Below, piece by piece: positions 1 to 64,000 of a stretch of DNA of 64,000 bases. The DNA is from Mactra quadrangularis (Eukaryota > Mollusca > Bivalvia > Venerida > Mactridae). The first letter of the stretch is position 1. Each line of letters opens with the position of its first letter. The notes under the pieces were generated by a model. The model was not told where the DNA came from and ran no database searches. It saw nothing but the letters and a program-made list of their open reading frames with translations. The DNA is taken from contig CM046301.1 in NCBI GenBank assembly GCA_025267735.1, positions 58,237,872 to 58,301,871 of the forward strand, given 5' to 3'. Position numbers and translations under genes: made by a program.

Positions 1-243
1 ACTGCAATGTTTACTATAGTTAATAATGATTTATTTAGACAGTTTTATGTTCATTTTTACATGATAGTTTTACTAAATATCTACTAAAAGCCCAGTTTAC
101 ACACTCACATTGTTGGTCCAGGAACATTCTGATGGTTGATTGACAGCTGGTAGTCTAGCATGATCTAAGAAAAATTGTTTTTGTATGTGCATACTTCTGT
201 CTGTGCTACAGACTAGTACTGGCTTAATGTTGGACAGACTATG
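1..243. other. AT-rich flank without recognised feature
   Basis: I see no coding signal or repeat structure here apart from the last tens of bases, which run into the 43-bp minisatellite. The segment next to the array loosely resembles the SINE body that lies 5' of the matching segment in the SINE at 32637-32945, but the tRNA-like head is not recognisable. Confidence 0.4.
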
Positions 244-741
244 AGCAGTTCTACCATGCTTGGTTTTTGGTTTAAGTTGAGGAGTTAGCAGTTCTACAAT
301 GATTGGTTTTTGGTTTAGGTTGAGGAGTTAGCAGTTCTACAATGATTGGGTTTTGGTTTAGGTTGAGGAGTTAGCAGTTCTACAATGATTGGTTTTTGGT
401 TTAGGTTGAGGAGTTAGCAGTTCTACAATGATTGGGTTTTGGTTTAGGTTGAGGAGTTAGCAGTTCTACAATGATTGGGTTTTGGTTTAGGTTGAGGAGT
501 TAGCAGTTCTACAATGATTGGGTTTTGGTTTAGGTTGAGGAGTTAGCAGTTCTACAATGATTGGGTTTTGGTTTAGGTTGAGGAGTTAGCAGTTCTACAA
601 TGATTGGGGTTTGGTTTAGGTTGAGGAGGTAGCAGTTCTACCATGCTTGGTTTTTGGTTTAGGTTGAGGAGTAAGCAGTTCTACAATGATTGGTTTTTGG
701 TTTAGGTTGAGGAGTTTGCAGTTCTACAATGATTGGTTTTT
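244..741. repeat. 43-bp minisatellite, about 11.6 copies (left part)
   Basis: Head-to-tail copies of a 43-bp unit containing AGCAGTTCTACAATGATTGG followed by GGTTTAGGTTGAGGAG. Copies differ by single bases (TTCTACC versus TTCTACA, GGTTTTT versus GGGTTTT). One more copy continues at 4158 after the 3.4-kb insertion, so the array was a single block. The unit aligns with an internal piece of the tRNA-derived SINE seen at 32637-32945 (TTCTACCAATGATT ... AGGGTTGAG), which suggests the array expanded from a SINE body. Confidence 0.93.
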
Positions 742-783
742 ATACGCCCGTTTTGAAAAAACGGTCGTATTATGTTATGCTGT

Positions 784-834
784 TGTCCGTCTGTCCGTCT
801 GTCCGTCTGTCCGTCTGTCCGTCTGTCCGTCCGT
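784..834. repeat. (GTCC GTCT)n microsatellite inside the Helentron-type element
   Basis: About six uninterrupted 8-base units of CCGTCTGT, ending in CCGTCCGTGG. Its place just inside the 5' end matches the GTCY-type microsatellite of DINE-1 and the tetranucleotide tract of bivalve pearl elements. Confidence 0.9.
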
Positions 835-839
835 GGACA

Positions 840-3800
840 ATTGCTTGTCCGGATGATAACTCAAGAAAGGATGAACCTAGGTTCCTCAAATTTTATGTGT
901 AGATAGCCCTTGGGTGGAGGAGGTTCCCTATTGATTTTGAGACCCCAGGGTTAAAGGTCAAGGTCACTGGGACTTAAAATAGGTAAAACTTGTCCGGACA
1001 ATATCTGAACCACCAATGTACCTAAGTTCACCAAATTTAATGTAAGAGTAGCCCATGTGTCAAAGATGTTCCCTATCGGTTTTGGGGCCCCTGCGTCAAA
1101 GGTCAAGGTCACAGTGGCATCATATGGGAAAAAAACTTGTCCTGACAATAACTTAACAACCAATCTACCTAGGATCACCAAATTTTATGTGAGAGAAGCC
1201 CATGTGTCAAGGATGTTCCCAATCGGTTTTGGGGCCCCTGGGTCAAAGGTCAAGGTCACAGGGACATCAAATAGAAAAACCTTGTCCGGACCATAACTCA
1301 ACAACGCCTGTACCTAGGTTCACCAAATTTTATGTAAGAGTAGCCCATGTGTCAAAGATGCGCCCTATTGGTTTATGGGGCCCCAGGTTCAAAGGTCAAG
1401 GTCACAGGGGCATTATATGGAAAAACTTTGTCCGGACAATAAATGAAACACCAATGTACCTAGGTTCACCAAATTTCATGTGAGAGTAGCCCATGTGTCA
1501 AGGATATGCACTATTGATTTTGGGGCCCCTGGGTCAAAGGTCAAGGTCACAGTGGCATCATATTGAAAAACATTGTCCGGGTAATAACTCACTAATGACT
1601 GTACCTAGGTTCACCAAATTTCATGTGAGAGTAGCCCATGTGTCAAGGATGTACCTTATCAGTTTTGGGAAAACAGGGTTAAATTTAAATCTTAAACCAG
1701 AAGATATCAAATTACCAAGCTGTGACTTCAAATGTTCTATCAATATGTTTATAAAGTCAAAACGGCAAACAATGAAACACTTGTCCAGACAATAACTGAA
1801 CCACCAATGTACCTAGGTTCTCCAAATTTTATGTGAGGGTAGCCCTTGGGTAAAGGTTATGCCCTATTGGTTTTGGGGCTCCTGGGTCAAAGGTCAAGGT
1901 CACAGGGGCATCATATTGAAAAACCTTGTTTGGACAATAACTCATCAACGACTGTACCTAAGTTCACAAAATTTTATGTGAATGTAGCCCTTGTGTCAAG
2001 GATGTTTCCAATAGGTTTCTGGGCCCCTGGGTCAAAGGTCAAGGTCACAAAGACATCATATAGAAAAACCTTGTCCAGACAATAACTGAACCACCAATGT
2101 ACCTAGGTTAAATAAATTTTATGTGAGAGTAGCCCATGTGTCAAAGTTATGCCCTATTGGTTTTGGGGCCCCTGGGTCAAAGGTCAAGGTCACAGGGGCA
2201 TCATATTGAAAAACATTGTCCGTGTAGTAAATCAACAATGACTGCACCTGAGTTCACCAAATTTCATGTGAGAATAGCCCATGTGTCAAGGATGTGTCTT
2301 ATCAGTTTTTGGGAAACAGGGTCAAGTTTAAACCATCATCCAGAAGATATCAAATTACCAAGCTGTGACTTCAAATGTTCTATCAATATGTTAATAAAGT
2401 CAAAATGGCAAACAATGAAACACTTGTCCAGACAATTACTGAACCACCAATGTACCTAGGTTCATCAAATTCTATGTCAGGGTAGCCCTTGTGTCAAGGA
2501 TATGCCCTATTGGTTTTGGGGCTCCTGGGTCAAAGGTCAAGGTCACAGGGGCATCATATTGAAAAACCTTGTTTGGACAATTACTCATCAACGACTGTAC
2601 CTAGGTTCACAAAATTTTATGTGAATGTAGCCCTTGTGTCAAGGATGTTCCCAATAGGTTTTGGGGCCCCAGACCCAAAGGTCAAGGTCACAGAGGCATC
2701 ATATGGAAAAACCTTGTCCAGACAATAACTGAACAACCAATGTACCTAGGTTCACTAAATTTTACGTGAGAGTAGCGGAAGTGTCAAGGTTATGCTCTAT
2801 TGGTTTTGGGGCCCCTGGGTCAAAGGTCAAGGTCACAGGGGCATCATATTGAAAAACATTGTCCGGGTAATTACTCAACAATGACTGTACCTCGGTTCAC
2901 CAAATTTCATGTGAGAGTAGCCCATGTGTCAAGGATGTGCCTTATCAGTTTTTGGGAAACAGGGTCAAGTTTAAACCTTCAACCAGAAGATATCAAATTA
3001 CCAAGCTGTGACTTCAAATGTTCTATCAATATGTTAATAAAGTCAAAATGGCAAACAATGAAACACTTGTCCAGACAATAACTGAACAACCAATGTACCT
3101 AGGTTCACTAAATTTTATGTGAGAGTAGCCCATGTGTCATGGTTATGTCCTATTGGTTTTGGGGCCCCTGGATCAAAGGTCAAGGTCACAGGGGCATCAT
3201 ATTGAAAAACATTGTCCTTGTAGTAAATCAACAATGACTGCACCTAAGTTCACCAAATTTCATGTGAGAGTAGCCCATGTGTCAAGAATGTTCCCTATTG
3301 GTTTTGGGGCCCCTAGGTCAAGTTTAAACCATCATCCAGAAGATATCAAATTACCAAGCAGTGACTTCAAATGTTCAATCAATATGTTAACAAAGTCAAA
3401 ATGGCAAACCATGGAAATAATGCTATATTTAATAAGTAACATGAATTTAGTTCACCAAATTTTATGTGAGGGTAGCCCATGTGTCAAGGATGTTCCCAAT
3501 TGGTTTTGGGTCAAAACTGGGTCAAAGATTGAGGTCACAGGGGCATCATGTGGACAATCCTTGTCCAGACAATAACTTAATATGTAATGTGTTGATAGCT
3601 CTTTGGTATTGGATGTTCTCTTTTGATTTGGAGACCCCAGGGTCAAAAGTCAAGGTCACAGGGACTTAATTCATATTGAAACATTTTCGGGACAGTAACT
3701 CAATAATGATTGTACCTACATTGTAGGTTTTCCAAATTTTATTTAAGGGGAGCCTTAATGTCTAGCATATGCCCCTTTGGTTTTAGGTCCCTGGGTTAAA

Positions 3801-4090
3801 GGTCAAAGTCACAAGAAACATCATGAGGAAAAACCTTGTCCAACAACCAACTTTACCTAAGATCACCAAATTTTATGTATCAATACTCTTTGGGTCAAGG
3901 GCGAGAACTTTTGGTTCTGAGGCCCCAGGGTCAAGATCACTGGAAGTTTGTATGGGAAAACTTTGTGTCGGTGATAACTCAACCATGGCTGTACCTAGGT
4001 TCTCAAAATCTTTGCTTTGGATAGCCCTCCAGTTAAGGATGGGACCTATTCTGAGATCCCAGGGTCATTGGTCAAGGTCACAGGGACTTC
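840..4090 (+). repeat. About 146-bp central tandem repeats with a higher-order period of about 643 bp
   Basis: A unit of about 146 bp recurs through the element. It is recognisable by GGGTCAAAGGTCAAGGTCA, by CTTGTCCGGACAATAACT, by ACCTAGGTTCACCAAATTT and by GTAGCCCATGTGTCAAGG. Four units carry a longer variant middle (AAGATATCAAATTACCAAGC at 1701, 2344, 2987 and 3340). The first three are 643 bp apart, showing that blocks of several units were duplicated together; the last is 353 bp on. Units decay towards the right end (from about 3600). Each unit has a stop codon in the forward frames, so the short open frames here are by-products of the repeat and not genes. Confidence 0.9.
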
Positions 4091-4155
4091 ATATGAGATA
4101 GAACACAGCATGGACTGCACACGGGCGTATAATGCCCCGCCCAGCGGAGCTCTTG

Positions 4156-4204
4156 TTGGTTTAGGTTGAGGAGTTAGCAGTTCTACCATGATTGGTTTTG
4201 GTTT
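4156..4204. repeat. 43-bp minisatellite, right remnant beyond the insertion
   Basis: This continues the 43-bp unit (GGTTTAGGTTGAGGAG, AGCAGTTCTACCATGATTGG) immediately after the Helentron-type element, proving the insertion is younger than the array. Confidence 0.9.
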
Positions 4205-4280
4205 AGGTCAAGGCTGACAACTGCCAAAAGTATGCGACTAGTAGTTGTTTAACAGCTAAATCCAGTGATTTAGCCTTTGT
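4205..4280 (+). repeat. 3' fragment of a tRNA-derived SINE body
   Basis: The stretch AGTAGTTGTTTAACAGCTAA followed by ATCCAGTGATTTAGCC matches the bodies of the SINEs at 24068-24381 (minus strand) and 32637-32945. It is directly continuous with the minisatellite, in the same order as within the intact SINE. Confidence 0.7.
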
Positions 4281-4579
4281 GAAACTGTATCACTGGGGTT
4301 GTTTTTTTATCAGAACTGTAAAAACAGCCAAACATATTTAAGGGAAACTACTCTTGTAAACCTGAGGAATGATCAAACCTGAGACTTTTCTTTTTTATTT
4401 AACAAGCAAGTGTTATCTCCCTTGAAGATTCATTTATACAGAAGCTGTTTTATAATTTCTGGGCAACAATTAAAAAAGAAAAACATGTCATTTGAGTTTT
4501 ACTATTCTGAAAGTATATTATAATTATGAATACAGTAATAGGGCTCATATCCTATTGCAACTCACTCAAAGATATGGAG
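4281..4579. other. AT-rich stretch, nothing recognised
   Basis: Low-complexity AT-rich sequence. I see no conserved motif, repeat or coding signal. Confidence 0.4.
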
Positions 4580-5402
4580 TAGGGCTGTCAACGGAAATCA
4601 CAATATCAATGTATCGCCGATTCTTGCCAGGTGATTCAATTTCGATTTGCAATTTAGAATATTGATACAATCTAGCATTTTATAAAGCTATAAACTATAA
4701 TTATAATAATAATAATAAAAACAATAATGACTTTATTTACTGTGGATAACATATTTGGCTTAAACCAATCTTCAATATGGTCCACACATATCTAAATTAA
4801 AGTAACATTTAATTTTACTTCACTGCTTTGTATTTATCTTTTCACTTGAATAGATGAAACAGAATACAGTTTGTTTTAGTTTGTTTAATGTCTAAAACAA
4901 CTTTTATTTTAACATAGGCACATGCGCCTAATAATGAACAAAATATTCCTCGTGACGGCTGTTATAATTTTACTCCCCACGTTAAATGAGCTAAGCCGAA
5001 AATAGTGCCTGAGTTTATGAAAGGTATTGACTTTAACAGGGCCTTGGATGTCCGTAATAAACATGTCAGTAAATGTAAAACATGTTCTAATCTTATCACT
5101 TGGAGGAAAAGGGTCTAAATTGAGTTTAAAAAGATTCTAGCATTAAAAGACCTACTTCAAGACATTTTCTAAGTCCCAGTATTTCCCGGTTCCGCTGTCT
5201 CATTTCATTCTGCGCTTCACCCAACGATCGTGCCAGCCATTATACAAAAAAATACAAAGATTGACTATTTAATTCAAGCCAATCTGTGCATAGCATAATA
5301 TAATGGAAATGGCTACGTGTAATCTTTCTGACTCATTATATCACCGATACTAAAATGCCTTTCGATGTATCAATACAAAATTTTCTGTTAATGACAGCCC
5401 TA
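4580..5402. mobile_element. hAT-like non-autonomous element, 823 bp
   Basis: Ends TAGGGCTGTCA and TGACAGCCCTA form an 11-bp terminal inverted repeat. The adjacent 8 bases are ATATGGAG on the left and GTATGCAG on the right, a 6/8 match that fits an aged 8-bp hAT target duplication. The subterminal regions are also roughly inverted (GTATCG and GATGTATC type sequences). The interior has no open frame of note. Assignment to hAT rests on the TIR sequence and the 8-bp duplication length. Confidence 0.8.
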
Positions 5403-5927
5403 GTATGCAGACCTGACAATGGTCCCAGACAGTGACAGTGTAAACAGGGCTTAACATTCTATACTACAATAAATGTCTACTGGTGTTATATAAGTTTAAC
5501 TTATAGGTTATAATGTTGTTGTTTTTATAGTTTCCACCCCACACATTGTTGAGATAACTCGGTAGATTGTAAGATATTTCTATAGTTTTGTTCTTTATGA
5601 ACTTAAAATTTCTAATTTGTACTTAGCTGCTAATTTTTATTCGCGTTTTTATTCAAATTTAACTGCCTCAATGGTTCTTAATTTGCCTGAAGTATAAGAA
5701 AAGGCAATTCTTAAATAATAAAAACCTTGAAATTTACGATAGAAGCATATTGTAGACTGTTAATACAGACACACACTGGATAGGGCTACAATATAAGTGC
5801 ATTTCTTAGAAATTCCTAATATGCATTTGCATACTGTGTAATGTATATTTCTTGATATTTGTTTCATCTTTTTATCTTGCAATATTATATACTATCATGA
5901 TAAGTAGATATCAAAATGTTTGTTTTT
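5403..5927. other. AT-rich stretch, nothing recognised
   Basis: Many short A/T runs; I see no repeat family member or coding signal. Confidence 0.4.
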
Positions 5928-6200
5928 AGCCGGATTTTTCAATGAAAAAATGCGGCTAATAGTTTGGCGAAACACGGCCGGGTGTACGGTGTCGTTAACA
6001 GTAGCGTTGAAGTTTTCGATTTAGCATATATCTCTGCCATTTATTGTCAGATCTTTATGAGACTTCATACAGTGATAACATACCATGTGATGAACAGATT
6101 TAGACAGTAACCACAACTCTACCTGGCTCTATTATTGATTATTTCCCTTTGTAATTTTTGCGTTAAAGTTTTTAAATCTGGCTTTTGTGGTTTGTTTTTC
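5928..6200 (+). mobile_element. Small Helentron-like element, copy 1 (decayed 3' end)
   Basis: This begins with AGCCGGATTTTTC, which folds against GAAAAAATGCGGCT three bases later. It runs in parallel with the copy at 55561-55855 through shared blocks such as TTTAGCATATAT, TCTGCCATTTATTG, CTTCATACA and GTGATGAACAGA, and through GCGTTAAAGTTTT near the end. The subterminal inverted repeat is AAATCTGGCT. The 3' stem-loop and TTCTTGTT seen in copy 2 are degraded here (TTTGTGGTTTGTTTTT). No coding. Confidence 0.75.
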
Positions 6201-7109
6201 AACTGCACTGATGTGGTACATGCAATGTTTCTTATTAAATAATTTCTTAAAATCACTTTATTAAAAAATCAAGCCTATTGTTCCCTGTACCCATATTTTT
6301 CATTGTAATGTTGCATGTTTGTTTGTAAGACAGGTAAAACCTATAAATTTGAATTCAAGATGAAGTATATTTAGAGTACTCTGGACAGTGGCTACAACAA
6401 AATATAGCTTTGCCTTTGGTCTTGATATGAAACTTAGAAAGTAGTTTGCCATGTGTGTTAAAATCCCTTGGCATTTGGTGTTCATTCAATACTATATTTA
6501 CAAGTGTTAGACTAACAGTTTGAAATGTTAGAAACAATGTTTGCCTTGATGAAGGGTAGGATTACAGGTATTTTGTCTACAGGAATCAAAACAGACCCCT
6601 CTTATGTATTGTACTCTTGTGTCTTATCATGGAATTATCTTCTACTACTGAATAAGGCCACGGAAAATGATTGTAAGTTTTACATTCTTATTTTAAAGAA
6701 GAATGGAGAGAAAAAATGTGGAATGCACCATAAAGTCGTCAATCATAGAAAATTAATTATGCATATCAGAGATGTAAATCTTAGCATAATTACTGATTCA
6801 GTTATAATTGTCACATCCATGTTATAAGAGATTAATTTCTGTGTTAAAACTTAGCAAAAGTGTTTTTTTCTGGAATCAAATGCGAAGAATGGGATGATGA
6901 CTATTTTTTGGAGGGGCTGGTGATGATAATCTGATAATTTACTTTCTAAGGCCTAATGGTTTAATGGATGCCACACCCTTATAGTTATGTTAATCTAAAT
7001 GTCTGAAAGTAGTACAAACAATGTAAGTAATATCATGGAATCCACTGTTACAGTCTGGTGTATCTTGATGGTCATTAAACCAATTCTGATGTAACACCAC
7101 TGAAGGTTT
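6201..7109. other. AT-rich stretch with one unassigned open frame
   Basis: Open frame 6525-6827 (+, 100 codons) has no domain I recognise. A sub-segment, 6583-6672, is flanked by a plausible splice acceptor and a GTAAGT donor, but its phase does not join to the exon-like segment at 7509-7581. I treat it as non-coding until shown otherwise. Confidence 0.35.
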
Positions 7110-7421
7110 CTCCCTGCCAGGAATTCTTGAAAAATACTTGAACATGTTCTTGAACATTTCGTGAACAACAAAATTAATGGCCTTTCTGGAAATCTAGTTC
7201 AAGAACTTATTCGAGAAATCTAAGCTCTTGAACTTTTTATCTTCTAGAACTCATTTTTAAGAATCATTCATGTTATAGAACCCAAGTTCAAGAACTTTTC
7301 ATGTTCTAGAGCCCAAGTTCAAGAACTAAAATGGGTAGTTCAAGAACAGTTCTTCAGCTTCATAAATAGTTCTTGAATGTTTAAGAACTTGATACTAGTT
7401 CAAGAACTTTTCTCGCAGGGG
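7110..7421. mobile_element. Small TIR-like element packed with TTCnnGAA palindromes
   Basis: The left end reads CCCTGCCAGGAATTCTTGAA. The right end, read on the other strand, is CCCCTGCGAGAAAAGTTCTT, so the ends are imperfectly inverted. In between, GTTCAAGAAC or close variants (GTTCTTGAAC, ATTCTTGAAA, GTTCTTGAAT) occur about eight times, several flanked by further GAAC or GTTC half sites. I cannot assign a transposon superfamily. Confidence 0.55.
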
Positions 7422-7508
7422 TAACTGAACTAGGTTTCTGATTTCAGATACTTCACAGTAGAATAAAAATATTTAAGCAAACATTAATTTTCTTACATGA
7501 GTTTGCAG

Positions 7509-7581
7509 CAGTGTTGCATTTCTGTGCACCTAAATGTTCCTCGTGGAGATATAAGAATTGCTGATGATGCAATTGGAGATG
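7509..7581 (+). CDS. Exon-like segment of an unidentified gene (tentative)
   Basis: TTTGCAG precedes the segment and GTGAGC follows it, giving both splice signals. The 73-nt interior is open in one frame only and encodes a peptide ending VPRGDIRIADDAIGD, with a composition less AT-driven than its surroundings. I do not recognise the family. No adjoining exon in compatible phase was found, and the acceptor has a poor pyrimidine tract. If real, the gene reads on the plus strand and much of this window is intron. It could equally be chance. Confidence 0.3.
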
Positions 7582-7864
7582 GTGAGCCTTTAAATGACTT
7601 TAACTAATTTTTAAAATTTTGGTAACTGCCTGAAGTGTTTTTGTTTTATGCTTTTTTATCAATTAAGAATCGTATTAGGTTGACAGTTCACAAGTGCATT
7701 GTACCTGGGATTCACCATCAATGTTTCTTTTTTGACAGTTAAGAAAAAACTTACAATATATTTAAAAGCACACATATTTATGCTATGACAAAAGACTGAA
7801 ATCCGAAAAAAAAGGAATAGTTTTTTTTTGTGGGCACATTGACTCTCAAGTCTCAATACAGCAA

Positions 7865-8148
7865 CATAGGCGGATTCAGCGGGGGGGGGGGGGGGGGTCA
7901 GGGGGGTCCGGACCCCCCTAGAATTTCCAAATTGTACCAGTCCATTAGTGTATTTCTTGACTGTAGGTCATTTTTAAGTAGTATGAAGCAATTTTTCTCG
8001 GTGCTTAACATAGATTTAATGGTTATTTAGTTTGTATTGAAAATATTTTTCATTATTCTGCAAAATGTGTATAATGAGGTTGTGGTGCGAAAGTTTGGAC
8101 CCCCTAGAAAAGTTCGGACCCCCCCTCCCAGAAAAAATCCTGGATCCT
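7865..8148. mobile_element. 284-bp MITE with poly-G tract and 8-bp TACAGCAA target duplication
   Basis: TACAGCAA is present at 7857-7864 and 8149-8156, directly flanking the element. Near the ends, GGCGGATTCAG and CTGGATCCT are imperfect inverted repeats, and next to each lies a G-rich or C-rich block (a G run of about 18 bases on the left, GGACCCCCCT and CGGACCCCCC inside). The interior is AT-rich and non-coding. An 8-bp duplication is typical of hAT elements, but the ends are not the usual hAT sequence, so the class is open. Confidence 0.75.
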
Positions 8149-8521
8149 TACAGCAATACTAACATTTTCAGATTTTATTTCACTGTGTTAAAGTGATGAT
8201 ATATAGGTACTAGTTTTCTAACCACCTGTTCAACTTGGCAACAAGTTTCTAAGATAATTGTTGAATCTTAAACCTTTTTTTCTAATTAATGTTTCAACAA
8301 GACTTTTACAGGGAGTAATAAATTGCCATGTTTTATGTACTCAATACATTTGATGGTCTAATGAATATTGTCTGTTGAATTGAGATTTCAAATCTATGCT
8401 ATTTGTATACGTTAAAGTATATGATATTACTTTAAGATGTAAACCTTGAATCATGGTTAACCATGGTCAAATCATGATTGTCTAAATTGTTCTTTCCCAT
8501 AACTTTAGTATTTTGCATAAG

Positions 8522-8840
8522 TAGGGCTGTCACGATATACCGGTATATTGCAAAACGCAGCTGCGGGAATACGTATCGGAGTATGGTTTTAACGATATTT
8601 TCATTTCATTGGAAAATTTTTCCCTTAGCGACATGAAAGTAGCGAAACGTCAGTTTTTCCATTGTTCATTCCATCTAACCTTAAGTTACAAGAATTTAAC
8701 AGATTTGGGCAGGTCACAGTCCTAAATGACTGTATATACTTAAAGAGGCTAGATTCTATCAGTAGCTGCATGTAAGATTTGCAATGCTTCTTTTAAATAC
8801 TGTGGAGGCACAACAAATCTAAAAGCCCACAATATAATAT
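8522..8840 (+). mobile_element. 5' fragment of a hAT transposon
   Basis: This starts TAGGGCTGTCACGATATACC, a hAT-type terminus similar to that at 4580. About 250 bp in, it reaches a BED zinc-finger relic (separate entry). I find no matching right terminus and no catalytic region downstream, so the copy is 3'-truncated or rearranged. Confidence 0.7.
8771..8838 (+). pseudogene. BED-type zinc-finger relic of a hAT transposase
   Basis: The frame starting at 8771 reads CKICNASF, then GGTTNLKAH. Two cysteines spaced C-x2-C followed by a G-T-T-N-L-x-x-H segment are the signature of the BED zinc finger found at the N terminus of hAT transposases, where it binds the transposon ends. Only about 22 codons survive; the frame has stops on either side, and no RNase-H-like catalytic domain or hAT dimerisation domain follows. 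Confidence 0.72.
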
Positions 8841-9906
8841 AATCATGGTGAATATGGTGCTACTCTTTTGGTGTATCTACACAGTCTAAGTATAATTATT
8901 TATTTGTATAATGAAAAACAAACAACATTTCATAAGAGATTAATTGAGATTAATGCAATTTAATACGCACCATGTGCTCCAACTTCACTAAAATTTAAAA
9001 TATTAAGCTATATCATTTCCATATATGATTCCATATATAATCTTATTTCTAATGAACAATGTTTTATTTTATGATGGTAGTTCATAATTGCATGTCTTTG
9101 GCTACTTGATTTGATATTCTGGCATTAAATTGGTCCTAAATCTGTATTCAAATAAGAAATAACATTTGTTCAAGATGAAATTGCCTCCAAGAATGTATGT
9201 TGCTCTGAGTATGAAGCTAATAGTCAATCAATTAAGATTTTTGAGCCTTTAATGATAAATATAAACATTATTCTACAGGTGCTCAGTGTATCTTTTTTCT
9301 TGATAAAATACTTGCAGATTAACCTTAAGTTGCTCTCAAGTAATTTATTCATCTATAGATTGTCTTATCAGCCTTTTAGGCTGGGCATGAAAATATGTAT
9401 TATATTCAGGTAAGCATCTTATTTTGATCATTTTTGATGCTAAAGAATCTTTACATTTCTGATAAATTTTGTATCTTTTTTCTTTATCTTAAAGATAAGT
9501 AAATGTGTGGTGTACCATACATGATTCATTCATAATTCTGACCACTTTTCTCATTGAACATATTGCTGTTTCTTTATTGTAGAAGGAAGACATGTACTGT
9601 GATGTTCTTTTACTCTAGGGCTCAGAAATAAAATGTTTCATCAAAATGTTCTATGTGAGAAATGTTAAAGTCCAACGATAATTATTCACCCTTCTACTTG
9701 ATGGCTCTAAAACTCAATGTATGTTTATCTCTGTCTTTGAATTTATGTATACATGTACAAATTGTTCATGCTTTTAGTGTTTTAATGGAACATACAAGTA
9801 TTTTTATTTAAAAAAAATGGAAAAAATAGTATAACATTTAGAAAATCGGCTCTCAGGTGTACTCAGTAATACTACATCATACTGGCGCCCTGCAATCAAC
9901 TTGTTC
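8841..9906. other. AT-rich stretch, nothing firm
   Basis: A 51-nt segment, 9359-9409, has a good acceptor (TTTATTCATCTATAG) and donor (GTAAGC) and is open in one frame, but it encodes nothing recognisable. Otherwise I see no feature. Confidence 0.35.
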
Positions 9907-10174
9907 AAACTCTTGCGTACATGTATGGACCAGGGTCCGTGAGATGAGCCATGGATACACATATCAGTTTCAAAGTCAAATCGTGATCACAATCGTGGCC
10001 TAATATGGATTAAACTTGCATATCTTCCAGCTACGGCTCCTTACGGGCGTGTTGTTTTGTGCCATGTGTGTACGGTGTACCGTACCCTTAATATGCAAGG
10101 TGACCCATGGCCTATGGCAGTCTGCATGTACGGGTCCACAACAAGCCACAATTTAATGGGACTGAGGCATAATA
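9907..10174 (-). mobile_element. 360-bp TIR family, copy A (truncated)
   Basis: This aligns with the three longer copies at 25623, 27938 and 52471 through CTCTTGCGTAC, CCAGGGTCCGTGAGATGAGC, the CAAATCGTGATCAC block, CAGCTACGGCTCC and the end ATGGGACTGAGGCAT. The other terminus is missing, so the copy is truncated at its left side. Confidence 0.8.
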
Positions 10175-12616
10175 AGGGTTAAATATTTTGCTGTATAAAA
10201 CTATAAGGTGGGTTTTGAATGTTATTAGACTCAAATCAACCAAGTGGTGGAAATTCAAAGATTTATATACACCAAGCTTGCTATCTTAGTCAGTAGTTCA
10301 TCTAACTATCAATTCAGAGATAAGAGGACAGGACCTACAAACCTTCATGCAGTTTTGGCATTTTTTTCTATGGCCACCTTACTTTATACCAAATATAGCC
10401 AGTTTCAGTCACTGGCTAAGGTTATATGCATGCCCTTAGCACTAGTTAAAAAGATAGGTTTAGAGATCTCAACCTCTCCAGGGAAAGAAAATAGGACAAC
10501 TGACCACCATAATTTAAATGAATATTGTCTAAAAGCAGTGAAAAGAGTCATAAATTGATATATCAAAGATTTCTACTAGCCTTACCTTGTAGAAGCATGA
10601 CCACACCTTAAAGTCAGTATTCAAGTTCCTTTAGGCCTATTCATGTATTTTATCTATCTAAGTCTGTTATCATAAGAAAAGCTAGAATTTGTTGACGTAA
10701 ATTTTGAGATTTTTTATCTATGATATAACAAATAGATATTCTATAATGATATCCTCTGGAGATCTTTCTATAGAACTGGGGTAATAGGACTTTAATTGTC
10801 TAAAGGTAGAACTGATGATGACTCATATTTTATCTTTAATTTATTTGAAAAATATTCTTATCTGTAGTCTACCTAAATATATCCATTATTTATTTGTACA
10901 ATTTTTCCTGATTTGAATTAGATCTAGCAGGTAGTTTGTTTGGTTTCTTTTTGCTTCAAGTAACAAATTAATGATCAGTTTTGATTGAGCCCTCTTGTCG
11001 TTACTTGCAATAGATATGAGTTATTTGTATTTTTGGAGTTTGGACCCTTAGACCTTGCTTGTAATACTTCATTTTTGTGGGTAGAAAGAATCCAGACTTC
11101 AATGCTAGTTTCTTAGAAAGTGAAATAATCTATGTTACTAATCGTGCTGTTAACAAAAATGAAATCCACACCTAGGCAATTCTCTTGAGGGATGGGGTTG
11201 GTTCAAGGGGTTATTCCTCTGAAATATTTTGACCCCACCCCCATCAATTCCATATGCTGCCAAAATTAATACTAAAAGCGTTTCTCAGTTTCTAGTCTGA
11301 CCTCAGTTTAGTGTACTCATTGATCATAGGACTCATTTGTGCTAATTAGAGCATCAGATGAACAGCTTATTTAGTAGTAACTAAAATCACTTAATAGCAC
11401 ATTGCTCTGCTCTGTCTTTTGACTGGTTGAAATATTTAATGATAGAAGATTTCATGCTTGTGTAATTGAGTCTTGAGATAAAATAAAACAGAATTTAAGG
11501 TCAATGTCACATAGAGGTCACAACCTTGACCTCTTTTAACCTTGACCTATTTAATTATAACTGTGACTTACAATGGCTACACAAACTGTGAGCACTTTTA
11601 TATCAATGACCCTTCACACCCACACAAACCAATGCTATTTATAAGGGAATTAGTCTAGACAGTAATCGAAATAATTAAGTTGGTAATTCAATATCTAAAA
11701 TAATTACTGACTGGAGATTAAACCAGAGAATTGTTTTAGCCATTTTGGTGTCGGGTCACTACAGTTTGTGAATTAATTTTCAACAGTTTACAGTTTCTGA
11801 TACAGGAAATCTAGACTTCACTTCAATAATGGCACACGCTATTCAAGAGTTTCATTAAGCATGATATAAAAAGTTGTTTCCTATTCTAAAAGTGTTAGGG
11901 TGTGAATTCTAAGTGTTTTTATTGAATGGCTTGTTTGATTGGATGCAAAGTGCAATGTACAGAACATGTTCTGCTAAATTTGACGGGTTCTACCATAGCA
12001 TTTTTACTCTTGCAAAAATGATTAGCTTGCTGTTGACTGCTAATATTAAATATTGAATGACAGGCAATGAAATTAGCATAATGTTGTCATCAACAGTAAT
12101 TCTTTGTAGCCATGTTATATCTGACTTGTTGAATCATTGGCTTGTTTATATCTATGTTACATTATTTTTGTTTGACTTTACTATGACTTGTTTCAACTTA
12201 TTGTACAGTCTTTTTTCATATTAAAGTAGATTTGCATTGTGTCAATTCTACTGTATCACTAACCATATGACAAAATATTCAAAATTAATGAAAGCAACTT
12301 AAAGTAAGGATCGTAAAATTCCTAGTCAGTTTCTCAAGGGAGGTAATTCATTGTATATTTAATGTAAAAGTTACTTCATGTGAAAGAATCTGACTTTTTG
12401 ATTGTGACTGTAACCTGAAAAAGTTCCATGGTCTGAACTGAGATTTGAACCAATGACCTCTCGCAGCATAAAATTGTTGAAGCATGGAATGAATATTTTT
12501 ATTCTCTCTTGTTACCATTGGAACGATGTAGAGACATTGTTAAAAAAATAGATAACAGGCTGAATTTAGATCTACCAATAGTTGGGTAGATCATGTACTT
12601 TAGACAGACATTTTGT
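10175..12616. other. AT-rich stretch, nothing firm
   Basis: Open frame 10244-10558 (+, 104 codons) has no recognisable domain. Around 11500-11570 there are several AGGTCA/TGACCT half sites, likely chance or an old repeat relic. A tRNA B-box-like string on the minus strand near 12440 lacks a partner A box. Confidence 0.35.
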
Positions 12617-12688
12617 GGGCTTAACGCAAAACTGTCGTAACTCAAGTGAAATAATGGGAGTGAGTTATAACCCTTTTGCATTAAACCT
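12617..12688 (+). repeat. 70-bp foldback, copy 1
   Basis: GGGCTTAACGCAAAACTGTC on the left pairs with an inverted arm ending TTGCATTAAACCT. The loop contains the decayed CTCA ... GTGAGTT core of the family. This copy is the most diverged of the first three. Confidence 0.8.
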
Positions 12689-13804
12689 GCAATTTGTATC
12701 ATAAATATCATCAGACATGTACCAGTGACAAATATTAATTAATACTATGGACAATAGCAATTAACAATCAGTCATCATCATGGAATTGTTGCATTAGACA
12801 ACTTGATGGGTCAGTTCAAAACTAGTCTATCTCTGTCTTTATTTGTATGTAGTTACACTAGTTTTACGCTGACCCATCTAACACTAATCATCTATCATAC
12901 ACACTACTTGGTATTTATCAATACAACAAGTTTAGAATATTGGTCTTAGTGTCATTTACTTGTTAATCTTTGACCTTAGTGCCTATACATTGATCTGTAA
13001 ACAATTGTTTACTGGTTTTACTCTGAGCTTAGTTCAAACTTTCATGTGTGAAAGTTGGCTGATTTTGCCTAGCGATTAGTGCACACCTGGAATTAATGGT
13101 GGTTACATCCCTGTCAGAGATAAATATTCGCTATTCTCAATAAGGGGCCAATTGAATCCCTGATGTGTGAATTTAAGGAGCCCATCCCATTTTTGGAATT
13201 TTTAACCCTGCCTTGTATGACTCTGACTGATGAAAAAGGGGTGAAGCAAAAAAGCTTCCCTAATGATTGGTACAATTGATGAAAAGTGAAATGGTCTGAA
13301 AGTTATATATGGTTTAGACTGAGATTTCTTCTTATGTCTTCTTGAAATTATCTCCCCTTAAACAGCAATGATTGTCTCCCTTTAGAAAGTAATATTAAAA
13401 AAAAGTTCTTACATATGGAGTTAGTTTTAAGTTTCCAAGACTATTAAAAATTGAGTTTGAAGATTTTGGCTTGATAGAAGTGTGCATTGGGCTAAGACTT
13501 TTTTTGGCAAAGGTTGGTATTATTTGCTGGGTAAGCTAAAAGACAGTTATGCTTCAAAGTGGGATTGTTCTGAGAGTTTTTTGCTTGATCATTGACTAGT
13601 CCTCAGACTGCCAAGCAACACAGAATTATTTCTTTGGCCTGATTGGTACTGTTCAATACTCCAAGACAATATATTACAATAGTTATACTCACATATACAT
13701 AGTATCATTGTTGTTAATTATTGATATAAGGGACACCAGGAGGTAACTAGTTGTATTGACAGATTATAATGAGCTGTGACCTTGTCATACATCAATATAT
13801 GGGG
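12689..13804. other. AT-rich stretch, nothing recognised
   Basis: I see no repeat structure or coding signal. Confidence 0.35.
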
Positions 13805-13872
13805 GGTTTAGTGCAAAACGGTCATAACTCACTCTTTTCTTATATTGAGTTACAACCATTTTTAGCTAAACC
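13805..13872 (+). repeat. 70-bp foldback, copy 2
   Basis: Arms GGTTTAGTGCAAAACGGTC and, inverted, GGTTTAGCTAAAAATGGTT. The centre reads CTCACTCTTTTCTTATATTG then AGTT. The whole forms a stem of about 27 bp with an AT-rich loop. Confidence 0.88.
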
Positions 13873-14679
13873 AGTGATATGTATGTATTATATATATATC
13901 AATTATTGAAGGCGACAAATCATACATTGCAAGGTTTGATTGTTCCCTTTGCAACCTTTTTATTAGAATAGGAATACATTTGTCCATGGACAAACATAAC
14001 CATGTGCTCTATTGTTAACGACTTGTTAGTGGGAGAAAATTTAACTGTTAACCTTTGTTAAATGTGCTAATACGGGTAGGTGAAGTCATGGAAAGTTTCA
14101 TTGTTTGTTAGCAGCATGGTCAGTTAGCATCATGTGTATAACACTTCTTGTGATACTAGTCACAGTTTTATCAGATTCCTGACTATAATCAATAGTTTTG
14201 TTACATTTACTTGTATATTATGTCAACAATCTCTCATTAACAGACTTCTTTGATGCTCCACTATATTTACAATACTAGAGATCTGAAGGTTTTCATTTAA
14301 GGATCACATACATTAGGACTGAACATACTTAAATTCTTAGTGTTGTATCATATATGACAGTTGAGAAAAAACGACTATATCATAATAATAATTGGAACAC
14401 TATAATGATACAAAAATTGCAATATAATCTTATAAAAGGTAAAAAAAACCACTAACAAACATTCAACATTTTGTCATGCTTCAAGCCAAAATTCCATTTT
14501 TCCATAAAAAGATCTGCATTACCTCTCTTTGAGGACCCTTTAAATAATAGTGTGAAAAATCTTTTTATTGAAGAATTATTTTTTATTTTACAATAAATTC
14601 ACTGTAGCTGGTTTATTCATTAAAAGTAATCAATGTATTGAGACTTGTAATGTATTGTAACTTGCTTGAAGATAGTGCA
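13873..14679. other. AT-rich stretch, nothing recognised
   Basis: This lies between two copies of the 70-bp foldback. No further feature seen. Confidence 0.35.
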
Positions 14680-14748
14680 GATTTAGCACAAAACAGTCGT
14701 AACTCACTCTTTTCTTTTATTGAGTTATGACACTTTTGCACTAATCCC
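14680..14748 (+). repeat. 70-bp foldback, copy 3
   Basis: Left arm GATTTAGCACAAAACAGTCG, centre CTCACTCTTTTCTTTTATTG, right arm inverted GGATTAGTGCAAAAGTGTCA. Same orientation as copies 1 and 2. Confidence 0.88.
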
Positions 14749-15166
14749 GCAATAGGCAACATTTACATAGTAACATCACAATCACTATCATTTGGCTTGA
14801 TTCAAACAAAATTTATGACAGCTACCAAATCTTAAAATAGTTTAACACCAACACTATCATGACATCTTGCAATATGAGATTCAATCATGGTAATAGATTT
14901 TACTGTTTTTAATTTAATTTAACAACTAATTCAATCATTTCCTCTTCAAGTTTTGATGTTGATTCCATGATTCTTTAGACTTACATATCAATAAATATAC
15001 TTTGTTCTCTACATAAACAATCATTCTAGTTTCTGATAAATGACTTACTGTAGTGGCTTGCCACTTGAAAATTTCAACAACTAGATCTCTTACAATAACA
15101 AACAACATGGGCGTATCCAGTAAATTTTAAGTGTATTAGAAATTTTTGATTCCTATTAATAATCGA

Positions 15167-15236
15167 GGGTTGTCCGCAAGACTGTAGTAACTCACTCTTT
15201 AACGCAATGCACTTACTACAGTCTTGCAGGCAACCA
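15167..15236 (+). repeat. 70-bp foldback, divergent copy 4
   Basis: GGGTTGTCCGCAAGACTGTA pairs with an inverted arm reading TGGTTGCCTGCAAGACTGTA, a stem of about 25 bp with few mismatches. It keeps the CTCACTCTTT of the other copies after the left arm, but the outer arms and the loop differ, so it is either a sub-family or a related element. Confidence 0.75.
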
Positions 15237-15287
15237 TCAATTTGTTTTGAGTTTAATCACCATTGTATTCAAGGTCTCAGAATCTAG

Positions 15288-15525
15288 GAGCGGGAGTGGC
15301 CGAGCGGTTACGATGCTGGACTGAAAATCATTGGATAGCCAGCTCCACATTGGTTTGAATCCCATCCAAAACTGACCCGTTGTTTCCTTGAGCGAGAAAC
15401 TTTATCCTACTAGCTCAGTACTGGGGGACCAGGAAGCGGAAACTTAGCCGTAAGTGATCAATCTAAGCTGTAAGAACTTGTTTCACAATCAAGCTAAATT
15501 GAATTAGTATAAACTAAGGTCTAAG
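15288..15525 (+). mobile_element. tRNA-derived SINE, family A, copy 1
   Basis: The head has a pol III A box in GTGGCCGAGCGGTTA and a B box in GGTTTGAATCC, 5' GCGGGAGTGG, all typical of a Ser/Leu-type tRNA origin. The tRNA fold is broken, so it is not a tRNA gene. The body (TTGTTTCC, AGAAAC, CTAGCTCAGTACTGG, ACCAGGAAG, GATCAATCTAA, TGTAAGAAC) is shared in order with the copy at 47219. No clear tail or target duplication was found. Confidence 0.78.
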
Positions 15526-18500
15526 AAATTGTGGTTGGTGAAGTCTCCTGGCTCCTTGATTCTCCCCCTGGATCTGCATGTGGCTAACTTAAATCCCTTT
15601 ATGTCTGTAGAGCAGGAAGGTATAAACTTACACTAAAATTTTGTATCTGATTGAATGTAGCATCCAAAATATGCTGATAAAATCAATTTCAGTGTCTGTT
15701 GCCTTAGGCATGACTGCTCTAATTTTATGGAATGATAATTCGGTTGATTGTTTTCTTTTACCGGAACAAATATGGTACAATAGGAGATTTAGAATGCAAC
15801 AATCACCTTTGTAAATAAGCTTTCTTTACACTGACATCGTTAAATAAACTTTACGAATTAGAATAGAAAGTTTTGAAATTAATTAATATTTGTTGTAAGG
15901 CTTTAAAATTTTAATGAAATTCAAATATAGATTTATTTTAACATGAAATGGTATTTTAACACATAATAAGATACAAAGTCTCGTCAACAGTTTCATAGTA
16001 TGTATAAATAACTTCAATCAAGTAATTTTCATGCTCAACGATGCTTTAAATAATAAATCAGTTTAAAATGTAGCAATTCAGCTGCAATTCATTATAGATT
16101 ACTATGAGAGTGTAACGTCACTGATGAAATAAGTGTAAGTTTTCATGAATTAATTATGCAATAATTTTCAGTTCAATAGATATATGTTAAAACTTAATTT
16201 GTAAGACTTGTAAATACAGCTTGTGTAAATTGTTTAGTAATATCAAGGTTTCTAGATCTAAGATGAAAACTTAATGTTGGTAAAAAATGGGGTCTAAAAT
16301 ACACAACCATTTTAGCTTATCAGTTCATACTTGAAATGCTTAACGTTTTGTGAGACATTCTAACTCTGAAACTTTACTGGGGATTGAACTCACCAGGGCC
16401 GAAGGTTATTAGATTTGAGAACAGACCCCATTGCTCAAAACTCAGTTAAATTCTTCATAAATTTATTTGTAAATTATATGGATCCCTAGTCAGTGTAAGT
16501 CCCACTTCTATACAATCATGAGTAAAGATCCCAATTTTGATATTGTTATTAAAAGAATAAAGCTAGAGAACTGATTGAGCAACCTTGGGATGAGACCTTA
16601 TTTAGGGGCAGGTATTTTTGGTAAGGTCTTTTTATTCATTATATTTACTAATTATCATATCGAAGATACAGAGCAAAACAAGTCTATATCCTTCTATATT
16701 TACATAAGTTAGACTCGTATTGCACTGACACATCAATATAAAATTGTTTTTTCTTTCTCTCTGATAGCAACAGGTGTTTATTGTTTGTACTGCATCTCTG
16801 ACCACCCTAGTACAGGCTACTAGTCATGTTACATTATCAATATAAAAGCCCATCATGATTCTTACACTACAAAAAAAAACCCTTCAATCATTGATACCAA
16901 ACTGCAGCTGTCATAATACTTGAATCAATACCATAAAAAACTGCATTCAAAAATCAACATATATTTTGTATTAGTATATAAATATTTGCCTACCTGTGTA
17001 GATCAATGTTGAAATTTTCCAAATGTTACTTATATACTCCATGGTCTTTTATTGTTAAACCAAATCTCTTTCAAAACTGTTGATAATGATTTTTTTTCTG
17101 AGGTTAATCACTTTTTCAGTCAAAATAAACCTTTTGGTTGTTTTGTTAACAGAATAACTCCAATATAATGTGTTTATCTTCCACCGTATAACTTTACTAT
17201 AGAATTTCTGATTCAGTAATTTTCAAATTGTAATTTTCTAGCTAGCTTTATGAATAAATGAAATTAGATTAAATTGTAATTAAATATTAAAAATATCCAT
17301 TGTTTCATTAATGGTGTAGGTATTTAATGAACACGTTTTCTCTCTCTCTACTTTAAATACTAGTTTACACTGTCGTGGCATCACATTTATATCGTCACGT
17401 TTTAAGGCTTGACACTTATTTGTATGATATTTTTAAATGGTACTCTGCGAATAGAAAAAATAACTTGATCTGTGACTCTAAGAGTTCCTGTTTCTTACTC
17501 AATGAAATTTCAAAATAAACTTCCAATATTACATTTCTTTTTAATTAAAAGTACATTTATGTTCACTGAGTGCATGGAAAAACTGTTATCAAAAAAAAAT
17601 AATTAACTAATTACTTGTAGTGTCAACTAATTGGAATGTAGTCTTAAATAATTCTCGTCAATTTCTCGTCACTTTTTCGTGTCCGTTCAAGACAGTAGAT
17701 ATTGATATATACTTCACCACTGACTCTAGATCTGATCTGAAAAACCATGAGTTTTACCGTTAAACTTGAGAGGCTTCTGTGCCAGTCGACTTACTATCAA
17801 GATTGGCAGACGATGTTTTCTTGAATATGGCTCGGCTGATAAAGTTTCTCTGATTCTAAGAAATATGTTTAGTCTCAGTTTTTATCTAGAACGATGCAGT
17901 TTATCATAAAATAAATTATTTTATCAAAATTTTGATTATTTCCAAAAAATATAAATCCGCAGAGTTTTAAACTTCCTCAGAGGAACATTTTTGGTTTAAA
18001 AGAAAAAAACACACTTTTAGCAAAAATTAAATTCCTCAGAAATCACTCAATGTCGATACAACATGTAAAATGCACTGCAAGGTATGTTTATGTTTAGTTC
18101 ACATTTACTCATTATAGATTAAAAAAAATTCCAAGTGATTTTTACTGATAATCTCTAAAAAGGTATCCAATTGAATTCACCATGTTTTGTATTATCTTCT
18201 AAAAATTGAAGTCTTTGATGATTTCCATGATTTTGTGAAGATTATTCCAATTTCTGTTATTTTCATAGCTTGTAGTACCGCTACATGTTACGTGTTACCA
18301 TAGAAAACACTATCCACTATCCCTAGTCATGTGATAATCAATTCAAAATAAGAATAAGTATTCCTTGTGTGCGCAAACTTTGAACATGCCTCTATGATAG
18401 TTTCGAATAAATATAAAAATTAAATGCCAAACATGTGTAACACTAATTTTGAATTATCGCCAGGCAAATGTTTTCTATCTCTGTAAAACTTTGTACGAGG

Positions 18501-18944
18501 ATGTTAAATACAGTATATAGTAAGTGTATATAATGTATGCAGCAATCAGTCTATTACGTTATGTCTATAATGTAAGGCTGTTAAGTATGAGAGAAGAACT
18601 ATCTGTTGTAAGAAAAACAATCACAATAACAATCATTGTAGTTGAAATACATCAGTAGCATTGACATTGATAGTTCTACAAGAATACATTCATTCATTTA
18701 CCATTTATTTATTTTACACTCAATTCCTGAGCTCTTAATGTCATCATTGTTTAAATTTTACCTGTTTTATAGATACTAAGCCTCTTCATTACAATCATTA
18801 TTTTATAGTCTATTGTTTATATATTTGACTTTAAGTTTGTGAGTTGATAAAATATATATTACAAAAGGTTTAAATAGATTTTACATGCTAGTTTTGCATT
18901 TATAAATATGTTTGATGGAATAAAAGTTTTCTTCATTTCATTTT
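15526..18944. other. 3.4 kb AT-rich stretch, nothing recognised
   Basis: Long A/T runs and short palindromes only. A B-box-like string on the minus strand near 16385 has no A box. No coding signal was found on either strand. Confidence 0.35.
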
Positions 18945-19663
18945 TAGCTCGACTTTACCAAGTAAATGGAGAGCTCTCCTATTCGCCCTAGCGTCGGCAT
19001 CCGCATCCACATTTCTGATGTTTTCTGAAAGTTTTTGTGCAGTAAAATATTTTTTACTATAACTTTTTTGTTTCTTGAGGTATCAACTTCAAACTTGAAA
19101 TATATGTTCCTTATTATCAACTACATCTCATGTGACAAATACTCCAAGTACATTTTCTTCACAATTATTCCCCCTTGAACTTAGAGTTTTCTTTAAAAAA
19201 ATGCTTGTTTTTACTGCAACTGTTTTGTTTCTAAAGGTATTGACTTTAAACTTTAAATATATATTCCTTATTATCAACCACATCTCATGTGACAAGGTTC
19301 ATAACTCCAAATACATTTTTTTAGTAATATCTATTTGAACTTAGAGTTTTCGTTAAAAAAATGCTTGTTTTTACTGCAACTGTTTTGTTTCTGTAGGTAT
19401 TGACTTCAAACTTTAAATATATATGTTCCTTATTATCAGCCACATCTCATGTGACAAGGTTCATAACACCAAATTCCTTTTTTTTTCAAAATTGTCTCTG
19501 ATGAACTTAAAATTTTCTTTAAAAAAGTATATTTTTTTTACTTTAAATTTGTTAAGGTATCATTTTCAAATTTTAAAATATGTATGTTCCTTATCATCAA
19601 CCACATCTCATGTGACAAATACTTACTTAGTCGAGCATGCTGTCTCCTCTGACAGCTCTTGTT
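18945..19663 (+). mobile_element. Helentron-like non-autonomous element with ~160-bp repeats
   Basis: The start AGCTCGACT (18946) folds against GAGCT at 18971. Its inverse, AGTCGAGC, lies at 19629-19636, just before the stem-loop GCTGTCTCCTCTGACAGC (19639-19656), which is followed by TCTTGTT. This is the same end layout as the element at 742-4155, with a different sequence. The interior holds about three and a half units of ~160 bp (TATGTTCCTTATTATCA at about 19103, 19261, 19422 and 19583; CACATCTCATGTGACAA in each). No coding; open frames at 19132-19338 and 19423-19665 are repeat by-products. Confidence 0.78.
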
Positions 19664-20098
19664 GATACCGCTTTTTATGTCAAGCCTAATAAATGTCAAT
19701 CACATCAGCTTTTTAATAACTTTAATACATTACTTTTTAAATGTAAATAAGATTCCTGGTAGAAAAATAAAAAAAAACATGTCGCTTTTTTTTCAAGTTT
19801 TTATCTTTAAAACATTATAGGGAACAGTCTCGGAAGAATTAAATATTTTTATTTTATTATTTTGAAATTTGACAAATTCGCCTGACTCAGTCCATTAGAC
19901 TTTTGGTTTAAATTTAACCCAGACAATAGTGATAACAAGCTCAACATAACTGTCAGCACAAATAATTGTTTTGATTATTAATTAATTATGTTAACTAACT
20001 TAATTATAAATTTATCACACTATATCAGATATTATATACATTAAATATGTAATTAAAACCTCATTACCTTATGTAACTGAATAAAAACCACCTTATTA
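19664..20098. other. AT-rich stretch, nothing recognised
   Basis: No feature seen between the Helentron-like element and the pogo-like element. Confidence 0.35.
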
Positions 20099-21289
20099 CA
20101 GGTAAACCTCCATTTACAGTCACCAGGCAATAACAACCACCTTCTATTATTATCACCTTTCAAAAGCCACCTCTCAACATAACCACCTTTCAACAACCAT
20201 CTTTCAATTAAATCACCTTTTAACAGCCACCTCTAAGCATAACCACCTTTCAACAACCACATCTCAGCATAACCACCTTTCAACAACCATCTTTCAATTA
20301 AATTACCTTTTAACAGCCACCTCTAAGCATAACTACCTTTTAACAACAATCTCTCAACATAACCACCTTTAAACAACCACCGATCAACATAACCACCTTT
20401 CAACAATCTATCAACATAACCATCTTCAACAACAATCTCTCAACATAACCCCCTTTCAACAACCATCTCTCAACATAACCACCTATCAACAACCACCTAT
20501 CAACATCACCACCTTTCAACAACCACTTCTTAACATGATCATTTTTCAACAGCCATCTCTTAACTTAACCACCTTTTAACAACCGTCTCTCAACATGACC
20601 ACATTTTAACTACCACTTCTTATTATAACCACCTTTCAACAGCCATCTCTTAATATAACCACCTTTCAACAGCCATCTCTTTACATAACCACCTGTTTAC
20701 AGCCATTTCTCAACATAACCACCTTTCAACAGTCACCATTCATTAAAACAACCTTTCAACAGCCACTTCGCATTAAAACCACCTTTCAACAGCAACCTCT
20801 AAGCTTAACCACCTTTTAACAGCAATCTCTTAACATAACCACCCTTTAACAACCGTCTCTCAAAATGACCACATTTAAACCACCACCTCTCATTATAACC
20901 ACCTTTCAACAGTTATCTCTTAACATAACCACCTTTCAACAGCCATCTCTCATTATAACCACCTTTCAACAGCCACCACTCATTATAACCACCTTTCAAC
21001 AGCCACCACTCATTATAACCACCTGTCAACAGCCATCTTCCAACATAACCACCTTTCAACAGCCATCTTTCAACATAACCACCTTTCAACAGCCATCTTT
21101 CAACATAATCACCTTTAAACAGCCACCACTCATTATAACCACCTTTCAGCAGCAATCTCTCAACATAATCATCTTTTTACAGCCACGTCACTCTTGCAGT
21201 GTTCTGTTTTTTGTGATATGACTGTCTCTCATCATTTAAAGCCAATTTAGCATGGTACTACGAGTGATTGTTGTAGTCAGGTTTCACTG
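20099..21289. mobile_element. pogo/Tc1-mariner-like TIR element filled with a satellite
   Basis: The left end is CAGGTAAACCTCC. The right end, read inverted, is CAGTGAAACCTGA. Both abut a TA dinucleotide (20097-20098 and 21290-21291), as expected for a TA target duplication, and the CAGT-AAACCT form resembles pogo/Tigger termini. Almost the whole interior is a 30-bp satellite. There is no transposase. The TIR match is short, so the class is an inference. Confidence 0.6.
20130..21195. repeat. 30-bp satellite, about 35 copies
   Basis: Head-to-tail 30-bp units of the form AACAGCCATCTCTCAACATA plus ACCACCTTTC. Because 30 is divisible by three, the array stays open for long stretches on both strands (for example 20865-21221 + and 20913-21155 -), producing ten-residue peptide repeats such as TTFQQPPLII. 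These are artefacts of period length. Units at the right (about 20940-21130) are the most alike, those at the left more diverged. Confidence 0.95.
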
Positions 21290-21637
21290 TAAATGGCTTT
21301 TTATGAAGAGGTTTTAGGGTAGTAGAGTTATTCTGTAGAAGTAATACAGGTTTGTTTACTATTTCATCATTGATATATGTAAGATTACTAGAATATTTTA
21401 CCTAGAGCTATTACTATTATATTGATGTATTTTATGGTACCAGTATTTTGTACTTGTAACATTATTTCAAACCATTGGTTGTGTTGTTATTGCATGCTAT
21501 GAAGAGAGATCAAGGGAGAAAAAGTAAGAGGGAAAGGGGAAGAGAAAGTGAGAAAATAATGAAATGAATGGTGACTTATGTCTAATTTAAACAGTGCATT
21601 GGCCAGTCATCATAAAAACTATCCATGGACTTAGCTA
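21290..21637. other. AT-rich stretch, nothing recognised
   Basis: A short purine-rich segment (about 21505-21555, GA-rich) is the only compositional feature. Confidence 0.35.
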
Positions 21638-21781
21638 GGGGCACGTTCCACAAGGCGATCGCTAGCTAGGGCTTTGTCCCCTGGTACCCTCCATTTGGTG
21701 TCACATAGTAAATACTTTTGGTGCAAGAAAGGTACCAAAGGACGAAGCGCTATCTAGCGATTTCCTTGCGGAACGTGCCCT
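21638..21781. mobile_element. 144-bp foldback MITE
   Basis: GGGCACGTTCCACAAGG at the left pairs with CCTTGCGGAACGTGCCC at the right. The arms continue inward (ATCGCTAG, GTCC, GGTACC on both sides) to about 50 bp each. The flanks on both sides contain TGGACTTA followed by GCTA, suggesting a duplicated host segment around the insertion. Confidence 0.85.
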
Positions 21782-22473
21782 AGATCTCTGGACTTAAGCT
21801 AAGTACATATTCTTGCCAGTAGTAGGCTGGAGGATGGCTGTAAAAAATATTTCTTGATCAAATTTTATGAAAGATAGACAAGGAGAATGTTGATTGGATT
21901 ACAAGATAGTGATTGAAGATGAATAACATTTTATTTGAAATTGTCTGACTCTTATAGCTCAAGTGTTACTCTAATGGTCTTATAATATTACTGAAGTATG
22001 AAAGTTTGGACTTATCAAATTTTAACACTTTTTCTTGTCACATTATAGACCAATAGTCTATATCCGGAAACCAAGTATTTGGGTTTTTCCCTGCGGTACA
22101 AACAAACTTTCACCATCACAATGATAGTACATGTACCGGGTTATGTATTCATAGAACAATAAGATTTAATCTGTATTTCGTGCTTTTCAGCAAGAATGCT
22201 TAACAAACTTAGTTTGTACCACCTGCACATTGATGAAAAAACTTACAAATTGTTGACCTGGATAGTACTGATATGTCACACAGGAGAAAAAGCAATACAT
22301 GTAATTATGAATAATGCAACATGCTCATTTCACAAGCATTACTGTATTGTTCAATGCCAATATTGTAGTAAGAAGATAGGGGCAAAATTTTATTTATCAT
22401 TGTTTTTTGTGAATTTTCCCATGAATATTTGCTTGTTATGGAATAGTATTAACTAATAAAATATTATCAGGTG
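21782..22473. other. AT-rich stretch with one unassigned open frame
   Basis: Open frame 22196-22456 (+, 86 codons) begins just after a TTTTCAG acceptor-like string and contains ICHTGEKAIH and CQYCSKK, which superficially resemble C2H2 zinc-finger pieces. The Cys/His spacing does not form a finger, so I do not call it a gene. Confidence 0.35.
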
Positions 22474-22783
22474 TGTGTTCAATTACACTAAACGTTACAG
22501 AACATTACATAACGATACATTCAGAACTCCTCGGCCATTCGCTGCGAATAATATAATCTAATACACAAATATGCGATTGTTAAGGCAATGAGTGATGTTT
22601 CAAAATGTACGGACTAAAAACGAAACATCACTCAATGGATCAACGATCATATATTTGTTTATTTCCACACCGACAGTTTCAAAATAGTGGCTAAATATGT
22701 CCGAGATTAATCGCAGCGAATGGCCGAGGAGTTCCGAATGTATCATTACGGAACGTTTTGTAACGTTCGCGGTAACTGAACGC
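22474..22783. mobile_element. 310-bp MITE with ~75-bp inverted arms and an inner hairpin
   Basis: The outer arms share GATACATTCAGAACTCCTCG on the left and, inverted on the right, GATACATTCGGAACTCCTCG, continuing through GCCATTCGCTGCGA. Outward they extend through AACGTTAC and GTTCA. The centre has its own perfect hairpin, GAGTGATGTTTC against GAAACATCACTC (about 22589-22634). No coding. Superfamily unknown. Confidence 0.85.
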
Positions 22784-24054
22784 AGGGCTGATGTACTCCT
22801 GTGTGTTAATAGTAGACAGTAAATATGAGAATGGCAGCAAACCAATAAAAGAAGAAGCTATTTTGTTTGGCCTTTGGTTATTATAATCATATATTTTGTA
22901 ATGTATTTAATCATCTTTTAGATAGTGGGAGGGGATGGTATTTTTTTCTTATCATTTTAATAATTGAATACATTATTTTTTATCAGAAATGTTTAATACT
23001 ATATTAGGACCACGCCCAGTTTTACTTTGTACTTTAGTACTAAGGGTATCAAATTTGTACTAGAAATGGAAAATGGCCAAAAAATATTTTTTTTTTTCAA
23101 AATTAATGATATTGTCATTACTTTTCCCCAGTGAACTTGAATCATTCATTTTTCTAGATTAACTCAGTTATGTAGGAAAATAATCAGCTACATCTCATCT
23201 ATCGTAAAAATCAAGCTGTTTTAAAGAAAAAAATTTCCAGCTAGTCAAAATATAACATTTTTATGTCTTCTACAACACTGGGTTGATCTTTATTATAGTT
23301 TTTAAGTAATAATGGAGATTATCCAGTTTGACCATTAAAACATAATGTAATAATCCAGACTTTGGGTGGAAATATAAAATAGATTATACCAGTCATTCTG
23401 TCTGATAGGACTGTATTGTCTGTACCTGAGGAACTATATAATATGTCAGACTGAGGACATTAACCCTGGCACTGTTTGTAGGCAGTAATAAAAACATGGG
23501 AATCATTTCTTAGCAATTTATATAGGTCATGAAATGTGAATATCAACATCTTTTACATGAATAATTTTGATATCCCTTATCAACTTGAATGATGTAACAT
23601 TTTAACTTCCTGTTTGACAGCTATAATTATTATGAGCACTGCTATAGGTTGTTTGTGATAACTTGCGACAAATCTAAACGATACGTTAACAGAGTCTCAT
23701 GTTATCCTTAATAAGCTATATAGTCATAATGAAGGCAGTTATTTTTATATCAGTTATAGTTATTATTGAGGAAGAAATAGTTATTGCTATTAAATAATGG
23801 ACTTGAAGGATGTAGAAAGTCAAAAATGCATTTGTTTTGCTGGTCTATTGCCCTTGGAAATAATCTTTAATTTCCCCCATTTTAACATCCAGCCATTTTT
23901 AATTAAGTTGTCTTGGATTATAAATTGATTAGTTGGTGATTCACACACAGCAATATCATAATAGTGTTATGAGACTCAAACATACAGCATGTGTAGCAAG
24001 GACTTCCCCAATTTTTTTATCTGCAATGTCAAATGATAACTGCAACCAAATTCT
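22784..24054. other. AT-rich stretch, nothing recognised
   Basis: No repeat structure or coding signal seen. Confidence 0.35.
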
Positions 24055-24067
24055 AATAATGGTACAT

Positions 24068-24381
24068 TTTTGTTTTGTGTTTGTTGGGTTAAACGCCGTA
24101 GCAACACATTGTATAGTTTATATAACGGCAGTCAGTCAACCTACTCACTCCTCCTGGAAAGGCTAAATCATGGATTTAGCTGTTAACTAACTACTAAGCA
24201 CATACTTTCGTCAGTGACTGAAAACTGCCCTACATAATTGAAAATCATTGGTAAGAGGGAGTATGACTGTAGAAATAATTTCATTACCAAGCTCCACAAA
24301 AGTATGCCCCGCCCGGGAATCGAACCCACATTGTCAATCAATAGACTTGTGTGCTACCAACTGAGCTAGCCGGGCAGCTAC
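24068..24381 (-). mobile_element. tRNA-derived SINE, family B, copy 1
   Basis: On the minus strand the head reads GCTGCCCGGCTAGCTCAGTT, with an A box in TAGCTCAGTTGG and a B box in GGGTTCGATTCCC. The body matches the plus-strand copy at 32637 through CCAATGATTTTCAATTATG, TAACAGCTAAATCC and GAGTAGGTTGACTGAC, and ends TGTTGCTACGGCGTTTAACC with an A-rich tail. A 13-bp target duplication with one mismatch, AATA[A/C]TGGTACAT, flanks it at 24055-24067 and 24382-24394. It needs a LINE reverse transcriptase supplied elsewhere. Confidence 0.9.
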
Positions 24382-24394
24382 AATACTGGTACAT

Positions 24395-25622
24395 GTTGTA
24401 TTTTTAAAATGATATCACACAACTGAAAGAATGTTTATCGTTTATTGATAGTAAATGTTCAAATTCATTGAATTACTAATTTCAATAAAGTAATTCCAGC
24501 ATTCTATCGTTCTTCACTTGTCAGCAGTCTAAATAAATTGACTACAATCTTCATTGTAAACATACTGCAATGTCATCTGTGACTGACACATTGTATGAAT
24601 CTTAAAATGATAGCTAGTAATTTCATAGATTGAAATATAATGCACAAATAGATTATATTCTAATATACATTAATTTGTAGTTTTACTTTGACATTGAAAT
24701 TCTAAAGGAGTGTAATAATTTGATACTATGATATAATACATTTGTAGTTTATTAGTTTTATAGGGGTTTATATTTTATCGTAAAATGCACCAAACCATGG
24801 TTTATCGCCTCTTTTATTACAGTTGTGCAGCATTATTACAGTATTAATTTATCTACATTTACAACATAATATTGTTAACATCTTTCGATATTGTCCTATA
24901 CTTTATTTCACTGTAATTTTATAATGCTATAAAGCTATCAAACATTCAATTTATAAAGTTTCAAATCTTGGCTATGTGATTACTCAACATACAATTCTAT
25001 CACTTTTTGCTACCACTTTTACTGTATTTATGATATGAGTTTACTTGGGTGCCTTGTATTTTCCTATGGCTGAGCCATATTGTGCTATGATAGCAAGCGG
25101 AATCTTGAATTAAAGGATTTTGATGAGATTCCTTGCTGCAATAGATCATGCCTTCCATGAAAATTCAGATGTTATATGAATATTTTATCATATACATGAA
25201 TAGGGTGAAGGTTTTCAACTATTGTCTTTAAAGGGTACTCAAGTTACTGATAGCATTCCTTGATAACTAGTTAGAGGAGCTGGCCACTTAAAATAACCAG
25301 ACTATAAGTGTTAATATATGGCCTTCATTTAAACAAATCAGTCTGAATAACTACAAAGGAGTAAGTCTCAGTCACTGCATTGACCAACTAGCCCAAAGCC
25401 TTGGTCTAGAACAAAAACAAGTTAATTTTATATAGTCAGAATGGTTGATCAATTGCCCCCGTACTAATAAATTGGGCTAGTGCTCTAGAACAATTAAGGA
25501 GAGAACTGCAGCCTTACTTAGAAGATGACAATGATGTTAAAACACTGAACTGACTAAATTTATTATGATCTATTTTAGAAGCTTATTGCTTTATCTTTAA
25601 TACTTTAAGTATTGTTTTATCT
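24395..25622. other. AT-rich stretch, nothing recognised
   Basis: No repeat structure or coding signal seen. Confidence 0.35.
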
Positions 25623-25981
25623 CTAAAGCTACAGTCCCATAAACATAAAAATAGCTGTGAGGGCACTGTACGGACGCCTTGCCATCAAGCTCCGCAAGGA
25701 CCCATACAAACTCTTGCGTACCCGTACGGACTGATACGTTTTTACCAGGGTCCGAGAGATGAGCCCAGGATACATGTATCAGTTTCTGAGTGAAATCGTG
25801 AACAAAATCATGGCTGGTATGCATTAAACATGCAGAGTTTGCCAGCTACGGCTCCGTACGGGAGTGTTGTTTTGTACCATGTGCGTACCATCACCTTGAT
25901 ACGCAAGGCTTACCACGGCCTACAACTGTCTGCACGTACGGGTACGTAACAAGCCACGATTTTATGGGACTGAGGCATTAG
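25623..25981 (-). mobile_element. 360-bp TIR family, copy B (full length)
   Basis: The ends are CTAAAGCTACAGTCCCATAA on the left and TTTTATGGGACTGAGGCATT plus AG on the right, an inverted repeat of about 20 bp with few mismatches. The flanking dinucleotides allow a TA target duplication. The interior shows GTACGG-rich blocks (TCCGCAAGGACCC, GCTACGGCTCCGTACGG) found in all four copies. The minus-strand open frame 25597-25824 is a by-product. Confidence 0.88.
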
Positions 25982-27937
25982 ATGGACTTCCTCTTACATG
26001 TTTTTCATTATGTCAAGGTATGTTGAGGGTCATGCCACAATCCATGTAGAAATTTAGACAGATCAGCTTGACATGACATTGGAAACTAAAGAGTTTTTCA
26101 ATGTAGCAAGACGTTGGACTGTGACCGAGCGAGTCAGGGAAATACAACCATTATATAAGTTCTTTAGTTTTTAAAAGTAAACTAACAACAAAGTTAAAAC
26201 CTAACATAGGTTTCCTGACTTGAAAATATCAATATATTTCATGTATTTTGAAGCGCTGCATCTGGTGTGTTTTGCTACACAATTGAAATTATTATTTTTT
26301 GTGGTTGTAACACAATTCTATAGAAATATGATATACAGTTGTTTATGGATGTTAGAATCATATCTTTGTAATAAAAGTGTATAATTTACATCAGATTGAT
26401 GAGTTAGAGAATTGAAAACCACTCATGAAAACTTAGAAAAAACAGATGTTTTGTAAGCTATAAAATTATGTTGATAGAGGTCAATAGACTAAGGTTAATT
26501 TGTTCTTGTGATAAATAATTGAAATTATTAGATTTTGTTGTAAAGTATTAAGTAAGAGGAAAACTAGGTTGTTTGCTGGGGTGGATTTATTTCTTGGTTG
26601 TATATCAAAGGAGGGGTTGTTGTAGATCATGAATATTTTTTAATCAGAAGGGGTCGGACAAAGTACTTTAAACATTTTGAGGACAATTTTAGTTTTAATA
26701 AACAACAATTAGTGGTATAGCAAACCTTTTATTATTCAGTGAAATGAGAGATGGTCCTTTCTGGTCTCCATTTTTTGAAGCAAGGCCAAGGTTTCTCTTG
26801 TTCTGAAGACCTAGTTAAAGACAGGCAGTTAAACCCTTTCAATGTTGAATTTCCACAATAGTAATGACAATATACTAGTCCATCTTCAATTTTTAGACCT
26901 ACCCATTGTCATATTTAGAGATTTCAGGATAAAAATTGGACAATAAGCAGCCAAAAGCTAAGAGCCTGGTCAGCTGGCACATGTTGTTTCGGCTGACCTT
27001 GCTCTTTGCTGGTAGCAAAGGCTTTTGATATTTGGGTCTGGTATTGTAAGGGATAATTAACTGAATATTATTCTAAAAATGGGGCAAAGGGGAAGCATCC
27101 AGACCTCTTGTAATACCCACTAAAGATAGGTTTGTCTTATCAGTTGAAACAAGTGGTTGCTGTAAGTGTTGATGTTTTCCAGATCTTGTTTCTACTTGGT
27201 AAAAAAGAAGAGAAAATGACTTTCTTGAAAAAACTCACCTTGTTTTCCATTTCACTCAATTAGACATTCCAGCATTAATAATATTCAAGAGTTGTATGAA
27301 GTGCCTTCTGTCAACAAATAATTTGTTCTGACTGCTTCAGTTTACATCATGTGCCAAACTGTACATATGTTTACTTCCTGACAAACCATGCAGTTGAAAT
27401 ATATAGTTAAGGGTTATAATCTCAATAAATCTTATCCATATGTGATCTTTTAATCTTGTTTTTTATTTATAAATATAGATAGAGCTTCACTTAAAGGATT
27501 TATGCAAGCCGTCCTGGTTAAAGTATATGAATGACTTTTTTGTGGCCTTGGTCACAGGCTGCCGGCATAAAAGAGCCCCCCTAAAAAATTATTGTTCACA
27601 CATATCTTATTATAGTAAAGGTTACATAACCCATAACTTTAGAAACACCAAACAAATGTCCTATCTCATTGAATGGGTTCTTGATGTTTTTATTTCTGAG
27701 CTGATTGTCAAAATCTTGGTCTTATTCATCCAAGAAATGGTTAATCTTTCAATTGCATATAGAAATTCATAAATGTAGAGGCAATGAAGAAAGTTATGTG
27801 ACGTCAAACACAATGTGACTTTTCCAGTCTTCTTCCTGATCATAACTCGTAGATTTGTTTGTTGATCTTCAATAAAAATTAATTAAAAACAGAGAAAATA
27901 ACATTTAAAGTCATTAGCCTCTCACACTGTGAGTCAT
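25982..27937. other. AT-rich stretch, one unassigned open frame
   Basis: A frame open from 27479 to 27772 (+) starts exactly at an AG preceded by a pyrimidine-rich tract and ends with a stop, so it could mimic a last exon. An AATAAA lies about 100 bp on (27871). The encoded 97 residues match nothing I know. I keep it as unassigned. Confidence 0.35.
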
Positions 27938-28289
27938 CTAATGCCTTATTCCCATAAAATCGTGTCTTGTTGCGGACCCGTACAGCAGTAGGCCATGGGA
28001 AGCCTTGCGTATTAAGGTGACGGAGTGGACATGGCACAAAACAACACACCTGTATGGAACCGTAGCTAGAAGATATGCCAGTTTAGTTCATTTTCAGCCT
28101 CGATTGTGATCACGATTTGACTTTGAAACTGATACGTGCATCCATGGCTCATCTCACAGACCCTGGTAAAAACGCAACAGTTTGTACGGGTACGCAAGAG
28201 TTCGTATGAGTCCTTGCGGAGCTTGATCGCAGAACGCCCATACGGTGCCCTCATGGCTATTTTTTATGTTTATGGGACTGTAGCATTAG
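27938..28289 (+). mobile_element. 360-bp TIR family, copy C (full length)
   Basis: The ends CTAATGCCTTATTCCCATAA and TATGGGACTGTAGCATTAG are imperfect inverted repeats. The interior carries TTGCGGACCCGTAC, GGCACAAAACAACACACC, ACAGACCCTGGTAAAAACG and TCCTTGCGGAGCTTGATCGC, in the same order as copy D and inverted relative to copies A and B. Open frames 28066-28254 (-) and 28136-28384 (+) are repeat artefacts. Confidence 0.9.
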
Positions 28290-29047
28290 ACAAATCATTT
28301 GATCACTATTGCAAAATTTCCTTGACTTATTGTGTGTTTTTTCTGTTGGCCTCCATTAATGAAATGGAAGTGATAGAAAATTAGGATAAAATCTTATTTG
28401 TTTGATTCTCTGATCGGTACTACTTCTCCAGCTCATCCTTTGAATCAGGCATGCAACCAGCTTCAGGTAGGGGGGGGGGTCAATGCCATTTATATCATAA
28501 TGGCTGAATTTTCCAGCAATTAATTTCAAATCAGATATTTTGACAAGGTTTCATCATTTTATTGTCAAAGATAAAATTGATTACTTGATTTGAATTCCTC
28601 ATAGCTAGTTTGCTGTCCTTCATTTTATTGTTTTAAGTTTCATATTTTATGTCTATTATCAAATATTCTATTATTTTGTTTTATTTAAACAATGCATGTT
28701 ATGTGCAATAGATGGAATTTAATAGCTCCATTTCAATGATGTGATTAGTTTTATATTAAATGTTTGTTTTGGTTTATATGGTACTTTACTTGCTCTTTGA
28801 ACAATTATTTAGAAGCATTATTGGATTGGCTATTCAATTTATTGATTGCCCTAAATAGGTTTAGATCCAGACCTAAGCTTTTTAGCAATTTTAAGTATGG
28901 CCGAGAACATTTCGTTCTTTGCCTTTTTTATCTCTGGGCAGGTCTGTGTTTTTTGTCTGTTGCTTTTCCTGATATGTATTATTAACTTTTTTTGTGAATA
29001 TTGACTTAAAACAAAAATACTATTTAGATATCATTTGTTTACATTAT
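28290..29047. other. AT-rich stretch with a short G run
   Basis: A run of nine or more G at about 28470-28479 is the only notable element. The open frame 28764-28985 (+) is rich in Phe/Leu/Trp from T-rich DNA and looks non-coding. Confidence 0.35.
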
Positions 29048-29555
29048 CCCTTTACTGGTTGCAACATGCGTGAAAAGTAGCCATTTTTTCACCATTATGC
29101 GCTAGGGCTATTTCAAGATGCTCTAATTTCATTACTAATTATCATACAGATATGCAACTTGGCCAAGTTATTCCCTAGGTGAATGTCGTTCAGAAAAACC
29201 AAGTTGAGCAAAAACGGCAAAAATTGCAATTTTCGCTCTTTTTCCACCCCACATTTGCATTTCAAACAGTAATATTTTCCAAAATTGAGGACTTAAGTGC
29301 CAGGTCTTTTCAGAGACTAATAACATGTTTTCTTATCAGCATTTGGCACCATTTCTTTGCACTAAATGACCCCGAATGTTTTTCTGGCATCTTTTTAGGG
29401 GGGGGGGGGGGGCGAAAAAAGCTCATTTTTTGGGGTCAACTATCCTTTAGAGAAATTAACTAAATCTAGTTAAAAAGCACCATTTTCAAGGCTGTGGCAG
29501 CCATTTTGGAGGGGGGGTCTAAACACATCAAAATGCGTCATTGAGCGTTAAAGGG
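29048..29555 (+). mobile_element. piggyBac-like MITE, copy 1
   Basis: Left end TTAT-CCCTTTACTGGTTGC and right end GCGTTAAAGGG-TTAA give short inverted CCCTTTA termini next to TTAA (mutated to TTAT at left), the piggyBac target signature. It aligns, in opposite orientation, with 43989-44584 (ACTGGTTGC, GCGCTAGGGCTA, GATGCTC, ATGCAACTTG, GTTATTCCC). It includes a run of about 14 G near 29400. No transposase. Confidence 0.75.
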
Positions 29556-29846
29556 TTAAGTCAAATTACTGAAGCGTGTCATGTATTAATCTGTCTCTGG
29601 TCAATCTGAACAAACTATATATATCTTCAGTGACTGACAATAGCATTAAGTATTGCTAAATGCTAGTCAACTGTCAGTGGCACGAACTGATTTATTGTAC
29701 AATTATATTAAACTGTCCGATTGCATAAATTAAAACGTCATATTACACGGTATATTTGATGCTCAGTTAATTTCGGTAGTTCTTGTAGAGCGTATTGTCA
29801 ACACATAGCACTTTTGTAATACACTTCATTTGCAATATGTATCGTT
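29556..29846. other. AT-rich stretch, nothing recognised
   Basis: No repeat structure or coding signal seen. Confidence 0.35.
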
Positions 29847-29918
29847 GTTTGTGTGGCCGAGTGGTGAGACGGTCAGTCTACAAATCTTTTTATCGTAGGT
29901 TCGAATCCCGATAGAAAC
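29847..29918 (+). pseudogene. tRNA-like sequence (tRNA pseudogene or isolated SINE head)
   Basis: GTTTGTGTGGCCGAGTGG contains an A box and GGTTCGAATCC is a B box, 72 bp overall with GTTT and AAAC ends able to pair. The anticodon arm (around GTCTACAAATC) and the T stem do not pair properly, so a functional tRNA is unlikely. No SINE body of the families seen here follows. Confidence 0.55.
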
Positions 29919-31059
29919 TCATTTTTATGCCTTTTTTCTCATTTAAATCATGGGCGGATTGCATAAAAAAACACATTGCCCCCCGTGCATCATGAAACTT
30001 GTAGAAGCCTTTAAGTGATCTCTTTAAGTGATGATGACAGTAGCACAACCGACACTGTCAAAAAAAAATGAATGATTTTTACATTGTTTGTTTTGAAGTG
30101 TTTTATTTCTATGTCCAAAAATTACTGAATAAAATAGATGTTAAACAAAAAAATACAAAACGAAGAACAAAAATTTATAAAGCGACATTTGTAGCTTTGA
30201 CTCGCACTTCTTTCAAAAATAGATGTTTAGTAGCATGGCACTTTAACAGTACAACCATTCAGCCAGATGAGATATCGACACTAAATTAACTTACACATTG
30301 CAATTTTTACTGCAAATTTCTATACTATGTATATAGAACACGGAAAATAATATATACAGTGTGCAATAACTGTGTAATTATGCAATCGGACAGTTCAATA
30401 TAATCGTACAATAAATACTTGATTTTTATAATCGTACAATAAATACTTGATTTTGTTTGATAATTCCCATAACAATAACACTGTGGCAGTAGGGAGAATA
30501 ACCATAGAAAGTATTTTTTTACCAAATATCAAGGTGTATAGATCCCACCTATGAATTGAACTCATAGACCTTGGATTGATAGTTAGGTATGCCACTGCTG
30601 GAGCCAATCAAATGGGTGGATGCTGAAAGGAGCAAATGATTTTTATCAGTGACATTTCAAACTCTTTATTTGAGAGGAAGATTTGAACTATAATTTCTTC
30701 GTTACAAAACTACCATTACTCTATAGCACATAAAATAGTCATTTGTACACTGTATGATACACATTAAATCATAATTTACTAATTCTCACTCCTAGTGTAT
30801 TCACCCTGCTAAGTTAAAGTTGAAACAGTGTGCATTACATGTTTGGGATTTCTTGTGATTTAAAAGTCATCATAGATAACAACTAGTATAATGTATTTTT
30901 TTGCATATCAGAGAATAAATGTACAGTAGGTTATACCTTGATGTAATGAAAAAATGTACTCATTTCACTGTATCAACTCTAATCATAATATTGTACCCAT
31001 CTTCTTTCATTATATACAGTGCCTTCTCAAAGTTCTTGTACAAACAAAATTTTGCATTA
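29919..31059. other. AT-rich stretch, nothing firm
   Basis: A 20-base direct duplication (ATAATCGTACAATAAATACT, at about 30400 and 30428) is visible. A B-box-like string on the minus strand near 30560 lacks an A box. No coding signal. Confidence 0.4.
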
Positions 31060-31067
31060 TTTCTGAA

Positions 31068-31509
31068 TAGGGCTGTGGATTGTTGAGCAAGTGCCGATCC
31101 GATCCAAGCTACGATTCATGTGTAGCGATTCACGAATCGAACCACAAATCACTTTTTAATGGAAAAGCATTCATGAATTCATGTAATAACAAAAATAACT
31201 GAATAATAACTTTATTAGCTTTATCTGTATGAAAATCACATGCTCCCAACATTTCTATTACCTGACGTTTGTGAGCATTTTCAGTGATCACATTTTTTTT
31301 TTAAATGTGTAAGTATCGAAATTTTGACACAAGGTAATTCAGTCCCTACATCAATCAAAGTTTTCATAAGTAGTGCGACTCATTTACAGTGGCAATTAAG
31401 CTGAAAATGTTCTTTTTTCCAAAAATATTTAGACATGACGAATATTCGTAATCGATTTTCTGGTCTGAATCGCCAATATCCGAGTACTCGGATACTCGCA
31501 GCAGCCCTA
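31068..31509. mobile_element. hAT-like MITE, 442 bp
   Basis: TAGGGCTG at the left and CAGCCCTA at the right are inverted termini. The flanking 8 bases are TTTCTGAA (31060-31067) and TTTCTGAT (31510-31517), a 7/8 match to an 8-bp hAT target duplication. Subterminal ACGATTC/GAATCG-type repeats occur at both sides. No open frame. Confidence 0.88.
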
Positions 31510-31517
31510 TTTCTGAT

Positions 31518-32060
31518 CATGCATTATACATGTATATGTAACCGCAAGTAGTTTTACTAAAATCAAAGTTATTCATAAACTGAGTTTGAATCGTATGTTG
31601 ATAAACTAATTTATTTCAGACGATTCTAAGTATTTTTTATGGGTAAATCAAAATGTGAACAGTATATCCTGAAATCAGGTTTTTGTCCAATATCATTTGG
31701 AGGACACTGTATATCATTCACCTTTCATAGTCAACATGAAATTCAGCATGAAATATGAACAAAAAATGAGACTTAAATGTTTGAGTTACATATAAAATGT
31801 ATGGAGTGATAAAACATTAACTCTCCCTGTTGTCAAGAACTATCCTTGTTGGATGTTTTAAACTTCCTGAAATTCTTTGGAAATGTTTCAATGATTTATA
31901 TATTTGTTATTCTAAGGTGCAAAGTATTTACCCTTAGTTACCTGGCACCGGTGTTGAAAGGTCATCAAGGTCAATATATATTTCTATATCAACAGTTCAT
32001 AAAGTGAATGTTTTATTTATGATATGAACTGCTTGATGGTGAAAGATTGATATGCTAAAA
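31518..32060. other. AT-rich stretch, nothing recognised
   Basis: No repeat structure or coding signal seen. Confidence 0.35.
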
Positions 32061-32440
32061 TAACCTCCACTAAGTGATGTTCATGAAGTCATGAACTATT
32101 CGAGCCATTTGCAAACAGTTCATGAACAATACAAATTAAAAAGTTCATTAACTTGATTTCATAAACAGTTCTTATTACCTTTTTATTAATTGTTCATGAA
32201 CTTAACCCAAATGGTCTAATCATTTATAAGTTCATGAACTTCAATTATTCATGAACCTTTGGTTTATGATTTGTTTAATAAACAGACAAAGTTCATAAAA
32301 AGTTTCTTTTGACCTTTTGATTAATTTGTACTGTTTTATTTTCTTTAACATATCATGAACTTAATTTATGAACCTGAATGAATAATTAATGAACTATGTA
32401 TGATCTGAATGTGATCATTAAAACATGAAGAACTGCATGC
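32061..32440. repeat. Cluster of GTTCATGAAC palindromes
   Basis: GTTCATGAAC occurs intact at least three times (about 32120, 32201 and 32231), with many GAAC/GTTC variants (TTCATTAAC, TTATGAAC, TTCATAAAC) between. The layout resembles the GTTCAAGAAC cluster at 7110-7421, and the GCTGGTGAGAAA at the end resembles that element's GGCAGGGAGAAA end read inverted, so the two may be distant copies of one element. Confidence 0.6.
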
Positions 32441-32636
32441 TGGTGAGAAATTTGTATGCTAAATCAATGGTTCAATACTTATATATGACACACTGGTTTT
32501 TGGTTTGAATCAAAGTCTTTAGTAATTTACATGTATGTTATAAATAGAGATTATTTAAACAGTGTGGTAGAACATGTACAACAAGAACTTCATTCATTAA
32601 TTCATTCATTAGTTCATTAACATAATAATGATAATA

Positions 32637-32945
32637 AAGCTGCCCAGCTAGCTCAGTTGGTAGCGCACAAGTCTACTGATCGAGGGATTGTGGGTTCAAT
32701 TCATGGGAGGGGCATACTTTAGTGGAGCTTGATCATGAAACTATTTCTACTGGTTCTCTCTTCTACCAATGATTCTTAATCATGTAGGGTTGAGTTGTCC
32801 TAGTATGGGCCTAGTAGTTTGTTAACACATAAATCCAGAGATTTAGCTTTTCTAGGAACAGTGAGTAGGTTGACTGACCGCCATTATAAAATTATGACCT
32901 ATACAATGTGTTGCTATGGTGTTAAACCCAACAAAACAAAAAAAG
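32637..32945 (+). mobile_element. tRNA-derived SINE, family B, copy 2
   Basis: The head GCTGCCCAGCTAGCTCAGTT and B box GGGTTCAATTCAT are followed by the same body as the minus-strand copy at 24068. The end is TGTTGCTATGGTGTTAAACC with a CAAAA-rich tail. An 8-bp target duplication TGATAATA flanks it at 32629-32636 and 32946-32953. The segment TTCTACCAATGATT ... AGGGTTGAG is the part that matches the minisatellite at 244-741. Confidence 0.92.
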
Positions 32946-32953
32946 TGATAATA

Positions 32954-33237
32954 CATGTAATAAAATGTTCATAACCATGAAAAAAAATTTCTACTGTATT
33001 ATTTTTGTTGCACACTTGATGCCAGAATTTCCATGGACTAAAAAACCACTACATTGGATATTTATGCTTTGAGTATGTTTAGCTTACAATGTATTAATGT
33101 TTTATCACTGTTGTTATATACGTTAAATTTGCTCTGATTTCCCTATATGTTGATTGCACTATGACTAAATTATGTATAATGAATGCTTAATTTAATAATT
33201 ATTTTACATGTCAATGTTATTATGATCATTCATATTG

Positions 33238-33240
<3 letters not shown>
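32954..33240. other. AT-rich stretch, nothing recognised
   Basis: No repeat structure or coding signal seen. Confidence 0.35.

Positions 33241-33303
<63 letters not shown>
33241..33303. repeat. (CT)n microsatellite
   Basis: About 30 CT units, nearly perfect, with a single A interruption close to the right end. Confidence 0.97.
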
Positions 33304-33547
33304 ATACTGAAATATTTGTGCTAATAAGTTCTTTTATGCTTGGTAATTAATAATTCATTATTTCATGCTAATATACGAATATGACAGCCTTCAAAAATTA
33401 AGTCATTGCCATGTTGTCTGTCCCTATGAGATTTTCATTCCACTGACAAAAAATCTGATGTGACGAAATTAAATCTTAGTGTGATTAAAATAAAAGTGGT
33501 TTTAAAGTCAGTTTTAGGTTATGTGCCTCTTCAAGTCTTAATTCATT

Positions 33548-34035
33548 GGGCCGACTTGATTTGCCCGGGCGGCTTACGAACCGGCGTGAGACTATAGCTG
33601 ATCGGCTCGCCCCGGTGTGACATATGAATCAAGCGATCCGGCTAACTAATAACTGTTGCAGACGGTCGCATTTCAAGTAGTGTGTGTAAATAAATCCATG
33701 TCAGAAATTAAAATTTTAAATTCATGTCTGGCGAGTAAAATGTGTACTTGTAATATAACTCTTACACAAATGACAGGTAAGAGAGGTTTATTGAACACAT
33801 CAATTACTGTTTTGTCCATAATCGTAGTAAATTTTACAATAATGGTATCTCCTGTATCTATTTATAGCCATATTTGTCACACGCTCGCCGCTAGCCGCTC
33901 TTACGAAACCGGCGCATTCGGCGTGCGCCGGTTGTTGACCCGGCTCAATCTCAGAGCAAATAAAACGAATCGCCGGTAGCCGTTTCTGAATCGGCGTACG
34001 CCGGTTTGAGCCGCCCGGGCAAATCAAGTCAGCCC
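33548..34035. mobile_element. GC-rich 488-bp TIR element with 3-bp ATT duplication
   Basis: The left end GGGCCGACTTGATTTGCCCG then GGCGGCT is matched inverted by AGCCGCCCGGGCAAATCAAG then TCAGCCC at the right, a ~27-bp TIR with one mismatch. ATT flanks both sides (33545-33547 and 34036-34038). Both subterminal regions repeat CCGGCG-type words (GAACCGGCGTG, AAACCGGCGCATT, ATCGGCGTACGCCGG). Open frame 33656-33979 (+) has no known domain. A 3-bp duplication would fit PIF/Harbinger, but the class is not certain. GC content is far above the surroundings. Confidence 0.88.
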
Positions 34036-34038
34036 ATT

Positions 34039-35910
34039 GACTTCAACACCTAAGTTTAGTGTTTGAATACAGAAATACAAAGTCAAATGTTTAATGTTCT
34101 ATAATTGACTTTTCCATGTATGTCTACTCTGAATTTTAACATTTGTTATCACCAGGAAACAGAATAATATTTTAATCATTGTTCGCACATTTTTCCACGG
34201 TTTTTTTCAGAACTTCTCTTCAATATTCTAATAAACTCATTTAGTTCTTTTATATACACAGTAAGAAAACCTTCAACTACCACTGAGATTAGACTTATTT
34301 CTTGATTATCTTTAAAAGTCAGAAAACTTGGAAAAAAGGCCAAAGTTATCAAAGGAACCCAAAGAGTAACATATGGTCTAAAAGATATATATTTCTATTC
34401 TGCCAATCATAATTAGTCTATCATACCTACCTCTATGTGGTAGGTGGTTCCCGGGAATTCCTATTAATTATTAACCTTGATATCATAATGATATACATAA
34501 ATTTCTATGATTATTAACACCCAATGTAACAATATCATGTATTCATCAATGAGTAATTCAGAATGTTGTTAATATTTTAATGAAATAGGAGAAGTATTTA
34601 TGATTGATTGATAATGGTAGAAAAAAGGGAAAACATTATCAGAGACACCCAGATGTTTGATGTGTTATGAAATAACAAATACTTGCTTCAGTCTTGAATC
34701 ACAAACTTTCATCAGCCCCGATACTCAGTCCACAAAAATCCCAGTCTTTACTGTATGGACTGAATGAAAGTTTACTAGACCAAAGAAACCTTATTGATTT
34801 GTTAAAATATTTTGGGTTTAGCGCAAAATGGTTGTTACTCAATATAAGAAAAGTGTGAGTTATGATCATTTTGCACTAAACCCTCGAATTGTTGTATGCT
34901 GTTCATTTGAAAGATTTAGAATTAAAATTCTGAAATTAAATGAACGAGCTAACAACAAGTAACAATGTTTTTGTTAAATATAGAAATTGATGGTTGTTAA
35001 AAGTTAGTGGACTATCAGACCACTCACATTCTATAAGTCACCATACAGACGGTGATTTTGGTGGGCTAGGTTCATGTTCAAATGGCTAAAGTAGAAGACT
35101 GCTGCTTTCTGAGTCAATGTCACCTTTGTACTGTAGATTAACTGAGATTATTACCTGATTCCTTTTATAAATGTAATTTGATATTTTTGACTGTTTTCCA
35201 TGATGACAAACTGTTGATTGGTCAATAATAAAAAAACGTTTCCTGCTCGTGATGTGACATCACGCTGTATTACTTGAACTGTTACTGTACTGATATAAGG
35301 GAAAGTAACTGCTTTCGATTGCACCAAACATCAATCGATTTTGATTTTAAACCAGGCTTAAACAAGTCATCAACTAAATGTAGTTTAATGATTGTTTAAT
35401 TTAGAAAGTTAAAAGGGAAACAGTTCAAAACACTATCCTCTCCACCTTGGGCCAACAGTTTGACTGTTCCAAAATCACATATGGAATAACTGTATAATGT
35501 AGTCTGTTGTGAAAACAGGAAGTTGAGAAAACTGCACAAAATGTCTGGAAAATATTTCTATAAGAAAAATATATGTCATATTGAGAACACTGGATAGTCT
35601 TGTCAGTCCTGGCATGTGTGGTAATCTCAGCTTCTACTGTATTTATAAATGAGAACATATTCAGTCACCGTGAAATTATGCAAACTTTAAAAGTTGAGGA
35701 AAAATGGTCTATAAAATTAACAGGAACATACCAGCTGACACTTAATGTGGTTAAAGTATGTGTGAGTTCATTCAGCAATAATGTGTATGATCATGATTTA
35801 AACAATCTTTAATACAAGTACTCATATCCCCCACATGACTTAGTGGCACTCCTAAATAACTTGTGACCAAAAAAAATGTTTTGTTCAATCCTAAAGAGAA
35901 ATCATTGTGT
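34039..35910. other. AT-rich stretch, only the foldback at 34814
   Basis: Apart from the 70-bp foldback I see no repeat. Short opposing open frames at 35425-35658 (-) and 35600-35812 (+) have no recognisable content. A palindrome-like CGTGATGTGACATCACG sits near 35249. Confidence 0.35.
34814..34883 (-). repeat. 70-bp foldback, copy 5
   Basis: GGGTTTAGCGCAAAATGGTT pairs with an inverted arm GGGTTTAGTGCAAAATGATC. The centre, CTCAATATAAGAAAAGTGTG, is the reverse complement of the centre in copies 2 and 3, so this copy lies in the other orientation. Exactly 70 bp. Confidence 0.92.
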
Positions 35911-38526
35911 AACAAGAAATGTCTTTAAAAAAGACAAACGGCGTCGATTTAAAAACAAGTGTGCTCACCTGAGGAAAAGGTCAAAGGTCACAGTAGAGCC
36001 ATTTACAGAGGACCACTAATGTTAAAACCTATTTTTTGACCCAGTGACCTACTTATCCAACCAATCAGACCTATTTGAACAATTTTGGTAGGGAACCACC
36101 CACGGACCATTCCTGTTGAGTTTGGGCAAATTATCATAAGCGGTTCAAGAGAAGATGTTGTTTGAACTTTTCCTTATATAATTCAATGTAATATTGTGAT
36201 TCATGGGGTGGGGTCAATTTTGACCCAGGGGCATAATTTGAACAACTGTGATGGAGGACCTCTAGATGATGTTATATACCAAATATGAAAGCTCTAGGCC
36301 TTGTAATTTCAGACAAGAAGATTTTTGAGAATTGCATTGTGAAAACCTATTCATTAATGCTACAAAACAAAAATTATGAATTTATTCTTAAGGTTCTGGA
36401 ACTGTAATGGTGACCTTCCACAATTCTTATACTGATATTGTTTCTTGATCTGTACTATTAAAGACATTGAATGCTGAAATTTTAAAGAAATTTACCGTCT
36501 GTAACTTAAGTTATGTGCATTTTTATAACGTGACCCTTCATTTTTAGAAAGACCGTAAATTGTGCTGGGACAAAAAGTGAAAGAACTTTTTTTTTCAAAT
36601 TCTGCTGTTTTATTTCCAAGTTTTAATCCATTTTCTTGTTATACAGTCATGTAATGACAAATCAGAGCAACCAGGTTACACTTTGGACAAATACATATAA
36701 AAATACAGAGATTTGCATACATGTACCCCCAAGCAAAAATCCGAGTTTTTGAGAATGTTAAAAAATTTACCCTATCTTTAAAAGCAAATATCTCAAGTTA
36801 GAAGTTAGTTAGACACATGCAACTAGTTTTAAAATTTTCTGCAGTATTAACTGCCCATATAATGAAAAATTTAAGAAATTTTACCGTTTCTAAAATTTTT
36901 TATAAGAATTTGTATTAGATTACTGTACTGAAACTGCAAGAGATTTTATAGAGAAAAATAACGTCAAAATGGTCAATTACAAATAATACTACTTTATACA
37001 AATATATCATCTAAAATTGGTATTTGAGATGGAAAATGTATGTTAAACTCTGCATTATCATATAAAAACCTTCTCTCCATTGCTTTTTGGCAAACTTGAG
37101 GGGACTATTTTGGGGATTAAACTTGTACCAGCTATGTTTTCTGCTGTTGTCGTTTTTTGCACTAACAGTCGGACACTAGAGTTAGTAATGTTGGCATATT
37201 ATGTGCCTTAGCTTTCAAATTATGCTGTTGATTGTATTGTTTTTTTTTATAATTAGAATATGATGATATTAAAAACAGAAAATGTGCAATGATTTTGTCT
37301 TTATATGCTGACTTTGGTACGATTATTTGTGGGAATTCGGCAATAAATCAATATAAGTTAAACATTCTTTCCAGTTTATCGATATTTGTGTAGTTTATTT
37401 TACCTTTGTTCATTTTCAGTACACAAAATAGATTAAACAATCAAAACCCCATTTTGCCCCAAATTCTCCATTTCGTCCATTTCGCCTCAAAATCTCCATT
37501 TCGTGTTTCAGTCATACCCAATTTACATCGCAAAAAAAGATGAAAAAAAATGTATTTTACACCTGTACAAACAGAATCAACGCAAAAGTTATGATCCACT
37601 ACGGCTTTTCATTGTTTTTATGTCGATAAACCATTATTTTTACGATAACTAACTACGATCACGCTGTAGAGCGTCTGGTTTCGCCATTTTCGGAAAATGC
37701 GTTACCCTATGACTTCTGGAAAATCCCACGTCAAGTGGTAAAAATTTCTAAAAATAGCAATTACGAAACTTGACGAAGATAGGTATTTGGGAAAAACCCT
37801 ACTTAATTATTGATTTGATAAAGGGAGATAACCGCTGTGGGGAGTTTGGTTTGACGTGTCTATTTTTAGTTTTATCTATTTTTAGACACAACCCCCCCCA
37901 TTTTTTTGTTGATTTTTGGCAGTTTTTGCAAATATCAAGAGGCTTTGTCAAAAAAGAATTGTCAACTTGATATGCCGGTATATGTGTGCTCCAGCGACAA
38001 ACAAAAGATTTATTTAAAGCTGCGCAGTTTCTTCCTCAAAACAGGAAACTCACAAATTTAATAGTATAGATGTGGAGCTGTGACTCTCAAAGTGTAAACC
38101 CCGGAAACTGGACGTAGTGAGGCTTACTTAATAATTATTGGGTAATATGTCAGACTTTTTACTAGAAACCGGTTCACATCTGGAGACGTAATTCATTTTA
38201 CCCATAAAATATTGTGTTTGACACGTAACTTTTTATTGTTACAATATAAAAACACTTTGGAAAGCAATAGAAGTCTACCCAAAAAAAAAAATCTACGAAC
38301 GAAGCAAAATTTCGTAAAACACTGCATTACAATAGTGTGGCCTTTATTTTTTCGCGCGTGTCAGGGCCATCCAATCGAAGAGGGGATTTTCTCTGTTTCC
38401 CCCGTACGTCATTTTCAGTGCTTATAAAATCATCCAATAGAACGGCGGATTTCCGAAATCCCCAGACAGACGTCATTATACAGAAATGTAGGTCAAAATC
38501 CAGCTTAGACAGCTACGCCGAAAAAA
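35911..38526 (-). mobile_element. Helentron-like element Y, long copy (minus strand)
   Basis: On the minus strand the 3' end is at 35911: AACAAGAA (35911-35918, inverse of TTCTTGTT) next to the stem-loop GTCTTTAAAAAAGAC (35921-35935) and subterminal CGGCGTC. The 5' end is at about 38526 (inverse TTTTTTCGGCGTAGC). Blocks 35911-35995, 36353-36392 and 38068-38526 recur inverted in the copy at 39842-40748, which lacks the 1.67 kb between 36393 and about 38060. An inner DR1-like AAAGGTCAAAGGTCAC lies near 35978. No Rep/helicase coding was seen. Confidence 0.72.
38365..38440 (+). promoter_or_regulatory. Promoter-like motif cluster inside element Y
   Basis: CCAAT at 38371, TACGTCAT (CRE-like) at 38405, TATAAAA at 38423 and CCAAT at 38434, with a GC-richer context (TTCGCGCG). 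The same cluster is retained inverted in the short copy at about 39925-39995. Whether it drives transcription is unknown. Confidence 0.35.
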
Positions 38527-39717
38527 CGCTATGTATTACAAGTACTGTTACATACATTGTACTGATATTTATTGGACAAAGTCCCAAAGTTTCTAATCTT
38601 TATCAAATTTATCAAAATTGGCAAGTGCCAAGTTTTGCAGGAAAAAGTGCACATTTTGAATTCAATTAAATGCATTGAATGTCAGTTAAGGTGATTTTTA
38701 TTGCACATGATAAAATACTTTGATAGTTTTTTAGATTTAATTTTTTGTTTCTAATTCAGTCTGCTTCATTGTATATAAAACTTGCAACCTGCCCAGTTAA
38801 ATCAATCAGTAATGTACATATGTGACCTCTTGATCCAGGCATTGTTGAGATGTGCTCCTGCAACTGTAACTCATGAAAAAAGCCACGTTTTCACTCCCAA
38901 TTAATATAATTGATTTATATCAATTGGTCCATTTAGTACTTAGAGGGCACTTCAGAGAAAATAGAATATTTCCAACCATGTGTAAGCCAAATTACCATAG
39001 CCATGTACACCTTCATACTAGTACATACATGTAGTTGTACTTTTAAAAAAGGTGATTTTCATCTTCAATATTACTACATAACATACATAAAAAGATTGTA
39101 CCTACATTACGAGAGTGATTTACTAACTTCAATTTAACCTATTTTCTTGAGGTTGCTGTACAAGATTTTCAAAATTTTCTACTTTTCGAGAAAATGAAGA
39201 TTTATGGTTGTTAGTGAAGTATTTAGTTGAAAGGAAAAGTTTGTCTACTATGAAAAATACTTGTAAAGATAAATCTAATGATTAATAGTTAGACATACAT
39301 ATCTGAAAGAATGCATGTTGGAATTACAAAAATCAAACCATAACACACTCCGCCTCTATAATAAATGATAAAAATATACCCCCGAGTCAAACTGATGATT
39401 GCACTACATTAAGGATGTAAAACTTGTTACATACATAGTTCTTAAATAATTCGGTTGCATATCCAAGTCACTGTTACATTTTTTCTGCTTGTCTGAATGA
39501 ATAACAGATTTATTCTATAATGCCTTGCTAAACAATTTCTAAAATATATCAAAGAGATTATTCTGGCTTTCTGGTTCACATTAGTTAGTGATTAGGGACT
39601 TTAAGACCCTTTCTGCCTTGGTCTCTGGTCAGTAACTTCACTTGACTTTAAAGGGGCCTTCTAGTGTTTACAATTATTAAAATTTTGTAACTTGGGTCCT
39701 GGAGAACCTTTATATTT
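38527..39717. other. AT-rich stretch, nothing recognised
   Basis: This lies between the long Y copy and the hAT5-like element. No repeat or coding signal. Confidence 0.35.
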
Positions 39718-41115
39718 CAGGGCTTGACAAATGTTTTGGAAGCAACTCGTCCTGCTAGACAACCAGCTTAGAATTTTCACTTGTCCTGCTGCAATATGTA
39801 CTTGTCCTGTACTCTCTGAAGGAAAATGCAATAATTGTTAATTTTTTCGGCGTAGCTGTCTTAGCTGGATTTTGATCTACATTTCTGAATAATGACGTCT
39901 GTCTGGGATTTCGGAAATCCGCCGTTCTATTGGATGATTTTATAAGCACTGAAAATGACGTACGGGGGAAACAGAGAAAATCCCCTCTTCGATTGGATGG
40001 CCCTGACACGCGCGAAAAAATAAAGGCCACACTATTGTAATGCAGTGTTTTACAAAATTTTGCTTTGTTCGTAGATTTTTTTTTGGGTAGACTTCTATTG
40101 CTTTCCAAAGTGTTTTTTTATATTGTAACAATAAAAAGTTACGTGTCAAACACAATATTTTATGGGTAAAATGAATTACGTCTCCAGATGTGAACCGGTT
40201 TCTAGTAAAAAGTCTGACATATTACCCAATAATTATTAAGTTAGCCTCACTACGTCCAGTTTCCGGGGTTTACACTTTGAGAGTCACAGCTCTACATATA
40301 TTTATTAATCCGCAGAGTTATTGGTACGTAACTTTTAAGAATAAATTCATAATTTTTGTTTTGTAGCATTAATGATGTATAATTTCATGTATTGTTTATG
40401 AAAAACGAATACAGCACGCAATCTGGTTTCAAGAGAAAGATATATTGCAATTAATTCCAGAACTACTTTTAGTGTAATAGTGTAAACTGGGAAAGAATGC
40501 GTTGCAATGCAGTTAGAAGGCGGTTAGAAGTAACAACATTGAACGGGCAATGGAGATCAAAACAATGGTAAGGATTATTAACGGTCGATTTCACCAAGGT
40601 CAGATAATTATGCTCACAAGCTGCAGGTTATCAGTGTACGGCAATTTCTGTGACCTTTGACCTTTTCCTCAGGTGAGCACCCAGGGCCCTTTGGGCCCTC
40701 TTGTTTTTAAATCGACGCCGTTTGTCTTTTTTAAAGACATTTCTTGTTAATAGTATGAAGCAGTAACAAACATGTCATTTGTTTTATAGTGATTCTGTAT
40801 TTTAAGCACTTGTGATAACATAACGCAGTTGCAGGTAACTGTTAGATTTAGCACAATGTATTGGAATGGTCACAAGTATATGAAGGCCATTCAACAAACA
40901 AAAAGTAATCTACTCCATGTGTTCTGATTGCAAGTGATGAATTATGCTTAATTTGTTGTGTTTTCGATAAGACTATGCAGTTAAAACTTGAAAGTTGTTT
41001 ATTTCGGCTAGAAATTTAACTTGTCCTGCAGGACAATCCCTGCCAGAAGATTAACTCATTCTGTGTCAAATTCTACACGTAATTATGAGCGAACAAGTGG
41101 ATTTGTCAAGCCCTG
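39718..41115. mobile_element. hAT5-like element X with TATTT duplication, hosting a Y copy
   Basis: CAGGGCTTGACAAAT at 39718-39732 and its exact inverse at 41101-41115 form a perfect 15-bp TIR. TATTT flanks both sides (39713-39717 and 41116-41120). Repeated ACTTGTCCTG / CAGGACA words lie subterminally at both ends. CAGGGC termini with a 5-bp duplication fit the hAT5-type group. Most of the body (39842-40748) is a nested Helentron-like copy; without it X is about 490 bp and non-coding. Confidence 0.85.
39842..40748 (+). mobile_element. Helentron-like element Y, short copy (plus strand, nested in X)
   Basis: The 5' end is TTTTTTCGGCGTAGC. The 3' end has subterminal GACGCCG, the stem-loop GTCTTTTTTAAAGAC (40724-40738) and TTCTTGTT (40741-40748). 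Upstream is a second, complete 3' terminus: CAGGTGAGCACC, stem-loop GGGCCCTTTGGGCCC (40684-40698) and TCTTGTT (40699-40705). TTGTTAAT occurs at both junctions (39835-39842 and 40744-40751), a possible 8-bp duplication or a consequence of the TT target. It is an internal-deletion derivative of the copy at 35911-38526. Confidence 0.75.
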
Positions 41116-41493
41116 TATTTTGCCTTGCTCTTACTAGAGAGTCTGCTCTTGCTTTCTAAGATTTAATTGCTTTATATGTTTAATAAATGTCTAATGACAA
41201 TGTGAATGTACAAAGAAACTTTGAATTGTTGCCAGTTTGAGTGCTGCTCAGTGTGTCTGCATCAACTTGGCAAAACACAAACAAGATTGTAGAAAATTAA
41301 AGGTTTTGTATTCTGACACAATTTGTTCATGCATTGTTATGTTTACTTTTTGCTGCAGTGTTTTTATATCAAAGATTTATTTCTAGATACTTAGAATAGA
41401 TTTTCTATTCCTGCTACATAATACAAAACATGGATTAGTGATAATTGGCTTGATAAATTTTCTAAGAAGTTAGGTAGAAAAACAACAACAATA
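41116..41493. other. AT-rich stretch, nothing recognised
   Basis: Short gap between element X and the long-TIR element. No feature seen. Confidence 0.35.
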
Positions 41494-43556
41494 GTCCAGT
41501 CAATTTAAGATTTGACCTAGAACTAATTGCAACACAAGCTAATCCGCGACAAAAATGAAGTATCATATACCTTAAACAACATAGTAAAAATCTAGAAAAA
41601 TCTAAACACGGGAAATATGCGAAATTAATCGATATATTTTGTGGTTTTATTAGTAACTATGATGGCAGCGAGTGCCAACCATACGTTTCATTTGTGACGT
41701 CATAATGCGAGCGTCTGCATGACTAAATTCAATAACTATGTCAACTGTATTAGATAAACCTTTCTCTGTTTAGCGAATGTAAGTTTGTATCCCATCAACA
41801 TGTTCTCCCTCAAATATTCAATGCATTTAGTCAAATACAATGAGTTGTACTTCCCAAAACGTGTTTGAAACCATGATCACATTTGCCAAATAACCTTGAC
41901 CTTCAATGTGACTGTCATAACGAAAAAACAACAAATTCAGTGCAAAATCATAGTTCCATACATATATGAATATAAAAATATGGAGTTATGAGTTTTAGAA
42001 TGAAGAATCATGTAGTATTATTTACCTTTTTTCACAATTAAACTTATTGAAAATAATGCGTCGAGACTATGTAATATTTACACTACGGAAGCACGTTCAC
42101 GCCATTAAACCCACTACATTGTATAAAAGGCGATAATGTAAAACCGGTGTTTTACGCGCAAATATATAAATTACTTTTCTGAGTAATTTAATGTCTTAAC
42201 TTTCTAATTTAATCAAAGTTTAGAAATTCCAAGTATTAAATTATAATGTCAGGAAGGTTTTCTTTATTTATAGCCTAAACAAAAGAAATGTTAATTAAAC
42301 ACGTGAGTGAAGTTTTATGACAAAACCTATTTATTTGAGCCTAATTTTCAATATCATACCTATATGTGAATGATGTGTGTGGCATAGTAGCTATAACAGC
42401 TGTACCAGTCGGCGGACTATTACTCGAACCAATTGCATAGACCCAAAAAGACATTTTAAACATAAATGGTGATATGGCTATGCCCTTATGAAAAAAAACC
42501 ACTTTATTTTTCTGAATAAAACTCGTTTTCAGAAATTTATGTCTGTAATCTGGAAAGAAATGAAAACGAATTCGTCCAATTATGCCACATTAATATTTAA
42601 CTGACACTGACCCCAGTTTCAGCAGGCTATAGCGCGGCATTGGTCTTAGTTCTATGGCCTATATGCTAAAGTGATAATACATTTGGAATATTATTCATTA
42701 AATATGCTTATATTTATATGATTGACTCGAATCCTAGTTTCGGCTGGCTATAACCCGACACATGGGAGTAAAAAAATGTTGAATATATGGAAAAGATGTT
42801 ATACATGTAGTTATATATTTACTAAAAGTGTCGGTATTCGCAGAAAATTCGTTTTTGGCGATATGTTTGTTCGAATATGTCAATATTTGATATTTCTTTA
42901 CTAAAATGACTTGAACCCCAGTTACGACAGGTAATTGTAACCAATGCATAGGTGTAAAAGGCTAACAAAGATACACATTTTTCCGATCAAAAATGTATAT
43001 TTTTGGAAAATTATTCGTTCATTTATGTCAATTTTCTATCAAAATGAGATGAATCACAGTTTCGACGGGCTATAGCGCGGGCCAAGGGTATTGAATCGAA
43101 CAAAAGCTTCGGAAGCTGAATATACAAAAATGACATAATTGTTATACCTTCACCGAAAAATTTCAAACAATTTGCGAATATTTCTGTCACATTGGCTCTA
43201 ACCCAACGGTTTCGGCTGGCTTCAAGGGCGTAAATGTACAATTAATAACCTTAATACATGTATACAAAAAAAGTGTACAATCCAACTTTATAGGTCGTAA
43301 TCATGGAAAACTTATTTTTGAAGAGATGTTCGTCCACATATGTCATTTTTATCAAATTGACATGACCTCAGTTTAAACATGACATAGCTCAGCATAAGGG
43401 CATCGACCCATGAAGCTGAATACACAAAACTATGTTATAGATGTTCCTTTACAGAGATGTAGGCATGTATTTTGAGAAAGCTCATTTTTCTGAGAAATGG
43501 TCTTCAATCCAGCCAATATTTGATTATATTACAAGGACTAAAACCCAAATCACTGT

Positions 43557-43827
43557 GTAACATAATATAACATAGTCCATATATTATCTACTAAGTTTAT
43601 TCCTTCTACTAAACATATAGGTTACAGCACCCAACACCCAGCCAGGTATTCCCACTTAGTGTTACACACAGCTGAGTGTCCAGGGGCAACCTTCCTCTCT
43701 GGCTGGTAAAACTAAACTCTCCAACTATCCACCTTGATAGTTGTAATATTGACCCGTCTCAACTTGACCCTTGATAATTGATAAGGGTGGACTATGTGTA
43801 CTTGGTTAGTGATATAATATTATCACA
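43557..43827. mobile_element. ~271-bp insertion inside the long-TIR element
   Basis: A unit of the ~200-bp repeat is interrupted between AAATCACTGT and GTTGGCTACAG. CACTGT flanks both sides (43551-43556 and 43828-43833), and the inserted ends GTAACATAATAT and ATATAATATTATCAC are roughly inverted. The inside (CAGCCAGG, CTCTCTGGCTGG) does not resemble the repeat. Class unknown. Confidence 0.5.
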
Positions 43828-43988
43828 CACTGTTGGCTACAGTCCGTCCCTAGGGCAAAGACCTCATGAAGCTAAATATACCAAAATGATACAATAGTGA
43901 GGCGCTCTCCCATTATATTGGCCAGTTATCTACTCTGTCAAATAATTATTCTTCCAAATATACTGATATGTATTACAAATCGGCTTAA

Positions 43989-44584
43989 CCCTTAACTGGT
44001 CAATCATTTTATCGTGAATGGACCCTGCCCCTATTCCAGGCAATGACTTCGGTGTTTTAACTGAACTTAGTGAACTTCACTTAAGAAAAGTTAAACTCCC
44101 AAAAATAACCTTTATGCGCGCCTCCTCGCTCATAAGATGTCTCAGGGGGTACCAAAGGGGGATATGCCGCCGTTTCTCTCTGGGATTTTGCGTAGGCGTA
44201 GTGTCCCTCATCATCAGAAAAAAGATCGGGGTCCTTGGGTGAAAAAGAAATATCACAAAAAACCCATAGGTAAATGTTTTCAGTCTCTGTAAAGTACTGA
44301 CCATTTAGACCTAAATTTAGGAAATACAACATAATGAAATGCAAATTTTTGGTTAAAAAAGAGCATAAAATACATTTTGCCCCTTTTTGATCGCCCCAGC
44401 GTTGCCATGGTAACTGGGATCGGGGTTCAAATCACTTATTCTAGGAGAAAATCACTAAGGGAATAACCTTGTCAAGTTGCATATATGTCAGTCAATAAGA
44501 AACTAAATAAGAGCATCGTAAAGTAGCCCTAGCGCGTGAAGGTGAAAATGGTCAATTTTCGACCATGTCGCAACCAATAAATGG
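43989..44584 (-). mobile_element. piggyBac-like MITE, copy 2, inside the long-TIR element
   Basis: TTAA (43985-43988) precedes CCCTTAACTGG. The other end reads inverted as TTAT-CCATTTATTGGTTGCG, matching copy 1 at 29048. Removing the segment rejoins a ~200-bp repeat unit (ACAAATCGGC and TTCCAGTTTGGAC). Open frames at 44018-44242 (+) and 44077-44344 (-) lie entirely within the MITE and are not genes. It carries a perfect RFX X-box. Confidence 0.78.
44401..44414. promoter_or_regulatory. RFX X-box-like palindrome
   Basis: GTTGCCATGGTAAC matches the X-box consensus bound by RFX factors (two half-sites GTTGCC and GGTAAC with 2-bp spacing). It lies within the piggyBac-like MITE; the corresponding part of copy 1 does not show it. 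Function is untested. Confidence 0.45.
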
Positions 44585-45577
44585 ATAAATTCCAGTTTGG
44601 ACTTACTTTATGTCGGACCAAGGGCGTAGACCCGATAACCTGAATATACACGAAATTTTTTGTAGTTAGGTGTAGGCACTTTCTAACGATATAGATCGGT
44701 AATCATGGAAAACTCTTTTTGGGAGAGATTTTCGTCCACATACATGAATGTCTTATCAAATTGACACGAATCCTAGTTCTGGCAGGCTTTAGTCTGGCCT
44801 TAAGGCGCCGATCCATAAAGCAGTATACACTAAAATGATGATTTTGTTATGCCTTTACCGAAGATATAAGTTGGTATTCAGGTAAATTTCATTTTGTAGC
44901 AATGCTCGTCCAAACATGCCTAAATTTCGACTATACATGTATTTCTATGAAATGACTTGAACCCCAGCTACAGCTGGCTATAGCCCAGCCCTGGGGGGTA
45001 GACACCGTGAAACAAATAATACCAAAGTGATAAAATAATTAGTCACTTTCCGCCATATAGGTCAGAATCCTGGGAAATAATTTGGAGATATGCACCAGAT
45101 ATGCTAATATGTATAATTTGACTCGAACTCCAGTTCCGACCCCCTACAGCACCGCACATGGGCGTTACCCCAAAAAACTGAATATACGAAAACGATGTTA
45201 TAGTTATACTTAAAGATTGATGTATACATTATATGTCTATTATAATATATTCTTGTATAATGTATATCTTGAAATTATAGCAAATTAATATATTTATTTA
45301 CCAAATGCGAAATTTGTTGATTTTGTTTATGCATAAATCTGCTATTTATACTCGGGTTCCAATATGTGAAAAAATATGAATTTCCCGTGCCTAGATTTTT
45401 CTAGATTTTTTTGTGTGTATACTAGAGGTATAAAACCAGATGACATAAGTGGTTTTGTTTATGTTGCAATTAGTTCTAGGTTAGGCCCATTTTGACCGTA
45501 GATTGACTGGCCTACAAAGATTATCTTACTACATAGTTTGTTGAGATTGTTGTCCTCTTGCTCAGTGAATGGTCTAG

Positions 45578-45980
45578 GAGTTTTACTGATTATTAACATC
45601 ATCTAAAATAGTGCTTACATAAGAGTTTTACTGATAATTAACATCACCTTAAATAGTGCGTACATAAGAGTTTTACTGATAATTAACATCACCTTAAATA
45701 GTGCTTACATAAGAGTTTTACTGAAAATTAACATCACCTTAAATAGTGCTTACAAAAGAGTTTTACTGATTAATAACATAATCTTAAATAGTGCTTACAT
45801 AAGAGTTTTACTGATTAATAACATCATCTTAAATAGTGCTTACATAAGAGTTTTACTGATTAATAACATCATCTTAAATAGTGCTTACATAAGAGTTTTA
45901 CTGATTAATAACATCATCTTAAATAGTGCTTACATAAGAGTTTTTCTGATTAATAACATCATCTTAAATAGTGCTTACAT
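45578..45980. repeat. 45-bp minisatellite, about 9 copies
   Basis: Unit: AAGAGTTTTACTGATTAATA then ACATCATCTTAAATAGTGCT then TACAT. The first copies read GATAATTAACATCACC and the later ones GATTAATAACATCATC, so the array has two sub-blocks. Confidence 0.96.
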
Positions 45981-46079
45981 GATAATAAGTAACTATACCA
46001 GTACTTTCTAAATCTCACACAATGTTTATACATTTAAATTGTGATCTCATGTTATACTTATAATTTTAAGATCTTTTTT

Positions 46080-46392
46080 GTGTTTATATGTATTCTTTTG
46101 AGATCTCACCAAATGCTTACATGTATACTTTTGAGATCTTACTTAGTGCTGATGTATACTTTTGAGATCTCAAATAGTGCTTATATGATTGTATACTTTT
46201 GAGATCTCTCATTGTATTTATATGTATACTTTTGAGATCTCTCATTGTGTTTATATGTATACTTTTGAGATCTCATAGAGTGCTTATATGTATATTTTTG
46301 AGATCTCTTATTGTGTTTATATGTATACTTTTGAGATCTCATAGAGTGCTTATATGTATACTTTTGAGATCTCTCATTGTGCTTATAAAGGA
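46080..46392. repeat. 33-bp minisatellite, about 9 copies
   Basis: Unit: ATGTATACTTTTGAGATCTC followed by TCATTGTGTTTAT or ATAGAGTGCTTAT, each with a GAGATCTC palindrome. The period of 33 keeps one frame open (46199-46405), giving an 11-residue peptide repeat that is not a gene. The left copies have irregular spacing. Confidence 0.95.
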
Positions 46393-47011
46393 AAGTTTAC
46401 ATTAGCTCCCACTCTAACTTGTGGTATCAAATCTATGCCAGTCAACTACGGTACTGTAAGCACATTTACCCTCAATCTGAGAATATTTTTATTAATACTT
46501 TCTTGTTGAAGTATATGCTCCACCCAATATTATAATAATATAAGTTACAAACAGAACATTGTTTATTTCTTCCTAGATATTACATCATACTTCATATTCC
46601 AATGATTGTGAAAGGTCTAACTGTGTAATTACTTGATGTAAGCCAACAACCTCACCAGTTAGCCCAGAGAGTGGGTAATTAAAATAAGCTCTTGTTACTT
46701 GAATAAATGTTTAACTAATAAGATTAAAGTGAAATTTAACTATAAGTACATTATACTGGTAACAAGGTTCTCAATTAAAAATGTTAAAGTATTTCTGTCA
46801 TTATATTAACTAAATTTAATTAAAACTCAAGTACTTGGCAATGTTTTAATGTTATTAATGTTTCTTTTTATTATCTGATGGGGTTTTGATCTAAAACAAG
46901 TCCTTTGTAATTTTGTAACATTTATATTAATTTTTATTTCAATACTTAGAACACCCACCTCTGTGGTGTAGAGCCATACAGGTCACTGACTTCATATCAA
47001 TGTTACCTCTT
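46393..47011. other. AT-rich stretch, possible SINE head remnant near the end
   Basis: About 46950-47011 reads CACCCACCTCTGTGGTGTAG, resembling an A-box region. A B-box-like GTGTGAATTCAAGCC follows the MITE at about 47200, so a tRNA-like head may have been split by that MITE. Weak. Confidence 0.35.
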
Positions 47012-47182
47012 CAGGCCTGCGAAATCAAACATCCCTATTGTCTGTGTTGTCCCAAGGCAAGTACAGACAAGTGGATTTTTCAACAATTTTATTCTATAGT
47101 GTTCTACAGTTCATATGGACAAGTTACTTTTCCAGTTGGCAAGAATGGACAAGTAAACAGCTTTAAGATTTCGACGGCCCTG
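47012..47182. mobile_element. 171-bp hAT5-like MITE with CTCTT duplication
   Basis: CAGGCCTGCGAAATC at the left and, inverted, CAGGGCCGTCGAAATC at the right. The 5-bp CTCTT flanks both sides (47007-47011 and 47183-47187). The interior repeats GACAAGTGGA / GGACAAGT words like those in element X. The plus-strand open frame 47000-47197 over it is a by-product. Confidence 0.82.
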
Positions 47183-47218
47183 CTCTTCCAAATGTAGAGG
47201 TGTGAATTCAAGCCTTGC

Positions 47219-47412
47219 AGGCATGGCCAAGTGGTTAAAAAATTGAACTGGTAATCATTACATAGCCAGCTCCCATTTGTTCAAATCAAATTCAAAGCAC
47301 ACTCTGTTGTTTCCAGTAGCAAGAACCTATATTCTTCTAGCTCTGTATTGGTTGGTCAGGAAGAGGACTCAAAGCGATTAATCTAATTTGTAAGAACATT
47401 TTACTATCAAAC
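47219..47412 (+). mobile_element. tRNA-derived SINE, family A, copy 2
   Basis: The head GGCATGGCCAAGTGGTTA is A-box-like, and the B-box region (TTGTTCAAATCAAA) is decayed. The body matches copy 1 at 15288 through CATAGCCAGCTCC, TTGTTTCC, TCTAGCTCTGTATTGG, GGTCAGGAAG, GCGATTAATCTAA and TGTAAGAAC. Confidence 0.72.
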
Positions 47413-47413
47413 C

Positions 47414-47790
47414 AATCTGATTAAAACCCCATCTTAAATTTCTGCTCCCCTACTCGCTAATTTAGATCTGGCAGTTTTCAAACGAGACCTTTTCTCATCA
47501 AAATATTCATGACGAAATTGTTATGATTAGTAACTTGTTTACATCATCTACCTCACACAATTTGAAATGAGCTGTCCAATCGCAGACTGTGAATAATACT
47601 GCTGTTGTTAAATTAACTAGCAATCCTTGGTCTAAAAATATAAATAACGAAATTAAAATGTTATTAATAGTGTTTCATCTAGATGAAAGCTATGCATTGA
47701 TTGGTCGACATAAAGGTCATCCCGACAAGACCCTCCATTGAGATCTTAGAGATCTTGTACCAAACGCTCTTCAGGATATCTGTTTACGGA
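47414..47790 (+). repeat. Interspersed repeat R, copy 1
   Basis: AATCTGATTAAAACC, ACTCGCTAAT-TAGATCTGG, TTGGTCTAAAAATA, GAAAGCTA-GCATTGATTGG, TCGACA and GATAT-TGTTTACG are shared in order with 58248-58515. This copy has about 100 bp more in the middle (about 47519-47625). It abuts the SINE at 47219. Confidence 0.75.
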
Positions 47791-48415
47791 AATTGCTATC
47801 AAAGTAGAAAAAAATAGTATAAACTGAACTTGTTAACTCAGTCTCATAGTGGACATGTTGCCACAATCTTGCAAAGCAAGTTTAATTTATACATTTTCAT
47901 TATAAGAGGTTAAAAAGTTAATGATTTGTAGTAAGTCTGTCTGAAGACCACAGTATTTCATTCATTCATATTCCAGCAGTGTATCATAATGTAATCTCTA
48001 ATCAAATGTATGCAGATTTAGTATCATTATTTATTGCTATACAAACAAACACACTATAAACAGTTCATGAATAAGTTAGTGTATTTCCAACACAAATATT
48101 TACACTACAAACTGTTTCCTATTCAAAGATATATGTTTCAAAATAGATAGAAATTTCCCAGCTGTATCTAAATTTTTGTTGGTTGAAAATCTAAGAAACT
48201 TGGGTGGCTAGCATGGCACGCTTAATGTAAAATGTAGCATGCATTCTGTAATTGATTCTACCATATAGACATAAGCTTATCAATACTGTATGCTAATTGG
48301 TATGTAGTTTGAAAGCTTGTGTCTTCACATTGATATAAACCATGAGGTTCTGAGAGACAAGCACTAGTTTATCATGTTTACCATGAACAAATCTTGAAGA
48401 CAGCTGACAAGCTCT
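47791..48415. other. AT-rich stretch, nothing recognised
   Basis: No feature seen before the 38-bp array. Confidence 0.35.
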
Positions 48416-51044
48416 GGAATATAAAGTTCCTGTAGAGCCATCTGAGGAGTATGGGGAGTATGGTAACATAAAGTTTCTATTGAAATATCTGACAAGCCTT
48501 GCGATATCTGCTTAGACTTGAGATATCTGACATATTTAGATATCTGACCGTTCTTGTAAATATAGAGTTTCTATTGAGATATCTGACAAGTCATGTAATA
48601 TAAAGTTTTATATTGAGATATCTGACAAGTCATGTAATATAAAGTTTTATATTGAGATATCTGACAAGTCATGTAATATAAAGTTTTATATTGAGATATC
48701 TGACAAGTCATGTAATATAAAGTTTTATATTGAGATATCTGACAAGTCATGTAATATTAAGTTTCTATTGAGATATCTGACAAATCATGTTATATAAAGT
48801 TTCTATTGAGATATCTGACAAGTCTTGTAATATAAAGTTTCTATTGAGATAGCTAACAAGTCATGTTATATAAAGTTTCTATTGAGATATCTGACAAGTC
48901 ATGTAATATAAAGTTTCTATTGAGATATCTGACAAATCATGTAATATAAAGTTTCTATTGAGATATCTGACAAATCATGTAATATAAAGTTTCTATTGAG
49001 ATATCTGACAAATCATGTAATATAAAGTTTCTATTGAGATATCTGACAAATCATGTAATATAAAGTTTCTATTGAGATATCTGACAAATCATGTAATATA
49101 AAGTTTCTATTGAGATATCTGACAAATCATGTAATATAAAGTTTCTATTGAGATATCTGACAAATCATGTAATATAAAGTTTCTATTTTGATATCTGACA
49201 AGTCATGTAATATAAAGTTTCTATTGAGATATCTGACATGTCATGTAATATAAATTTTCTATTTTGATATCTGACAAGTCATGTAATATAAAGTTTCTAT
49301 TTTGATATCTGACAAGTCATGTAATATAAAGTTTTATATTGAGATATCTGACTAGTCATGTAATATAAAGTTTCTATTTTTTGTTATCTGACAAGTCATG
49401 TAATATAAAGTTTCCATTGAGATAGCTAACAAATTATGTAATATAAAGTTTCTATTGAGATATCTGACAAATCATGTAGTATAAAGTTTCTATTGAGATA
49501 TCTGACAAATCATGTGATAAAAAGTTTCTATTGAGATATCTGACAAGTCATGTGATAAAAAGTTTCTATTGAGATATCTAACAAGTCATGGAATATAAAG
49601 TTTCTATTGAGATATCTGACAAATCATGTAATATAAAGTTTCTATTGAGATATCTGACATGTCATGTAATATAAAGTTTTATATTGAGATATCTGACAAG
49701 TCATGTAATATTAAGTTTCTATTGAGATATCTGACAAATCATGTTATATAAAGTTTCTATTGAGATATCTGACAAGTCTTGTAATATAAAGTTTCTATTG
49801 AGATAGCTCACAAGTCATGTTATATAAAGTTTCTATTGAGATATCTGACAAGTCATGTAATATAAAGTTTCTATTGAGATATCTGACAAATCATGTAATA
49901 TAAAGTTTCTATTGAGATATCTGACAAATCATGTAATATAAAGTTTCTATTGAGATATCTGACAAATCATGTAATATAAAGTTTCTATTTTGATATCTGA
50001 CAAGTCATGTAATATAAAGTTTCTATTGAGATATCTGACATGTCATGTAATATAAATTTTCTATTTTGATATCTGACAAGTCATGTAATATAAAGTTTCT
50101 ATTTTGATATCTGACAAGTCATGTAATATAAAGTTTTATATTGAGATATCTGACTAGTCATGTAATATAAAGTTTCTATTTTTTGTTATCTGACAAGTCA
50201 TGTAATATAAAGTTTCCATTGAGATAGCTAACAAATTATGTAATATAAAGTTTCTATTGAGATATCTGACAAATCAAGTAGTATAAAGTTTCTATTGAGA
50301 TATCTGACAAATCATGTGATAAAAAGTTTCTATTGAGATATCTAACAAATCATGGAATATAAAGTTTCTATTGAGATATCTTGACAAATCATGTGATAAA
50401 AAGTTTCTATTGAGATATCTAACAAGTCATGGAATATAAAGTTTCTATTGAGATATCTGACAAATCATGTAATATAAAGTTTCTGTTGAGATATCTGACA
50501 AATAATGTTATATAAAGTTTCTATTGAGATATCTGACAAATCATGTAATATAAAGTTTCTATTGAGATATCTGACAAATCATGTAATATAAAGTTTTATA
50601 TTGAGATATCTGACAAATCATGTAATGTAAAGTTTTATATTTTGATATTTGACAAGTCATGTAATATAAAGTTTCTATTGAGATATCTGACAAGTCATGT
50701 AATATAAAGTTTTATGTTGAGATATCTGACTAATCATGTAATATAAAGTTTCTATTGAGATATCTATCTTGAGATATTTTACAAATCATGTTATATAAAG
50801 TTTCTATTGAGATATCTGACAAATTATGTAATGTAAAGTTTATATTGAGATATCTGACAAATCATGTAATATAAAGTTTTATATTGAGATATCTGACAAA
50901 TCATGTTATATAAAGTTTCTATTGAGATATCTGACAAATTGAGATATTTTACAAATCATGTAATATAAAGTTTCTATTGAGATATCTATCTTGAGATATC
51001 ACACAAGTCTTGTAATATAAAGTTTCCATTGAGATATCTGACAA
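48416..51044. repeat. 38-bp minisatellite, about 69 copies, with internal higher-order duplication
   Basis: Unit: TTGAGATATCTGACAAATCA then TGTAATATAAAGTTTCTA. It contains the palindrome AGATATCT. A block beginning with the rare variant TAATATTAAG at 48753 recurs at 49707 (offset 954). By the rare TTTTTTGTTATCTGAC variants (about 49380 and 50185) the offset has fallen to about 804, so the two blocks differ by four units. The right end (from about 50750) has irregular, partly truncated units. Confidence 0.97.
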
Positions 51045-52470
51045 TAAATGTATTGTAATACTACATTAGATACATTCTGATTAGGGCTGAAGTTTCAATA
51101 GTTATCTTGTATTTTGCTTTATTCAATTACCTCTTTGATAGAATCATATGTAAATATTATGTTTGTGTTAAGAATATTTTGTTGGTAAAAGTTCAGTCTG
51201 TCTGGCCTACTTTGAAATATTATTGAATAATTATTTTAAATTAACTACTAATTCTAGTGCTTTACTGATGTTTGTAAAAACATAATGCTGACTGGATTAA
51301 ACATTATAGAGGACTTCATCTGATAAGACAGCCAGTATGGTACAGTAACACTCCATCAATAAGATGATCATTAGGACCAACTTGTTTGTTGGTAAAGTTT
51401 TGATGAACTTTACTTCTTTTTTTAATACAGGAAATATCTGAGCTTGTTTTGTTTATTATATAATAGGGGCCAAAACACATTTAAACCCTTACCCTAACTG
51501 TAGCTTTGTATTTTTATGATGCAAGAATTCTTTATTATGACATTAAAAAAACATAAATATCACCTTGAATTTCGGTAGATTAAAATGATTTTAGTATATT
51601 TTGTGTAGTAATGAAGTTTCATGAACCAATGATATTACACTGATTAGTGAATTTTGCTGACGTTGAATGAAACTGAAAATGAATTACATTTGCAGTGTGA
51701 TGATTTCCAGGATTTGGGCGGAACACAAATTTATACCTTTCCTCTTTAAATGTGATTGATATCAGTAGAAATGTTTGCCACTGAACAGATCTAAGCCAGT
51801 AGACAATTTATAAAACATGAAATAATACCTATCTGATATTGTATGTGATGAATCAATAGGATGTTAGATACAAAAATGGAGTTTCCTCAATTTTTTATAC
51901 AAATCTCCTGATTCTCGTCCTATTCTGCTGCGTGTTATTCCGTTTTTCGTACCACCTTGCAAGTTTTTTCCATCTTCTATAATATGTGATGAAATTTTTT
52001 TGTCTTTTGGTAAACTTTTATGTATTTATTTTTTATTTTTTGTAGTAACGTACTACTTTATGTAATGTCTGGCAAGTTTTTGTACACCTCAATCTGTGTT
52101 AGTAATGAAACATGCTGAAATTTTCATTTTTTTTGTATTACAACTGTTACTATCACAGAAAAATTGCTTAATCTTCAAAAAGCTGTCTGTATTGTCTGCA
52201 ATGTTGATTGTTCTTACAACAATATTGTTGATAATTGACATCAACATTAATTGAAGAAAAAAATCTGATGATGTTTTTTTTCTTTTTTATATAGGTATAT
52301 TAGTGTGTTACTGAGTCAACTGGGTTTTATTTGTATTTAAGTATAAAACTTTGTTGTTTATGTTTTGTTTGCACCAATTTGCATTGATTTACTTGTTACC
52401 CCACTAGGTTATTCATTGTTTAATGTATTCACAGGAGTAGGTTTGTAAATTTTGACTTAAACTTGAACCA
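51045..52470. other. AT-rich stretch, nothing recognised
   Basis: T-rich tracts; no repeat structure or coding signal seen. Confidence 0.35.
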
Positions 52471-52833
52471 CTAATGCCTCAGTCCCATAAAATCGTGGCT
52501 TGCTGCGGACCCGTACGTGCAGACAGCTGTAGGCCGTGGGAAGCCTTGCGTGCAAAGGTGACGGCCATGTAAGCACATGGCACAAAACAACACATTCATA
52601 TGGAGCCGTAGGTGGAAGATTGCAAGTTTAATTCATACTCGGCCACGATTGGGTTCACGATTTGACTCTGAAACTGATATGTGTATCCTGGGCTCATCTC
52701 ACAGACCCTGGTAAAAACGTAACAGTACGTACAGGTACGCAAGAGTTCGTACGGATCCTTGCGGAGCTTGATCGCACGGCGCCCGTACGGTGCCCTCACG
52801 GCTATTTTTATGTTTATGGGACTGTAGCTTTAG
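52471..52833 (+). mobile_element. 360-bp TIR family, copy D (full length)
   Basis: The ends CTAATGCCTCAGTCCCATAA and TTTATGGGACTGTAGCTTTA plus G are inverted repeats. The interior is closest to copy C and in the same orientation (CCGTACGTGCAGACAG, GGCACAAAACAACACATTC, TCCTTGCGGAGCTTGATCGC). Open frames 52596-52799 (-) and 52662-52844 (+) are by-products. Confidence 0.92.
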
Positions 52834-53952
52834 CTATATCCTAAGTTATTACATAAGAAAGAGAAGGCATGGCCAAGTGATTACAAGATTGTAAAGTCGG
52901 CTGAACATGCATATGGAAGCAGACTTTAAGCTGCACTTTAAATTTTTGATTATGAGGTTGGTTTGGTTATCATTATTATTATTAATAAAATTTTATGAAT
53001 GAAAAGTAATGTGGTTTGGTTACATATACTAACCTCGAGCATGTCAGTTGACTGTCTTCCTGCACACATGTTTATGTAACTTTCATAAAAAGGCTGCTTA
53101 TATCATTACAATGTAGAATAAATACACAAAACATACTGTAAAGGTACCTTTTGTCAACAAGTCAACAATTGTGGAATACTGTTTTCCCCCATTTTGAATT
53201 TAATAAAAATTACAAGGAATTTTTTTAGTAATTTTTTTTAACATAAAAATTGGTTTCCTCATGTAAATACTGAACTTAATTCTAAGCAGAAAGTCTGCAA
53301 AAAACTATTCTGTCATGGGCATTCAATAATTTACATTATTGGTCTCCATATTCACTGTCTGTTATATATGTTGGTAAAGATGTCACCTAACGGAAACAAT
53401 TTACTTGCGTGGAGTTCATATACATTTATTACATAGGTATTCATTGTTATTGAAGTTTACATAAACAAAATCTCAAGCACATGATTCCCAATCAGGCACT
53501 TTAGTTAATGCTGAATCAGTGAAAAGATGTGTTCAACAATCTTTGGCAACTAGACATCGCTAGAGGCAACTTTTCACTTTTATTGTAGTATTGTATTATT
53601 AGACTGAAGCAGAGCAAACTTTAAGATACAATGACATGTGATCCTTCAATATAGACTGTTAGATAAAACCTATACGAGTTTGGAACGATCTCAAATTTCA
53701 TGATATGTCATAATGCAGTTTACACTGAATAACTTTATTAATAGTTTTGTTGACATGGTTTTGATGACATAATATACTTTGTTTATACTTAGATCGACAT
53801 GATCTGTAAATATCCTACATTTCTTTCACTTAGTGTTTATTTCTTGTTTTATTTTTGTTATTTCGACACATTAGTTGATTTTTTCTCCGTTTTGGAAGAA
53901 ATTGACAGGTTTTTGTGGAAAAGATTGCAAGTTTGCTAGGTGTACAAAAACT
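52834..53952. other. AT-rich stretch with a SINE-head fragment
   Basis: About 52866-52905 (GGCATGGCCAAGTGATTA) is a short piece of a family A SINE head without B box or body. The rest shows nothing. Confidence 0.4.
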
Positions 53953-54092
53953 GTTAAATTTTATTCAAATGTCAGCCGCACATTCATTTAAACCCCATTG
54001 ATTTCAATTAATTATGAGTACAGAGGCACAATAGTAAGTATTTAAATCAGTGGGGTTAATGTTTGCGCCACTTACAAATGAATAAAATTAAC
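53953..54092. repeat. 140-bp imperfect palindrome, family P copy 1
   Basis: GTTAAATTTTATTCAAATGT on the left pairs with an inverted GTTAATTTTATTCATTTGTA on the right. The arms continue through CATT-AACCCCA-TGATTT-AAT to about 60 bp each. It shares ATTAACCCC and TGATTTAAATAC blocks with the palindrome at 63145-63630. Confidence 0.8.
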
Positions 54093-55560
54093 AATACGAA
54101 CTATCAATTGTCTTTAACTGTAGCAGAAATGTAAAAAAAATATTGAAACAACTTAAAACTTACTGAATCTAAATATACCTACCTTCAATATTATTCTTAA
54201 AAAAAGTAAATGATGTATATTGAAACTTAAAATTTGTATATAAAAGTTGTTAAGGACAATTTCAGACAGATTTGAACAATGTTCTAGGTAAACAATGATT
54301 TATTGTCTTATACAAGCTATAAAAGCTACAGGCTGTATTCTAGGTCATGCATGTTTTTGTACACAATATTTAATTGTATACAATAGACTTGCCCACTAAA
54401 TAAGTGCATAAGCTTATGCATAAACAGTATTTTACTGATTTAAACCTGCCAAGTGCTGTTATATTTAACGTTAATTTTAAATAGTATATATTCACATTGT
54501 AAATTTTAATTAGTGGTATGTTTATAAAATAAGTGAAAAGTAACTCAACTACAAAACTGTAAAATTAATTCACCCCTAAATATCAGGGGTAATGAAACTG
54601 GCTATGTTTGTATATGCAATGTTTACATGGATGACTTGTATAATAGTTAAATAATACAAAAGACTTACATCATAGAGGCAATAGAGTTCAGTGCACCTAT
54701 TCACAAAAACTCTTACAAAAAAAGTTATTGTCAGTCAATTTCATAAATTTTGCTGTTTCAAAGTCGGAAGGATAATAAACATAATTATGATATGATATTC
54801 AAATGGTTTACAATAACCTACGTAATTCAATAATTTTTAGAATTGATTGACCAAAAATTGACTGCTTTGTCAATGTTTCTTGTTTTTTTTTTACTTACGA
54901 AGATTTTATCGTAATATATTTTTGTAAAAAAGCGCCACTGTTCTGTCCCTGTCTGCCTCTTTTTCTGCTGTGTGTACAGGTTTCTAAAAACTATTATAAA
55001 AAGATAATTAAACTATACTTTTATCCTTGGATTTACTGCAAACAAACTTTAAAGTTTGACTAATGTGATATCTTGCTGATCATTTGAATGAATTGATAAC
55101 TTTTACTTTTTTAAGACTTTAAAAATCATTAATATTGTATGTTTTAAAGACATCTATATCTAAGTCTGTTAGTTGGAAAAACTGTAAACTGAGTTCATTT
55201 ATAAATTGAGTTCTATTTGATCTTAAAGGTACCATTTAACAGTCTATGAAAATAAAACAAAGTTTGATTGGCAAACATTTGATTATGTATAATGTATGTT
55301 AAATGTAAGAATAGGGTGAGAGCGTATTTCTAAACATGAAAAAATTGGCGATGTTTTCTGAGACACCTCCAAAATCACAGGTTGTTCAAAGTTGTCCAAA
55401 TTGAAGGCACAATGTTAAGTAAGACTAGCTATGGTGAATTGGGATACAATACAAAGCTCAGTGATATTTTGCTTGTCTATTCAGAGAATAGTGGTGGGGT
55501 ACCCTACCAAGTAAGCCAATATAAACCTTTTTGGTTTTAGATTTGCATAAAATGTTTTTT
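54093..55560. other. AT-rich stretch, nothing recognised
   Basis: No repeat structure or coding signal seen. Confidence 0.35.
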
Positions 55561-55855
55561 AGCCGGATTTTTCTATTAAAAAATTTAGCTACAAGTTTGC
55601 CGAAACATGGGCGGGCGGGCGTCCTGTGTCGTTAACAATTGCGTTAAAGTTTTCAATTTAGCATATATTTCTGCCATTTATTGCTAGATCTTCACGAAAC
55701 TTCATACAATGATAACAATACTATGTGATGAACAGAGTTAGAAAGTAACCGCAACTCTATCTGGCCTTATCATGCATTTTTCCCTTTGATTTGAATTTTT
55801 GCGTTAAAGTTTTGAAATCCGGCCTTAATGTGGTTTCCACATTACATTTCTTGTT
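55561..55855 (+). mobile_element. Small Helentron-like element, copy 2 (complete)
   Basis: The 5' AGCCGGATTTTTC is mirrored by subterminal GAAATCCGGCC (55814-55824). Then comes the stem-loop AATGTGGTTTCCACATT (55827-55843) and TTCTTGTT (55848-55855). It sits at a T-rich site. It is homologous along its length to 5928-6200. At 295 bp it has no coding and must be moved by another element. Confidence 0.82.
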
Positions 55856-56650
55856 ATCTTTATCATAATGTCCATGCTCCTGTTCCAAGTGAAGTAATCA
55901 AGAATTATGAAGATGTTCACTTAGCTATTATTTAAAAAAGAAATTTGTTGTGGAATGAATGTTTTGTGAGCCAGTCACCATTGGTAAAGAAGCGTTAATA
56001 AATGGCATAAAGTACAAAAGCTAAAATAACTAACTTTAAGTTTTCTACATACTGTACCTTTAAACAAATCAGTAATGAGGATATCTACCTTGGATTATGT
56101 TATAAAATTATCATTTATAATATTCAAGCTGTGAAGAAAATAGTAATTTCAATGTATTTCTTTTACATTATGTCTTGGAATTTTGCCATTTATTTTAAAA
56201 ATGGGTCACCGGGTAACCGTAAAATGAAATAAATGTATGTAACTTTTGGAAAATGTATGTCAAATAGAAGAATAAGTCTTTGTGCAAAGCGCATGGGAGT
56301 AAATTTTTTATTGCAGTAATTTAAGATATCATTTAGACCTTAATTTTGTTTTTCTAATTATGCTCAGCTGATAATGTCTTGAAATGCTAATGAACTGAAT
56401 AATGATTATAGACCCCTTTGATAGAATATGTACTTAAGTACCACTCGACCTATCTTGGAACATAATACATTATTGTAATGTAGTTCTTTAGAATTTTTTA
56501 TTGGTTTACATTACATTTAAGTATTTCATAGACTTTTAGGGACTTGTTTCAAAGTACATATCCTTGTTGTCTAGTCAAAACCTCCTAACTTTACTTTTTG
56601 GAATTGAAGATACATGGTTTTGACTCAACTATGATGATATTGAATTTGTT
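55856..56650. other. AT-rich stretch, nothing recognised
   Basis: No repeat structure or coding signal seen; GGGTCACCGGGTAACCG near 56204 is a lone GC-rich near-palindrome. Confidence 0.35.
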
Positions 56651-56842
56651 AGCTCACTTGGGCACATTGCGCTTATGGTGAGCTATGGTGACCTGTCTTG
56701 AAGAAATAGTATTATCTTAAGGGGGTCTACAATGTTTAATCAATTCTTATTAACTGTCAGAGTTAAGATTGAGTTGTGTTACAATTGTCTTTAACTTTTT
56801 CTTGTCAGGTGAGCAATTATAGGCTGAAGAGCCTAATTGCTT
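56651..56842 (+). mobile_element. Short Helentron-like deletion derivative
   Basis: 5' AGCTCACTTG folds against GTGAGCT at 56679-56685. Subterminal CAGGTGAGC (56806-56814) mirrors the 5' end, followed by the stem-loop AGGCTGAAGAGCCT (56821-56834) and a degraded terminus AATTGCTTAA in place of TCTTGTT. 192 bp, non-coding. Confidence 0.65.
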
Positions 56843-58247
56843 AATTTGCTATATTGGTGTTTGACTCAATATCTCTAAAATGTTTTTAGACTAGTTTTGC
56901 ATTGACAAATCAGTTGGCTTTCAGTGCTTGTATATCCTTACTCAAGCACCAATCAACCTGAAAGAGAGAAGGTCCATTTGATCGCTACTCATAATAAATA
57001 TTTACAAAAAAATTACATTCAGGAAATACTTTTAAAATTGTCCTCTAACACAGTAAATACATTCTAAATCATTTATTGCTCTGCTTTCTGTAACCCAGCA
57101 CAGTAAATGCAAATTCATTCATACCCTAATCTCTAGTGAACCAGGGGCAAGTTAAAACCATATCCCACCAGTAAACTGAGTCAATCATTATACCTTGGTT
57201 AACTTCAATATGAGATAAAAATACTCTAGCGTTAGTCTTCCAGTTCATTCAAGAAAATCTACATTATACATTACACCTTAATCTTAACTTTACCATCATG
57301 AACATGAACTCTTGGTAAATCATCTACAAGAAAATCCCATCTTTCATGAATGATAAGAATCTGCCTGTATTTTGCATTTTGATTTTGTAGATGGGTGGGG
57401 CGAGATATTAACTGATGAAAAAATTCGCCTTTAGTGATAGTCAACTTGTAAATGTATAAATAAATGTTAACACGTTGATATTAGATGTTATAATATCGTA
57501 CATTAGTCAGGAGTTTTTACGTAAGATTTGTATCAGTTGAGATTATCTTTTCAGGTAGAGTGCAACCCTTAATATAAAAGACAGGTGGTTGATTACAAAA
57601 AGAATATCAAAAAAGTGTTAACCGATTTCTTACTGTATGCCAATTTCCACATCTATTCATATTTACTATTAACCAGTTGTTTTTTTCTTTTCAATGGCAG
57701 TTCTCTTGTTGTTCACTTGCTACACAAAAAGGGGACAAAAAATCCTTAGATAACATTTATCCATTAAATATGCACCCATTTCTGTCCGCTTACTATTTTC
57801 CTTCTAATCACCTATTTCTCTCTTCTGATCAAAGATTCACAAAGTTTGTGTATTTTGACTTTGTACTTAAATACTTTTTTCTTTCCATTCAGAAATTTCA
57901 AGATTTTCCAAGAATTACTCTTCCTTCCTTGCTCCCCTCCCTCCAAATAAAATAATGCTTTTATCTCATAATATTACTATGTCTAATATTTGAATAAATC
58001 ATGATAGGCATTAAAACAACTATGTATTATATAAAATATTTTTTAATTATTAATTTAATTATCACTAACTGAGCAATTAAGGTTGTTAGGTTAACCCATT
58101 AATGTTAAAATACTTCACCTGTAAATTTGTTTAAGTACATATTAATTAGGTTATCAAGTTATTACTGTAATAAGGTTAAGTGTTTATTACCTTCTCTCTC
58201 TCTCTAATTTTTGTAAGAAAGTTGGAACTTTATACATACAGAAAGTC
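56843..58247. other. AT-rich stretch, nothing firm
   Basis: The open frame 57677-57955 (+) is Phe/Ser/Leu-rich from T-rich DNA and has no recognisable domain. A short CT run lies at about 58195-58205. Confidence 0.35.
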
Positions 58248-58515
58248 AATCTGATTAAAACCCGATCTACAATTTTACCGCTCGCATACTCGATCTACAA
58301 TTTTACCGCTCGCATACTCGCTAATGTAGATCTGGCCTTTTCCAAAAAACTTGGTCTAAAAATAGAAATTACGAAATCAAAATGTGATTGATAGTGTTTT
58401 CGTCTAGGTGAAAGCTACGCATTGATTGGTCGACACAAAGTTCATCTCGACGTGACCTCAAAGGGAAAAAGTACAGATCCAGTACGACCGTGGTCTACTG
58501 GATATGTGTTTACGC
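58248..58515 (+). repeat. Interspersed repeat R, copy 2, with a 28-bp tandem duplication
   Basis: This is homologous to 47414-47790 but lacks about 100 bp in the middle. GATCTACAATTTTACCGCTC plus GCATACTC is present twice in tandem (about 58264-58320), a local duplication not found in copy 1. Confidence 0.75.
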
Positions 58516-59626
58516 AGATTGACAGAAAGTATATCACAATTTTATTCTTTGTAACAAAAGACTTTCTATTTAAAATATTTAGCTTTACGTAATGATAAGC
58601 TTAAGTTTGACACATTGTTATTACCTTGCCTTTTTATGCAAATTGGCTTTAAACTTGAGCTTCAGATAGCATTGTTCATAAACTTGACTTTGGAGTTGAG
58701 CTTTGACTACATATAAATTGATGTTGTATCATCAGTAGTTTCACATAGTTTACTGCAACAGTTCAACAATGGTTAAATATACAAGTACCTAATGTCATCT
58801 TAACAAGAGTTAATTGAATTCATTAATTACCTAAATTACCACGGTGTAAAGGATTTTGGAGGTTGTGTTGATAAAGATTCTAAATGTCAATTAAAGAAGG
58901 GCTCTTAATGACTTTATATTAATTAAAGTGGTAGAGGCTTTACACTGTTCAAATATCTCATTTTTCATCCCTTTCCATATAAGCTGCCTGACAACTTTGT
59001 TGAAGGGTGTCCAGATAATCATGAGATATCCTAAGGAGGATCCAATACAAACTAATATATCAGAATGTTAATCTAAGCCCTTAGTGCATATAGTCAAGAG
59101 GTAAACCATTAAAAAATGTTAATTTTCATAAACCTGTAGTACCAATAATTTAAAGCTGAGAAGTTTTAAAAGACTATAGTTTGTATGATGCTAACAGCTG
59201 ATGAAGATAGAACTGAGAGATATTTGAAAACTGCACTTTATATTAAATGTATAATTGAAGGTTTATACCTTATACCTGGTAGAATGTCTATGACTCTATT
59301 TGAAATACAGATAATTTGTTTTAATTGGATTTTTCATTTATCCATCAGGAGCTTCAATCTTTTTGCTAAACCACACAATTTTAATGCAGATTGAAACTAT
59401 TTTTATTAGAGTGGATTTTCTTAGAAATGGCATGTACATTGTGTGTTGCCCTTGTAACCACTGGCATGATTTCCTCAAAGAGTACTTGTTTTAGAATGAT
59501 GATAGATTTCTTTATTGTGGTATTGTTACACAGTTTTATTAGATTCTAAGAAATTTATCATTCACAGTAAAACCTCTATATTTTAACAACTAAATGGTTC
59601 CATGAAATTTGTTTTAGTACTAAGAT
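58516..59626. other. AT-rich stretch, one unassigned open frame
   Basis: The open frame 59185-59394 (+) begins with a less biased segment (MMLTADEDRTERYLK) after an AG, but there is no good donor and no known domain. Confidence 0.35.
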
Positions 59627-59637
59627 GATCTTCATTT

Positions 59638-59939
59638 TTTAACCCGGGTCGATAGCGCAGTTGGTAGCGCGCCGGGATTTGGATACTCGTGCCCGAGGGG
59701 GTGCGGGTTCGAATCCCACCCGGGGAGGTTATACCCTTCCATGAAAATTTGACAATAATGTCGATTTCCCTCCATTGATTAGATAATATGGAGAAGTTTC
59801 CGGCCTTGTGGAAGGGTAGGTGAGTACTGGTTATAGACAATGGTCCAGGAAAGCTAGGTTAGGTGCGCTGGACGCCGTGAAATGACCTAGATTGTGTTGA
59901 TATGGCGTTAACTCCTATAAATAAATAAACAATACATAA
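59638..59939 (+). mobile_element. tRNA-derived SINE, family C, copy 1
   Basis: The head GGGTCGATAGCGCAGTTGG carries an A box, and GGGTTCGAATCCC is a perfect B box, with pairing GGG/CCC ends. The body (TTATACCCTTCCATGAAAAT, TGGAAGGGTAGGTGAGTACT, GGTCCAGGAAAGCTAGGTTA) ends TGTTGATATGGCGTTAACTC and an (AAAT)n tail. An 11-bp target duplication GATCTTCATTT lies at 59627-59637 and 59940-59950. Confidence 0.93.
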
Positions 59940-59950
59940 GATCTTCATTT

Positions 59951-60994
59951 AAGAGATTGAATATGTATTGACCTTTTTTTAATAAATCAGGATTTATCAA
60001 AGCATTATTATTTGTTGTTTTTAAAACCCTCACCTACCAAACCACCATTAATGGACAATTTTTTATTTACCAATTCTTGCTTAGCTTTCCTCAAGAAGTA
60101 AATAGTCATTAGCAAATCATTTAAGGCAGATAAAAAATCAGCATTATTGTCCAACTGTTTTGAAATGTACTGAACTGCTGCAAAAAATGGAGCCCAGATC
60201 ATTTCAATTAAAGATTAGCATGTTAACCAATAGTCTCAGAGCTGAGGCTATTTTATTTTTCAATTTTACAGCTCATTTTTTGGTTTTGATGTAATGTTGT
60301 TTTAAATTAAATGTAGCTTTTGGAACTTTTAGCTATCAAATTGTTCTTGGCTGTACAAACACTTTTCATACTTGTGTTAGGGTATCATCAGGATTGTGTT
60401 TGGTTTTACTGTAGATTGAGGAGTCTTACTCATCTCTGGCATACAAAGATTCACTGGGTAAACTGTCTTAGATTTCAGACTTGTGGTAGATATTGTACTA
60501 TGTATGCCAGTAAGCGGTTGAAATAAAGTTGTTAGATGTACTCCAAGAATGCAAGAACGATGCTAATACATGTATTATAAATTGTCTTACTTGTAACTTA
60601 AGTACCTCACAAAAAAGTCTTTGTTTTATTTTGATTGAACTTTAATGTTCTGTACTATTGGAAAGCCCTGGGGTCTTCAGAAGGAACTGATGAGGAAATG
60701 GAGCAATTAGGTGTCAGTAATACACATTTTTATTAGAAATATAACACATTATAAATGCATTTTTAAAACTATGAATTTAGAAAATTTTTATTGCAATGTT
60801 ATTACAAATATTCTTTTTAAGAATAACAAAAATTTTTTTTGTCAAAAAAGTAAGTTGGATGTAAGTCTTGGACTTTGTGAGGGAGGAAGGCTTTCAATGT
60901 TAATATTTTAAGTACATGTATATTTATTATTGTTATTGTACACTTAGTGATGGAAACTGGTATTGCTAGTATGTAAACAAACTACACATATCAC
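59951..60994. other. AT-rich stretch, nothing firm
   Basis: Open frames at 60008-60202 (-) and 60320-60526 (+) show no domain. No repeat seen. Confidence 0.35.
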
Positions 60995-61064
60995 AGGTTT
61001 AGCACAAAAAGGAGGTAACTCAATATAAGAAAAGAGTGAGTTACGACCGCTTTGCGCTAAACCT
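60995..61064 (-). repeat. 70-bp foldback, copy 6
   Basis: AGGTTTAGCACAAAAAGGAG pairs with an inverted AGGTTTAGCGCAAAGCGGTC. The centre, CTCAATATAAGAAAAGAGTG, has the same orientation as copy 5 and is reversed from copies 1-4. Exactly 70 bp, like copy 5. Confidence 0.92.
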
Positions 61065-62154
61065 GGGGTATGTAGAATAATAAATAAAAGACTTGCATTA
61101 GAAGTGGGCTTTATTCATGATAGCTATAAGATACATAAAACAAAAAGATAACAAAATATTACTATGATTTTAAGAGTTTTGGATAAGCTCACTTCCATCC
61201 ATTGACATTTAATACATATCCTTAGCTGATATGTTTTGATTTCATTGTTGTCAGATGTGACAAATGACTCTTTTATATTGGAACCCTCTTTGAAATATGC
61301 TTCTAGCAAACATACAAAAAACAATACTCTTACTACAGTGCAATAAAATTTTCTGTTTAACAACATAAGTTACATCATTATGAAAGCTGCTGGGGTGGGG
61401 GAAGTATACCTGCTAGTTCTGTGTCAGGTTATTGTTCTTGCCCCCATTACAGTACAATATTTAGTACCTGATCATCTATACCTGTACTGTACTAAGAGAA
61501 ATTTATGTGGACTTGTCTTTTGCTGTTTCTGTGACTGTCAATGAAGACACTGGACTTACTTGACAAGAAAAATCAGAAATAAAATCATCAATTTGCTGAA
61601 TCAGCCAAAACTTTCTGCTTTAATAAGATTATTCAATTTTGGAAAAAACAGAACTTGGCCACTGCTGAAATTCCAACTTAATACAGTATATGTACGGGAA
61701 TATCTATATTCTTAGTTAAGGTAGCACTTTTGTTGTGATTTTCAGTTTTCCCCCTCCCAGTTTATTCCAAATTTCATCAATTAAGTAAAAGCAAACAGGG
61801 TCAGGGCTAACAGTTTCAATGGTAAATATATTAGTTTAAACATTTTATAATTTTGCATGAATTTGATTGGTGAAGCAGGACTTGTGGGCAAAAAATTACA
61901 AGAAAAAAAAACAAGAACATTTACTTCTTTTCGTATGAAAATAAAGAAAACAATTAATTACTCAATTAAATCTGTATCGTGTTAGTTTTAGAATTGGCCT
62001 GTGTGAATTTAGTATTGAAACAAAATAAATATTTGGTGTCGAATGATTTGACTCAGTCACATGATGTCATGTGATGTCAAATATAACAATCTATCAAAAC
62101 CCTGATGAAGAGTGTAAGATACAAACAAAATATTTCAAAATATATATAGGGGAT
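61065..62154. other. AT-rich stretch, nothing recognised
   Basis: No repeat structure or coding signal seen; the open frame 61124-61366 (-) has no known domain. Confidence 0.35.
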
Positions 62155-62269
62155 ATTTGTTTATTTCGGTGTTAGAATGATTTTTATTTCACAAGTGAGC
62201 TAAGGATGCTATATTTTCATGATTAGCTCACAAGTGAAATAAATAGATCTTACGCCGAAATAAACAAAT
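62155..62269. repeat. 115-bp hairpin with ~48-bp arms
   Basis: ATTTGTTTATTTCGG at the left and CCGAAATAAACAAAT at the right pair. The stem continues through TTATTTCAC / GTGAAATAA to AGTGAGCTAA / TTAGCTCAC, leaving a 19-base loop (62204-62222). No flanking duplication was noticed. It could be a miniature foldback element or a hairpin-RNA source. Confidence 0.88.
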
Positions 62270-62274
62270 TTTCT

Positions 62275-63144
62275 GTTTATTATATGCTTCAAACTGGCTT
62301 TTTTAAAGTTTAAGTATGATATGTCATCAGAAAGGCACATCCAAACAGTGAAAAATAACAAATTTATATTCATTGTTTCAAAACAGTGGAATATTGATTT
62401 TTAATTCATCCATAAATCCGGGTATTTCACTGAAAAGCATTTGATAATAATGTTTTCTTCTGTGTTATGAAATCTAACTCACAAATTGACAATGCCAGAA
62501 GAGAACAATGTCTACATTTGTTGGATAAGTATACTAGCACTTCTAGTGTCTGTATTCTTTGATACATTGTAGTTTTGCAGCAAGTGTATTCTACCTTAAA
62601 CACAGTTTAGAAAACGATGATGATGCAATTCTCTAAAATGCATAGGTTATCTGTATGCTTCTCCTAAGTACTTTGTTATTATTGTATAAGATGTCATATA
62701 AAATTCTTTTGTTTTATGGGGAAAACAATCTGTGTTGAAGTGTTAATACCATGTTACCTATGTTGTAATCAATGCCGGGCTATCATTGATATAACCATTC
62801 TAGGTAAGTGTTATGGTCTACTTTCATGGTCCTACCTCTGGCATTGTTTTCTGGTATTTTGTACCATCATTATACAAGTATTTTATGGGCATTCCATTGT
62901 TTAAGAGTGTTCAGTAACCTCACTGAAGTGTTGCTAATGGCTTCTTTTATTGAGAGAATGAGACAATGAGGATGCGATTTCTTGTATGGAAATCTGAGTC
63001 TTTATGCTTTACAAATTTCTTCCATGTTCATTTTTTTTATTGCTAAAATCAGAGCTTTTGTCTTTTGCATGCACTTGGGGTACCTTGGTACAATCAGATG
63101 ACTTTGCTTTGAAATGTGTAACAGCAAAAAATTAAGCTGTCCTA
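62275..63144. other. AT-rich stretch, nothing firm
   Basis: The open frame 62716-62904 (+) overlaps a good GTAAGT donor at about 62803 but has no recognisable peptide or acceptor. Otherwise empty. Confidence 0.35.
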
Positions 63145-63630
63145 TTGGTAATTTTTATTCAATTGTCAGTAAACCCGGGTCGATAGCGCAGTTGGTAGCG
63201 CGCCGGGATTTGGATACTCGTGCCCGAGGGGGTGCAGGTTCGAATCCCACCCGAGGAGGTTATACCCTTCCATGAAAATTTGACAATAATGTCGATTTTC
63301 CTCCATTGATTAGATAATAATTTATGGAGAATTTTCTGGCCTTGTGGAAGGGTAGGTGAGTACTGGTTATAGACATAGGTCCAGGAAAGCTAGGTTAAGT
63401 GCGCTGGACACCGTGAAATGACCTAAATTGTGTTGATACGGCGTTAACTCCAATAAATAAATTGTCAGTGGCTCATGCATTAACTCTGCTGATTTAAATA
63501 CTCTAACTCTGCTGATTTAAATACTCAATTATTGATAGTTAGTACTGAAATACTGTTGTGAGTCACAGGCTGTGAGTATTCAAAACTGCGGGGTTAATGT
63601 ATTCACTACTGACAGCTGATTAAAATTTAT
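63145..63630. repeat. Imperfect palindrome, family P copy 2, split by a SINE
   Basis: Without the SINE, the left arm reads TTTTTATTCAATTGTCAGTG then GCTCATGCATTAAC. It pairs with GGGGTTAATGTATTCACTAC and TGACAG at 63596-63622. The centre contains a 22-bp tandem duplication (TAACTCTGCTGATTTAAATA). It shares sequence with 53953-54092. Confidence 0.75.
63171..63459 (+). mobile_element. tRNA-derived SINE, family C, copy 2 (nested in palindrome P)
   Basis: This is nearly identical in its head to the copy at 59638 (GGGTCGATAGCGCAGTTGG, B box GGTTCGAATCCC) and has the same body and tail. A perfect 10-bp target duplication AATTGTCAGT flanks it at 63161-63170 and 63460-63469. The high identity suggests recent activity. 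Confidence 0.94.
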
Positions 63631-64000
63631 CAATATCCGGGAGTCATTTTCACCTTGCCATAAGAGACATCAGAATCTTGGAAGTTTTTCATGTTACTGT
63701 TATGTTGTTTGATAAAATGTTGATCAAAGGCTTGCTTTTCTCATCATGACTTTTACTGTTATACATTATTAAGGCGTGGTTATTAAAACTAATTGGTCAA
63801 GATGTTGAAAGTATCTTATTATGAAACTTTTTTACTGAGACAGACAACCTGTTACAGTTTTGAAAATCTTTTGATATTGAAAACTCTATCACTACGGTTT
63901 CTGGCAATGTCTCAAATAATGATAATGACCTTCTTATCTTCATGCCAGATGCTCCTAGCCTCAAACTTTAAACATCAGTGCTTTCCCTTTTATTTCACAT
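63631..64000. other. AT-rich stretch, nothing recognised
   Basis: No repeat structure or coding signal seen up to the window end. Confidence 0.35.

Follow-up and report, generated by a model that had tools for sequence, protein, structure and literature searches.

A diverse population of non-autonomous Helentron derivatives (HINEs) is already known from a bivalve. The account available in part for Crassostrea gigas (PMC7492417) describes HINE families unrelated in all modules and 10 autonomous Helentrons, none of which could be related to the HINEs, and in that part it is left open which autonomous elements move them. The Cg_HINE elements described there have a 5′ ATIR with a complementary inverted repeat, a GTCY-type microsatellite, central tandem repeats of 140-180 bp and a 3′ ATIR with a palindrome, and they occupy T-rich targets with no TSD. 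As far as the available portions of PMC4067079 go, HINE and DINE-1 elements are Rep/Hel(/EN) derivatives with common subTIRs and a 3′ stem-loop. They insert at TT, with ambiguity about which Ts belong to the element. Helitron2 elements, among them FoHeli of Fusarium, are described in the accessible text of PMC3627910 and PMC5148889 as having ATIRs and hairpins at both ends, the 5′ ATIR lying inside the 5′ hairpin.

We analysed a window of 64 kb from Mactra quadrangularis, that is, the whole stretch of DNA examined, and found five non-autonomous Helentron/Helitron2 (HINE) families in it. The structural features named above recurred among them, insertion without TSD being seen in el1 and the ATIR and 5′ hairpin being short or weak in family D; the central repeats are ~145-160 bp long here. 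Unlike the Cg_HINE elements of the C. gigas account, two families were tied to Rep/Hel elements by both ends. The sequences differed from those of the described HINE and DINE-1 elements, and the partner of one family (family D), unlike theirs as far as described, had no detected endonuclease. The 3′ end was TCTTGTT, unlike the ATTTT or CTCCTGT given for FoHeli in the available text. No literature text pairing CTTGTT with Helentron was found, figures and supplements being outside the scope of that search.

The window elements are very probably HINEs, and each family would be mobilised by its own Rep/Hel protein acting in trans. HINEs are a known kind of element; the links from families to Rep/Hel partners are new. 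As two families are tied by ends and inner sequence, trans-mobilisation and end recognition become directly testable. One route for the spread of satellite-like arrays is also indicated, since a Rep/Hel element itself carries the ~145-bp repeats.

HINE families in the window

The layout of a family was a T-run followed by the 5′ inverted repeat (ATIR) and, at the other end, a copy of the ATIR, a hairpin and the 3′ end (T)TCTTGTT. Every complete HINE 3′ end within the window was TCTTGTT. The sequence-only reading had likened this layout to Helentrons, and it does match Helentrons/Helitron2 and their HINEs. All 3′ termini it placed were present (4121-4157, 19629-19663, 40684-40705, 40711-40748, 55814-55855, a decayed one at 56806-56842 and an inverse one at 35911-35945). 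It had taken five of them for complete ends of different elements; the sites are real, but 40684-40705 is a fossil inside family D and ends no element of its own. It had also noted that the start of each element is mirrored before the stem-loop. The terminal 5′ ATIR was indeed mirrored directly upstream of the 3′ hairpin in el1, el2 and el3; the mirroring was partial in family D (a CGGCGT core) and decayed in 56651-56842. That reading had missed that the ATIR also lies within a 5′ hairpin, as in all five pieces folded (el1, el2, two el3 copies and the decayed element; the weakest was el3, -5.0), the 5′ hairpin of family D being weak. Its claim of unrelated interiors held, as self-blastn (E<=1e-3) joined none of 742-4157, 18946-19663, 55561-55855 and 35911-40748.

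None of the 140 longest stop-to-stop window ORFs, all scanned against Pfam in two batches (94 + 46), matched a Rep, helicase or transposase. The matches at E<=0.01 belonged to eight unrelated families, the best at 4.1e-6 (NADH_dhqG_C). Rfam and ARAGORN scans found nothing.

The first element, el1, lies in a satellite array:

244..741, plus strand: 43-bp satellite, the target of el1, resuming at 4158 with GGTTTAGG
742..4157, plus strand: el1, complete 3416-bp HINE with a satellite empty site, matched at both ends by Rep/Hel elements (C16, C11); at the boundary one or two Ts are ambiguous
742..770, plus strand: el1 5′ ATIR ATACGCCCGT within the 5′ hairpin (DNA fold)
784-831, plus strand: TGTCCGTC microsatellite (Tandem Repeats Finder)
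844-3549, plus strand: central tandem repeats of ~145 bp (Tandem Repeats Finder)
4121..4157, plus strand: 3′ ATIR, hairpin GCCCCGC-CCA-GCGGAGC (one mismatch) and TCTTGTT end

Excision of el1 in silico gave GATTGGTTTTTGGTTTAGG, the same as three of the nine uninterrupted satellite units listed, and the satellite register across the element was exact (GATTGG at 731 and 4190, equal to 3416 + 43). The proposed check for TT empty sites thus came out as expected for el1, with a T-rich target and no TSD longer than the ambiguous T/TT. The 3′ hairpin was the best fold only for 4131-4157 taken alone (-4.3); with the ATIR included, the best structure paired the ATIR with the left arm of the hairpin (-6.8). 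A HINE with ATIR TATACCCCCGC in the Rep/Hel locus E05 supplied a second empty site: the related E06 lacks the element and differs by a single base next to the junction.

The region 35911-40748 consisted of two head-to-head copies of one family, D:

35911..38520, minus strand: D1, a HINE of family D; 5′ terminus at 38520, with a T-run ahead of CGGCGTAGCTG, and 3′ terminus ...TTTCTTGTT at 35911
39848..40748, plus strand: D2, a HINE of family D, derived by deletion from the Rep/Hel element on C10
40671..40705, plus strand: GCTCAC-family 3′ end preserved as a fossil inside D (ATIR, AGGGCCC-TTT-GGGCCCT, CTTGTT), directly before D's own 3′ end
40711..40748, plus strand: D2 3′ end, with ATCGACGCCGTT, hairpin TGTCTTT-TTT-AAAGACA and TTTCTTGTT

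The inverse terminus at 35911 is the 3′ end of the minus-strand copy, and what looked like a mirrored start of 40684-40705, at 35961, is this D 3′ region again in reverse orientation. The D ATIRs agreed over only CGGCGT and scattered bases. The fossil end was present in D2 and in D3, a further copy near another Rep/Hel locus, and its hairpin was missing from D1. Family D has two terminators in series.

The remaining elements were as follows:

18946..19663, plus strand: el2, HINE; ATIR GCTCGACT at 18947-18954 and 19629-19636; 5′ hairpin, central repeats of ~160 bp (19051-19618), hairpin GCTGTC-6-GACAGC and TCTTGTT
55561..55855, plus strand: el3, HINE; ATIR GCCGGATTT at 55562-55570 and 55815-55823; 3′ hairpin TAATGTGG-TTT-CCACATTA, then CATTTCTTGTT
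5928..6193, plus strand: second copy of el3; its strong 5′ hairpin differs from that of el3 by base changes, and it has lost the 3′ hairpin and end
56651..56842, plus strand: decayed GCTCAC-family HINE; a T precedes the AGCTCAC 5′ hairpin, and the 3′ side has ATIR GTGAGC, a hairpin and a decayed end

The case for el3 came from its two window copies, which were 82.2% identical (5913-6193 against 55549-55836, self-blastn), and that for the decayed element from its likeness to the GCTCAC end. The el2 3′ end had no match in public collections, nor had the GCTCAC 3′ end in the public genome-contig collection. Among public viral contigs, 16 matched the hairpin and CTTGTT pattern, none with GTGAGC within 30 bases upstream; two more viral matches turned up.

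Rep/Hel partners in the host genome

The host genome (979 Mb) contained 36 matches to the Rep profile PF14214 (E<=1e-3), against none in the 14 control genomes, and 13 of the 36 were read, at least in part. Rep/Hel elements with the ends of window families, which the sequence-only reading had suggested looking for, were found for el1 and D, in both cases with the 5′ and 3′ ends. The refuting condition set by that reading, absence of any such element from the genome, failed for these two families.

Both ends of 742-4157 were found on two Rep-helicase-endonuclease elements of 26.7 and 28.0 kb (C16, C11). These two loci start with T|ATACGCCCGTTTTGAAAAAACGG.CGTATTATG and finish with the el1 3′ sequence. 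Their proteins matched Pfam Rep, PIF1 and Exo_endo_phos above the cut-offs, the endonuclease being C-terminal. The el1 stretch 742..770 was unchanged in the C16 element and had one change in the C11 element; likewise the last 37 letters of el1 were identical to the C16 3′ end and showed one difference from C11. The first ~1.18 kb of el1 aligned to the 5′ end of the C11 element (84.5%). On the 3′ side only the last 38-44 bp were common with the partner, and the origin of the el1 3′ body was not traced.

Both ends and internal pieces of family D were found on a 17.4-kb Rep-helicase element (C10). The D1 5′ module was 96.3% identical to it, and a central stretch of about 1.68 kb in D1 could not be traced. 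The pieces of D2 lay at positions 2310-2774 (95.3%), 4999-5341 (90.5%) and 19704-19753 (98.0%) of this element. The 5′ end of the D partner was read at one Rep/Hel locus only and the 3′ end at two, since the D2 3′ end terminates Rep/Hel elements at both C10 and C1:2.78 Mb. Of the Helitron2 features, a Rep-helicase (Pfam Rep and PIF1) and a 3′ hairpin were present; the ATIR was short and the 5′ hairpin weak (folded on D copies). Because no endonuclease was detected (the ORF was scanned as two pieces of 1606 and 81 aa, together with three downstream ORFs), this partner is not classed with the Helentrons.

Different ends were seen in two further Rep/Hel families of this genome, TTCTAGTT in family I and TTTGATT in family III. 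Families II and III had an ATIR, a 5′ hairpin, a 3′ hairpin and a Rep-helicase. The insertions by which three family III copies (E08, E09, E10) differ were considered as HINEs and rejected, since their inverted ends suggest cut-and-paste elements. Reading 10 kb at the Rep/Hel element of C2:394121 did not reveal its 3′ end. The GCTCGACT, GCCGGATTT and GCTCAC families had no partner among the Rep matches read, which were 13 of the 36, in part or in full. The users of TCTTGTT comprised one lineage bearing an endonuclease and one with none detected, and a closer relative ended otherwise.

Probable mobilisation of the families

The large protein-coding Rep/Hel elements probably move the el1 and D families. 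Each family has its own ATIR and hairpins, which a cognate Rep/Hel protein acting in trans would recognise. The 26.7-28.0-kb Helentrons encoding a Rep-PIF1 helicase-endonuclease go with el1, and the 17.4-kb Rep-helicase element goes with D1 and D2, D2 being a plain internal-deletion derivative. Insertion would be into T-runs without TSD, as shown for el1. By analogy with the groups to which the families belong, replication may be rolling-circle or peel-and-paste, with mobilisation in trans. Interior differences would stem mainly from different parents, deletion and tandem-repeat growth also reshaping the interiors.

TCTTGTT might instead be a terminator that rolling-circle lineages can exchange as a module, which we regard as unlikely; its use by two lineages so far apart, the other end of the closer relative and the serial terminators of family D would fit such a module. 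Rather unlikely, too, is the proposal of the sequence-only reading that, through a common 3′ code (T)TCTTGTT, a single Rep/Hel machinery replicates elements of all families, with any cargo. Every complete window HINE ends in TCTTGTT, HINEs with ATIR TATACCCCCGC end in TACTTGTT, and TCTTGTT is common to two Rep/Hel families. Yet a single machinery was not supported, because the two Rep/Hel lineages matching two families are divergent (only 25-28% protein identity between the el1 and D partners), because the traced interior parts derive from the partner, and because other Rep/Hel families end differently, so that (T)TCTTGTT is no universal end. Family III, ending in TTTGATT, is 40.5% identical in protein to the el1 partner. 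In addition, el1 and D each have their own matching Rep/Hel parent, and ATIRs and hairpins are specific to each family. The untraced el1 3′ body and D1 middle may be foreign cargo, which would suit a single machinery. If Reps did read TCTTGTT in families other than their own, parentless HINEs (GCTCAC, and el2 with its 2198 exact 3′ ends) could be cross-mobilised.

Cut-and-paste MITEs that merely resemble HINEs are a very improbable explanation. The outer repeats of 35911-40748 resemble long TIRs flanked by TA..TA, but a TIR transposon with a TA target was ruled out there, as the right-hand element was copied at another locus without the inverted arm and the flanks of D1, D2 and D3 all differ. 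The el1 empty site excludes a TSD beyond T/TT, and both ends are common to the Rep/Hel partners. Neither el1 nor D had the fixed-length TSD with symmetric TIRs of a MITE.

Copy number and chance occurrence

TCTTGTT was not enriched in the window (22 occurrences where 19.8 would be expected, with 22 or more in 38 of 100 shuffles). Hairpins directly before CTTGTT numbered 10, against a mean of 2.69 and a maximum of 8 in 100 shuffles. The combination of hairpin, ATIR and TT occurred five times (mean 0.83; reached by 2 of 100 shuffles), only two of the five (el1 and el2) pairing with the correct 5′ end, and nine of the 1936 hexamers tested ranked above CTTGTT. A stricter scan gave three matches (mean 0.35; reached by 4 of 300 shuffles), namely el1, el2 and a minus-strand match taken for chance, and 22 of 1307 hexamers, CTTGTT among them, were equally good. 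Window statistics alone thus exclude chance only moderately.

The genome-wide copies of three 3′ ends are decisive evidence against chance. The 34-mer of the el1 3′ end had 832 + 883 = 1715 exact copies by pattern search (a whole-genome DNA search, which skips very common words, gave 0), the el2 3′ end pattern (loop gap of 3-6) 1127 + 1071 = 2198 and the 38-mer of the D2 3′ end 508 + 505 = 1013 exact copies, the reversed control being 0 in each case. The view that hairpins and a common AT-rich heptamer coincide by chance, compatible as it is with the unenriched TCTTGTT and the modest window scans, is refuted for el1, el2 and D by these thousands of copies and has a negligible probability overall.

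HINEs in the window

All of the 3′ termini proposed in the sequence-only reading were present in the window (C9:58237872-58301871; 32.8% GC, host genome 979 Mb). They were assigned to HINEs, non-autonomous Helentron/Helitron2 derivatives in which an inverted repeat at the 5′ end (ATIR) is copied before the 3′ hairpin.

HINEs identified in the window
742-4157: el1; start T|ATACGCCCGT, lying within a hairpin; followed by an 8-bp TGTCCGTC microsatellite and tandem repeats of ~145 bp; the 3′ end has the ATIR copy, the hairpin and TCTTGTT, in this order
18946-19663: el2; order of ends as in el1, different sequences; ~160-bp tandem repeats
55561-55855: el3; order of ends as in el1, different sequences
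5928-6193: second copy of el3; strong 5′ hairpin kept, bases unlike those of el3
56651-56842: decayed member of the GCTCAC family
38520 to 35911, minus strand: D1, family D
39848-40748, plus strand: D2, family D

Motif statistics from the window alone were modest. In the genome, exact 3′ ends numbered 1715 for el1, 2198 for el2 and 1013 for family D. Counting against the layout, the best fold of the el1 3′ end with its ATIR paired the ATIR with the left arm of the hairpin, and not the hairpin itself.

A single long-TIR transposon at 35911-40748 was rejected, as a third copy, near the C14 Rep-helicase (Rep/Hel) locus, was single-armed and all flanks differed. The three copies had identical exact ends (T-run|CGGCGTAGCTG ... 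ATCGACGCCGTTTGTCTTTTTTAAAGACATTTCTTGTT). D1 and D2 are thus separate head-to-head insertions of family D. The terminus at 40684-40705 is real, but it does not end its own element: it is a GCTCAC-family terminator with a GGGCCC hairpin, situated before D's own end. In D1 this terminator has lost its hairpin.

The HINEs agree with the layout described for the oyster Cg_HINE (PMC7492417) and with descriptions of Helentrons (PMC4067079) and Helitron2 (PMC3627910; PMC5148889). The host is probably a bivalve, judging by this agreement with oyster HINEs and by the resemblance of its repeats. HINEs, Helentrons and mutually unrelated HINE families within one bivalve are already known.

Empty sites

The host sequence of el1 was a 43-bp satellite. 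Nine uninterrupted units were listed: GATTGGTTTTTGGTTTAGG stands in three of them, and in the other six the run contains additional Gs. With el1 in place the sequence was GATTGGTTTTT|ATACG...CTTGTT|GGTTTAGG, and the distance from the GATTGG at 731 to that at 4190 was 3416 + 43 nucleotides. Since the junctions match the 43-bp register, no target bases were lost, and the duplication is T or TT at most. The T ambiguity at the boundary is that described for HINEs (PMC4067079). A second empty site involved a HINE unrelated to el1 (ATIR TATACCCCCGC, end TACTTGTT), found inside one Rep/Hel locus and missing from the corresponding position in its relative. Here, too, the site was a T-run, and a single base differed next to the junction.

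Rep/Hel elements and HINEs with matching ends

Searches with the Rep profile PF14214 gave 36 matches in the host genome; 14 control genomes had no match. Thirteen of the 36 were read (20 kb each at ten, parts of three more), and four families were delimited at at least one end; the C2 locus could not be delimited at either. Protein identity to family II was 40.5% for family III, its closest relative among the four, 31-32% for family I and 25-28% for family IV. Family I ended in TTCTAGTT. Family III had its ATIR (GGAACGATGTC) within a 5′ palindrome and ended in TTTGATT. Its four copies, among them L043 (C7), L041 (C16) and L045 (C9), were mostly >99% alike over long collinear pieces, which suggests recent activity. 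Three of the four carried cut-and-paste-type insertions, separate from one another and bounded by inverted ends.

Rep/Hel elements with matching ends, as the sequence-only reading had anticipated, were found for el1 and family D. Both family II elements (C16, 28.0 kb; C11, 26.7 kb) carried the 5′ and 3′ ends of el1. The 5′ 1.18 kb of el1 aligned to the C11 element at 84.5%, tandem repeats included, and its last 37 letters were identical in C16, with one difference in C11. The source of the el1 3′ body was not traced in comparison with these elements. Family II proteins comprised Helitron_like_N, PIF1 and a C-terminal Exo_endo_phos domain.

Family IV loci (C10 and C1:2.78 Mb) were 97.5% collinear up to the 3′ end of D. 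The 17.4-kb C10 element had both ends of D, the 5′ end being known from this one locus. D2 and the third copy include pieces at or within the ORF start of the C10 element; for ~1.68 kb of D1, no source was traced in comparison with the partner. HINEs of the el2 and TATACCCCCGC types lay at corresponding positions in the two family IV elements (L053, C10; L054, C1); HINEs of other families are thus carried along inside an autonomous element.

The family IV protein comprised Rep and PIF1. Downstream of its gene, a 176-aa ORF (L053:7618-8145, minus strand) matched the HIN domain just below the cut-off (22.5 against 22.7 bits); it might be an OB-fold accessory protein. Herpes_teg_N (Pfam) was located at the N-terminus of Rep/Hel proteins of families III (L043, C7:37821026) and IV (L055, C10:10470632). 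Deubiquitinase domains of this sort, with a C-terminal endonuclease, are described in Helentrons, including those of molluscs (PMC9741609). Unlike these, family IV has Herpes_teg_N and no endonuclease was detected, either in two scanned protein pieces or in three downstream ORFs.

Origin of the HINEs

On the favoured reading, distinct Rep/Hel elements gave rise to the HINEs. Observed directly were the common ends, the common inner pieces, the empty site and the copy numbers. The HINEs would be moved by the Rep/Hel of their partner, presumably through rolling-circle replication. The proposal that one replication machinery accepts any cargo bearing (T)TCTTGTT was not supported. That one terminator is read across Rep/Hel lineages seems improbable; this reading keeps some standing because the distant families II and IV both have TCTTGTT, whereas III, the closest relative of II among the four, lacks it. 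Among the 13 Rep matches read at least in part, none was a partner for el2, el3 or the GCTCAC family. Relative to the oyster paper (PMC7492417), the links between HINEs and Rep/Hel partners are new; priority is not claimed, as the literature compared was open-access.

Other repeats in the window

Two repeat copies (59641-59926 and 63172-63462, 94%) began with tRNA-like boxes (GATAGCGCAGTTGGTAGCGC ... GGTTCGAATCCC); ARAGORN found no tRNA there, and the repeat is probably a tRNA-derived SINE. A second SINE family is probably represented by two oppositely oriented copies of another repeat (24070-24379 and 32638-32944), whose tRNA-like boxes lie on the reverse strand. A MITE-like element of ~365 bp with terminal inverted repeats (CAGTCCCATAAA / TTTATGGGACTG) occurred at 25622-25984, 27935-28290 and 52471-52833, one arm being changed in one of the three copies. 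A 38-bp satellite formed a 2.6-kb array at 48398-51058.
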